Assembly (NCBI RefSeq): GCF_004210375.1
Contig: NC_134832.1
Location: 151,649,592-151,713,591, forward strand
Reading direction: 5' to 3'
Length of the DNA: 64,000 nt
Source of the DNA: Tachypleus tridentatus
Taxonomy: Eukaryota > Arthropoda > Merostomata > Xiphosura > Limulidae
The position numbers and the translations under genes were made by a program. Under the pieces are notes generated by a model, which worked only from the letters and a program-made list of their open reading frames with translations, had not been told where the DNA came from and did not search any database. Positions 1 through 64,000 of the stretch are shown here, piece after piece (positions within the stretch are counted from its first letter, which is position 1; every line of letters starts with the position of its first letter).

Positions 1-722
1 ATTATTTTCTATTTATATGATTTTAAGTTAACAAACAAAAAATAGTTTATTTTGATTCTTCAGCTCACACTGAAGGAAAGAGGATTTAAAGGTTGTTTTT
101 TAAATTTTTGTGGACACCTTTTGACAGTCAGAAATTTAAAAAATACCCATACTTTGTAAAATTTATACTCTTACTTGAAGGCCGAAACATTAATATCATC
201 AAGAAAGGTCCTGGCAGTGAGGCCTAAGAAACGTCCTGGCAGTGAGGCCTGAGTTATCTTACTGGTGACATTAATCCATTTAATCTGAACTGTATTTATT
301 ACAACCTCCACTTTCTTCTATCTAGTCAGTTTTCTATCAAACTATTCAACACATACCTCACACTTGCAGGGTTATAATTTTCAACAATTCTTTTATGTGG
401 CACCTTCTTAAATGCTTTCTAAAGATCCAGATACACCAAATTCCCACCGCTATGTCATATACGTTAAAATAAACCTCTTCAAAGCATGTAAAAGTTTAGT
501 AAGGCAAGGTTTCTCCAAAAGAAACAATGGTGACTATCCAACAAGATTTAAACTTTGTAAAATGATTTTGCAAAGCATCAGTCATATTTTCTATAACTTT
601 TCCAACCATTCACGTAAGACTAATAAACATATAACTACTGGGAAATTTCTATTGCCTTCCTTGGAAAGACAGTGTTAGTAGCCAACTTACAATTTTCTAA
701 CATATGCCCACTATTGAAGGTA

Positions 723-775
723 GAATCAGCAGATAACCTGATATGGCTTTGCTATAAGAAAACACACACACACTC
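723..775 (+). mobile_element. SINE-2 3' tail fragment (module A copy 1)
   Basis: gaatcagcagataacctgat, then ggctttgctataagaaaac and an (AC)n tail: the 3' half of the SINE seen complete at 60920. The tRNA-like head is missing. The same fragment is at 21198-21250. Confidence 0.65.
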
Positions 776-2040
776 TTTAAGGATATAGAATAAATAGGAG
801 AAAATGTCTCACATGTACAGTCCTTGATTTCTTACAAGGTCCTTGGGTAAATATAATTTGTTGTCATTCTTTAAATTTTCATTTGTTCTTTAAAATCTCA
901 GATTAATGTTATGATCTTGCTCAGTCATGTTCCCATCTACCAACTATTCATGATGAGAAATGTTACTACGTCTTCTTTATTGAAAAATAAAAAATTAAAA
1001 AGTGGGGTTTAACATCCCATAATACCAGATATTATCCTTTCTTTTTTATTCCACAACGGCTTCATTGTCCTTTTAACAATTTGCTTACCAACTTACTTGT
1101 TAAGAAATTCTTACCAAGTTTATATTTTCATACAGTTTTTTTATTTTCTAATTTACCGTTTCGTCAACAGTTTTAACTTTCTACAATACTTCAAGTCTGT
1201 CATCATTGTAGTTAATTTGAACTTTCTATTTTTATAATTTTATTCTATACTCCCTATGTAAACCAACTTTGCTTTCTACTTCCAGTCACTTTTTATTACC
1301 TGTAAAAGACGGGCCTGTTTTGAATATTTAGAAATCTAATTTTAAAATTTATGTTCATTTCAATTAATTCAGTTGCATCTCTTTAACATTTCTTGTTTGA
1401 AATGCTTACTTAAATTTCATTATTCCGTACCTCCATATGTATCTAGTTCAACAAAAATCACAGATATTCCCAACGCTCTACCCCAACAATCATTCAATAA
1501 AATAAAAAGTAATTTTCTATCTTGTTCCCAGAATATACCCAGTTGTATATTATATGCTTTCAACATTATCCTGGCTCTGAACTTCGTCTAATCCTAGTTT
1601 ACGTTTGGTCTTGCATTTCAGTTAGAAACCTTTACAATAAAGCCATTCCCTATTCTATATAAACGTAATCCATCAATTCCATGAAAAAAATCTCTTTTTT
1701 CTGTCATCTGGCCCAAAAAACCCAACCACCTAACATGACTTTACTTACGTGTTAACCTAAGCCTACATGTAATTTAATTCCTATATGTGTTATCACGACC
1801 CTTTACTTTGAATGTTCTCATTAATACCTTGCACTCAACATTCCGCTCCACTACAATACCCTTTCCTATATCCTTCGTTCCTGTCTGCACTATAAAGGCT
1901 GCATTACAGCTAGCATTCTTTAGTGTATCACGTAATTTCCTTTATAATCTCCACCAAGGTCCCTGAACAGCACAGACTGTCTTAACGATGTTACATAGTG
2001 AAGGAATTTCCTAAAACAATAACATATTTATATATCCTAC

Positions 2041-2357
2041 CTGTCCTTTTTGTTCTGTAATAACGGAAACTTAAGAAAAGTGTCCTATCAGCTACCTGTC
2101 CATTTTGTTCTGTAATAACGGAAACTTAAGAAAAGTGTCCTATCAGCTACCTGTCCTTTTAGTTCTGTAATAACGGAAACTTAAGAAAAGTGTCCTATCA
2201 GCTACCTGTCCTTTTTGTTCTGTAATAACGGAAACTTAAGAAAAGTGTCCTATCACCTACCTGTCCTTTTTGTTCTGTAATAACGGAAACTTAAGAAAAG
2301 TGTCCTATCAGCTACCTGTCCTTTTTGTTCTGTAATAACGGAAACTTAAGAAAAGTA
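2041..2357 (+). repeat. 55-bp minisatellite, about 5.8 copies
   Basis: Units start at 2041, 2096, 2151, 2206, 2261 and 2316 (ctgtcctttttgttctgtaa... ttaagaaaagtgtcctatca). They are almost identical to one another. Confidence 0.9.
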
Positions 2358-2601
2358 TTTATTTATTCTCACGTATAAACCAAAATACATGGGTGTGTGG
2401 CAAGTTGTACTTGAAATGTATGTATATGACCTACCACAAAATATTCATGACAGATACAACGTGCTTTTATTTGTCGGTTTTTAGTACCAGTTGCATAACG
2501 CTGTTTCATTGGAGAAAAAGCTGTCAAAGTGAAGGAATCGTCTGTTAACAGGTAACCTTTGGGCTGAGTTATTTCACTGAAACTTTAACCAGTATGTTTC
2601 A

Positions 2602-2727
2602 CCCAGCATGTCCAAGTGGTTAAAGTGCTCAACTCACTGTTCGTCTGTTCGAATAATCCGTTCCACCCCAAGTTCTCTTTTTCATAGCCGTGGGGACGTT
2701 ATAATATGATGATGAATCAAACTGTAC
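2602..2727 (+). mobile_element. SINE-1 degraded fragment
   Basis: cccagcatgtccaagtggtt (tRNA-like head), then a B-box remnant and agccgtggggacgttataat of the SINE-1 body, with the 3' part gone. Also present at 23098-23222. Confidence 0.6.
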
Positions 2728-4518
2728 GCTGAAATTCAGACCAAAACACTGTATATTTGACTATTTTTCAATCCATGTTTTAGAACGTGTAACATTACCA
2801 TTTATCCAATAATCAATGTTTAAAGAATTAGTCTGTCTTAACTACCAATAGAAACATTGTACAGTAATGATGATGTAGCCACAGAGTCGAAGAAACACAA
2901 AAGACAAAACGTTATAATTTTATCTAATTTTTCAATTATTCTCAATCTCCATACATATGATACGATTATTTGTCAAGAAAACCTCGTGTCACGTTCTACA
3001 ATTACTGTTTGTTTTCTAAGAGAATTGTCTAAAAGACGTGTTTTGATTGTTAACAGTGACATATGACCTTTACTTATCTGGGTGTAATGATATTCAGCAA
3101 CAAACCCTCCATGTGACGGTTATTCAACTATCTATCTATATATCTCTATATAAATATAAGTGCGAATGTCTTTTTCTGTGAGTCTGTTCCTTATGCACTA
3201 CTATATCTTTAAAGTTATAAACTCGGGGTACAGATACAACTTTGTGTGGAAAGTAACAAGGACTTTGTGGCTGCAGCAAAGTGACCAGTATAGCAACCTT
3301 TGTCAAACAGAATAACCATTGATCTCAAATTGAAAAGGCCAAAACTTTTGTTAATGTGTGATCAAAAGATCAATCATTTAATTTATTCTCTATGTGAGAA
3401 CCTCTTCTAATTATTCTATCCATGATCAATTATGTGTTAAAACGATTTAACAAATTCGTGGAGTCTTCATTTGTTTCTCTGAACATTCACTGTTAGCTAT
3501 CTTTCTTCTATTTCTTTTTTCTTCTTTTACACATACATGCCAACTCTCCATTAGCTGATAAAAGCTGGTGCTTTCTCTCCAGCATGCGTGTACACTCTTT
3601 CAAGGAAATAGGCTTTGCTTGCATGTACTCGCAAGAATCGGCTATACAACGACTTTACGAAAGCGTTTGGTATTAGCAAATTTTCATTTACGTTGTGATG
3701 TAGCGAAGAGAGAATAAATCAGTTCTTCATAAAATAAAACAATAATAAAGTCTGAATAATAATATGGAAACGATACTTGACTACACAACAGAAACCATGT
3801 TACCGATCGAGAGGGAATTTTGTTTATGAAACTCAAAATGTTGTGTAGAGCACAAGCAGGAAGCAGGAGCTATGTACCAGGTTTTCTTTTGATTTAAACA
3901 ACTTTAACAAATATATATATATAAATTGTTTTTATTCATTTGAAAGAAACTGTTATTTACGTAAAACTTATTTCGACATGTTTTCGAGAAATCAAGACTA
4001 ACCTTTGATCAAAACAACCCAGGATGTTTAAAGTCATTTTCATCGGATCAACATAGGATAGTCTACTAGTCTTGTATGACAGTTTTGTAGAATTACTTCT
4101 TGATTATGTTTATCTCTATTTTTTACGTTTAAGGAATATTTATCTAAAACCTCTCACATATTGACTTTCTAACTACAGAGTAAATACGTCGTTGGTTACT
4201 ATATACCGATTTGATAGTTGTAGGTGTTGTGAACGGTCTAGGAAAATAAATGTACAGAGAGCATCATAAATTATATCTGTTAGATCTTAGGTTTCCATCT
4301 TCATAAATAAAAATTAATTCATAAAATTATTATTAACAATTATTAAACCTATATTATTAAAATTACTACTGTTAAAAGTTAGGTTTACAACATCAAAAAT
4401 AATAGTTTGTAGAATTATTAATATGAATTATTATACTCAAAGTCACAAGTATTCTTGGTGTTTGTTTGTTGCAATTTTAATAAAGAAGACTTCATATAAA
4501 GTTAACAACAAAAACTGT

Positions 4519-4780
4519 TCTGGCATAAACAGGTGATTAAGGTGCTTAACTCGTACTCTGAGGGTCGGGGGTTCGAATCCCCGTCGCTACAAACATGCTC
4601 GCACTTTAAGCTGTAGGTGTGTTATAATATGATAGTCAATCCCACTATTCGTTGGTAAAAGAATAGCTCAAGTCTTTACGGTGGGTGGTGATGACTAGTT
4701 GCCTTCCCTTTAGTCTTACACTGCTAAATTAGGGACGGCTAGCTTTGGGTAAAATTTAAAATGAAAGCAACAAAAACTAA
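4519..4780 (+). mobile_element. SINE-1, nearly full length, aged
   Basis: Degraded A-box region, B box gggttcgaatccc, body (caatcccactattcgttggt ... gtcttacactgctaaattag), then an aaattt/aaaatg tail. Present in module A before duplication; the copy is 25019-25277. Confidence 0.8.
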
Positions 4781-6224
4781 AAGGTTTTATAATATTTCAC
4801 GAACCTCCCAGACATTCGATTTAACATGTGATGTTCTTTTAAACATTTTACTGTCTCTCTATCATAACCTTGTGGAAACTTAGTTGTTTCAAAGGGAAAA
4901 GCTTCAGTGTAAGAAAAACAATTTTACTAGAAAATTGTTCGTTCTGTTTACAGTGTCAACGTCTATCCTGTCTTCCTGGAAAATTAGTTTTAAAATTACG
5001 AGTTGCATTAGTTTTGAGCTAGATAGTAATGTTTAAACATCCTGATGTACCTACAGATACTGACGTATATTACAGAATAAACTACATCAAACACGTTATT
5101 TTCTGACTGCCCGTAAGACCCACACAAGAGTTCCATCGAAATGTCGTCCATTTGCTGTATTTATATCATGAATGTTTGTAGTTTTATTGTCAATTTTAAC
5201 GTAGTCTTTGTTTTCTTAGTAACTGTGTTTTTTATAGACATTCCTGTATTATCTGTTGTTAAAACTGTATACCACATTGTTACGTCGGGCAGAAAATCTA
5301 CTCTTGTTACCTATACATACAGACGTTTCATTTGCGTATATTAATGATCTTACTTCTAAGTGTCAATCTAAATAAACCATGGATTCAATTAATGAATGTT
5401 GTTTATATGTAAACTATTCGTATACTACTTAACAAACTATATGTCACAAAAACTTTTCAAATATCGTTGTCTTTAGTATGGGTTTGTGGCTACCAAGTTA
5501 TTGCATGGTTTTACATATGTTTTACTCACCCTAACTTATGTTTTTATTCCATACTCCCCAGATCTTTACTTATTTTGGCAGTGTTTTGGAATTGTGAGCA
5601 GACCACCCTATACTGCGAATTGAGGTTATTACTATGCGTTGTTTGTCCGACATATGCCACGAGTCTACAAAACGCAGATACGAATATCACAGTCATGACG
5701 TCAACCACCATGTATGAGTTTCATTCTATTTGTGATTTTAAAAAATACCAAAAACGAAAAATAGACACGAAAAATAGTTATTTATCTCACCCACCTTGGA
5801 TTAGGTGAAGAGGTGTAAAAACGTGTGACATTTCCACTGAGAATCTGTGAAAATATGTTATTATAGGATAATAAAAAGAACTACTATAAAAACATATGGC
5901 CAGTTTATATAGAAAATTTACACTACAATAACACTGTTTATTACATGCTTTTATTCTGTGACAACATAGTGTACCTTGTTTATAAACTCTCATTACTTTA
6001 TATAATATCTTAACAGCATACATTTAAAATATAATAACACAAAGATCTTTATTTATAATATACATTTAAACAATTAAAGCAGTGTGTTTATAACGAAATA
6101 AATATATGATACGTAAGCGTTGAAAGAGATAATTACCAGCTTATTGTTAGTACGTTCCAGTTATATGTTCCCAATGATAAAAACACAAAACAGTTATTAA
6201 GGTGTTTTAATTACAGCTGTCTAT

Positions 6225-6275
6225 TTGGGTTTTTTCAATTTCGCGTAAAGCTACACGAGAGCTATCTGCCCTAAC
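6225..6275 (-). mobile_element. SINE-1 3' fragment at the A/B junction
   Basis: The tail end of SINE-1 in reverse (aatttcgcgtaaagctacac, gctatctgccctaa), cut at the exact point where module A meets module B. Also at 26726-26776. Confidence 0.7.
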
Positions 6276-8680
6276 GTAAATAGATGATATATTATTCGTC
6301 CAGATACCACTTATAATGAATCTTATAAATATATTTTACTCAAACTAATATCACACATGGAGATAAATTGTTATAGGCAAACATTTATAACATAAATTAG
6401 GATAAATTATATCTAACTCGTTTATCGTCTCCAATCATTTGAACCTCAAAACAGTGAAATATCCATTACATAACTGTCCAGTGTTTGTTTTGTTTTATCT
6501 GAAAGGATGTCTCGTGGTCTACTATCGCTGTACTCAGCACGAGTAAACATTAAACAATTGATCGGAGAGATCCAGATGTCAGTAGGTCACTGGCCTTTAC
6601 TAAGTCGCCTATTTAGTTTATTATGCTCGTGTTGTTCAATAGATAACATTAGAAAATAGAAACTACAGAATTTTAAATACAATTTATTTCAATAAACACC
6701 CATAACTGTCAGTTGTTACAGCTAATGAATCAACTCGTATTTTAGGATACTTGTAGAATTGACGACCTATGTGCAGATGTTTATGCTATTAATTATTAAA
6801 CGCAGTATCCATACCTCATTTGGAAACATTAAGAAAAATGAACACTTTCTCAAAAGAGATTTTTCTGTGAAGTACTACAGGAGAAACGTGTTTAGACAGT
6901 GCTGATATAAACTGTAATATTTTTATGTATTCAAAGTTATACCCTTTACTGAAAAAATAACACTGGTTTATCAACTCCGTTATAAGAACTGTATTTATAA
7001 TTTACATCAATAAAGATATAACTAAACCCTCACGTACAGTTCTAGTGAAGTTATGTTATTCTTGTGAATAAAGTGCTTGTATTTAAAATTGTGTTTCTTC
7101 ATAAGGAATGGTTGTTGTACACATGGTAAGTATTTTATAATTCTTGGAGTCTTCGATACCCGAAGTATGGAATTATTTTATGAAATTATGTGATCAAATA
7201 AATAACGTCAAACTGTTTTATTATTTCAGTCACATACATAGTTACGTATATACAGAATACTCCCACTATTGTAAGTTGTACGAAACTAAATTTTATGACG
7301 TGGCTTTCATACGTTTAGGTTTCCTCCAATAAATCATAATATTTACAGAAATTGACTAACCGTTTATATTGAGGTTTGTTCCCATTAAATACTTGTTTTC
7401 TCACCTCTCGTATTAAGTCTCGTGCTTATGGTTATCCAGTGTTACCCTGAACTATAATTTCTATCTCAAACAGCTTCTGGGAAGCAAAACAAGGTTATTG
7501 ATTGACCAGTTATCTTTACAAACTGACTACAATCCGCCTGATATTTATATACGTGGACTTCACCTTCCAAGATAATAGGTATTATCTTATTAACAGCATA
7601 AAACACTAGAAAGAACTTTATTTCGTTCTATCTTGTTTTTCTTTGATGTGTGTTTGTGTTTCGGGGATTGTGTTAAGTTTGGTATGTAATCATCGTCTTC
7701 ACCTTACCAGTGAACATTATGGTCATAATTCTCTTGTGGGTGTTATTGTGGATACCGATAGTGTTCTAAATATGAGACTATCTGAATTTATTAACTTTTA
7801 CTTGGAGCACCATGCCATCCTTTCTTTTGTTCTTTTGTCAACCAACAGTGTTGCTATACGAATGTTTTCATCTGAGAGAAATGTAACATATAAACCACTA
7901 TGGTTCTCCTGTTGGCAGATGTTTATCATGAACTTTGTTCTGTTACAAACTCACACACAAAAGTTCCCGACTACCCTTTAAGGACAATGAACAACAGTAT
8001 ACTGTACTCAGACGGATGTGTTCATTATGCCTTAAGCATATGTTAAGCCTAGGTTAAAAATCATAAAACAGTTTTCATTTCAAAACATTTATTTACTAGT
8101 GTAAATTTACAAAAGAAATGCATAGTACAATAATTCGAATTCACAACTTGATTATCTTGTTTGATGCGACGAACATGTAAACGGCTCTTTTCGTTGACCG
8201 CTTTCCTTACATCCTGGAAAGTAAAGAGTCTGTCAGTACAAAGTTGTTCGATTGAGTTATAACAGAACAAGAAACGACAGTCAATTTTACTATCACATGT
8301 CACTTCATTTAAGTATCGTTTTAATTCTTAGATCTCTAGATTAACAATCACACTTATTAAACAATTCTAAGTTCCCCCTTGTGAGTATTTATCTACATTA
8401 ATAATAACAGTGATTAACCTGAACTTATCTCATATCAAACCTGCAGATACAAATGTTACTTACAAACTATTCTACTGGTGACGGTTTATTAAAATATAAA
8501 TATCGTGAAATAGAAATAAAAAAGGCTTAAGTATTTTAACACATTGCTTTCACAACGTCAGTTTTGTTATTTATATCAAATAAATTCGTACAATATTTCA
8601 ATATCATACATCCTCCTGTTGTAAGACAAAGTAGATATAACCCTTGTAATTATTAATTAAATATTTAATGAACTAACCAT

Positions 8681-10680
8681 TTAGTGGTAATAACCACCGT
8701 AATGAGGGTAAACGGGATAAGCCCAAGGACAGTAGACACCGTGAATTCCGTGTCCATACCCACCGCCATGATAACCTCCATACCCACCGCCAAGATAACC
8801 TCCATACCCACCGCCAAGATAATTTCCATACCCACCGCCAAGATAACTTCCATATCCACCGCCAAGAACACCTCTGTAACCTAAAAGTCCTCCATAATAC
8901 CCAGCCAAGCTTGTAGCAACAAGGGATAAGACAACACAGATGACAAGCTGAAAGAATATAATTCGTATTTAGAAACACAAGTGACTTTAACATTTGTTTG
9001 TTTGTGGTTAAGCACAAAGCAACATAAACAGTTGCCTATTCTCTTCACACCACGAGTATCAAAATCAATTTGCAAGAGTTTTAAGTCCACAAACGGTCCA
9101 ATATGCCACTAGGGAATTGATTTAATGTTACTAATGTAGGCTGTAGTTTCACAGATAAGATGTTGAATTGATGTTTAACGACTTATAAACTATTTAGTGC
9201 AACATTTTATTTACGTATCGTGTTTCCTTTTGTATGAAATGAGGCTAATAATCTTCACACCAGGTTAGGATGGTGTTCAGTTTAAAGTGAATTACTTACT
9301 GTTGTTATTTTTAATATCAGATATTCATGAAAAACAACCAAAGTTTTTATGATACTAACCATTCCTAATATTGAACTGGAGAGAAAACAGCTAAAGTACT
9401 ATATCTACTGCTGTTGGACTACTATCATCAAATATTAAAATTTGACTGTCACACTCATTACACATCCACTAATTTAAAGTACTAAATGTGATTTTATACT
9501 AGCGAGACACACGCCTGGTTTCTCTCATTCGTAATCTCTCCCAGCTAACCACTTCGTCACATTTGTTTTATACGAAGTATTATTAACAACTCAACCGTAA
9601 GTTACATTCTTGTATCTACGTATTATACTCTCTATGAATATTTGATTTTCTTTTCACTCGTGCACTCCTAAACTTTAAAAATTCAAACAAATGACTGGAG
9701 TGTGGCTTGTGGTCATGAACATGGGAAAAAAAGATTGAATGTTTTTTCAGGCAGTGCGTCAGAGTTGTCAGTACACTGGACTGTGGATCCTTGATACATG
9801 ATTCACGACCTGTTACCACTAAAAAATAATATATATATTTATAAACACTTTCTCAAATTAAGGTTGAGGATGTTTATAAAGATAGCCATGAAACCCGCCA
9901 TTTCATTTCAACATCTCACCGCTAGTACAGCGGTATGTCTCCGGATTTACAACGCTAGAATCAGGGGATCGATTCCCCTCGGTGGGCTGAGCAGATAACC
10001 TTATGTGGCTTTGCTATAAGAAAACCACACACACACTCATTTCAACATATCACGTGTTTACGGTGGTAGGTGTTAAACACTTCCCTCTAGTTTATCAAGT
10101 CCAATTAGGTACGGCTAGTGCAGAAAGCTTTTAATATTAAGATAACTTCTACATAATAGATTTTAAAAATTTTAAACAATTTTTATGGTTCACATGGTAA
10201 AGAAAATATTAAATTTTATGACTTCCGTATTTTTAAACCAAATTGGTCCTTATTTGTGTTGGTTTCCCAAACCACATCGGTAAATTGAGGGGCTATAAAA
10301 TGTGTTCAGAACAAAATATCATATTGTGTTACTTTGTTCTTACCAAAAAGATAAAAACACGATTTTTCTTCACTAACATTTTTAATTGAGTGAAATATTT
10401 AGATTTGACGTGGAATGCTGTTGTTGCTTAATTTTACTTTAGAGAATTGTTTTAATCCAATATTTATTTACAGATGAAAATTCATATCAACACAAGTTAT
10501 TTTGTGTAATCCGTATTAAGCCTAATTATACTTTCGTTTCAAAGAGAGTTAATTGAGTGAATATAAATCCTAAAATAAAATAATAGTCTGTTAGACTTAG
10601 TTAATGAATTGAATAAGTACATATATTTTAGTATATCTAGATAACTACTGTTATTAACATATACTCACAGTGAACTTCAT
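8681..10680 (-). CDS. Gly/Tyr-rich small secreted protein, gene 1 (two exons)
   Basis: Exon 1 is 10680..10669 (M-K-F-T, donor GTGAGT). Exon 2 is 8947..8681, after acceptor TTCTTTCAG, ending CAC-TAA. The phase-0 intron of about 1721 nt holds two SINEs. The spliced product is 92 residues. Residues 1 to about 19 are a signal peptide (MKFTLVICVVLSLVATSLA). Next come YYGGLLGYRG, five octapeptide-type repeats (GGGYGxYL; the last is GGGYGHG), then HGVYCPWAYPVY and GGYYH. There is one cysteine in the mature part. A TATA box lies about 80 nt before the ATG, and AATAAA lies at 8490..8485. A tiny first exon inside the signal peptide is typical of arthropod cuticle-protein genes. A structural cuticle role or a Gly-rich antimicrobial role are both possible. 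The gene model is strong; the function is inferred. Confidence 0.85.
8993..9114 (-). mobile_element. SINE-3 in the intron of gene 1
   Basis: Reverse complement of the SINE-3 pattern: ccctagtggc head, degraded promoter boxes, tail gctttgtgcttaaccacaaa with caaac repeats. It lies in the sense orientation of the gene. Copies at 34943-35064 and 41678-41799. Confidence 0.65.
9917..10038 (+). mobile_element. SINE-2 in the intron of gene 1
   Basis: cgctagtacagcggtatgtc, acaacgctagaatcagggga, tcgattcccctcggtgggct, then ggctttgctataagaaaacc and (AC)n. The head resembles a tRNA with A and B boxes. Copies at 35895-36012 and 42599-42719. Confidence 0.75.
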
Positions 10681-10757
10681 CTTTTTTAGCACTAACCAAA
10701 CAAACTCTCTCGTTTTCTCAAACAACTCGATAATACCTGCTTGGGTACAACAAACCT

Positions 10758-10766
10758 CCTTTTATA
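10758..10766 (-). promoter_or_regulatory. TATA box of gene 1
   Basis: TATAAAAGG on the minus strand, 78-86 nt upstream of the exon 1 ATG. That leaves room for a TSS near 10730-10735 and a 5' UTR of about 50 nt. The same box at the same spacing precedes genes 3 and 4. Confidence 0.8.
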
Positions 10767-11812
10767 CTATTCGCCGAGAACGTTCACAGGAAGTTCTTAA
10801 ACATATTTTTTGAGAGAAATTATTGATAGTTATCTAATGTATTTATTAATGAAAATAGTATACGAATACCTAGAGTCAGTTTTAAAGGCATTTTTATTGT
10901 TTACCTTATTTTGTTTTTCTCGTTTTCTTTCAAATATTCATAATTTATTTTTTTTAAGGTTTATTTTCAGTTTCCCGACATAACAAGATTTATAAACACT
11001 AACTAATGTTAACGTATTAAATATATTTGTATGTGGAAAAACAAAATAATCTAAGCAACAGCTGACTGGTAGTACAAGTTTTAACTGATAACAATTTTTA
11101 CAATCATGTCGTTCAACTCGAGCCCTGATATATCAGATCATATAATACTTATAGGTATTAAATATCACAGCTCTCTGATTGGTTTAAATTCTACCAATCA
11201 TTTGACACTTCCCATCTTCTCAGTTATAACAACAGAAATTTAACAAAAATCAGGGAATATATATTTTGTTTATTCAAAAAATTGCGCTTGAGTTTATTTA
11301 TTGAATCGTATGTAAGTGACATATATTGGTAGCCGTTTAAACTACACTATTATTTACGTAGGTTGTTCCTCTACACATTTAAATTGCTAGGAAAACTAGT
11401 TTGTGATGTTAAAGAAAGGATGTACTATTGATAATTTTATCTGGTTATTTTTATAGTTAGATTTCTCTTTACGTGTATTAACATAATATGTATATATAAA
11501 CATATTACATTATATATGTATACAATATGTAAATAAATCATTTAAACCTTAAAACAGTGAAATATCCATTAAATAACTATTCAGTGTTTGTTTTGTTGTA
11601 TCTGAAAGGATGTCTCGTGGTCTACTATGGCTGTACTCAGCACGAGTAAACATTAAACAATTGATCAGACAGCGATGTCGAAAAAACCCACTTGCAGAGA
11701 AATATATATGCAAAAACGGCTCGTTTGGGTTGAGAAAGTATTTTACGCAGAAGAAAGAACAACATTTCGACCTTCGACTATATATTCCTTGGGACTCAGC
11801 ACATGAAACAGG

Positions 11813-11842
11813 GAGCAGGACGGTGACCATGGAAGTTGGAAT

Positions 11843-11880
<38 letters not shown>

Positions 11881-11955
11881 CTAGCCCTGAAAATGGATGG
11901 CGCTTCCCCCGTAGCGGGTGCAAGGCCCATAGTTGCCGGTGCCGTCGGCGGAGGT
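11813..11955 (+). other. 28S rRNA-derived fragment 1
   Basis: gcaggacggtgaccatggaa, aatccgctaaggagtgtgta and aacaactcacctgccgaagc closely match the conserved core of eukaryotic 28S rRNA, upstream of the D7/D8 region. It is about 140 nt and forms the head of a retroelement, so it is not a functional rRNA gene. Confidence 0.85.
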
Positions 11956-11964
11956 CGCCTCTCT

Positions 11965-12027
11965 GGAGTCGGGTTGCTTGAGAGTGCAGCCCTAAGTGGG
12001 TGGTAAACTCCACCTAAGGCTAAATAC
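11965..12027 (+). other. 28S rRNA-derived fragment 2, from an earlier part of 28S
   Basis: ggagtcgggttgcttgagag and gtgggtggtaaactccacct, ending ggctaaatac: the 28S stretch upstream of D2. In real 28S rRNA it lies more than 1 kb before fragment 1; here it follows it, so the order is swapped. Confidence 0.85.
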
Positions 12028-12078
12028 GGCGTGGAGGGAAGACCTGAGCTAGCCACCGAGCAAGTCAGACGTGCCAAC

Positions 12079-13102
12079 ATGCTATTCAGAACGAAACGTT
12101 CATCCTCGCCAGTCAGGCCGTTAGTGCCGCCTGTAATCGTTGACGGCTTACCGCCGAACCTCACGCCGTACCAAGTCGCCACGTTGATCGCCCGAGCCAA
12201 GCCTGGGGCAACCATCGAACCGTCCAGGACCCGTATTTTACGCCGGGGAGGAATCCTCATCCAACCAGCTACTACTGCAGACCAAACCTATCTGTGCCAG
12301 CCATGGAACACTGAATTTAAAGTAAGTTGTTCCCCTACGAAAAGTCCAGTCAATCTTTATTCTGTATTCCTCAGGGGCGTCGACCCATCAATTCAACCAG
12401 AAGAAATTAGACAAACCATAGAACCCCAAATACAAGCCAAGGTATACGCAGTTCATCGAATTTATTCTAAGAACAGTAATCATCCCACACACTTCATGAA
12501 GATAGTGACAACATCGAAGTACAGTGCCGACTGTATTTTACGAGATGGCTGCTGTTATCATATATTTCATTTTAGAGCCGAACGCCCACATCGACGACCA
12601 CTCAAGAATGGTTCAAACCAAGCACCCAGATATCGCAAACAACCAACGGAAATCTTCCAACAAGAAAATACCAAAATACCGCCGAGTCCAGACCGTATTA
12701 GAAGAAACATGAAGACGGATTCAGACAACCCGACTCAGAAGAAGACAACACCCATTGTTAGCAACACGCCAAATTCCAGTAGTTCAAGAAAGAAAAAAGG
12801 ACAGTTCCTGCCAGACTTCAATCCTAGTTCCACAGAATTCAACAACCAGCCAGACTCAAACCATTACGAAGATAACCATCGACGCGACAACACAAACTGA
12901 AAAACAATCTACCTCCATGCAGAAAACTCAAACCAAAATCTCGAGAAGAAACAAAGCATCACAGACCAGCGAAGAAAAACTCACCGAAGAACAGCCAGTA
13001 GTTCCACCACCAAGACCACGTTTCTCAGTTGCACCAATGGGCTTCAAGTGTGGAAACAAGTTCATGATGAAGTTACCACCCGATCTACAAGACTGCAGCT
13101 AA
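12079..13102 (+). pseudogene. LINE ORF1-like protein (RRM-like), with one frame change
   Basis: Frame 1 is open from after a TAA at 12004; the first ATG is at 12079 and the frame runs to 12900. A second frame (12755-13102) continues the protein, so there is a frame change between about 12755 and 12900. N-terminus: basic, Pro/Ser-rich. Middle (about 12360-12590): VFLRGVDPSIQPEEIRQ ... VYAVHRIYSK ... PTHFMKIVTTSK, which looks like an RRM fold of the kind in ORF1 of I/Jockey-like LINEs. The second frame is rich in TQT/SQT motifs (TTQTEKQ, KASQTSEE), also seen in such ORF1s. No ORF2 (nuclease or reverse transcriptase) follows. GC content is above the surroundings. Confidence 0.6.
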
Positions 13103-13645
13103 CAGTTTCCACGTACACCATCAACGTAGTTCATCAGTTTTTTTTTTTTCTTTCTTTCCCAGCTACTTCCGGGCACGGTCTGGGTAGATTATTCGGCGCC
13201 CAGGCCGTGAAAGTGGGTTTTCTCGGGGCACTCCCGTTTCCCCCCACAGCAAAATCTCTGGCATCGGACCTGTAGGTCCCAGCCTCATTCTGAAAAGGGC
13301 CGTTTTCCCAGTCAAGGGTATCTAATCAATTACAGTAAATTTTAAAAACCAATTCGCCAGCCGCCAGTGTACTCCATCCTCGAGCCAAGGTCTGGCTCAC
13401 TTCACTTTCGCTGCTTTGGTCCAGTTCTCCCGTCCTTCCTCTCACTCACAAATACACCACTACTTTTTTTTTTGAAATGTTAAAAATAAAGTAAAATTTC
13501 CACGGATATCTTAAAACATTTCTCATGTAAGGGGACGAAGAGGAACAACAAAGTTCCTGAACACCCCAGTTGGGGAGAGAACTCTTCTGATTTCTCTCTC
13601 TCTAAACTGAACCCCTGCCACGTTAGTTTAGTTTAGTTTAGTTTA
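13103..13645 (+). other. 3' non-coding part of the ORF1-only element, with a (TTTAG)n tail
   Basis: A T-run at 13138-13150, then a GC-richer stretch (cgggcacggtctgggtagat, ggcgcccaggccgtgaaagt) and TTAGTTTAGTTTAGTTTAG at 13623-13645. The pentamer run may be the 3' tail of the LINE-derived part. No coding potential seen. Confidence 0.45.
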
Positions 13646-14539
13646 CATGAAACAAAACAAAAACTCAGCATACTAAGAAACCAAATAAACACAGCCATAA
13701 AACTATGCTCACCAGATAAAATTAACGATGAATTAAACAAAATAAAACAATACTTCATCAACACCAATAAGTTTCCTCCACAAACCGTAGAAAACATTAT
13801 ACGCACACACCCAGACAGAAAGTAAAATCAACCAACAAAAGTAAATATATCTCACGAATCAAAAAATCACGAAACCATATACTGCTGCGTACCATATATT
13901 CCCGACATCAGCGGACAAATAACCAACATTTGGCAAAAACTAGTAACAAAATATGACATTCCAGTTAATACCAAATTATTCAAAAACCAGGCACAAAACT
14001 GAGGTCTATACTATGTAAAAACTACACCGACAAACACCACACCAACATTATTTATAAAATACAATGTGATAACTGCCACGACTTCTATATTGGAGAAACA
14101 AGTAGAAAAATAGAAACCAGATTCAAAGAACATAAGTTACCTTCACACGTTTTCGAACACTGCAACGTAAATAAACACAACATAACCATAGAAAACACTC
14201 AAATACTAAATTAAGAAACAAACATAAACAAACGCAAAATTAAAGAAGCCTTACTTATACAACAACTTAAACCCACAACAAACCAATATAAAGGAACGTC
14301 TTTATACCTATATTAAATATAATAAAATAAATAATATAAAATTATATATTCAAACATCTAACACCGCCCTCTACATTCCGACACTCAGTTACACAACTCC
14401 TTCCAAACATGTGATCAGCTTCCGGTCAGTTACCTCTTTCTTTCTTTGTGAACCTGACGATGATCGAAGAAGGTCGAAACGTTATTCGCTCTTCTACGCA
14501 AAATATTTTCTCAACCCAAACGAGCCGTTTTTGCATATA
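13646..14539 (+). mobile_element. Penelope-like element, C-terminal GIY-YIG nuclease region and 3' end (broken)
   Basis: The translation shows the linker motif VPYIPDISGQITNIWQKL and the GIY-YIG nuclease hallmark IYKIQCDNC-HDFYIGETS, with RFKEH and an EALLIQQLKP tail, as in Penelope-like proteins. The reverse transcriptase part is missing. The 3' end has the acctgacgatgatcgaagaa / ggtcgaaacgtt motif found at other Penelope-like ends here. It is an inactive remnant with a few stops. Confidence 0.8.
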
Positions 14540-15871
14540 TAATTGATCAGACAGGTCCAGATGTCAGTAGGTCACTGGCCTTTACTAAATCGCCTATTTA
14601 GTTTATTACGTTCGTGTTGTTCAATAGATAACATTAGAAAATAGAAACTACAGAATTTTAAATACAGTTTATTTCTATAAGCACCCATAACTGTCAGTTC
14701 TTACACCTAGTGAATCAATTCGTATTCTAGGATACTTGTAGAATTGACGCTCTATGTGCAGATGTTTATGCTATTAATTATTAAACGCAGTATCCATACC
14801 TCATTTGGAAACATTAAGAAAAATGAACACTTTCTCAAAAGAGATTTTTCTGTGAAGTAGTACAGGAGAAACGTGTTTAGACAGTGCTGATATAAACTGT
14901 AATATTTTTATGTATTCAAAGTTATACCCTTTACTGAAAAAATAACACTTGTTTATCAACTCCGTTATAAGAACTGTATTTATAATTTACATCAATAAAG
15001 ATATAACTAAACCCTCACGTACAGTTCTAGTGAAAGTTATGTTATTCTTGTGAATAAAGTTCTTGTATTTAAAATTGTGTTCCTTGATAAGGAATGGTTG
15101 TTGTACACATGGTAAGTATTTTATAATTCTTAGACTCTTCGATACCCGAAGTATGGAATTATTTTATGAAATTATGTGATCAAATAAATAACGTCAAACT
15201 GTTTTATTATTTCAGTCACATACATAGTTACGTATATACAGAATACTCCCACTATTGTAAGTTGTACAAAACTAAATTTTATGACGTGGCTTTCATACGT
15301 TTAGGTTTCCTCCAATAAATCATAATATTTACAGAAATCTAATAACCGTTTATATTGAGGTTTGTTCCCATTAAATACTTGTTTTCTCAACCCTCGTGTT
15401 TAGTCTCGTGCTTATGGTTATCCAGTGTTACCCTGAACTACAATTTTTATTTCAAACAGCTGCTGGGAAAGAGAACAAAGCTGTTGATAGACCAGTTGTC
15501 TTTACAAACTGACCACAGTCCTCCTGATATATGTGTATGTGGACATTACCTTCCAAGATAATAGGTATTTTATTATAATAGGTATCTTATTAACAGCATA
15601 AGACTCTAGAAAGATCTTTATTTCATTCTATCTTGTTTTTCTTAATTTATTAACTTTTACTTAGAACACTATGTCATCCTTTTTTTGTTCTTTGTCAACC
15701 AACATTGTTGCTATACGAATGTTTTCATCTGAGAGAAATGTAACATATAAACCACTATGGTTCTCCTGTTGGCAGGTGTTTATCATGAATTTTATTCTGT
15801 TACAAACTCACACACAAATAACAGTCCCCGACTACCTATTGAAGACAACAAACAACAGTATACTGTACTTA

Positions 15872-15968
15872 GACCAGCCCTGGACTATACATTGAGCGAA
15901 ATGAGCACGTGCTTAGGGCACCAAGGGAAGGAGGGCACCACAGAGTTTTTCCCCCAGCTATCGTACCT
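15872..15968 (+). mobile_element. hAT-like transposon end (fragment)
   Basis: ccagccctggactatacatt, gcgaaatgagcacgtgctta, gggcaccaag: the style of a hAT terminal sequence (gccctag...gcttagggc). It begins exactly where module B copy b stops. No transposase is seen. Confidence 0.35.
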
Positions 15969-16690
15969 TTAACTCTTTCACTGCCACACTCAACTTTAGT
16001 CGATTTTTTTGTGATTGTCTTTATCAGCCGTGTTTGACTTTACTCTGCATTGTTAAAACGTTTTCTTTGGCTCGGTGAGTAACTAAAGTTTCGAAAAACT
16101 TCTAAACTTTGTTTCTGAAGTAAGAAGTCATTGATTTACGAAAGATTACTGTAAAGAGCAGTACAAAATGTTGATAAAACTTTAGGTAGAAGATGATCGC
16201 ATGTAATGATGTCTGACCTTGAAGATAAAATATTTTTTCTCAATCGTTCCTTCTGTTGTGGTTATTTATAAGAAATTACAGACAGTGGAACTGTTTTGTT
16301 TTACCTTTTGCTGCTTTATTCATTCACATCTACAGATAAATAAGAATATAATACATCAGAAACATAAGTCAAACGAAATGGTGACAGATGTATACAGAGA
16401 CGTGGCTAGTTTTATGATTTTTCAGCTTCTGTTTTGGTACGTTATATTTAGGTTATTTTCTTGTTTATTTTAATTTTGTTTGGGTTAGCATTGCATTATT
16501 CATGTAGGTTTTATAATATTTTTATAAGTGTGTTTCTCACTGAAGCTTTTCCGAGACGTAAATTTTTGCTTCAAACACCTTGCTGCAAAAAATACAATAA
16601 AAAACATCATTTGTGTGTGAGTACATGTTATGAAATTTATCAGACAAAGAAAAAATTTAGACAGGAATACTACCGTTCATATATTATATG
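15969..16690 (+). mobile_element. piggyBac-like remnant
   Basis: Starts ttaactctttcactgccac (TTAA target plus a piggyBac-style terminus). Near the end (about 16530-16680) a frame reads RRKFLLQTPCCKKYNKKHH, then LCVSTCYEIYQTKKKF, which resembles the C-terminal Cys-rich domain of piggyBac transposases (xLCxxxCFxxYHTxxxY). The catalytic domain is not recognisable and no right terminal repeat is found. It is internally deleted and old. Confidence 0.5.
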
Positions 16691-16754
16691 TAACCTATAA
16701 GAGTATTTGGGCATATATGTATTCCCTTGTGATTATGTAATGACATAAACAGAT

Positions 16755-17033
16755 CTAAACAAATATAAACAAACGCAAAGTCAAAGAAGCCTTACTTATA
16801 CAACAACTGAAACCAAAATTAAACCAATATAAAGGAACACCTTTTTACTTACACTAATTACTAACCGAACATCCAACTGCAACGTCCCCCACAATTCCGT
16901 ACCCGTTTATTCTCTCGCCCATAAGACGCGCCCATCAACGGTCAGTTGCAAACTCTCTCCTTGTTAACCTGAAGATGACCTAGAAGGTCGAAACGTTGTT
17001 TTTTGCTATATTAGTAAAAGTATTAATACCCAT
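16755..17033 (+). mobile_element. Penelope-like 3' end fragment
   Basis: Matches 14215-14300 (acaaacgcaaagtcaaagaa: protein tail KEALLIQQLKPKLNQYKGT) and goes on to gaagatgacc / gaaggtcgaaacgttgtttt. It is a short 5'-truncated copy and not functional. Confidence 0.7.
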
Positions 17034-17285
17034 GGGCTCGGCATGGCCAAGCGTATTAAGGCGTTCGACTCCCAGTCGCACCAAACATGCTCGCCCTTTC
17101 AGCCGTGGGGGCGTTATAATGTTACGGTCAATCCCACTATTTGTTGGTAAAAAGTAGCCCAAGATTTGGCGGTTGGTGGTGATGACTAGCTGCCTTCCCT
17201 CTAGTCTTACACTGCTAAATTATTGACGACTAGAGCAGATAGCCTTCGAGTAGCTTTGCGCGAAATTCAAACAAAACAAACAAAA
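17034..17285 (+). mobile_element. SINE-1 with an internal promoter deletion
   Basis: gggctcggcatggccaagcg head; then a jump to cgactcccagtcgcaccaaa, so the anticodon/B-box part is lost. The body and caaacaaaacaaac tail are intact. It follows directly on the Penelope-like end. Confidence 0.8.
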
Positions 17286-18470
17286 TTACCACCCATACCA
17301 GCCGTTTTGACATACATTTTTACTTCAAGTGGGTTTATCTTCGAATATGTGAACTATTTCCTTGAGTGTCAACCTCAGAATATAATTAATTCTAAAGTGT
17401 CCCATGTCAAAGTATGAAATCATGGTGTAATGTAATTACCATAGTTTTATTACCAAAGCCTCGTTACAAAGTGTAACTTAGTTTTAAATTCATTTGCGAA
17501 AAACTATTTTATTTTTCAATAGGTTAAGCTCTTAAATACCAGTATCAAAGTATAAAAAATTACTAAGGTAATACAACTTATGAATAATAGTAATGGTCAC
17601 GCCTTCTTACCGGCAGATGGAGCTATTCCTCCTTTGTAATTTTATTTAATATCTTAAAACAACTGAAAACGTTTGGACACAAATTGATTTAATTTCCAAC
17701 AGAGTTTTTACAGTTTGGAGTCAGAGCAAGTCCCAAAAAATATAATCTATGAACAGTAATAACTTCACAAAGATGTAATTGAAAAATTACGTCATTTCTT
17801 ATGTTAAGATTTTTATAATCACGTTATGTGACGCATGAAGTCTTCAATGGTAAACCTTCTTTGATAGATTTCTCAGACTCTGGAAATAAAGTAAGATATT
17901 AATGAATAAACGTATTCAGTTAGCTTAAAACATAATCTAAACAATATAATAACTACAGATATATCTATGAATATATTTGTGTTTTGTTTTCGTAAGAATA
18001 CACTGTTTAAAATAACAAGATATAATCACTTTGTTAAAAGATGAAAATTAACAGATGTTTTCAGTATTCGTTGTCTTCAAAAATATGATTCGTTCTATTA
18101 TAACTAATACAGTCTCTTACATCATATTAATAGATATCACATGATACCTCTAAAAGTCACTAATGAAATTATACCAGTATTCAACGATGTAGTTTAATTA
18201 TTTCAAAATATGTGTTTTTCTCTTATATTTTTTCTTGTAGGTTACCTTGTAAAGTGTAAAATTATATTCAAAGGAAGCATGATATATGTACAACGTATTT
18301 AAATATAAAGGTAGGAACGTTCTTTTCGTGGTAAGAGATTGTAATACAGAAATAATTTACTGAATACACAAAAAATGTTTCCGCCTGGCGGTGAATAAGT
18401 CAATAAAGTAATCATTATATAACAGTCTCACTAATGAGTTGAAAATAAACACAAAGCAATAATAATAATA
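17286..18470. other. No recognisable feature
   Basis: AT-rich sequence downstream of gene 2. I see no coding exon, repeat family or structured RNA here. Confidence 0.5.
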
Positions 18471-18498
18471 TTTATTAGTTCTGTTGCAATCCTACCGT

Positions 18499-19382
18499 TC
18501 AGTGGTAACCTCCACGATAAACGGGATAAGCCCAAGGGCAGTAAACACCATGGTATCCGTAACCACCATAACCTCCGAAGCCTAAGCCACCGTAACCACC
18601 ATAACCTCCGTAGCCTAAGCCACCGTAACCACCATAACCTCCGTAGCCCAATCCACCGTAACCACCATAACCTCCGTAGCCCAAACCTAATCCGTATCCC
18701 AGTCCTCCTCCATAAAGGTAACCAGCAAAACTAGTGGCGACGAGTGTAACGAAAACACAAATTCCAAGCTGAAATAACGATATGAAAATATAGGTTATCA
18801 TCATTTTTAACGTTTTATGACGTTAGGCTAGTGTTTACTGATAATGTCAGAAACAACCAGTAACTTTTATTACTTTGTTACGTCTTCCTTAGTAAAATCT
18901 GATGTCATCGAATGCTTTGAATATATTTTGTATATTATAACTGAGTTTGGTTATTTTATGATAATGAATTATTAGAATATTATAATAACGAATTATTAGA
19001 ATATTATAATAATGAATTATTAGAATATTATTATAAAGAATTATTAGTAAGTAATATGAAGCATAATAATTAATATCAGAAACTATATTACAGTGGATAT
19101 GTTTGATATCTCTGGTTAATTATTATAAATAAAACTATATTTTATCGTATATTAATGTAAAACATAATGTTTATCTTATTATCAGAAATAGACAGTTTTC
19201 TCAACATTATTTTCTTTCTAACCAGAACATGAATTTTAATACATTAAAAATATACATAGGTCTTTTATTAATAAGTAATTATGTGTCTGTTTTTAATAAA
19301 AAAGCTACGATTTTACTTTTAATTTATTTCTTTATTATATAAAATAAAAACGTATTAAAACTATACTTACAGTGAGTTTCAT
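18499..19382 (-). CDS. Gly/Tyr-rich small secreted protein, gene 2 (diverged paralogue)
   Basis: Exon 1 is 19382..19371 (M-K-L-T, donor GTAAGT). Exon 2 is 18768..18499, after acceptor TTATTTCAG. The intron is about 602 nt, phase 0, at the same codon position as in the other genes. The product is 93 residues. The signal peptide is MKLTLGICVFVTLVATSFA. A GYLYGGGLGYGLGLGYG lead is followed by three 11-residue repeats of the type GGYGGYGGLGY, then GYHGVYCPWAYPVYRGGYH. The C-terminal motif is nearly identical to that of genes 1, 3 and 4 while the repeat region differs wholly, so the C-terminus looks like the constrained part. An AATAAA lies at 18476..18471, soon after the stop. The flanks are not module B, so this is an older duplicate. 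Confidence 0.85.
18965..19050 (+). repeat. 24-bp AT-rich tandem repeat in the intron of gene 2
   Basis: gaattattagaatattataa + taac/taat, starting at 18965, 18989, 19013 and 19037; about 3.5 copies. Confidence 0.85.
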
Positions 19383-19464
19383 ATTGCACGTCTTAACAGC
19401 AGAACTTATAACTATCTTTTCTAAACCTAAAGCTATCGATTGGTTGACTGAAACACAGGAGCTC

Positions 19465-19476
19465 TCCTTTTATATA
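19465..19476 (-). promoter_or_regulatory. TATA box of gene 2
   Basis: TATATAAAAGGA on the minus strand, about 85 nt upstream of the exon 1 ATG. Spacing and flanking AGGAG resemble genes 1 and 3 although the rest of the promoter has diverged. Confidence 0.75.
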
Positions 19477-19482
19477 TCTATT

Positions 19483-20087
19483 CGTCGTTCTCCAAACCGG
19501 AAGTTGGTGTGGATTTCAGATGTGTTTCATTAACTTTGTTTGTTTTCACGGTCGTAGAAAGTTACCTGAAACCTCCATTATTTTTCATGCTCCAATTCCC
19601 TTTGTATTTAAGTAGATCACCTTATTTCTAATATTATACTCTCCTTTTTTAGGGTTTATTTTTGATTACGGAAGAAGGTATGTTTGAACCAAAAGAATAG
19701 GTTTGGTGTCAGGTAATATTTTCTGTGCAGCTCTGTAAAAACGGCTTGAACGTTAAAAAAGTAAGAAAACAAATATAGTGCATACATTTTAGAGCCAGAT
19801 ATTATAGATCACAACAAGTGTATTACTATTACCGGGTGTCTTAAATTGAAGAAATCTCTAACATGAAACTTTGAACAAAACTAAGTGTAAAATTACACAA
19901 AGTAATTCAGAAGCCAAAGTATGATAAGTTAGAATTATTATATCACTTTTCCAGCACAGTTGTTGTAACGAATATAACTTAAGGTTTGTTTTATACGTGC
20001 TGAAAGACACACTTGATTACTGTTTAAAACATATTGTTTTGTGTTTGATGGATGCAATATTTTAAACTTTCATAAATTACGTCCTCC
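19483..20087. other. Upstream flank of gene 2, no gene seen
   Basis: AT-rich; no recognised element between the promoter of gene 2 and the SINE-2 at 20088. Confidence 0.5.
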
Positions 20088-20182
20088 TGTGGGGCAGCGA
20101 ATTTACAATAATAAAATTAGGGGATTGACTCCCCTAGGTAGACATAAGGTGGCTTTGTGGTACGAAAACACGCACACTTGAT
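20088..20182 (+). mobile_element. SINE-2, degraded
   Basis: ctgtggggcagcgaatttac, aattaggggattgactcccc, then tggctttgtggtacgaaaac and acacgcaca. Confidence 0.6.
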
Positions 20183-21197
20183 AAGCTATTTACTAGCTTG
20201 ATTGAAAGTGTCAATAAGAGATAATTATTTGTTTGAATAATAAATATACCTTATAAACCTTTTCAGTTGTTAAACCACTGTGTTTCTCAAGGATTACCTG
20301 AGATCCTCAGATGGATACAAACGAATGTTTTGTGCATATAGTAATACCACATCACTTGACAACACATAAAAAACACGTTAAATACAATAATTAAATACAG
20401 AGAAATTAAAATATACATAATTTAACATCTGGATACTGACTGATGCTTAGATATCGTTTTTAGTAAGGAGAGTTTCTTTTATTTTTAAGTCTAATTATAT
20501 TAATTTCTATTTATATGATTTTAAGTTAACAAACAAAAAATAGTTTATTTTGATTCTTCAGCTCACACTGAAGGAAAGAGGATTTAAAGGTTGTTTTTTA
20601 AATTTTTGTAGACACCTTTTGACAGTCAAAAATTTAAAAAAAATACCCATACTTTGTAAAATTTACACTCTTACTTGAAGGCCGAAACATTAATATCATC
20701 AAGAAAGGTCCTGGCAGTGAGACCTGAGTTATCTTACTGGTGACATTAATCCATTTAATCTGAACTGTATTTGTTACAACCTCCACTTTCTTCTATCTAG
20801 TCAGTTTTCTATCAAACTATTTAACACATACCTCACACTTGCAGGGTTATAATTTTCAACAATTCTTTTATGTGGCACCTTCTTAAATGCTTTTTAAAGA
20901 TCCAGATACACCAAATTCCCACTGCTATGTCATATACGTTAAAATAAACCTCTTTAAAGCATGTAAAAGTTTGGTAAGGCAAGGTTTCTCCAAAGGAAAC
21001 AATGGTGACTATCCAACAAGATTTAAACTTTGTAAAATGATTTTGCAAAGCATCAGTCATATTTTCTATAACTTTTCCAACCATTCACGTAAGACTAATA
21101 TACATATAACTAATGGGAAATTTCTATTGCCTTCCTTGGAAAGACAGTGTTAGTAGCCAACTTACAATTTTCTAACATATGCCCTCTATTGAAGGTA

Positions 21198-21250
21198 GAA
21201 TCAGCAGATAACCTGATATGGCTTTGCTATAAGAAAACACACACACACTC
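21198..21250 (+). mobile_element. SINE-2 3' tail fragment (module A copy 2)
   Basis: Duplicate of the fragment at 723-775, same break point. Confidence 0.65.
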
Positions 21251-22536
21251 TTTAAGGATATAGAATAAATAGGAGAAAATGTCTCACATGTACAGTCCTT
21301 GATTTCTTACAAGGTCCTTGGGTAAATATTATTTGTTGTCATTCTTTAACTTTTCATTTGTTCTTAAAATCTCAGATTAATGTTATTATCTTGCTCAGTC
21401 ATGTTCCCATCTACCAACTATTCATGATGAGAAATGTTACTACGTCTTCTTTATTGAAAAATAAAAAATTAAAAAGTGGGGTTTAACATTCCATAATACC
21501 AGATATTATCCTTTCTTTTTTATTCCACAAAGGCTTCATTGTCCTTTTAAGAATTTGCTTACCAACTTACTTGTTAAGAAATTCTTACCAAGTTTATATT
21601 TTCATACAGTTTTTTTATTTTCTAATTTACCGTTTCGTCAACAGTTTTAACTTTCTACAATACTTCAAGTCTGTCATCATTGTAGTTAATTTGAACTTTC
21701 TATTTTTATAATTTTATTCTATACTCCCTATGTAAACCAACTTTGCTTTCTACTTCCAGTCACTTTTTATTACCTGTAAAAGACGGGCCTGTTTTGAATA
21801 TTTAGAAATCTAATTTTAAAATTTATGTTCATTTCAATTAATTCAGTTGCATCTCTTTAACATTTCTTGTTTGAAATGCTTACTTAAATTTCATTATTCC
21901 TTACCTCCGTATGTATCTAGTTCAACAAAGATCACAGATATTCCCCACGCTCTACCCCAAAAATCATTCAATAAAATAAAAAGTAATTTTCTATCTTGTT
22001 CCCAGGATATACCCAGTTGTATATTATATGTTTTCAACATTATCCTGGCTCTGAACTTCGTCTAATCCTAGTTTACGTTTGGTCTTGCATTTCAGTTAGA
22101 AACATTTACAATAAAGCCATTCCCTACTCTATATAAACGTAATCCATCAATTCCATGAAAAAAAAATCCCTTTTTTCTGTCATCTGGCCCAAAAAACCCA
22201 ACCACCTAACTTGACTTTACTTACGTGTTAACCTAAGCCTAGCCATCAATCATTAAGCCTACATGTAATTTAATTCCTATATGTGTTATCACGACCCTTT
22301 ACTTTGAATGTTCTCATTAATACCTTGTACTCAACATTCCGCTCCACTACAATACCCTTTCCTATATCCTTTGTTCCTGTCTGCACTAAGAAGGCTGCAT
22401 TACAGCTAGCATTCTTTAGTATATCACGTAATTTCCTTTATATTCTCCACCAAGGTCCCTGAACAGCACAGACTGTCTTAACGATGTTCCATAGTGAAGG
22501 AATTTCCTACAGCAATAACCTATTTATATATCCTAC

Positions 22537-22853
22537 CTGTCCTTTTTGTTCTGTAATAACGGAAACTTAAGAAAAGTGTACTATCAGCTACCTGTCCTTT
22601 TTGTTCTGTAATAACGGAAACTTAAGAAAAGTGTCCTATCAGCTACCTGGCCTGTTTGTTCTGTAATAACGGAAACTTAAGAAAAGTGTCCTATCAGCTA
22701 CCTGTCCTTTTTGTTCTGCAATAACGGAAACTTAATAAAAGTGTCCTATCAGCTACCTGTCCTTTTTGTTCTGTAATAACGGAAACTTAAGAAAAGTGTC
22801 CTATCAGCTACCTGCCCTTTTTGTTCTGTAATAACGGAAACTTAAGAAAAGTA
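22537..22853 (+). repeat. 55-bp minisatellite (module A copy 2)
   Basis: Six units with the same period and copy number as at 2041. Scattered substitutions are not shared with copy 1 units (for example ctggcctgtttgtt at 22647), so the arrays have mutated apart since duplication. Confidence 0.9.
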
Positions 22854-23097
22854 TTTATTTATTCTCACATATAAACCAAAATACATGGGTGTGTGGCAAG
22901 TTGTACTTGAAATGTATGTATATGACCTACCACAAAATATTCATGACAGATAAAACGTGCTTTTATTTGTCGGTTTTTAGTACCAGTTGCATAACGCTGT
23001 TTCATTGGAGAAAAAGCTGTCAAAGTGAAAGAATCGTCTGTTAACAGGTAACCTTTGGGCTGAGTTATTTCACTGAAACTTTAAGCAGTATGTTTCA

Positions 23098-23222
23098 CCC
23101 AGCATGTCCAAGTGGTTAAAGTGCTCAACTCGCTGTTCGTCTGTTCGAATAATCCGTTCCACCCCAAGTTCTTTCCTTTATAGCCGTTGGGACGTTATAA
23201 TATGATGATGAATCAAACTGTA
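23098..23222 (+). mobile_element. SINE-1 degraded fragment (module A copy 2)
   Basis: Duplicate of 2602-2727. Confidence 0.6.
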
Positions 23223-25018
23223 CGCTGAAATTCAGACCAAAACACTGTATATTTGACTATTTTTCAATCCATGTTTTAGAACGTGTAACATTACCATTTA
23301 TCCAATAATCAATGTTTAAAGAATTAGTCTGTCTTAACTACCAATAGAAACATTGTACAGTAATGATGATGTAGCCACAGAGTCGAAGAAACACAAAAGA
23401 CAAAACGTTATAATTTTATCTAATTTTTCAATTATTCTCAATCTCCATACATATGATACGATTATTTGTCAAGAAAACCTCGTGTCACGTTCTACAATTA
23501 CTGTTTGTTTTCTAAGAGAATTGTCTAAAAGACGTGTTTTGATTGTTAACAGTGACATATGACCTTTACTTATCTGGGTGTAATGATATTCAGCAACAAA
23601 CCCTCCATGTGACGGTTATTCGACTATCTATCTATATATCTCTATATAAATATAAGTGCGAATGTCTTTTTCTGTGAGTCTGTTCCTTATGCACTACTAT
23701 ATCTTTAAAGTTATAAACTCGGGGTACAGATACAACTTTATGTGGAAAGTAACAAGGACTTTGTGGCTGCAGCAAAGTGACCAGTATAGCAACCTTTGTC
23801 AAACAGAATGACCATTGGTCTCAAATTAAAAAAGGCCGAAACTTTTGTTAATGTGTGATCAAAAAATCAATCATTTAATTTATTCTGTATGTGAGAACCT
23901 CTTCTAATTATTCTATCCATGATCAATTATGTGTTAAAACGATTTAACAAATTCATGGAGTCTTCATTTGTTTCTTTGAACATTCACTGTTAGCTATCAT
24001 TCTTCTATTTCTTTTTTCTTCTTTTACACATACATGCCAACTCTCCATTAGCTGATAAAAGCTGATGCTTTCTCTCGAGCATGCGTGTACACTCTTTCAA
24101 GTAAATAGGCTTTGCTTGCATGTACTCGCAAGAATCGGCTATACAACGACTTTACGAAAGCGTTTGGTATTAGCAAATTTTCATTTACGTTGTGATGTAG
24201 CGAAGAGAGAATAAATCAGTTCTTGATAAAATGGAACAATAATAAAGTCTGAATAATAATATGGAAACGATACTTGACTACACAAGAGAAACCATGTTAC
24301 CGATCGAGAGGGAATTTTGTTTATGAAACTCAAAATGTTGTGTAGAGCACATGCAGGAAGCAGGAGCTATGTACCAGGTTTTCTTTTGATTTAAACAACT
24401 TTAACAAATATATATATATATAAATTGTTTTATTCATTTGAATGAAACTGTTATTTACGTAAAACTTATTACGATATGTTTTCGAGAAATCAAGACTAAT
24501 ATTTGATCAAAACAACCCAGGATGTTTAAAGTCATTTTCATCGGATCAACATAGGATAGTCTACTAGTCTTGTATGACAGTTTTGTAGAATTACTTCTTG
24601 ATTATGTTTATCTCTATTTTTTTACGTTTAAGGAATATTTATCTAAAACCTCTCACATATTGACTTTCTAACTACAGAGTAAATATGTCGTTGGTTACTA
24701 TATACCGATTTGATAGTTGTAGGTGTTGTGAACGGTCTAGGAAAATAAATGTACAGAGAGCATCATAAATTATATCTGTTAGACCTTAGGTTTCCATCTT
24801 CATAAATAAAAATTAATTCATAAAATTATTATTAACAATTATTAAACCTATATTATTAAAATTACTACTGTTAAAAGTTAGGTTTACAACATCAAAAATA
24901 ATAGTTTGTAGAACTATTAATATGAATTATTATACTCAAAGTCACAAGTATTCTTGGTGTTTGTTTGTTACAATTTTAATAAAGAAGACTTCATATAAAG
25001 TTAACAACAAAAACTGTT

Positions 25019-25277
25019 CTGGCATAAACAGGTGATTAAGGTGCTTAACTCGTACTCTGAGGGTCGGGGGGTTCGAATCCCCGTCGCACCAAACATGCTC
25101 ACCATTTAAGCTGTACGTGTGTTATGATATGACAGTCAATCCCACTATTCGTTGGTAAAAGAGTAGCTCAAGTCTTTGCGGTGGGTGGTGATGACTAGTT
25201 GCCTTCCCTTTAGTCTTACACTGCTAAATTAGGGACGGCTAGCTTTAGGTAAAATTCAAAATGAAAGCAACAAAAAC
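25019..25277 (+). mobile_element. SINE-1 (module A copy 2)
   Basis: Duplicate of 4519-4780; B box gggttcgaatcccc kept, followed by cgtcgcaccaaacatgctca. Confidence 0.8.
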
Positions 25278-26725
25278 TAAAAGGTTTTATAATATTTCAC
25301 GAACCTCCCAGGCATTCGATTTTGCATGTGATGTCCTTTTAAACATTTTACTGTTTGTCTATCATAACCTTGTGGAAACTTAGTTGTTTCAAAGGGAAAA
25401 GCTTCAGTGTAAGAAAAACAATTTTACTAGAAAATTATTCGTTCTGTTTACAGTGTCAACGTCTATCCTGTCTTCCTGGAAAATTAGTTTTAAAATTACG
25501 AGTTGCATTAGTTTTGAGCTAGATAGTAATGTTTAAACATTCTGATGTACCTACAGATACTGACGTATATTACAGAATAAACTACATCAAACACGTTATT
25601 TTCTGACTGCCCGTAAGACCCACACAAGAGTTCCATCGAAATGTCGTCCATTTGCTGTATTTATATCATGAATGTTTGTAGTTTTATTGTCAATTTTAAC
25701 GTAGTCTTTGTTTTCTTAGTAACTGTGTTTTTTTATAGACATTCCTGTATTATCTGTTGTTAAAACTGTATACCACATTGTTACGTCGGGCAGAAAATCT
25801 ACCTTTGTTACCTATACATACAGACGTTTCATTTGTGTAGATTAATGTTCTTACTTCTAAGAGTCAATCTAAATAAACCATGGATTCAATTAATGAATGT
25901 TGTTTATATGTAAACTATTTGTATACTACTTAACAAACTATATTTCACAAAACTTTTCAAATATCGTTGTCTTTAGTATGGGTTTGTGGCTACCAAGTAA
26001 TGCATGGTTTTACATATGTTTTACTCACCCTAACTTATGTTTTTATTCCATACTCCCCAGATCTTTACTTATTTTGGCAGTGTTTTGGAATTGTGAGCAG
26101 ACCACCCTATACTGCGAATTGAGGTTATTACTATGCGTTGTTTGTCCGACATATGCCACGAGTCTACAAAACGCAGTGATACGAATATCACAGTCATGAC
26201 GTCAACCACCATGTATGAGTTTCATTCTATTTGCGATTTTAAAAAATACCAAAAACGAAAAATAGACACGAAAAATAGTTATTTATCTCACCCACCTTGG
26301 ATTAGGTGAAGAGGTGTAAAAACGTGTGACATTTCCACTGAGAATCTGAGAAAATATGTTATTATAGGATAATAAAAAGAACTACTATAAAAACATATGG
26401 CCAGTTTATATAGAAAATTTACACTACAATAACACTGTTTATTACATGCTTTTATTCTGTGACAACATAGTGTACCTTGTTTATAAACTGTCATAACTTT
26501 ATATAACTTCTTAATAGCATACATTTAAAATATAATAACACAAAGATCTTTATTTATAATATACATTTAAACAATTAAATGAGTGTGTTTATAACGAAAT
26601 AAATATATGATACGTAAGCGTTGAAAGAGATAATTACCAGCTTATTGTTAGTACGTTCCAGTTATATGTTCCAAATGATAAAAACACAAAACAGTTATTA
26701 AGGTGTTTTAATTACAGCTGTCTAT

Positions 26726-26776
26726 TTGGGTTTTTTCAATTTCGCGTAAAGCTACACGAGAGCTATCTGCCCTAAC
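26726..26776 (-). mobile_element. SINE-1 3' fragment at the end of module A copy 2
   Basis: Duplicate of 6225-6275. Here it is followed by atctatatatcaacacgtca instead of module B. Confidence 0.7.
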
Positions 26777-27702
26777 CATCTATATATCAACACGTCACTC
26801 AACACATCAGTATTAAATTATTATTTACAATCGGTGTGGGTTTTTTCTATTTGTATATCAAAATTGGTTACCAATATTTTGTTGGTATTCACAATCAATA
26901 TGGGTATTTTCAGTTTCGCAGAAAAATATTTTACTTGTCCGTATGACTAGGCACTAAGTTTTTCCAATCTTGTAAATAACACAGTAAAAAATATACATCT
27001 ACCAGTGTTGTCTCTATATTCTTTTTTATATGACATTAAACGACACAAATACAATGCTTGTTCTTTGCACTATTCTATCAATCTGGCTACTTATAGAATT
27101 TTATTTGAAATGTTTAACATAGCTTTATAAACTTTTCTAATATATTTCAGGTTCCTAATGACTCTCTAAATCAATGTATGAAATATATATATATAATCAG
27201 TGTCTAGTTCAGTATCTTTCAAATATCTTTTTATACCATTAGCTATAAATGATGCAAATCTTTGTTCCTCAAGTTTGTTTCTGATTTAAAATCAAATCGT
27301 TTTATAAGTTTCAAGTTAATCGTATTTCCTCTTCTGTGGCTGTAGAAGAAAAAACGAACAAGTTTGAATAAATTCATAGAACTTTCTTTTTACTTCAACG
27401 ATTCAGTTCGACCTAGTGGCAAGACAACAATGACGTCCACCTTACGTTGGTTATGGATATTGTGCGATTGTTTTAAGAGTTTTCCCAAATCGTTTGGTAA
27501 ATACACGTGTCTCTGACGTAACCTTTATGATGTGCACTGCTCATTCACTGATAGAAAATAGTAGAACATTTTCAGACATTAATTCTTTAAGAATACGATT
27601 TGTATTTAAGGTTAGGGTGAGGTTAGCAAAATGAGAAAACCAAACTTATAACGTTATCTTGTAACTTAGTTCCTAATTTTCAAATGATATACTTTACGGA
27701 TT

Positions 27703-27820
27703 TTGTTCGTTTGTTTAGAATTGAGCACAAAGCTACACAATAGGCTAACTGTGCTCTGCCCACCACAGGTATTGAAGCCCGGTGTGAATCCGGAGACGTT
27801 CCGCTGTGCCACTAGGAGGG
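27703..27820 (-). mobile_element. SINE-3
   Basis: Reverse complement of cctagtggcacagcggaacg ... gatagcc/ttgtgtagctttgtgctc with a (caaa)n tail. Confidence 0.7.
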
Positions 27821-28137
27821 GTATACTTGAGGGAAGGTAGTTGGTAAACAGCATCTCAAAACAACTGTTGTACTATTCCAATTCAACAGTGACTTTTGCT
27901 TTTTATCTGTATGACACCCTGCGGTCCCAAAGATTTTATGGAAGAAACACAGAGAACATGTTTATAAACATTAAACTAAACATATTAGAAGATTTACTAA
28001 ATGAAATTACATTATACGAACAAAATTACTAAAACATCCTGAGAAATTTAATGGTCCTTTTGTTTCCGTATTTTGTTCTGCGGTTGGTATCATTGTTCAA
28101 TGATTGAACATGTATTCCCAAGACGGCTGCTATAGGT

Positions 28138-28205
28138 GTTAGTAATTTAATTAAAATAAAGTACAGAACAACATTTCGACCTTCTTAGTTCATCTTCAGG
28201 TTAAC
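28138..28205 (-). mobile_element. Penelope-like 3' end fragment
   Basis: Reverse complement of gttaacctgaagatgaacta / gaaggtcgaaatgttgttct / gtactttattttaat, the same end as at 59448. No coding part. Confidence 0.65.
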
Positions 28206-28841
28206 AAATGACTGAACAGTTGTGCCTGACTTCCTCAACCATTTTGATGTCAAACTGACTGGCACGTAACTCGTTTGGGATAACATTGTCAAATTATAGT
28301 ATTTTATTTGTGTTTCTACACGAAGTGGCGTCAGAAAGAGTGTGTTAGGGTAATATCATAGTTCGGTACCAGCGGACTTCTTACTATAAGCATTCTATGT
28401 TACTAAGGTTCTATAGATGGATGCTGTAACTAAACATGAATGTTTTACAATGCTCTCTACAGGCGGTTGGTGCTATTAGGTGGACTACGTGTGTTTTACA
28501 AAAGTGGATAGTCCAATAGACTGCATTCAGAATTAAACTTATAATTTTCATTTATATATTGCATGTGTTTTATACAGGAGGGTGGTATTTCTAAAGGCAG
28601 ATAGTGTTACTAATGTTTCATAAGCAGATTGTCTTACAACGCAAATTGTATGTAACTTATAAAACAGATGCTATTACTAAGGTTCTATATGTGTATTGTG
28701 TTATTTATGGCAAACTGATTTTTATCATGTCTTAAAATGGCATCAATGTCTATATTTAATTATGTGTCTTTTGACAGTTATTTAAGGTTTGAACTTACAT
28801 ATATTGGAAAAAGACCGAAAGCGTTTTTCTCTTGTTTCCAC

Positions 28842-28952
28842 ATGAGAGAGTGATAAATATTTGGATTTACAATGCTAAAATTAGGGGTTCGAATCCCAAT
28901 GATAAACACAATAAATAGCCACATGTGTAGTTTTCATAAAAAATACACACTC
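28842..28952 (+). mobile_element. SINE-2, degraded head
   Basis: ggatttacaatgctaaaatt, aggggttcgaatccc (B box), then an altered tail with aaaatacacactc. Confidence 0.6.
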
Positions 28953-30089
28953 TTAAATCGAACATAAAACTATTATTTTTGCTAGTTTAACCAAATAAAA
29001 GTGTTTCTCACAACATTTTGTAGTTTATTTGTATACTTAAGTGTATTAGGAGGTGCATTGTGTTTCTATAAGCGAATGGTCTTACTAAAGTTCTATATAT
29101 ATATCTATATATATGCATTGTATTACTAAGAGACAAATCCATTTTCAACATGGCATTATAGGGTATGTGTCCTAACTAAAACCAGTATTTTAACACTTCA
29201 ACTGTTCTAACATATTATACATAATTTGAATTATTACCCATCTATAAAACACGTCAATAATTCATTAGTTTCACATCAAAATATAATAATAATTCTTGCA
29301 CTTCCTCACGAATATAAATTATGTAACTATCATCTATTGATCCTGAAAAGGACGCTTATTATCATTTTTAGTTTTATAAATTACTAGAGTTTAAAGGATC
29401 TATGTAAGTAACATTCTTAACTTTTCTGTAATGCCTAAAGCTTATTTCTTACAGTTTATACATTGGCTTGGTCTCTTCCACCCTATTCCTAAAATGAGTC
29501 TCTGATCAATATTTAACACCATTAACCAGCTCAATAGACTTGGTTGTAGAAAATATAAGGGCTGATGTCAGGCTGTTCGCTAAAACAACTCTATGCAATT
29601 CATATTTTCAAAAAAAAAGGCAATACGATTGACAAAAAAATAATATATAAATAAAGGTTCCACAAGACAATTATAATATATTGTCGTTATTTATATATTT
29701 ACTTTTTACTCAATATTCAAAATAAACGATTAATCTATAGGTACTCATATATTTGTACACAAATTTAATGTTCAACAGAAAATTTCTAAGTCACGTACTG
29801 TCAGTCCATTAGAAAGCTCTGTATAATACATATTACCACTAATATATATATAAATACAGACGCTAAATAAGTCTGATATGATATTTAACATGTATAAATA
29901 TCAGATTATCTAATATATCATGGCCCGAGTTGAACATCATAATGAATTATCTGTCAATCTATCATAAAGTTCTGGTTGTAACAATGAAGTTTCTGTAAAC
30001 ATACAACAAATTTGTTGTGTTTTTATTTATAGTACATAGGAGTACGTCTTGAAATGCATTAAAGTAACAAATTCTAGGATTCTTCTATT

Positions 30090-32270
30090 TTGAAAGAAAT
30101 TATCAATAATTATTTAATATGTTTATTTAAGAAAGTAATATAACAAACACTCACTTCCTATTCCAAGTTTTATTCTTTACATTTTCTTGTTTTCTTTCAA
30201 AAACTAATATTTTAATTTTGTTTTCAATCCACCAACATGTCCTCGTAGTAATAATGTAGTTTCAACTACGGGATTGTCGCGAAAACATACAACGAAATAT
30301 CTCATGCGTTCATTAAAATACAGTGCATGAACTTAAGTATAGAAACGTACGTAAGTAACAAATACTGGTAGATGTTTAAATTTACAAAGTGGATACAAAA
30401 CAAATCACCGATGAAGTTACATAGTTATTTACGTAGGTCGTTCATACATTATGGGTGTTTGTTTTTCTAGTTATATCATCATATGTTGATCAGTGGTCGC
30501 TACGTCACGTATTAAGAAATAAAAAAAACATTATGTGAGTATATTTAAGAGCCGATAATAAACTTATTTTACTAATTCTGTAATTTTTAGTTTCTACAAA
30601 TTATTATTCACCGTTTGTGTTTAGTCTCTAGAGTAACAAAGTTTAGGCTGAAATGTCTATAAACAGTTGTCTGTGATGTCAAAGAACGGAAGTAATATTG
30701 ATAATTTTATCTGGTTATTATTGTTTCATTTATCCAGTTAGGTTTATTAATATTATATATATAAACATATTACTTTATTTCAATACAGCTACATAAAAGG
30801 ACTCGTCTGTTTATGATTTATGCAATGTTAGATGTGTTCAGTCTTATGGTGTACAATGAATGTATAACTTGATATGTCAGATCTTTACTAAATAAATATA
30901 TGATCAAATTTGTTACCATTCTCATTCTAGTAAATACCAAACAAATTATTGAAGATTTTTAAATATCTTATAAGAGAAGGGTCTCTGTGTCTAGTCTGAT
31001 AAACTAAAGGGAAGGCAACAAAACTCGCCGCCAACTCCAGGCACACTTTTCTGTGAGAAATGGAAATATGTGACCAACTCTATAAAAGAGCCCCTAACTG
31101 CAGACCATTTTGGTAAGTAACGGGTAGCGAGCCACGAATCATTCCATTTCAAGACCATAACCGTTTATCACTCAGTCACGTCCGTCTTGCGATATTAAAT
31201 ACATTGTTACAAAAGTTTTAAATCACTCGTAGCATTATGGGTATTTGTTCTATGTATATCATCATATGTTGACCACAGACGTTACACCAAGCATTAAAAA
31301 ATAAAAACATTTCATGGATATATTTGAGAGTAGCTACTAAACTTATTTTAGTAATTCTATAATTTTTAGTTAGTATGAATTATTATTTGTTGTTTGTGTT
31401 TAGTTTGTAAAACAACTAAGTTCAGGCTTATCATCAGTCTCTGGATTAGGGTTACGTAAGCCTAGACGACAGTAAAACAGAGAGAAGTATTCAGTTTTTC
31501 TAATGTATATACTTTTTTATACGAGGTTATGGATTTTACATTATGCTCTGTCCTGCAATCTATGAAATATATGCCTCAACACAGATGCCTCATATATATC
31601 ATGAAGTATGAATGACTCAACAAATGTCTCCATCTTAGGTAAAGGAAAGATTTCATTTAAGGTTCTTAAGTTGAGTTTTGGTTAGGTTCTAATCTATAAG
31701 TTTCAAAATCAATGACACAAAGTGAAAAATATAATTTTCTAAAACTGAATAATAATCGGTGCTTTTTAAACCTGAAAGTAAGACAACCTTTATATTACCA
31801 CCAATTAAACATTTATATTAACATAACTTTCTTTAGATTGTACTTATTATCCTGTAAATATAAGCACATTTTGTAAAACCTAAAATAATTCATATATTGA
31901 TATCATATTTATTGTAATAAAAACTGGACAAAAACGTTACGAACCCAACACCGCTCCCCACTGGAACTATGATTAGTTTGGAGACTTCTAACTTTCAAAA
32001 CATGGTTTCAGTTTTCAACATTCCAGTTGAGCAGAACAAACAAAGAATGTTACTCTTCAAAGCTATTTTGAAAACGGGTATTTCTCTATGATACAGATAT
32101 CAATCAAATCATTATTCTTCTGTTGCTGGTAAAATGTTGTATAAAAGATAAATGATAATTAAAACAATGATGGTCAAACAGAGTAACATTGGAAGAGATA
32201 ATGATTTAAAACTCCAAAATCGAGGGTTTCATTACCTCTAGTGGATAAAGATCAAACTGGTTAAGATATA
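30090..32270 (+). repeat. Module B distal part, diverged copy
   Basis: About 30640-32270 matches 37340-38982 closely; 30090-30640 matches 10800-11400 only loosely. It runs directly into the head of module B copy c, so the array was head-to-tail. Two similar sub-blocks near 30470 and 31250 (atcatatgttga...) suggest an internal duplication. No gene seen. Confidence 0.7.
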
Positions 32271-34653
32271 TACGTAAATAGATGACATATTATTCCTCTA
32301 GATACCACTTATAATGAATCTTATAAATATATTTTACTCAAACTAATATCACACATGGGGATAAATTGTTATAGGCAAACATCTATAACATAAATTAAAA
32401 TAAGTTATATCATTTGAACCTTAAAACAGTGAAATATCCATTACATAACTGTTTAGTGTTTGTTTTGTTGTATCTGAAAGGATGTCTCGTGGTCTACTAT
32501 CGCTGTACTCAGCACGAGTAAACATTAAACAATTGATCGGAGAGATCCAGATGTCAGTAGGTCACTGGCCTTTACTAAGTCGCCTATTTAGTTTATTATG
32601 CTCGTGTTGTTCAATAGATAATTTTATAAAATAGAAACTACAGAATTTTAAATACAGTTTATTTCAATAAGCACCCATAACTGTCAGTTCTTACACCTAG
32701 TGAATCAATTCGTATTTAAGGATACTTGTAGAATTGACGCTCTATGTACAGATGTTTATGCTATTAATTATTAAACGCAGTGTCCATACCTCATTTGGAA
32801 ACATTAAGAAAAATGAACACTTTCTCAAAAGAGATTTTTCTGTGAAGTACTACAGGAGAAACGTGTTTAGACAGTGCTGATATAAACTGTAATATTTTTA
32901 TGTATTCAAAGTTGTACCCTTTACTGAAAAAATAACAGTGGTTTATCAACTCCGTTATAAGAACTGTATTTATAATTTACATCAATAAAGATATAACTAA
33001 ACCCTCACGTACAGTTCTAGTGAAGTTATGTTATTCTTGTGAATAAAGTGCTTGTATTTAAAATTGTGTTCCTTGATAAAGGAATGGTTGTTGTACACAT
33101 GGTAAGTATTTTATAATTCTTGAGTCTTCGATATCCGAAGTATGGAATTATTTTATAAAATTATGTGATCAAATAAATAACGTCAAACTGTTTTATTATT
33201 TCAGTCACATACATAGTTACGTATATACAGAATACTCCCACTATTGTAAGTTGTACAAAACTAAATTTTATGACGTGGCTTTCATACGTTTAGGTTTCCT
33301 CCAATAAATTAATATTTACAGAGATATACTGACCGTTTATATTGAAGTTTGTTCCCATTAAATACTTGTTTTCTCAACCCTCGTATTTAATCTCGTGCTT
33401 ATGGTTATACAGTGTTACCCTGAACTACAATTTCTATCTCAAACAGCTTCTGGGAAGCAAAACAAGGTTATTGATAGACCAGTTACCTTTACAAACTGAC
33501 TACAATCCTCCTGGTATATGTGTATGTGAACATTACCATCCAAAATAATAAGTATTATCTTATTAACAGCACAAAACACTAGAAAGAACTTTATTTCGTT
33601 CTATCTTGTTTTTCTTTGATGTGTGTTTGTGTTTCGGGGATTGTGTTAAGTTTGTTATGTAATCATCGTCTTCACCTTACCAGTGAACACTATGGTCATA
33701 ATTCTCTTGTGGGTGTTATTGTGGATACCGATAGTGTTCTAAATATGAGACTATCTGAATTTATTAACTTTTACTTAGAGCACCATGCCATCCTTTCTTT
33801 TGTTCTTTTGTCAACCAACAGTGTTGCTATACGAATGTTTTCATCTGAGAGAAATGTAACATATAAACCACTATGGTTCTCCTATTGGCAGATGTTTATC
33901 ATGAACTTTGTTCTGTTACAAACTCACACACAAAGTTCCCGACTACCCTTTAAGGACAATGAACAACAGTATACTGTACTCAGACGGATGTGTTCATTAT
34001 GCCTTAAGCGTATGTTAAGCCTAGGTTAAAAATCATAAAACAGTTTTCATTTCAAAACATTTATTTACTAGTGTAAATTTACAAAAGAAATGCATAGTAC
34101 AGTAATTCGAATTCACAACTTGATTATCTTGTTTGATGCGACGAACATGTAAACGGCTCTTTTCGTTGGCCACTTTCCTTACATCCTGGAAAGTAAAGAG
34201 TCTGTCAGTACAAAGTTGTTCGATTGAGTTATAACAGAACAAGAAACGACAGTCAATTTTATTATCACATGTCACTTCATTTAAGTATCGTTTTACTTCT
34301 TAAATCTCTAGATTAACAATCACACTTATTAAACAATTCTAAGTTCCCCCTTGTCAGTATTTATCTACATTAATAATAACAGTGATTAACCTGAACTTAT
34401 GTTATATCAAACCTACAGATACAAATGTTACTTACAAACTATTCTAGTGGTGACGGTTTATTAAAATATAAATATCGTGAAATAAAAATAAAAAAAGGCT
34501 TTGGTATTTTAACACATTGCTTTCACAACGTCAGTTTTGTTATTTATATCAAATAAATTCGTACAATATTTCAATATCATACATCCTCCTGTTGTAAGAC
34601 AAAGTAGATATAACCCTTATAATTATTAATTAAATATTTAATGAACTAACCAT

Positions 34654-36641
34654 TTAGTGGTAATAACCACCGTAATGAGGGTAAACGGGATAAGCCCAAG
34701 GACAGTAGACACCGTGAATTCCGTGTCCATACCCACCGCCAGGATAACCTCCATACCCACCGCCAAGATAATTTCCATACCCACCGCCAAGATAACTTCC
34801 ATATCCACCGCCAAGAACACCTCTATAACCTAAAAGTCCTCCATAATACCCAGCCAAGCTTGTAGCAACAAGGGATAAGACAACACAGATGACAAGCTGA
34901 AAGAATATAATTCGTATTTAGAAACACAAGTGACTTTAACATTTGTTTGTTTGTGGTTAAGCACAAAGCAACATAAACAGTTACCTATTCTCTTCACACC
35001 ACGAGTATCAAAATCAATTTGCAAGAGTTTTAAGTCCACAAACGGTCCAATATGCCACTAGGGAATTGATTTAATGTTACTAATGTAGGCTGTAGTTTCA
35101 CAGATAAGATGTTGAATTGATGTTTAACGACTTATAAACTATTTAGTGCAACATTTTATTTACGTATCGTGTTTCCTTTCGTATGAAATGAGGCTAATAA
35201 TCTTCACACCAGGTTAGGATGGTGTTCAGTTTAAAGTGAATTACTTACTGTTGTTATTTTTAATATCAGATATTCATGAAAAACTTCCAAGGTTTTTATG
35301 ATACTAACCATTCCTAATATTGAACTGGAGAGAAAACAGCTAAAGTACTATATCTACTGCTGTTGGACTACTATCATCAAATATTAAAATTTGACTGTCA
35401 CACTCATTACACATCCACTAATTTAAAGTACTAAATGTGATTTTATACTAGCGAGACACACGCCTGGTTTCTCTCATTCGTAATCTCTCCCCGCTAACCA
35501 CTTCGTCACATTTGTTTTTTATGAAGTATTATTAACAAATGAACCGTAGGTTACATTCTTGTATCTACGTATTATACTCTCTATGAATATTTGATTTTCT
35601 TTTCACTCGTGCACTCCTAAACTTTAAAAATTCAAACAAATGACTGGAGTGTGGCTTGTGGTCATGAACATGACTAGAGTGTGGCTTGTGGTCATGAACA
35701 TGGGAAAAAAAGATTGAATGTTCTTTCAGGCAGTGCGTCAGAGTTGTCAGTACACTGGACTGTGGATCCTTGATACATGATTCACGACCTGTTACCAATA
35801 AAAATAATATATATATTTATAAACACTTTCTCAAATTAAGGTTGAGGATGTTTATAAAGATAGCCATGAAACCCGCCATTTTATTTCAACATTCCCACGC
35901 TAGTACAGCGGTATGTCTCCGGATTTACAACGCTAAAATCAGGGGTTCGATTCCCCTCGGTGGGCTGAGCAGATAGCCCTATGTGGCTTTGCTCCAAGAA
36001 AAACACACACACTCATTTCAACAGATCACGTGTTTACGGTGGCAGGTGTTAAACACTTCCCTCTAGTTTATCAAGTCCAATTAGGTAGTGCAGAAAGCTT
36101 TTAATATTAAGATAACTTCAACATAATAAATTTTAAACAATTTTTATGGTTCACATGGTAAAGAAAATATTAAATGTTATGACTTCCGTATTTTTAAACC
36201 AAATTGGTCCTTATTTGTGTTGGTTTTCCAAACCACAACGGTAAATTGAGGGGCTATAAAATGTGTTCAGAACAAAATATCATATTGTGTTACTTTGTTC
36301 TTACCAAAAAGATAAAAACACGATTTTTCTTCACTAACATTTTTAATTGAGTGAAATATTTAGATTTGACGTGGAATGCTGTTGTTGCTTAATTTTACTT
36401 TAGAGAATTGTTTTAATCCAATATTTATTTACAGATGAAAAGTCATATCAACACAAGTTATTTTGTGTAATCCGTATTAAGCCTAATTATACTTTCGTTT
36501 CAAAGAGAGTTAATTGAATGAATCTAAATCCTAAAATAAAATAATAGTCTGTTACACTTAGTTAATGAATTGAATAAGTACATATATTTTAGTATATCTA
36601 GATAACTACTGTTATTAACATATACTTACAGTGAACTTCAT
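34654..36641 (-). CDS. Gly/Tyr-rich small secreted protein, gene 3 (two exons)
   Basis: Exon 1 is 36641..36630 (M-K-F-T, donor GTAAGT). Exon 2 is 34896..34654. The intron is about 1733 nt, with the same two SINEs as gene 1. The product is 84 residues: signal peptide, YYGGLLGYRG, four octapeptide-type repeats, then IHGVYCPWAYPVY and GGYYH. It is one octapeptide (24 bp) shorter than gene 1 and has P where gene 1 has L or H before the last repeat. The exon 2 reading matches gene 4 residue for residue. AATAAA lies at 34462..34457. The gene sits in a tandem module B copy. Function as for gene 1, not proven. Confidence 0.85.
34943..35064 (-). mobile_element. SINE-3 in the intron of gene 3
   Basis: Orthologous to 8993-9114 within module B. 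Confidence 0.65.
35895..36012 (+). mobile_element. SINE-2 in the intron of gene 3
   Basis: Orthologous to 9917-10038. The B box reads ggttcgattcccc here, closer to the family form than in copy a. Confidence 0.75.
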
Positions 36642-36717
36642 CTTTTTAGCACTAACCAAACAAACTCTCTCGTTTTCTCAAACAACTCGATAATACCTGC
36701 TTGGGTACAACAAACCT

Positions 36718-36726
36718 CCTTTTATA
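36718..36726 (-). promoter_or_regulatory. TATA box of gene 3
   Basis: TATAAAAGG, 77-85 nt upstream of the ATG. The surrounding 5' flank is nearly the same as in gene 1. Confidence 0.8.
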
Positions 36727-39700
36727 CTATTCGCCGAGAACGTTCACAGGAAGTTCTTAAACATATTTTTTGAGAGAAATTATTGATAGTTATCTAATGT
36801 ATTTATTAATGAAAATAGTATACGAATACCTAGAGTCAGTTTTAAAGGCATTTTTATTGTTTACCTTATTTTGTTTTTCTCGTTTTCTTTCAAATATTCA
36901 TAATTTATTTTTTAAGGTTTATTTTCAGTTCCCCGATATAACAAGATTTACAAACACTAACTAATGTTAACGTATTAAATATATTTGTATGTGGAAAAAC
37001 AAAATAATCTAAGCAACAGCTGACTGGTAGTACAAGTTTTAACTGATAACAATTTTTACAATCATGTCGTTCAACTCGAGCCCTGATATATCAGATCATA
37101 TAATACTTATAGGTATTAAATATCACAGCTCTCTGATTGGTTTAAATTCTACCAATCATTTGACACTTCCAATCTTCTCAGTTATAACAACAGAAATTTA
37201 ACAAAAATCAAAGAATATATATTTTGTTCATTCAAAAATTGCGCTTGAATTTATTTATTGAATCGTACGTAAGTGACATATATTGGTAGCCGTTTAAACT
37301 ACACTATTATTTACGTAGGTTGTTCCTCTACACATTTAAATTGCTAGGAAGACTAGTTTGTGATGTTAAAGAAAGGATGTACTGTTGATAATTTTATCTG
37401 GTTATTTTAATAGTTTCATTTCTCTTTATGTGTATTAACATAATACGTATACATAAACATATTACATTATATATGTAAACAACTACATAAAAGGACTCGT
37501 CTATTTCTGATTTGAGCAATGTTCGTGTGCACGTTTATGTGTTAGATGTGTTCAGTCTTATGGTGTACAATGAATGTATAACTTGATATGTCAGATCTTT
37601 ACGAAATAAATATATGATCAAATTTGTTACCAGTCTCATTCTAGTAAATAACAAAAAAATTATTGAAGATTTTTTAATATCTTATAAGAGAAGGGTCTCT
37701 GTGTCTAGTCTGATAAACTAAAGGGAAGGCAACAAAACTCGCCGCCAACTCCAGGCATACTTTTCTGTGAGAAATGGAAATATGTGACCAACTCTATAAA
37801 AGAGCCCCTAACTGCAGACCATTTTGGTAAGTAACGGATAGCGAACCACGAATCATCCCATTTCAAGACCATAACCGTTTATCACTCAGTCACGTCCGTC
37901 TTGCGATATTAAATACATTGTTACGAAAGTTTTAAATCACTCGTATCATTATTGGTATTTGTTCTCCTATGTATATCATCATATGTTGATCAAAGACGTT
38001 ACACCAAGCATTAGAAAATAAAACATTTCATGGCTATATTTGAGAGAAGCTACTAAACTTATTTTAGTAATTCTATAATTTTTAGTTAGTATGAATTATT
38101 ATTTGTTGTTTGTGTTTAGTTTGTAAAACAACTAAGTTCAGGCTTATCATCAGTCTTTGGATTAGGGTTACGTAAGCCTAGACGACAGTAAAACAGAGAG
38201 AAGTATTCAGTTTTTCTAATGTATATACTTTTTTATACGAGGTTATGGATTTTACATTATGCTCTGTCCTGCAATCTATGAAATATATACTCTATATGCC
38301 TCATATATATCATGAAGTATGAATGACTCAACAAATGTCTCCATCTTGGGTAAAGGAAAGATTTCATCTAAGGTTCATAAGTTGAGTTTTGGTTAGGTTC
38401 TAATCTATAAGTTTCAAAATCAATGACACAAAGTGAAAAATATAATTTTCTAAAACTGAATAATAATCGGTGCTTTTTAAACCTGAAAGTAAGACAACCT
38501 TTATATTACCACCAATTAAACATTTATATTAACATAACCTTCTTTAGATTGTACTTATTATCCTGTAAATATAAGCACATTTTGTAAAACCTAAAATAAT
38601 TCATATATTGATATCATATTTATTGTAATAAAAACTGGACAAAAACGTTACGAACCCAACACCGCTCCCCACTGGAACTATGATTAGTTTGGAGACTTCT
38701 AACTTTCAAAACATGGTTTCAGTTTTCAACATTCCAGTTGAGCAGAACAAACAAAGAATTTTACTCTTCAAAGCTATTTTGAAAACGGGTATTTCTCTAT
38801 GATACAGATATCAATCAAATCATTATTCTTCTGTTGCTGGTAAAATGTTGTATAAAAGATAAATGATAATTAAAACAATGATGGTCAAACAGAGTAACAT
38901 TGGAAGAGATAATGATTTAAAACTCCAAAATCGAGGGTTTCATCACCTCTAGTGGATAAAGATCAAACTGGTTAAGATATATACGTAAATAGATGACATA
39001 TTATTCCTCTAGATACCACTTATAACGAATCTTATAAATATATTTTACTCAAACTAATATCACACATGGGGATAAATTGTTATAGGCAAACATCTATAAC
39101 ATAAATTAAAATAAGTTATATCTAACTCGTTTATAGTCTCCAATCATTTAAACCTTAAAACAGTGAAATATCCATTACATAACTGTTTAGTGTTTGTTTT
39201 GTTGTATCTGAAAGGATGTCTCGTGGTCTACTATCGCTGTACTCAGCACGAGTAAACATTAAACAATTGATCGGAGAGATCCAGATGTCAGTAGGTCACT
39301 GGCCTTTACTAAGTCGCCTATTTAGTTTATTATGCTCGTGTTGTTCAATAGATAACATTAGAAAATAGAAACTACAGAATTTTAAATATAATTTATTTCT
39401 ATAAGCACCCATAACTGTCAGTTGTTACACCTAGTGAATCAATTCGTATTTTAGGATACTTGTAGAATTGACGACCTATGTGCAGATGTTTATGCTATTA
39501 ATTATTAAACGCAGTATCCATACCTCATTTAGAAACATTAAGAAAAATGAACACTTTCTCAAAAGAGATTTTTCTGTGAAGTACTACAGGAGAAACGTGT
39601 TTAGACAGTGCTGATATAAACTGTAATATTTTTATGTATTCAAAGTTGTACCCTTTACTGAAAAAATAACAGTGGTTTATCAACTCCGTTATAAGAACTG

Positions 39701-41388
39701 TATTTATAATTTACATCAATAAAGATATAACTAAACCCTCACGTACAGTTCTAGTGAAGTTATGTTATTCTTGTGAATAAAGTGCTTGTATTTAAAATTG
39801 TGTTCCTTGATAAAGGAATGGTTGTTGTACACATGGTAAGTATTTTATAATTCTTGGAGTCTTCGATACCCGAAGTATGGAATTATTTTATGAAATTATG
39901 TGATCAAATAAATAACGTCAAACTGTTTTATTATTTCAGTCACATACATAGTTACGTATATACAGAATACTCCCACTATTGTAAGTTGTACAAAACTAAA
40001 TTTTATGACGTGGCTTTTATACGTTTAGGTTTCCTCCAATAAATTAATATTTACAGAGATATACTGACCGTTTATATTGAGGTTTGTTCCCATTAAATAC
40101 TTGTTTTCTCAACCCTCGTATTTAATCTCGTGCTTATGGTTATCCAGTGTTACCCTGAACTACAATTTCTATCTCAAACAGCTTCTGGGAAGCAAAACAA
40201 GGTTATTGATAGACCAGTTATCTTTACAAACTGACTACAATTCTCCTGGAATATGAGTATGTGAACATTACCTTCCAAAATAATAGGTATTATCTTATTA
40301 ACAGCACAAAACACTAGAAAGAACTTTATTTCGTTCTATCTTGTTTTTCTTTGATGTGTGTTTGTGTTTCGGGGATTGTGTTAAGTTTGTTATGTAATCA
40401 TCGTCTTCACCTTACCAGTGAACATTATGGTCATAATTCTCTTGTGGGTGTTATTGTGGATACCGATAGTGTTCTAAATATGAGACTATCTGAATTTATT
40501 AACTTTTACTTGGAGCACCATGCCATCCTTTCTTTTGTTCTTTTGTCAACCAACAGTGTTGCTATACGAATGTTTTCATCTGAGAGAAATGTAACATATA
40601 AACCACTATGGTTCTCCTGTTGGCAGATGTTTATCATGAACTTTGTTCTGTTACAAACTCACACACAAAAGTTCCCGACTACCCTTTAAGGACAATGAAC
40701 AACAGTATAGTGTACTCAGACGGATGTGTTCATTATGCCTTAAGCATATGTTAAGCCTCGGTTAAAAATCATAAAACAGTTTTCATTTCAAAACATTTAT
40801 TTACTAGTGTAAATTTACAAAAGAAATGCATAGTACAGTAATTCGAATTCACAACTTGATTATCTTGTTTGATGCGACGAACATGTAAACGGCTCTTTTC
40901 GTTGGCCACTTTCCTTACATCCTGGAAAGTAAAGAGTCTGTCAGTACAAAGTTGTTCGATTGAGTTATAACAGAACAAGAAACGACAGTCAATTTTATTA
41001 TCACATGTCACTTCATTTAAGTATCGTTTTAATTCTTAGATCTCTAGATTAACAATCACACTTATTAAACAATTCTAAGTTCCCCCTTGTCAGTATTTAT
41101 CTACATTAATAATAACAGTGATTAACCTGAACTTATCTTATATCAAACCTACAGATACAAATGTTACTTACAAACTATTCTAGTGGTGACGGTTTATTAA
41201 AATATAAATATCGTGAAATAAAAAATAAAAAGGCTTTGGTATTTTAACACATTGCTTTCACAACGTCAGTTTTGTTATTTATATCAAATAAATTCGTACA
41301 ATATTTCAATATCATACATCCTCCTGTTGTAAGACAAAGTAGATATAACCCTTATAATTATTAATTAAATATTTAATGAACTAACCAT

Positions 41389-43347
41389 TTAGTGGTAATA
41401 ACCACCGTAATGAGGGTAAACGGGATAAGCCCAAGGACAGTAGACACCGTGAATTCCGTGTCCATACCCACCGCCAGGATAACCTCCATACCCACCGCCA
41501 AGATAATTTCCATACCCACCGCCAAGATAACTTCCATATCCACCGCCAAGAACACCTCTATAACCTAAAAGTCCTCCATAATACCCAGCCAAGCTTGTAG
41601 CAACAAGGGATAAGACAACACAGATGACAAGCTGAAAGAATATAATTCGTGTTTAGAAACACAAGTGACTTTAACATTTGTTTGTTTGTGGTTAAGCACA
41701 AAGCAACATAAACAGTTACCTATTCTCTTCACACCACGAGTATCAAAATCAATTTGCAAGAGTTTTAAGTCCACAAACGGTCCAATATGCCACTAGGGAA
41801 TTGATTTAATGTTACTAATGTAGGCTGTAGTTTCACAGATAAGATGTTGAATTGATGTTTAACGACTTATAAACTATTTAGTGCAACATTTTATTTACGT
41901 ATCGTGTTTCCTTTCGTATGAAATAAGGCTAATAATCTTCACACCAGGTTAGGATGGTGTTCAGTTTAAAGTGAATTACTTACTGTTGTTATTTTTAATA
42001 TCAGATATTCATGGAAAACTTCCAAGGTTTTTATGATACTAACCATTCCTAATATTGAACTGGAGAGAAAACAGCTAAAGTACTATATCTACTGCTGTTG
42101 GACTACTATCATCAAATATTAAAATGTGACTGTCATACTCATTACACATCCACTAATTTAAAGTACTAAATGTGATTTTATACTAGCGAGACACACGCCT
42201 GGTTTCTCTCATTCGTAATCTCTCCCCGCTAACCACTTCGTCACATTTGTTTTATATGAAGTATTATTAACAAATGAACCGTAGGTTACATTCTTGTATC
42301 TACGTATCATACTCTCTATGAATATTTGATTTTCTTTTCACTCGTGCACTCCTAAACTTTAAAAATTCAAACAAATGACTGGAGTGTGGCTTGTGGTCAT
42401 AAACATGGGAAAAAAAGATTGAATGTTCTTTCAGGCAGTGCGTCAGAGTTGTCAGTACACTGGACTGTGGATCCTTGATACATGATTCACGACCTGTTAC
42501 CACTAAAAAATAATATATATATTTATAAACACTTTCTCAAATTAAGGTTGAGGATGTTTATAAAGATAGCCATGAAACCCGCCATTTTATTTCAACATTC
42601 CCACGCTAGTACAGCGGTATGTCTCCGGATTTACAACGCTAAAATCAGGGATTCGATTCCCCTCGGTGGGCTGAGCAGATAGCCCTATGTGGCTTTGCTA
42701 TAAGAAAAACACACACACTCGTTTCAACATATCACGTGTTTACGGTGGCAGGTGTTAAACACTTCCCTCTAGTTTATCAAGTCCAATTAGGTAGTGCAGA
42801 AAGCTTTTAATATTAAGATAACTCCTACATAATAAATTTTAAACAATTTTTATGGTTCACATGGTAAAGAAAATATTAAATTTTATGACTTCCGTATTTT
42901 TAAACCAACTTGGTCCTTATTTGTGTTGGTTTTCCAAACCACAACGGTAAATTGAGGGGCTATAAAATGTGTTCAGAACAAAATATCATGTTGTGTTACT
43001 TTGTTCTTACCAAAAAGATATAAACACGATTTTTCTTCACTAACATTTTTAATTGAGTGAAATATTTAGATTTGACGTGGAATGCTGTTGTTGCTTAATT
43101 TTACTTTAGAGAATTGTTTTAATCCAATATTTATTTACAGATAAAAAGTCATATCAACACAAGTTATTTTGTGTAATCCGAATTAAGCCTAATTATACTT
43201 TCGTTTCAAAGAGAGTTAATTGAATGAATCTAAATCCTAAAATAAAATAATAGTCTGTTAGACTTAGTTAATGAATTGAATAAGTACATATATTTTAGTA
43301 TATCTAGATAACTACTGTTATTAACATATACTCACAGTGAACTTCAT
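41389..43347 (-). CDS. Gly/Tyr-rich small secreted protein, gene 4 (two exons)
   Basis: Exon 1 is 43347..43336 (M-K-F-T, donor GTGAGT). Exon 2 is 41631..41389. The intron is about 1704 nt. The 84-residue product is identical to that of gene 3. AATAAA lies at 41198..41193. The upstream flank has lost about 230 bp relative to gene 3: sequence matching 36830-37060 is missing at 43532, roughly 100 bp beyond the TATA box. Distal control elements could therefore differ while the core promoter is kept. Confidence 0.85.
41678..41799 (-). mobile_element. SINE-3 in the intron of gene 4
   Basis: Orthologous to 8993-9114 within module B. Confidence 0.65.
42599..42719 (+). mobile_element. SINE-2 in the intron of gene 4
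   Basis: Orthologous to 9917-10038; the B box has one change (ggattcgattcccc). Confidence 0.75.
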
Positions 43348-43424
43348 CTTTTTAGCACTAACCACACAAACTCTCTCGTTTTCTCAAACAACTCGATAAT
43401 ACCTGCTTGGGTACAACAAACCTT

Positions 43425-43432
43425 CTTTTATA
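43425..43432 (-). promoter_or_regulatory. TATA box of gene 4
   Basis: TATAAAAG, then AAGG rather than the GAGG of genes 1 and 3, 78-85 nt upstream of the ATG. Confidence 0.75.
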
Positions 43433-44947
43433 CTATTCGCCGAGAACGTTCACAGGAAGTTCATAAACATATTTTTTGAGAGAAATTATTGATAGTTATT
43501 TAATGTATTTATCAATGAAAATAGTATACGAATCATGTCGTTCAACTCGAGCCCTGATATATCAGATCATATAATACTTATAGGTATTAAATATCACAGC
43601 TCTCTGATTGGTTTAAATTCTACCAATCATTTGACACTTCCCATCTTCTCAGTTATAACAACAGAAATTTAACAAAAATCAGGGAATATATATTTTGTTT
43701 ATTCAAAAATTGCGCTTGAGTTTATTTATTGAATCGTACGTAAGTGACATATATTGGTAGCCGTTTAAACTACACTATTATTTACGTAGGTTGTTCCTCT
43801 ACACATTTAAATTGCTAGGAAGACTAGTTTGTGATGTTAAAGAAAGGATGTACTGTTGATAATCTTATCTGGTTATTTTAATAGTTTCATTTCTCTTTAT
43901 GTGTATTAACATAATACGTATATATAAACATATTACATTATATATGTAAACAACTACATAAAAGGACTCGTCTATTTCTGATTTGAGCAATGTTCGTGTG
44001 CACGTTTATGTGTTAGATGTGTTCAGTCTTATGGTGTACAATGAATGTATAACTTGATATGTCAGATCTTTACGAAATAAATATATGATCAAATTTGTTA
44101 CCAGTCTCATTCTAGTAAAAAACAAACAAATTATTGAAGATTTTTTTAATATCTTATAAGAGAAGAGTCTCTGTGTCTAGTCTGATAAACTAAATGGAAG
44201 GCAACAAAACTCGCCGCCAACTCCAGGCATACTTTTCTGTGAGAAATAGAAAGAAACATTGTTACAAAAGTTTTAAATCACTCGTAGCATTATGGGTATT
44301 TGTTCTATGTATATCATCATATGTTGATCACAGACGTTACACCAAGCATTAAAAAATAAAAACATTTCATGGCTATATTTGAGAGTAGCTACTAAACTTA
44401 TTTTAGTAATTCTATAATTTTTAGTTAGTATGAATTATTATTTGTTGTTTGTGTTTAGTTTGTAAAACAACTAAGTTCAGGCTTATCATCAGTCTTTGGA
44501 TTAGGGTTACGTAAGCCTAGACGACAGTAAAACAGAGAGAAGTATTCAGTTTTTCTAATGTATATACTTTTTTATACGAGGTTATGGATTTTACATTATG
44601 CTCTGTCCTGCAATCTATGAAATATATACTCTATATGCCTCATATATATCATGAAGTATGAATGACTCAACAAATGTCTCCATCTTGGGTAAAGGAAAGA
44701 TTTCATCTAAGGTTCTTAAGTTGAGTGTTGGTTAGGTTCTAATCTATAAGTTTCAAAATCAATGACACAAAGTGAAAAATGTAATTTTCTAAAACTGAAT
44801 AATAATCGGTGCTTTTTTAAACCTGAAAGTAAGACAACCTTTATATTACCACCAATTAAACATTTATATTAACATAACCTTCTTTAGATTGTACTTATTA
44901 TCCTGTAAATATAAGCACATTTTGTAAAACCTAGGATAATTCATATA

Positions 44948-46099
44948 CTCTTCAAAAAAAGAAACGCAAAAGGGATATTTTTGTTATTTTAAAGAGAAAT
45001 ATATGTAATAACGTTATAAGCTCAGAGTATGTGATGTTACACGTGTTAAGGCACTGATTGTCAGACCAAAATGACAATAAAAGTTGTGCACTTTGAAAAC
45101 GGAGGAAAACATCGGATTTTTCGCCAAAACGCATACGTGTCCAATAAATTTGTTTGAGACCTGCATGTTCTGCAAGTGCAACATGTGCAAAATCCCTATA
45201 AGAGTGACGGGTTCTCGGTTTCCATAGCTCAATGTTAAGCCACCGACACGCAATACAGTTACGACAGGACTGACTGAAGCACAACGCAACAACGCCATTG
45301 GTGGCTTGGAAGCAGGCGAATCTCAACATATATTGCCAGAGCTGTGAATGTCCACCCAAGCACCATCATAAGGCTATGGAATCGTCACCAACAACATGGA
45401 TCAACTCGTGACCGTCCACGATCTGGCAGACCTCGTGTGACCACGCCCGCACAAGATGGCAACATCCGGTTACGTCACCTTCGGGATAGGACCACCACTG
45501 CGACGTCTACTGCCTCAACCATACCAGGGCTGCTTAGGATTTCCGATCAGACCGTACGCAACTGTCTACGAGATTCTTAGGCTCCATGTGCAACCCATCA
45601 TGGTGAACGTCAACGACGTTTTTCAACATGACAATGCCCGTCCTAAAACAGCCCGACTCTCCACTGTCTTCTTGAGACACCACAACATCAACGTTCTTCC
45701 CTGGCCCTCCAGATCACCATATTTAAACCCCATCAAACATCTTTGGAACGAGTTGAACCGACGTCTGCGACGGCAAGAACCTCAACCTCAGACTCTACCT
45801 CATCTTGTAGCAGCTTTGCAGGCTGAGTGGACAGCCATTCCACAGGATATGATTCGTCATCTCATCGCTTCCATGGGCAGGAGATGCCAAGCAGTTATTG
45901 ATGCTCACGGGGGGCATACCCGTTATTGACGTTGAGTGACGTTAAACTTCACCTAGTGAGCGTGGACTTCGCCTTTGCAGACTTTGGATGTTCAGCAGTG
46001 AATGTGCAAAGTTTCACACATGTCATACAGAACTACCCAGAATAAACTTGTTAACAATATGTCTCAAAATTTGCCTTTTGCGTTTCTTTTTTTGAAGAT
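44948..46099 (+). mobile_element. Tc1-like DNA transposon, internally deleted
   Basis: Terminal inverted repeats of about 24 bp (cttcaaaaaaagaaacgcaa...; right end ...ttgcgtttctttttttgaag), flanked by TA at 44946-44947 and 46100-46101. It is 1152 bp, against roughly 1.6 kb usual for complete Tc1 elements. It sits exactly at the boundary between module B copy d and the inverted copy e. Confidence 0.9.
45233..45929 (+). pseudogene. Tc1-like transposase, deleted and inactive
   Basis: N-terminal HTH part: VNVHPSTIIRLWNRHQQHGS, then GRPRVTTPAQD and RLRHLRDRTTTATSTAS ... RISDQTVRN. The chain then jumps to ILRLHVQPIMVNV and the HDNARPKTAR block. The whole middle, including the first catalytic Asp, is gone (an estimated 120-140 residues). 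The third catalytic position of the D34E motif is K (NPIKHLW instead of NPIEHLW). The two halves are in different frames and no start codon fits the N-terminus. It cannot be an active enzyme. Confidence 0.85.
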
Positions 46100-46106
46100 T
46101 ATATTT

Positions 46107-47640
46107 CTTAACATGAATTATCTTCTTTCAGCATATCATACGTATTTACATAGCATTTGTTGCTACAAGCTGGGTTCGTTATTATGAAGGATTAGTTTCT
46201 TGTGGAATGAATATGGAGTTTATAAGAGTGGCTGCAGGCTTATCACATTCACCTTTATCATTAATACTAAATGGTTTGTCACCACTAGAATAGTTTATAA
46301 TTTTTTGTTATAAACTGTTTTATCTATCTCGTGGTGGGATCATAGGAGGATATTGTTACTCTAAGTAACATTTGTCTCTGTAGGTTTGATATGAGATAAG
46401 TTCAGGTTAATCACTGTTATTATTAATGTAGATAAATACTCACAAGGGGAAACTTAGAATTGTTTGATAAATGTGATTGTTAATATCTAAGAATTAAAAC
46501 GATACTTAAATGAAGTAACATGTGATAATAAAATTGACTGTCGTTTCTTGTTCTGTTATAACTCAATCGAACAACTTTGTACTAACAGACTCTTTACTTT
46601 CCAGGATGTAAGGAAAGTGGTCAACGAAAAGAGCCGTTTACATGTTCGTCGCATCAAACAAGATAATCAAGTTGTGAATCCGAATTATTGTACTATGCAT
46701 TTCTTTTGTAAATTTACACTAGTAAATAAATGTTTTGAAATGAAAACTGTTTTATGATTTTTAACCGAGGCTTAACATATGCTTAAGGCATAATGAACAC
46801 ATTCGTCTGAGTACACTATACTGTTGTTCATTGTCCTTAAAGGGTAGTCGGGAACTTTTGTGTGTGAGTTTGTAACAGAACAAAGTTCATGATAAACATC
46901 TGCCAACAGGAGAACCATAGTGGTTTATATGTTACATTTCTCTCAGATGAAAACATTCGTATAGCAACACTGTTGGTTGACAAAAGAACAAAAGAAAGGA
47001 TGGCATGGTGCTCCAAGTAAAAGTTAATAAATTCAGATAGTCTCATATTTAGAACACTATCGGTATCCACAATGACACCCACAAGAGAATTATGACCATA
47101 GTGTTCACTGGTAAGGTGAAGACTATGATTACATAACAAACTTAACACAATCCCCGAAACACAAACACACATCAAAGAAAAACAAGATAGAACGAAATAA
47201 AGTTCTTTTTAGTGTCTTGTGCTGTTAATAAGATAATACCTATTATCTTGGAAGGTGAAGTCCACGTATATAAATAGCAGGCGGACTGTGGTCAGTTTGT
47301 AAAGATGTCTGGTCTATCAATAACTTTGTCCTCCTTCCCAGAAGTTGTTTGAGATAGAAATTATAGTTCAGGGTAACAGTGAATAATGATAAGCACAAGA
47401 CTAAACACAAGGGGTGAGAAAATAAGTGTATAATTTGAACAGACCTCAATATCAGCAGTCAATACGTCACTGTAAGTATTATTATTTATAGGAGGAAACT
47501 TGGAAGTATTATAACCACACGACATACAAATACCTATACTTATATGTATGTATAAACTACTTGAGTCCCATTAGAGAGTGAAAACAACAACCACCACATA
47601 CTTGCTAAAACATTAAAATTCTCGACTCCAAAACCACAGA
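46107..47640 (-). repeat. Module B copy e, inverted and partly decayed
   Basis: The reverse complement matches 7100-8960 of copy a. Divergence is uneven: 46480-47240 is almost identical to copies c and d, whereas 46132-46400 and 47250-47640 are clearly degraded. It carries the exon 2 relic. About 70 bp at 46300-46370 has no counterpart in the other copies. Confidence 0.75.
46132..46270 (+). pseudogene. Inverted exon 2 relic of the Gly/Tyr-rich gene
   Basis: After an acceptor-like TCTTCTTTCAG, 39 nt align base for base with the signal-peptide part of exon 2, including GTTGCTACAAGC. TATTATGAAGGA (gene: TATTATGGAGGA) and an AGGCTTATCACATTCACC tract (gene: GGGCTTATCCCGTTTACC) follow, then CTAAATGG, matching the old stop context. 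Almost all Gly/Tyr repeats are gone and the aligned old stop is out of frame. No exon 1 is present, because a Tc1 element lies immediately upstream. It is on the plus strand, opposite to all intact copies. Confidence 0.7.
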
Positions 47641-49339
47641 TTGACCACTCTATATTATTGAAAGTCTTTCCATTTCAGTTATTTTCCAACACTAAACAAT
47701 AAAAGCAACTCTTGTTTGTTGTCATTAATGTAATGAATTCCAGATTCCCAGAGTTTTCGTTTAATATTTATTATTAATTTAAAGATACACTGTTTGTGCT
47801 GACATATATTAAGCCTTCTACTGTAATGGTTTGTCTAAACAATACTATTTATTAAACACCCCGCACGTTTTACCTTATATTCAATCCGTTATATTGTTAC
47901 CATTCAAATCTGTTCTTTCTAAACATCCGACCGAATTCGAAACTCACTCAATGGACATGTTGTTGTTGTTTTTTTTATATTTCGAATATGATAAACAACT
48001 TTTGTTAGATATTTATTAACATTAATTTAGGAAAATTCCCAAACTGCAGTATTATTTGTTTTGGTATTACAATGTTTTTAATATTTAATACAAAACTTAA
48101 TTTTCGACCTGATAAATCAGTTGCAAATGATTTTAAAACGTTGAATTTGTTTTCGTGAATCAGACCTCTAGTGTTTATCATTAAACTTGAAATTCGATAC
48201 AAAAGTCGATCAGTTTCTACTTTTATGTTTCACGTGGAATGTTTCACAAATAAAGTTAGATCTGTGATCCAGGTTAGAAGACCACAGTGCTATAGTCTTT
48301 ACGTAAAGTTGTGTGTTATCAGAAGCTACACAATAAATTACACTCTCTTTATAAAACTAAACACAATCAAGAGTGTTTCAAGCTTCAGAATATAATAACC
48401 GTGAGTTCTTTTAGCCATCACTCTAATATTAAAATATTCATGAAAGTTATAATGTTTGAAAAGTAAATATATAGAAAAAATTTGATTTCCGTAAATTTCA
48501 TACCAATATAAACCAGCGGAAAACTTATGTTCGTAATTAATAATTCGTTTAACAAATTAATTATTTTTAAATATAATACAAAATGTTTTGTGATAACGTA
48601 ACAACTATTACTGTTTTAATAAACTCATCCATGGGTGGTGACTTCAACACCGTAACTTCTTTTTTTGAAATCTGTATATCAATACACAACAATTTGTTTT
48701 CACGAAAGACTAGCTTAATACTCTAAAAATTATCAGAACGTGCTGATATATTGATAACGTAACAATATCAAAACCTTTATTTCTTTCATATGTTGTCTGA
48801 GCTATGCCTACCTCACATATAGAAATCAGGTTTCTGGCGTTATAAGATCTCAGACGTGCAGCTAAGATACGAAGCAGTACCAACCATATCAGCTTTTCTT
48901 AACACTGCTAAACAAAACTAATCGACAGGTTGAATACTTGGAAGAAAGTTCACCAAATATAAACGAACACGCATTTTCTATCCAGGTTTCCAATGAAACA
49001 TAATATTCTAATTTTAAAGCTATAAATTTCCCATTTCTTGGCACAAACACCCTAAATCAAATAAAATCGCACATGGAATTTCTAGTAACTTGAAGGATTT
49101 TAGAAAGACCCGTAACACTAACATGTAAACTTTTGGTCCTTATTTGAATCCTCTAGTGGATATCTGGACTTTCACCAGTACAACCGGGGTTTAATTCCCT
49201 ACGTTTAAAACTAATCAACTAGGCTAGCCAACCAACTACAGATGGCGTTTTTCAAATTTTGTGATAAACACAATCTGTTTTTAAATAAAATGTAAAACAT
49301 TGACACATTCCCCATTTTTCATACAGTATTCAATAAGGA
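47640..49339. other. No recognisable gene
   Basis: AT-rich. Short frames at 47831-48019 and 48171-48395 match no known family. A SINE-like trace at 49160-49210 (tctagtggatatctggactt, ggggtttaattcccta) is too degraded to call. Confidence 0.5.
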
Positions 49340-49342
49340 TAG

Positions 49343-49468
49343 TCCCCTGCTGGGACAGCGATAAACCTGCAAATTTACAACGCTAAAACCAGGGGGTTCG
49401 ATTCCCCTCGGTGGACACAACAGATAGCCCAATGTGGCATTGATAAAAGAAAACACTCACACACACAA
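49343..49468 (+). mobile_element. SINE-2
   Basis: gtcccctgctgggacagcga, aatttacaacgctaaaacca, gggttcgattcccctcggtg, cagatagcccaatgtggcat, then an (AC)n tail. Confidence 0.75.
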
Positions 49469-49972
49469 TAAGGATATTATGATTTTATAAATTAATATAA
49501 TACCTATAGATTATAGGTAACCTTCCTTACATGATCTAACAGTAAATGCTGAGTCACTGTTATACCGTGGTGTAACCATTGACTCGGTATAGTTCACGTA
49601 ATATACATAGTCGCTATAGATTACAAGCAAATTTCCTTATTCTACTAACATTACACACTACAGCGCAAGTCTTAGCCTTTATTACACTATAGAGAGTTAA
49701 AACTACATCTGTTATCTCTAACTTTACTCAGCTTCTATACTAATTACTCTAAAACTATATTTGCGCTTTTCATAGCTGGTCATCTTTGTTTTTTTTTTTG
49801 TTTTTTTAGTTTTTTCGGCAGACCCATCTTAGCAAGATCACTCCAAATAACGTTACTGTTTCAAATGATATCACTTGTCCAGTAGCACGATTTGACATAA
49901 ACCCACAGGATGTGTTTATTGTTCAGTGGATGTTTAGCAAAAACCTCCCATTTAATAAATAAAAATGAATTA
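49469..49972. other. No recognisable gene
   Basis: AT-rich spacer with a T-run at 49791-49807. Nothing else identified. Confidence 0.5.
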
Positions 49973-50455
49973 TTAAAGTGGTGTCTCCCTTCCTATTATG
50001 GATAAAATAATGCCATTTAAAGTGATGTTTCTCTCCTGTCATAGATAAAATAGATCCATTAAAGCTGTATCTCCCTTTGTGTCGTGGATAAACTAGAACC
50101 ATTAAACTGGTAACTTCCTTCCTTTAGTGGATAAAATAGAACCATTAAATTGGTATCTTCCTTCCTTTAGTGGATAAAATAGAACCATTAAAGTGGTGCC
50201 TCCCTTCCTGTCGTGGATGAAATAAAACCACTAAAACCGTATTTCCCTTTCTATCTCGGTTAAAATAGAAGACATTTAAGTGGTGCCTCATTTCCTGTCG
50301 TGGATGAAATAAAACCACTAAAACCGTATTTTCCTTTCTATCTTGGTTAAAATAGAAGACATTAAAGTGATGTCTCCTTTCCTATGATTGTTACAATATA
50401 AGCTTTTAGTGTGGTATCCGTCTTCTTTCCATGGACTAAATATAAGCCATAAGAG
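49973..50455 (+). repeat. 43-45 bp degenerate minisatellite with an 88-bp higher-order unit
   Basis: About eleven units of the form ccattaaagtggtgtctccc + ttcctgtcgtggataaaata. Two adjacent 88-bp dimers (50187-50274 and 50275-50362) are far more alike than single units, so a two-unit block was duplicated recently. Confidence 0.8.
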
Positions 50456-51337
50456 TAGTAGACCTCTTTCTGCTTGGATAGAATGATAGAATTTTGAGCT
50501 GACAAACTTACTGACAAGAGAAATCACAGAAAAATTGGCATAGTAATGCTCAGAGGCTACCACACTAACTGACATTGAACTGAATAATTAATTGAGTCTT
50601 GCATTTATATTGTACTTTTATTTAATTCACAATATACAAGATTTCTATACTCTTCAAAGACCTTAACATTAATGAAATTTCTACCTATATTTCATCATCA
50701 TTACGTAATAACATGCTCTCTTTAGCATACAAACATCAAAATTATAAATACTAAAAATTTAATATACATTTTGTGAAATCCTTTAAGGAGTCTTGAAACA
50801 CAAACAAAACAGTGCACTAACGTGTCCATTCACTTGGTGGTTCTTTTCTGAGAGTTATTGCTGTCCTGTCATTGGTGTTCTTCTCCGTGGATAGGTGGTC
50901 GAGCGAATCAGCAGTAAGATTCACCCTTGATAATTCTTTAAAAATGGTCTCGGCACGACCCTTGGGCTCTTCAGCAGATTGACTTTCCACTAGCAAATAC
51001 TTTGTTTCAGAATTACCCAATCAGCCAATCATCAATGTACTTACAATAACGACTACCATTTCTGATTTTTGGCTTAGACTGCTTCTCCCTCTGTAAGTCA
51101 ATCATTAATTATTTTAGTACAGCATGTGGTTCCTTCCATCACGTGCTGACCCTTAGAGCTTATGGAAAGAAACAGCCATAAAATGGCACCGTGATAATTT
51201 GTATAAAAGGTAAATGTTTGTCCATAAATGTAACAATAGAAGTGACTTGGTGCTCAAACAACACTTAATATTACAATATTACTACAAATACTACAATATT
51301 ACTCATTATCTGCTTATAGTGATAAACCATTTGTTTT
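50456..51337. other. No recognisable gene
   Basis: Holds a minus frame at 50817-51020 with no recognised match (KGRAETIFKELSRVNLTADS) and no conserved domain. Otherwise AT-rich sequence. Confidence 0.45.
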
Positions 51338-51414
51338 CAGTGATATCGAGAAAACCCACTTATAGAGAAATATATATGTAAAAACGGCTCGTTTGGATTG
51401 AGAAGTTTTTTTTA

Positions 51415-51985
51415 CGTAGAGGAGTGAGGCAATCTGGAGTAGTGTGCCATTCATATATATTTCTGGCTGTTGTTTTTTCTGTTTTGTCAATTTCGTAAAG
51501 ACCACGAGTTGTGTTTTTGCTGTGTTTATTTTTATTCTATATTTTTGACAGTATTCACTTATTCTATTTAGTTGCGGTTGTATGTTAGTGGCTGCTATCG
51601 TGGGTGTTGCGGCACTTTTCCAGACTACCACATCATCTGCGAACTGTGAAGAGAATCCATGATTCGGATCCCTCAGTGGCATATTGTTTACATACATGAT
51701 GAAGATTATAGGGCTAACTACCCCTCCCTGAGGGACACCAGCTTCAGGAATAAAGTATTCAGAAAATGTTTCTTCAACATTTACTCTGCACTTTCTATTT
51801 TCCAAAAAGATAGATAACCAGCGAATAATTCCACGCGGTAGTCCCATTTCATTCATTCGGAACCTTTGACCATCATGCCATACAGTGTCGAATGTTTTCT
51901 CGATATCAAGGAAGCAAGCGACAGTACATTCTTTTTCAAAGCTATCTATTATTGTTTCGGTTAATCTGATTAGGTGGAACGTTGA
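51415..51985 (-). pseudogene. LINE reverse transcriptase fragment
   Basis: One continuous minus frame, in order: HLIRLTETIIDSFEKECTVA; FLDIEKTFDTVWHDG; GIIRWLSIFLENRKCRV; AGVPQGGVVSPIIF; SQFADDVVVWKSA; IKINTAKTQLVVF. These are the central non-LTR (I/Jockey/CR1-like) reverse transcriptase blocks with an FADD catalytic box. The first catalytic Asp block (FLDIEKTFD) is also present. N-terminal endonuclease, thumb and 3' UTR are missing. It reads directly into the terminal sequence of the Penelope-like element at 51414 without a visible target duplication. Confidence 0.85.
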
Positions 51986-51992
51986 AGTTAGG

Positions 51993-52243
51993 TTTGTTTT
52001 TGTTTTTTGAATTTAGCGCGAAGCTACACGAGGGCTATCTGCACTAGCCGTCCCTAATTTAACAGTGTAACACTGGAGGGAAGACGGCTAGTCATCAACA
52101 CCCACCGCCAACGAATAGTGAGATTGACCGTCACATTATAACGTCCTCACAGCTCAAAGGGCAAGCATGTATGGTGTGACGGGGATTCGAACCCGCGACC
52201 CTTAAGAGTGGAACGCCTTATCTCACCTAGCCATGCTGGGCCT
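51993..52243 (-). mobile_element. SINE-1 inserted at the Penelope/LINE boundary
   Basis: Reverse complement of a full SINE-1: head ggcccagcatggctagg, B box gggttcgaatcccc, body, tail caaaaaacaaaaacaaac. A 9-bp target duplication ttgaagtta lies at 51982-51990 and 52244-52252. Confidence 0.85.
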
Positions 52244-53644
52244 TTGAAGTTAAATGTTAGGTTTTTAAATAGTATAGGTATAAAGGTGTTCCATTATATT
52301 GGTTTAATTTTGCTTTGAGTTCTTCATAAATAGAGCTTCTTTGATTTTCCGTTTGTTTGTATTTGTTTCCTTACTTGGTATGTTGGTGTATTCTATGGTT
52401 ATGATGTACTTATTTGATTTGCAAAGCTATTTTCTTACGTTCTTCAAATCTGGTTTTCATTTTACTGCTTGTTTCTCCGATATAGAAGTAATGGTAATTG
52501 TTATATCATATTTTATAAAAAATGTTGGAGTAATATTGGAGTACTATGTACTTTTTACATAGAATGGACTTTAATTTCTTATCTGGTTTTCGAATAAATT
52601 TGAATGTTGTGTTTTGTTATAAGTTTTTTTCCAAGTGTTAGTTATTTTGTAACTGATGTTGAGAACATATGGTATGCAGCAGTATAAGGTTTTGTAGTTT
52701 GTTGTATCGTGGGATTTATTGTTGTTTGTTTGTTGTTGATCGTGTTGTTCATCTAGGTGTGTACGTGTAACGTTTTCAACAGTTTTTGGAGAAAATTTGT
52801 TAATGTTGATGAAGTGTTGTTTTATTTTGTTGATTTCATCGTTAATTTTATCAGGTGAGCATAGTTTTGTGACTGTGTTTACTTGGTTTATTAATGTGTT
52901 GAGTTTTTGGTTTTTTCACGTGCTGACTCCCTCGAATGTATAGTTCAGTGTAGGTGATTTTTCTGTGGATTTCTGTTTTGAATTGTTTATCGGTTCTTAT
53001 GATCTTGAGGTTAAGAAATGCTATTTAGTTAGTTTGTTTTCGTATTCACAGGTGAACTTAATGTTGGGGTGTATAGAGTTAACGTGGTTGAAAAATCTAA
53101 GTTTGTGTTCTGTAGATGTGAATACAGCAACTGTATCGCCAACATATCTGTACCAGAACATTGGTGGGTGTAAGGTTGAATTTATTGCTTGAAATTTAAT
53201 GTTGGCTATAACTGGTGACACGGGATTGCTAATACTTAGACCATTTATTTGTATGTAGTTTTTGTGATAGTGAATTCTATAAGGGTTGCTAATTGGTTGC
53301 TGGGGGCTGTGTATAAATGGATTGGTGTCTTGGATATAAAGTTCTAAAGCTGTCTTGCACATTTCGGTAGTTGGGACTTCTGTGAAAATTGAGATAACAT
53401 CCAAACTGGACATTAAGTTTTTATGGCTAAGTTGAACAAGGATAGATTCACAGTGAAGAGAGCCTTTTAAAAAGAAACCGGCTGATGTTACATATTTATG
53501 AAACACCAAAACTATATATTTACTGATGTTTTAGTTAAATGATTCATAGGTCTACATTAAGGGTTGTAGTGGACAATTGGTTTGTAAGGTTTGGAGCTGC
53601 CATATAGCTGTTGTGTGTCGGCCTTTTGTATGTAATTCATTACC

Positions 53645-53835
53645 ACCAAAACTAACTTTATGTTCAACAACCAAATCTACCTACAAATAAATGGCCTAAG
53701 TATGGAGAATCCCGTGTCACCAGTTCTAGCTAACGTTTCTATGACACAGATTGAATCACAAGCGATCATTTCAGCCTTACACCCACCACTATACTGGTAC
53801 AGGTATGTTGACGATACAATTGAATGCATTCATTT
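53645..53835 (+). mobile_element. Short Penelope-like reverse transcriptase fragment, opposite strand
   Basis: Plus-strand frame with YLQINGLSMENPVSPVLANV and PPLYWYRYVDDTIE: the Penelope-like catalytic block with the usual YVDD. It sits inside the minus-strand element and is a different, better conserved copy. The 130 bp before it is unidentified. Confidence 0.75.
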
Positions 53836-54545
53836 GTGTTCATTATAACTAGTGCTTTACCTTTATCTGCTTTTAGACCTTTGATGTTGTTGTATTGTTT
53901 AAGGTTGTTTATAGAATTAATAGATTTGTGTTTAATGTTGATTTTTAGCTTTCTTTGCTGTGAATGGTTTTGTGTAAGAATTCTTTGAAAAATTTGTTCA
54001 AGATACTGTTTTGAGGTGTTTCGGGGAAATAGATGTTTCCAATTCTACCTGGAAAGGTAGGTTGTTGATTTTCGATGGAACTGTTGTCGAAGTTCCCGGT
54101 GACTGTATTCTATTCTTTTGTTACTGGTTACAGTTTATGTAGAATAAATCACTAGTCTTCTGGCTATGTCTTCCAGGCAGGCTTTACTTTAGATCGATGG
54201 AAAACTTCTTGGTGTTACTGCGACGTTCAGTCCTTTGTTGAGTAAATGTATCTCTTCAGTGCTTAATTGTCGGTCAGGTCTGTTAATTGTAAAGCTGGTT
54301 GGTGATTCGTCGTGTTGGTGTCTATTTTGTTGTTGGCACCTTAGTTTATCTAGTTTTTTTATTTTGGCGAATCTACATTTCCTTGTCATTCTTGCTGTTA
54401 ATTTGATTAATGTTACGTAGTATGAGTCAATAAATTTCTGGTTGAATGCACCAAGCCAGTTGATGGCCTAGATTCTATTTTGTTTTGCAAGTCATTCAGT
54501 TCTTTGTATTTTAAGTTCAATATTGCTTTTAGCAGTTTTTAATGT

Positions 54546-55165
54546 GTAAGTTATGGATAATGTTTATACACTGATTTAAATTCTGCGTTATTCTTACTTT
54601 CACAAAATTATGGATTAGATTTTCGTTTCGGCACTGTTGAATAAAGGAAATGTCATTTCTTATATTGTCTGACTCGCTAACTGGCACTGAACGGAATAAC
54701 TCACTAACTGATTAACTAAATAATTCACTGAGTCTGATATTTGTAATGTGCTACATCAACATACTACATCAAACGTATAAATTATACAGAGACTTCGTTA
54801 ATAACATTTCGAGACGTTTCGCATCAGTACCACGTGACACAACGCTCCATCTAGCAAAGAAATATCTAAGGACTTAGAATAGTATTTAAAGTTTTGCTAA
54901 TTTCGAAGAGTTACTCAGATAAGTAAAAATGTGACAAAGCAAGAAGGTAAAGTTTCTACAAGTTTAAGACTGGAAACTTCGGTTTAGCCTTCCCATAATC
55001 CTTTTTCTTTCAAACTAGATATACGAAGCAACTTATCAAGAAAAAAACAAAGTGTTATTAAAGTGGAGTTATAATTATTCCCAAGTCAGGAAATATGAAC
55101 AAACAATTGAAGGTTTTATGTGATAGTAGCAAATCCAAACTGCTAGATATAAATCCAACAATTCA
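54546..55165. other. No recognisable gene
   Basis: AT-rich sequence past the 5' side of the Penelope-like element. Nothing identified. Confidence 0.5.
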
Positions 55166-55298
55166 GTGGCCCCCAGTGGTACAGCAGCATTATCTCTGTA
55201 CTTATACCACTTAAAACAGGGTTTCGATACTCATGTTGGACAGAGTAAAGATAGCCAATTGTGCTTTGTGCTTAACTCCAAAGCAACAAAACAAAATA
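55166..55298 (+). mobile_element. SINE-3
   Basis: tggcccccagtggtacagca, aaacagggtttcgatactca, ggacagagtaaagatagcca, ttgtgctttgtgcttaactc and an A-rich tail. Confidence 0.75.
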
Positions 55299-56822
55299 GT
55301 GGAAAGGTGAACTACAAAACTATTTGTTAATACTAAATGCACAAAACCATAACATTAAATTAACAATTGGAGAATGACGAATGAGTCACCTACCTTTCTT
55401 AAGTTTAAACATAAATATTTCTGAAATTACATTATCTGTTTACACTTGCCAGAAAACCACGTCCACTGACCTTCTTTTTTCAATAGTTTTATGCTGTTTG
55501 TTTGGTTGCATATCGAATATCATAAATTTCTACCCTATACAGCAATGCCAACTAACGAGTTACTTACTAATTTCAAAATATAAATAAGAAATATGAAACT
55601 GTGTGACGAAGAATATTTTAAACATATATATAACGCATCCATAACAGTGTCATGAGTGTTTTTCGATGAACTGTACAAACCACTGATAGCAAGTGTAAAA
55701 TAATATAATGAGTGAAAATAAACTTTGAACATTATGAAATTGAAACATGCAACAAATGAGGAATATTTCAAGTCCTGAGTATGAAAGTCACTTACATCTC
55801 TCAGATTAGTCCAAACACTTGATAATTATGTCATATTCTAGAATATGGTAACTCATAATGTTGACTGATCACCAATAATAATAAGCCACATCTAGACTTG
55901 ATCTGTTGGTAAAGGACAGTTATTAGTATAAATTATGACTGGAATTGTTCATTGCCCAAAAATATTAATAACTTACATATACATGATTGTGAAATATTTC
56001 CAGATGGTTAACAATTAGCTTAGATTATAACTAATATGAATATCACAGAGTAATTATTAAAGTGTTATGAAATATGGATAGCGGCATCCAATATGGCTGT
56101 GCCCGCTGACGGATGCCATTTTGGCTGATGAGACATTATACGTCAACAGGACATTTCAAGGGACAAACCTGATATAAAAACAGTGATCAAAAATCAAATA
56201 TAAACACTTTCTGGTCATAACTGTTCTTGTGAGTTTACGCCAGCAGGAAAATCTAAAAGATAGTTAAGGTATTACTACAGTCACTTATTTCAGAAATCCT
56301 TGATGTCAGAAAAACACGTAGATTCGAGAAGTTTCTTTATAAAACGATAAAAACCAAATAGTGTTTTCCCGCTTTCTACAGAAAAAAAGGGCCCACTTTC
56401 ATAAAGGCTACGATTATACATTTTTTTATAATTTTGGAAATTATTTTTAATGAGAAATTCGTTGCTTTATTTTAACTTTCAATGGGTTATTTTTTCGGTT
56501 GTTAACAATGAAACCAGAGGTTCTTCAAAGGAGAAAAGAATCTCAAGAAATCAAGAAATATATTTTAAGCTTTGATTACCACACTGATGAATTAAACTAG
56601 TTTAACATAATTATGTAAAAAAATCTGTTGAAACAAAATAAACTGTAGTGCAATGAAATGGAAAACAAAAAGTGGAAAAGAAAAGTTATACCACAAAAAG
56701 TGACTGATGTTAAATAAATATCATAGTACTCACAACATTTAAAACTATAGTGGAATGTTTCATGTCACGAGAATTATCAAACATAGAACGCCCCAAATTA
56801 ACATCATGCAACACATCTAATT
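55299..56822. other. No recognisable gene
   Basis: Frames at 55381-55587 and 55535-55771 (minus) match nothing known. No repeat family identified. Confidence 0.5.
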
Positions 56823-56941
56823 CTCCCCAGTGGCATGTCTGGGGACTCCCACCGCTAAAGATCAGGTTTCGATACTGGTGGTGAGCAGAGCATAGATAAC
56901 CCACTGTGTAGCTCTGTGCTTAATTCTAAACAAACAAACAG
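56823..56941 (+). mobile_element. SINE-3
   Basis: ctccccagtggcatgtctgg, aggtttcgatactggtggtg, gagcagagcatagataaccc, gtagctctgtgcttaattct and (caaa)n. Confidence 0.75.
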
Positions 56942-57777
56942 ATAGAATGTAGCATGCATGTGAATTGCAGGCAAATCGAGGTGCTTTATAATAAGATAAT
57001 ACTATTATATAAATAAGAATAAAAAGTTTGAATTGTATTTTACCAAACGTAAAAGAAATTCAATAATATTAATGATGACTGGGTGTTTGGCATTGTTACA
57101 GAGCAAGAATGTCGTGTTTCTAAAGTTCGTAAAATTTCTAGGGTTGTGGGTTCTACTAATAAAAATATAATAGTAATAACAAGGAAGTAGATTAATTAAT
57201 TAATTAAAAGTAATATATATATATATACACACATACGTGTGCGAAAGAGAAAAAAGATATATGTAAAATTGTGTTCGCATACATTTATTATTAGTTTTAT
57301 TTGTAATTATATTTATAAACTACTGTTATCTTATCGTAATAAAAAATAATTTGCTTTTACTTCACGTGTTTGTTACATTAGATTTGCTGCGTGATGTTAG
57401 TTACGAACGTTCTGTTTGATAGCTCTTGTAAAACTAAACATTTTCTTCCATTACAGTTAAATATTACCAGAGAAAGAAAAGGACGTCCAGCCCGAAACAT
57501 TATGAACATCTATTTAATATCAATCTTATTTTTTATACTATCAGTTCTTCCACTTCTTTGTTTTTGTTTTCGATAACATAATTGTATTCTAGTCATGCCG
57601 TTAGATGGACATTTATCGCATGCTTGACTCCAATCAGAGAGAATTGTGTTATAATGACAGGATCGTTCCCTCAAAGTGAAACCGGAAGAAAATAGTTCCA
57701 GTATTAATGAATTCGGTCACACCTGCTCAGATAAAATGAGCACTGGTGATAGTACAAAGTAAAAAAAAATGTTCCAT
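56942..57777. other. No recognisable gene
   Basis: A TA-run at 57214-57228 with a following acac tract. 57470-57510 (ggacgtccagcccgaaacat) loosely resembles a Penelope-like end but is not convincing. Confidence 0.45.
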
Positions 57778-57896
57778 GGTGAAACACCGGTAAGTCTATG
57801 AACATATAACGCTAAATTTTGGAGTCCAATTCTTCACGGTTGACTCAGCAGATAGTTCGAAGTGACTTGGCCTAAAAACAAAGCTAAACCTCACAC
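57778..57896 (+). mobile_element. SINE-2, degraded
   Basis: ggtgaaacaccggtaagtct, acatataacgctaaattttg, gactcagcagatagttcgaa, then an altered tail. Confidence 0.55.
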
Positions 57897-57916
57897 CAGA
57901 TTCCATAATTTGTAGC

Positions 57917-58190
57917 GGCCCGGCATGGCCAAGCGCGAAGGCGCGCGACTCGTAATCCGAGGGTCGCGGGTTCGCGCCCGCGTCGCGCTAAACATGCTCG
58001 CCCTCCCAGCCGTGGGGGCGTTATAATGTGACGGTCAATCCCACTTTTCGTTGGTAAAAGAGTAGTCCAAGAGTTAGCGGTGGGTGGTGATGACTAGCTG
58101 ACTTCCCTCTAGTCTTACACTGCTAAATTAGGGACGGCTAGCACAGATAGCCCTCGAGTAGCTTTGTGCGAAATTCCAAAACAAACAAAC
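57917..58190 (+). mobile_element. SINE-1, full length, CpG-rich (least decayed copy)
   Basis: ggcccggcatggccaagcgc head, B box gggttcgcgcccgcg, then the common body (ccgtgggggcgttataatgt; ttggtaaaagagtagtccaa; gtcttacactgctaaattag) and a tail aaaacaaacaaacc. It has far more CpGs in the head than other copies here. Pol III boxes look near intact, though the head is shorter than the usual aagcg-ttaaggcg spacing. Confidence 0.85.
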
Positions 58191-58982
58191 CATAACTTGA
58201 TTATTTAATAGCCATCAAAGTGCTCCACATAAAAACGTTTACCTTCAATAAAATCCGTTGTTTGTGGGTTTATCTCAACCACAGAATGTTAGGTCCGAAG
58301 TACTATATCTTTACACCTTTAAAACCAAACTTTAATTTTGACGAATGAAATGATATCCGTGTCAGTTCTTGCCATGCAGCGCCATCTCTACAAATAATAT
58401 TTATGTAGATTATTCTTCGCCACAAAAGACTTATAATGTAAATACATGGAATATAAATCTAGAATAAAGAATAATGTCGATATCTTACTTGTATCTACAT
58501 TTAATGTACAACCTACAGGCATGTCAAAACTATTTTTAGCAAGGGGAATTTAATACGTCTTGTAAATGAAACTTTTCTACCAACTGAATGTTGTCACAGT
58601 ATAAATGAACGTGTTTTTCCACTTTTGTACCAGTAGAAGCAGTATAGACATTTAGCTCGTGATTTTTAATATTATATTTTTAAAGTACTTTTAGCTTTTT
58701 TCACAGTAGTAATAATGATAAGTGGCCTAAATTCGAAGCTTAATTAAAATGCGTGTATGTAAAAGCTTTAGATAGCAAGACCAGGCGTTCGTGTAGACAC
58801 TGTAGAACGTTTAGCCTAGCGTATGTGATAACGCTCAGCCTTGAAAAACCTAAGAGCAGGAAACAAAATCGTGCATGTTTAAATGCGCTTTTTATTTTCA
58901 GAATTGCACGTGTTTAAAGGCACCTCTTATTTTCGAAACTGTACTATATATAATTATTGAAGTATATCTGTTTGATATTATC
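58191..58982. other. No recognisable gene
   Basis: AT-rich, no exon or repeat recognised. Confidence 0.5.
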
Positions 58983-59236
58983 GTTTGTTTTTGAATTTCG
59001 CGCAAAGCTACACGAGGGGTATCTGCGCTAGCCGTCTCTAATTTAGCAGTGTAAGACGAGAGGGAAGGCAGCTAGTCATCACCACCAACTGCCAAATCTT
59101 GGGTACTCTTTTACCAACGAATAGTTGGATTGATCTCACATTATAAAACTCCCATGGCTGAAAGGATGAGCATGTTTTGTGCGAGAAGGATTCGAACCCG
59201 CTACCCTCAGATCACGAGTCGAGCCCCTGTCTGACA
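58983..59236 (-). mobile_element. SINE-1
   Basis: Reverse complement: tail, body and B box ggattcgaacccgc. The head is degraded past cacgagtcgagcccctg. Confidence 0.8.
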
Positions 59237-59282
59237 TACTACAACTGAACTATGTATATGTATATACTTAACAAGAAAAAAT

Positions 59283-59381
59283 CATGTGTTGAATCTATTT
59301 TGTTCAAATTAGTTCTTTATATGTATATACTTAACAAGAAATTATAAAGAACTAATTTGAACAAAATAGATTCAACACATG
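59283..59381. repeat. Perfect 38-bp inverted repeat (fold-back)
   Basis: Arms 59283-59320 and 59344-59381 are exact reverse complements around a 23-nt spacer. The spacer sequence atgtatatacttaacaagaa also occurs just before the left arm (near 59259-59278). Confidence 0.9.
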
Positions 59382-59871
59382 AACACGCAAGATACATTAC
59401 AATTTGATTATTCGAAACCAAGAAACGCTATAATTCTTCTTATTAACCTGAAGATGACCAAAGAAGGTCGAAACGTTGTTCTGTACTTTATTTTAATTCA
59501 AGTTTTAATACTCATACTAGCCACCTTGAGAATACAAACGCTATAATTATCATTCTAAGTCACGAAATCTCACAATCTGATTACATGAACTCATGAAGAA
59601 CGTGATCAAATTTTTCAATTCACAAAACACCACAATTTGAGCATTTTAAGTCACAAAATAGTAAACCCTAATCACACAGTCATGAAATGCAAAACTCTAA
59701 CTGTCTAAATTGGTAAAACACTGACATATAATTATTAGGGAAAATCAAGCACTAAAATACTATAATATTACTACTCAAAGTCATGAATCACTATTATCTG
59801 ACATTGTTATCAAATAGTCCAAAGTTATGAAAAGCTATATTTTTTATCATCCAAAGCGTAATGCCAGGTTT
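59382..59871 (+). repeat. Degenerate short tandem array with a Penelope-like end inside
   Basis: Loose units of about 30 bp (aagtcacgaaatctcacaat; aattcacaaaacaccacaat; acagtcatgaaatgcaaaac) recur over the region. A Penelope-like 3' end interrupts at 59448-59535. Confidence 0.5.
59448..59535 (+). mobile_element. Penelope-like 3' end fragment
   Basis: aacctgaagatgaccaaaga, aggtcgaaacgttgttctgt, actttattttaattcaagtt. No coding part remains. Confidence 0.7.
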
Positions 59872-60919
59872 CGTAACAATCGTCCAGTGGGCATACATAA
59901 CTATTTAAATAAGCAAAAATACGGCGAAAAACAAATTAACAATTACAATTCTGCTGTAGAATTATATTTACTGTGAATGAAACTAACTTCGTAAATAATA
60001 TTTGTCATAAAACAAAAGTACTGGAATTATTGTATTTTTTAACAATTCCGTCCATTAGCGTTTATTTAACCACATTATATCAGCGAAATCCATTGAGGTG
60101 AAACAACTAATATGCTGACACTTTAATTTATTTTTAGGCAGGATTAAAGTAAATTAATCTTTGAGACCTTTTCCCCCTTTGAGTTAGTCATATTTTTGTG
60201 TGCCAATAATATTAGCCGTGGAGCTAGCATATAATCGATTCGATTATATTACTCCTCAGAATCTTATTCAGCATAGCCTCAAATTGAAATTGTTTGAGAC
60301 AGTAACAAAATAAAATAATTTATTAGACTTTAGGCGTGCTTAAGTACATCAATGGAAAGAAATTGACCTTCTGAGTCTAAAGCTGTAATTAGATCTCAAA
60401 TCGGTCAAAAGATGACGGAGCTATGAGCTAAAAGTTTGTACATTTGGGAGGAAATTAGAGCCATTTTATGAGCCGTTATGCCGCGGCTAAAAACTCTTCT
60501 TGTCTTCTGATATAAAAATCACAATTGCTACGATCACACATTTAATCAAACGTAAATTATTTCATCGTGAAAAGTTTACTACGAATTTATGAGCATTAAG
60601 CAAATCAAGTTAGAGATTCGTGATTTGAATAAATTATAAATATATTAGTTGCCGATTAAACGTCTTGTATATAAACATTCATCAGGCCGAGTTAAATGCA
60701 ATAAACATAATTGTGCCCGAGTCGTTATTTATTGCATCGGTTTCTAGCACAAGAAATTTTTCGATGTGAACTAAACTAAACTGGTGAAATTTAATATTCT
60801 ATCGATTTATTTAATTCATCATAAATCTGAAATAAGTTTATTATTTTAATAACATCAAGCTTTATTTATTTTTAGCATCAAAATATCTATTATTAATATT
60901 ATTTATTTATCTTGAATTG
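59872..60919. other. No recognisable gene
   Basis: AT-rich; nothing identified. Confidence 0.5.
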
Positions 60920-61041
60920 TCCCCCGCTGGTACAGCGGTAAGTCTAAGGATTTACAACGCTAAAATCAGGAGTTCAGTTCCCCTCGGTAGACTCAACAGA
61001 CAGCCCCATGTCGCTTTGCTATAAAAAAAAACACACGCACG
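60920..61041 (+). mobile_element. SINE-2, near complete
   Basis: cccccgctggtacagcggta (A-box region), ggatttacaacgctaaaatc, ttcagttcccctcggtagac, cagacagccccatgtcgctt, tgctataaaaaaaaacacac. A good reference copy for this family. Confidence 0.8.
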
Positions 61042-61077
61042 CTTATCATAATGGAAATTTCGAACTTGATTTGGGTT

Positions 61078-61180
61078 GTTGCTGCATCATATATTATATG
61101 TGTTGTGTCCACCACTGGTATCGAACTCCGGTATTCAGAGTTATAAACCTTTAGACTTGCCATTGTGGGACTTCAATGTT
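61078..61180 (-). mobile_element. SINE-2/3-like fragment, degraded
   Basis: Reverse complement of cccacaatggcaagtctaaa, ggtttataactctgaatacc, ggagttcgataccagtggtg. Confidence 0.5.
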
Positions 61181-61410
61181 TGAGCACTTCAATAAATGAC
61201 TAAACTATGGGAATATTAATGTTTGTCTACAGTTAGATGACGAAGCAACTATATATGAAACTACAGCTGAATTATATATGAAACTACAGCTGAACTATAT
61301 GGTTTAGTGTGAGATCATACATCAAATAATCACATTGGAAAAATTTGTATGTTGAGTAGGCATTTTTAATTTCTACTTTTAGAATTGACAATAATAAATG
61401 ACAATACTAT

Positions 61411-61730
61411 AACACGAATGTTGAACACATGTATTTTTACTTTGTTTAGTAAGATAACACGAATGTTGAACACATGTATTTTTACTTTGTTTAGTACGGT
61501 AACACGAATGTTGAACACATTACATGTATTTTTACTTTGTTTAGTGTGGTAACACGAATGTTGAACACATTACATGCATTTTTAGTTTGTTTAGTACAGT
61601 AACACGAAAGTTGAATGGTTCAATCTGGTAACATATTTTTTTTTAGTGTGGATCGGTGAACAAGAAAGATTTTTTTGTGTATAGTAACACGAAGGTTAAA
61701 CACGTGATACGTGGATTTGTTTTGTAGAAG
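61411..61730 (+). repeat. 45-50 bp tandem repeat, six units
   Basis: Units begin aacacgaatgttgaacacat at 61411, 61456, 61501, 61551, then diverged at 61601 and 61686. The later ones carry a ttac insertion and one an extra 35 bp. Confidence 0.85.
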
Positions 61731-61734
61731 TCTT

Positions 61735-62024
61735 TTTTGTTTGTTTGTTTGTTTGTTTGGGAATTTCGCACAAAGCTACTCGAGGGCTATCTGTGCTAGC
61801 CGTCCCTAATTTAGCAGTGTAAGACTAGAGGGAAGGCAGCTAGTCATCAGCACCCACCGGCCAACTCTTGGGCTACTATATTACCAACGAATAGTGGGAT
61901 TGACCGTAACATTATAACGCTCCCACGGCTGAGAGGGCGAGCATGTTTGGCGCGATGCGGGCGCAAACCCGCGACCCTCGGATTACGAGTCGCACGCCTT
62001 ACGCGCTAGGCCATGCCAGGCCCC
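61735..62024 (-). mobile_element. SINE-1, full length
   Basis: A (TTTG)n run at 61738-61759, then the reversed tail, body and head ending ggcctagcgcgtaaggcgtg / ggcctggcatgg. The B box is gcgggtttgcgcccgc. Confidence 0.85.
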
Positions 62025-62061
62025 AACCATTTTTAAGAATTACACCTTAGTACGTCTCTGT

Positions 62062-62246
62062 ACGTGATTAACCTAATAGTGATCCAGCTATTCGTCAGTA
62101 AATCAGTAGCCCAAGAGTTAGCGGTGGTTGGTGGTGACTAGCTGTCTTCCCTCTACTTTTACACTGCTAAATTAGGAACGGCTAGCGCATATAGCTCTCG
62201 TGTAGCTTTGCGCGAAATTCAAAAACAAATAAAAACAAACAACGTT
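62062..62246 (+). mobile_element. SINE-1, 5'-truncated, opposite orientation to its neighbour
   Basis: Starts within the body (acgtgattaacctaatagtg), runs through agtagcccaagagttagcgg, tcttccctctacttttacac and gctttgcgcgaaattcaaaa, then ends caaataaaaacaaac. It is 37 bp from the inverted full-length SINE-1. Confidence 0.8.
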
Positions 62247-62658
62247 TTCGTTGTTCTTACTTTAAAAAGAAACGCATCAATAGTTCTGAGAGACAATTGT
62301 TCCTTGTCATCGAAAGTGTACATTGACAGATTACCTTATTGAGAGTTCACCGTGACTGAAATGACATAACACTTTCTTGTCAACTATATGTATTGTTAGA
62401 AAATACAAAAAATAAGATAACGTAATAGATAAGCTAAATATAGATATATATATCCAAGAATAGATAAGATAGCCATATGTATACCGACCCGCTGAAATTA
62501 CAGTATATGCGGAAACAATTGCACAAAAGTTGGTTTTACTTGTAACAGTTTCTTGCAATCTCATTTATTACGTCATTCGACAAATGTACAACGCCCTCCA
62601 TTTTCGAAACATTCGAGAAAAACTAATTTTTATCATTTGAGAACCTTTAACAGCGTGT
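62247..62658. other. No recognisable gene
   Basis: Contains aaaaagaaacgcatcaa near 62263, which recalls the Tc1 end but has no partner. Nothing else. Confidence 0.4.
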
Positions 62659-62778
62659 TTATTTGGGGTTTTATTGCAAAATACCACAACAAATTATTTG
62701 CGCTGTGCCCAATATGGGTATCGAATTCACGTTTTTTGGATGTGTAAGCCTTCAAGTTTGCCATAAAGCCACTAGGGT
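62659..62778 (-). mobile_element. SINE-3-like, degraded
   Basis: Reverse complement of ccctagtggctttatggcaa, cttacacatccaaaaaacgt, gaattcgatacccatattgg and gcacagcgc. Confidence 0.55.
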
Positions 62779-63477
62779 TCGAGCTGGTCATTTTAAATAG
62801 ATTGTGTTGTAATTTTTGTGGTGTAAAAGACAACAACAGAAATATACTCAATATGAGAAAAAAGAACTACCAAAACTACTTATAAAATTGATATAACAAG
62901 CCTATGAATGGCATATAAAGTTGTATTTTCTTAACATCATTTCTCAGAATAAAGTACTTACAATTTCCGGTATCTGCAAAGCGACACACCTGGCTAAATA
63001 ACGAAACAGCTGTCGCCAACGGACACAATAATTCGACTTTTCCTTTTCTTGAAAGGGTACAAATTTATTGTTTTTGTTGTTTTTAATAAATATTAAACCA
63101 TGGAAAATAAAATTAAAAGTCGCCTAAAGAATAATGAAAATTTGCAAAAGTTCATTAACGTTCTTTTTCTACTTCTTTAGGCCTAAGCTATGATGGGCAA
63201 ACGATCGTTCTGGTTATAATGTTATTATTCGAGACACTTGATTTTCGCAGGAGATTCAGCTTGAATAAGTTACGCATTACGTGATTCAGCTGCGCTGTTT
63301 AAACAAAACATTTACGCTTATCTAGCTAGATGACAGAACAGGAATTTTCAAATTTAATGGTGCTATATGTATATGTGGGCTAGACGGTCATATTACAGAC
63401 TCCTAGAACTTAGGTGTTGTCTTACCTAATTCTGAGCCAGTAACTAGCACACTGAAATTGGTAAATATAATTTCATA
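62779..63477. other. No recognisable gene
   Basis: AT-rich; nothing identified. Confidence 0.5.
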
Positions 63478-64000
63478 CAGTGGCGTACTAAGGGAGGGTG
63501 CGAGGGGGTGATCCGCCTTTGGGTAACTGGCAGGAGGGCGTGTCATCTGGAGACTTGAAATACCGGTACAAATTTTCAAACGAAAAATTCAACAAAGTAA
63601 GAAAAATACTGAAATTTTTCAAACTATTACAACAACTTAATGTTAATTTCCACTATGAAATACATTTTTTTTTATTGACAGTACAAAAATTTACAAACGA
63701 AAAATTAAATTTTTCATAAAAATTACATCGAAAGGTGAACGTTTGTTAACGTTTTAGTCATCAATTTGTTGAGTATAGCCAGCTAGCTGCAAGTCACATT
63801 TCACATCTTGTTCACTTAACACTGTGATTCCACATACATGAGTTTAATTAAATAATCATTATAAAACATGCTGGTGTTCATAACAATATCATGATACTTA
63901 TACCAGTGTCTAGTAATTTTTGACAAAGTGGTATTATAGTGATGTTTAAGTGTTTATAAATGCATCGTCGTGATGCTATAGAAACTCATGTTTATGAATG
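63478..64000 (+). mobile_element. hAT-like transposon end, running out of the window
   Basis: cagtggcgtactaagggagg followed by gcgagggggtgatccgcctt and gggtaactggcaggagggcg, in the style of a hAT terminus (CAGTGGCGTAGCTAGGG...). The interior is AT-rich with a short frame (63498-63719) of no recognised domain. The other end is not in the window. Confidence 0.4.

Follow-up and report, generated by a model that had tools for sequence, protein, structure and literature searches.

Background

Small secreted proteins built largely of glycine and tyrosine, and genes of the compact layout considered here, have been described in several arthropod systems. Among the R&R cuticle genes (CPR genes) of Anopheles, a conventional TATA box was reported for 126 of 153, the first exon has a median and modal length of 12 nt, 86% of the genes with introns are interrupted within the signal peptide, and near-identical genes occur in tandem arrays; the same source notes that a short first exon of this kind also occurs outside cuticle genes (PMC2259329). 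The gene number of the Drosophila 65A array is reported to vary among strains (PMC2793513). Glycine-rich proteins (GRPs) of the GGY type from ticks and insect cuticle have a glycine content above 20% along with GGY repeats and form a class set by composition alone; silks and tick cement are described as containing such sequences too, and some antimicrobial peptides are also Gly-rich (PMC11772090). In horseshoe crabs, cuticular proteins and the epidermal protein caraxin (Iijima 2005, Matsuda 2007; PMC2956697) are reported to be cross-linked by transglutaminase (PMC2956697, PMC5395146). Three cross-link routes are described: peroxidase chemistry at Tyr, quinone chemistry at His/Lys, and Gln-Lys bonding by transglutaminase (PMC5395146).

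Here we describe a gene family of the horseshoe crab Tachypleus tridentatus, part of which lies in the 64,000-nucleotide stretch of DNA analysed (the window). We interpret it, with moderate confidence, as a tandem family, apparently specific to its lineage, whose compact, TATA-driven genes encode small secreted proteins of a structural matrix. It shares with CPR genes the 12-nt signal-peptide exon, the phase-0 intron, the TATA box and the tandem near-identical members, but the R&R domain (Chitin_bind_4) that marks CPR proteins is absent from the seven family proteins scanned.

Results

Gene models and promoters

A preliminary description had reported four intact two-exon genes on one strand, each with a TATA box and a phase-0 intron, and all four were recovered at unchanged positions on the minus strand:

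8681-8947, minus strand: gene 1 exon 2 (subfamily I; 92-aa protein including the signal peptide)
10669-10680, minus strand: gene 1 exon 1 (encodes MKFT; GTGAGT donor directly after)
10758-10766, minus strand: gene 1 TATA box (TTCCTGT box at 10786-10792)
18499-18768, minus strand: gene 2 exon 2 (subfamily II; 93-aa protein)
19371-19382, minus strand: gene 2 exon 1 (encodes MKLT)
19466-19474, minus strand: gene 2 TATA box (TTCCGGT box at 19496-19502)
34654-34896, minus strand: gene 3 exon 2 (subfamily I; 84-aa protein)
36630-36641, minus strand: gene 3 exon 1 (MKFT; TATA box at 36718-36726)
41389-41631, minus strand: gene 4 exon 2 (84-aa protein, same as gene 3)
43336-43347, minus strand: gene 4 exon 1 (MKFT; TATA box at 43424-43432)

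The introns of genes 1 to 4 measure 1721, 602, 1733 and 1704 nt, respectively, and are GT-AG introns in phase 0. The TATA motif TATAAAAG begins between 85 and 92 nt ahead of the ATG. The four genes had been said to share the same 12-nt first exon and the same C-terminus. The length of the exon is indeed common to all, but its letters are not, since gene 2 encodes MKLT and the others MKFT; likewise, the motif HGVYCPWAYPVY is common to all four proteins, but the last residues of gene 2 differ. Genes 3 and 4 do encode one and the same protein, with 0/243 differences in exon 2, 0/12 in exon 1 and 24/1703 in the intron.

A TTCC[GT]GT box lies 16-29 nt upstream of the TATA box in all 17 promoters examined, where about 0.008 would be expected per 60 nt, although the pattern was picked after the sequences had been seen and the copies are related. 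The string TCCGGTT, a Grainyhead-type pattern, was found within 200 nt upstream in 4/4 promoters of subfamily III, 1/1 of IV, 2/5 of II (counting a copy beside an assembly gap) and 0/7 of I. The wider box fits all 17 promoters, but it was chosen post hoc and could equally be ETS-like, so no factor is claimed.

Duplicated modules and decayed copies

The genes ride on the following duplicated segments:

6274-11525: type-I module with gene 1 (95.5% identical to 32272-37482)
16853-26776: 10-kb type-II module with gene 2 (matches positions -3657 to 6275 relative to the window)
30651-36827: type-I module with gene 3 (96.5% identical to 37338-43533)
37338-43533: type-I module with gene 4 (head-to-tail copy of the gene 3 module)

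These identities bear out the earlier proposal that genes 1, 3 and 4 lie on copies of a module of about 6.7 kb, with genes 3 and 4 head to tail. Its restriction to three genes was too narrow, as gene 2 also lies on a segmental duplication of its own. The sister type-II copy starts 3.7 kb to the left of the window and carries a sister gene of gene 2 just outside it. The gene 1 module lacks 5.5 kb that are present in the other unit at about 26777-32271. A 1.16-kb flank (7300-8462) recurs in at least nine near-complete places and at least four partial ones, lower bounds because very common words were skipped in the genome search. All of these copies are confined to the window locus or a probable haplotig, so the flank was rejected as a transposon and is read as part of the module.

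Remnants of further copies, and one mobile element, were also found:

14541-15643: gene-less remnant of a type-I module flank (93.6% identical to 6556-7643)
44950-46097, plus strand: element with a DDE_3 domain and terminal inverted repeats, presumably Tc1-like, directly upstream of the relic exon
46101-46330, plus strand: degenerate exon 2, the relic of a fifth copy, on the strand opposite to genes 1-4

The relic retains 77% identity across its first 73 nt, after which the repeats and the C-terminal tail are gone. The gene-less 3' flank of the relic, at 46362-47518, matches type-I module flanks with 92-94% identity, and no match to the 12-nt exon was found on the plus strand of 42001-47000. 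Rfam returned nothing at gathering thresholds within the window. The relic and the gene-less flanks indicate that the family loses genes too, and birth-and-death describes its history better than simple expansion does.

The family across the genome

The genome has 19 Coagulin matches, and two coagulogen exons are identical to PDB 1aoc at 43/43 and 47/47 positions, which supports Tachypleus tridentatus as the source. Searches of this genome found 16 family ORFs, which fall into four subfamilies and are confined to the contig that holds the window (C8), in keeping with the earlier view of a local multigene family spreading by segmental duplication. Five of the 16 lie on two stretches that resemble second-haplotype contigs; the remaining 11 span about 140 kb, the larger part of it outside the window, so that the window holds part of the array only. 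A DNA pattern for CPWAYP matched exactly at 15 sites in 2.17 Gb, which all fall inside 1.6 Mb of this contig, and its reversed control gave none. Weak matches elsewhere were all dismissed as chance hits to low-complexity sequence: three at E 0.6-1.0, and two at E 0.067 and 9.5 and three at E 0.93-0.98, these last five all with stops. The 12-nt exon 1, phase-0 intron and TATA box were found for 16/16 ORFs, exon 1 of subfamily IV having been chosen by eye. Gene 2 is near saturation at synonymous sites against type I (dS about 2) and is therefore an old, separate subfamily. The term "young array" used previously thus suits the type-I copies but not the family as a whole.

A second array at 150.155-150.195 Mb of the same contig, a probable haplotig, carries four tandem type-I genes against two in tandem in the window. 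That it is a true inverted segmental duplication, which would bring the haploid count of type-I genes to seven or more, seems improbable to us: it does lie on the same contig, inverted and with its own number of modules, but it occupies exactly one assembly piece between two 500-N gaps and aligns with the window from end to end. All of its 500-bp chunks (55/55) match, with best placements at 96.8-100% that include the non-array flank at 26.7-30.7 kb, whereas the sequence beyond both gaps (4.5 kb and 14.3 kb) shares with the locus only pieces of up to 300 bp. At another nearby gap, 3.5 kb are duplicated across both sides at 99.7%, so the assembly looks unpurged around the locus. Part of the apparent copy number is probably due to unpurged second-haplotype contigs, which we infer to be alleles, and the sequenced animal probably has unequal copy numbers on its two haplotypes.

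Protein features and selection

The 16 mature chains have 57-95 residues, 39-54% Gly (each above the 20% that defines a GRP) and 22-27% Tyr, with a net charge (K+R-D-E) of 0 to +2. None contains Lys or Gln, so that neither residue required of a transglutaminase substrate is available. The repeat region is encoded by a tandem 24- or 33-nt repeat, the chains have a single Cys, and 15/16 end in the conserved aromatic tail HGVYCPWAYPVY. Structure prediction gave one helix at residues 2-23 and otherwise no confident fold (mean pLDDT 46.9, 8 alignment rows).

Seven proteins representing all four subfamilies (genes 1, 2, 3/4, II_C4, III_C1, III_C3 and IV) were scanned for known domains. No match to PF00379 (R&R / Chitin_bind_4) was obtained at E up to 10, nor any other chitin-binding domain, nor any domain or motif of Tweedle, GYR, YLP and other Pfam-modelled cuticle families. 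The sole Pfam row, Prion_octapep in gene 1, was sub-threshold (E 0.057, 13.9 bits, cut-off 32) and was set aside as a composition match. The earlier statement that these short secreted Gly/Tyr-rich proteins could not be placed in a named family agrees with the lack of matches in Pfam, NCBIfam and PDB sequences. Among the top-ranked papers listed in the literature searched, none appeared to deal with the family, and the string "GVYCPW" occurred in none of the papers. No PF00379 gene was found beside the array among 150 of 299 candidates scored at 150-152 Mb of the contig.

Purifying selection at the protein ends is strong between subfamilies I, II and III, with dN/dS of 0.05 (I vs II), 0.13 (I vs III) and 0.10 (II vs III) and Fisher p values, from rounded substitution counts, of 4e-9, 8e-6 and 2e-5, respectively. 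Constraint inside subfamilies is weak where measurable. Within subfamily I, I_W1 and I_W3 differ by a single change of each kind, synonymous and non-synonymous; pairs from subfamily II gave dN/dS of 0.11-0.44 for the whole protein, and II_W2 vs II_C4 gave 0.62 at the ends, from three changes.

Discussion

The best fit is a structural matrix protein of non-R&R type, probably cuticular; we infer this tissue and matrix role from the Gly/Tyr-rich, Lys/Gln-free composition together with the cuticle-gene-like architecture. The first exon supplies four residues of the signal peptide, and the epidermis would secrete the mature chains, whose disordered Gly/Tyr repeats and aromatic tail may pack into cuticle or another extracellular matrix. 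The chains would then be fixed through tyrosine oxidation, adducts of quinones with His and perhaps disulfide bonding of the single Cys. Transglutaminase cross-linking is not plausible, since it needs Lys and Gln; the family has its animal group, and probably cuticle, in common with the horseshoe crab cuticular proteins and caraxin, but those studied are reported to be transglutaminase cross-linked, whereas the present chains have neither residue. Units of 6-20 kb are duplicated and exchange unequally with one another, which gives new copies, and copies are lost through decay. The high-glycine-tyrosine keratin-associated proteins of mammals are likewise short, Gly/Tyr-rich, structural and encoded by clustered multigene families, but they are not secreted and are unrelated, and the likeness is one of analogy only. 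The GGY-type GRPs share the composition, whereas no named family was found to have the HGVYCPWAYPVY tail.

The chains could instead form a glue, a silk-like material or a secretion of glands, such as a dermal-gland secretion or egg coat, with the same chemistry in a tissue other than load-bearing cuticle; we regard this as unlikely. The low charge and the lack of a predicted fold would suit such a product, as would the GGY motifs of spider silks and cement-linked tick GRPs (PMC11772090). The gene architecture resembles that of cuticle genes, though it is still compatible with a gland. The chains are also short for a fibre protein.

Expanding arrays are usual among immunity genes, which would suit Gly-rich antimicrobial or haemolymph peptides like the arachnid acanthoscurrin, ctenidin and serrulin. 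Arachnids have Gly-rich antimicrobial peptides, and such a role was suggested, untested, for the tick GGY family (PMC11772090); in the serrulin paper, horseshoe crabs appear in the references only. Such a function is improbable for the present chains, which have a net charge of just 0 to +2, no lysine and no pro-peptide evident by eye, and which show dN/dS well below 1 between subfamilies I-III in place of positive selection. Their Tyr content is also far above that of a typical cationic peptide. That the ORFs are functionless low-complexity frames carried by repeats is very improbable: the tandem repeat would suit it, but both protein ends are under strong purifying selection between subfamilies I-III, promoter and splice sites are conserved over 16 ORFs and four subfamilies, and the relic at 46.1 kb, with repeats and tail lost, shows how decay looks.

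As a structural matrix family, then, this is a familiar kind of finding, in a cluster that seems to be still gaining and losing copies. A bolder form of the structural reading is possible, but we hold it only tentatively and would sooner expect it to fail: a horseshoe-crab-specific family with live copy-number polymorphism (2 vs 4 tandem type-I genes per haplotype, through unequal exchange of a 13-kb two-gene unit), whose Lys/Gln-free chains would assemble purely by tyrosine, His and Cys chemistry and whose HGVYCPWAYPVY motif would serve as a new tail for assembly or chitin docking.

Although horseshoe crabs are known as living fossils, genes have recently been born and lost at this locus, in an apparent structural family. 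If the haplotype reading is true, the two haplotypes of a single individual have unequal numbers of genes for one matrix protein. Chains free of Lys and Gln would set apart two routes of cross-linking in the same cuticle, one by transglutaminase and the other by tyrosine and quinone chemistry.

Gene structure and family membership

All four intact Gly/Tyr-rich secreted-protein genes (genes 1-4; positions are those of the window unless prefixed C8, contig NC_134832.1) lie on one strand, as the preliminary description had claimed, namely the minus strand, and share a TATA box, TATAAAAG, located 85-92 nt upstream of the ATG. The first exon said to be common to them is 12 nt long in every case, but its sequence is not constant, encoding MKFT in genes 1, 3 and 4 and MKLT in gene 2. 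The expected phase-0 GT-AG intron (1721, 602, 1733 and 1704 nt in genes 1-4, respectively) is followed by a single second exon. Of the supposedly common C-terminus, the part shared is HGVYCPWAYPVY, which lies near the C-terminus in all four. Genes 3 and 4 do encode the same protein, their coding DNA being identical (0/12 differences in exon 1 and 0/243 in exon 2); because they differ at 24/1703 intron sites and 10/899 downstream sites, they are separate copies and not a single sequence assembled twice.

The genome searched comprised 2.17 Gb in 205 contigs, the window being C8:151649592-151713591. A DNA pattern for CPWAYP gave 15 exact matches, all at C8:150.16-151.69 Mb, and its reversed control gave 0 matches in the genome. 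Together with a divergent member without the CPWAYP tail at C8:151.616 Mb, the family totals 16 ORFs found, and more distant members could be missed. The 12-nt first exon and TATA box were present in 16/16.

Members of the four subfamilies
Subfamily I: three in the window (genes 1, 3 and 4), four at C8:150.16-150.18 Mb
Subfamily II: gene 2, three to the left of gene 2
Subfamily III: three at C8:151.556-151.602 Mb, one at 150.818 Mb
Subfamily IV: one member

An extra subfamily-II first exon at C8:151.627 Mb adjoins an assembly gap. Within C8:151623658-151631215, 3.5 kb is repeated at 99.7% on either side of a 500-N gap; such repeats usually mark contig ends that overlap but were never merged, and this one, with its extra exon, is probably an assembly artefact. 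The motif TTCC[GT]GT occurs 16-29 nt upstream of TATA in 17/17 promoters (~0.008 expected per 60 nt), although it was chosen post hoc and the copies are related, such that they count as four subfamilies at most. The motif suggests that regulation is shared.

As host genome markers, Coagulin gave 19 matches in the genome, and two coagulogen exons were identical (43/43 and 47/47) to PDB 1aoc, which we take to be the Tachypleus tridentatus protein. These markers identify the genome as that of a horseshoe crab.

Duplication units and copy number

Duplicated modules
30651-36827 and 37338-43533: type-I pair, head-to-tail, 96.5% identity
6274-11525 and 32272-37482: type-I pair, 95.5% identity
1-6275 and 20499-26776: type-II pair, 97.0% identity

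Three genes had been placed on duplicated modules, which holds for genes 1, 3 and 4. Unit 1 (window -3657 to 11525, including sequence left of the window) is collinear with unit 2 (16853-37482) at 96.4% and 95.5%, interrupted by 5.5 kb found in unit 2 only; gene 2 is therefore segmentally duplicated as well, and its sister copy lies immediately beyond the window edge. Each copy of the 10-kb duplication that includes gene 2 contains a 55-bp tandem repeat (2037-2356 and 22533-22852). The module flank at 7300-8462 is unlikely to be a dispersed element, since all copies counted (at least nine near-complete and at least four partial in the genome search) fall at the array locus or on a probable haplotig.

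That probable haplotig, C8:150154994-150195228, is a single piece bounded by two 500-N gaps that aligns inverted, end to end, to window 49212-21959 at 98.9-99.5%. All 500-bp chunks matched (55/55), those of the non-array flank at 26.7-30.7 kb among them, with best placements of 96.8-100%. Outside the two gaps, the 4.5 and 14.3 kb of sequence compared match the array locus only in pieces of 300 bp or less. Similarly, a piece at C8:150.80-150.83 Mb shares 98.7-99.1% identity with 151.545-151.565 Mb. On these alignments we read both pieces (150.15-150.20 and 150.80-150.83 Mb) as contigs of the second haplotype that the assembly retains, and consider a true inverted duplication improbable. Under the second-haplotype reading, 11 intact genes would remain within ~140 kb and the haplotypes would differ in copy number: the C8:150154994-150195228 piece carries four tandem type-I genes versus two in the matching window part, the extra part repeating a two-gene unit (9248-22929 vs 22232-35984, numbered from C8:150150001; 98.6%).

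Satellite DNA of ~30 kb lies amid the gene family at C8:151564645-151594578, with copies spaced at multiples of ~46 bp, and a similar satellite with ~92-bp spacing occurs at C8:150.800-150.803 Mb, on the probable haplotig piece at 150.80-150.83 Mb. Elsewhere, R&R cuticle gene clusters at C7:166-172 Mb and C14:15.4-15.9 Mb gave several identical scores across the two contigs, and may represent a further haplotype left unpurged or a duplication of recent date.

Gene loss and mobile-element remnants

Degenerate features
46101-46330, plus strand: relic second exon, 77% identity to gene 1 over the first 73 nt
Directly before the relic: Tc1-like element that carries a DDE_3 domain and terminal inverted repeats
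14541-15643: second gene-less type-I flank

The relic has lost its Gly/Tyr repeats and tail, its frame is open for only ~54 codons, and the plus strand of window 42001-47000 yielded no 12-nt exon for it. A type-I flank copy (92-94% identity) follows it. We read the gene family as showing death as well as birth.

Retroelement remnants, presumably Penelope-like, occupy 11549-14542; they include a 297-aa frame (12007-12900) that matched nothing in Pfam, plus a GIY-YIG fragment (13969-14211) slightly below the Pfam cut-off. A related piece (74%) lies on the opposite strand at 52270-52921, and 51314-53530 on the minus strand contains two reverse-transcriptase fragments (RVT_1 E 5.9e-21 and, below cut-off, E 0.0011).

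Protein features, selection and likely function

The proteins fit no named family, as previously stated: Pfam (seven proteins, four subfamilies), NCBIfam (three) and PDB sequence (one) searches returned no family match. Pfam gave a single row, an octapeptide-repeat model that gene 1 matched below threshold, and PDB likewise gave one, at E 2.8. With the cleavage site placed by eye, mature chains are 57-95 residues long, with 39-54% Gly, 22-27% Tyr and one Cys (16/16); 0 Lys, 0 Gln and a net charge (K+R-D-E) of 0 to +2 were likewise found in 16/16. AlphaFold2, run on an eight-row alignment, yielded a mean pLDDT of 46.9 and no more than a single N-terminal helix, which with so few rows is a weak sign of disorder.

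Comparisons of dN/dS covered subfamilies I-III. For the aligned protein ends, values were 0.05 (I vs II; dS 1.9), 0.13 (I vs III) and 0.10 (II vs III), with Fisher p on rounded counts of 4e-9, 8e-6 and 2e-5, respectively. Whole-protein values between subfamilies were 0.12-0.19, with the repeat alignment uncertain. Changes within subfamily I were too few for a selection test. The four subfamily-II pairs computed gave 0.11-0.44 for whole proteins, and the ends alone of members II_W2 and II_C4 gave 0.62, resting on three changes.

One cuticle-gene study indicates that a short-first-exon layout is not unique to R&R cuticle genes and that gene number differs by strain, rearrangement not being excluded by its authors (PMC2259329). 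Another links coding-region repeats in Drosophila cuticle arrays to gene conversion and describes copy number varying among strains in one array (PMC2793513). The Tachypleus array has the same gene layout as R&R cuticle genes, but without the R&R domain. A third source describes cross-linking of Tyr through peroxidase, of His/Lys through quinones and of Gln-Lys through transglutaminase (PMC5395146); the transglutaminase route is closed to these chains because they have no Lys and no Gln. Given the R&R-like layout without the domain, together with this closed route, we favor a structural matrix protein of non-R&R type, most probably in the cuticle, over a less likely antimicrobial or glue role. 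The literature search, which did not reach the principal horseshoe crab cuticle-protein paper, found no publication on the family. The family appears to be a new one of a well-known kind, and its matrix protein would be set by tyrosine/His chemistry.
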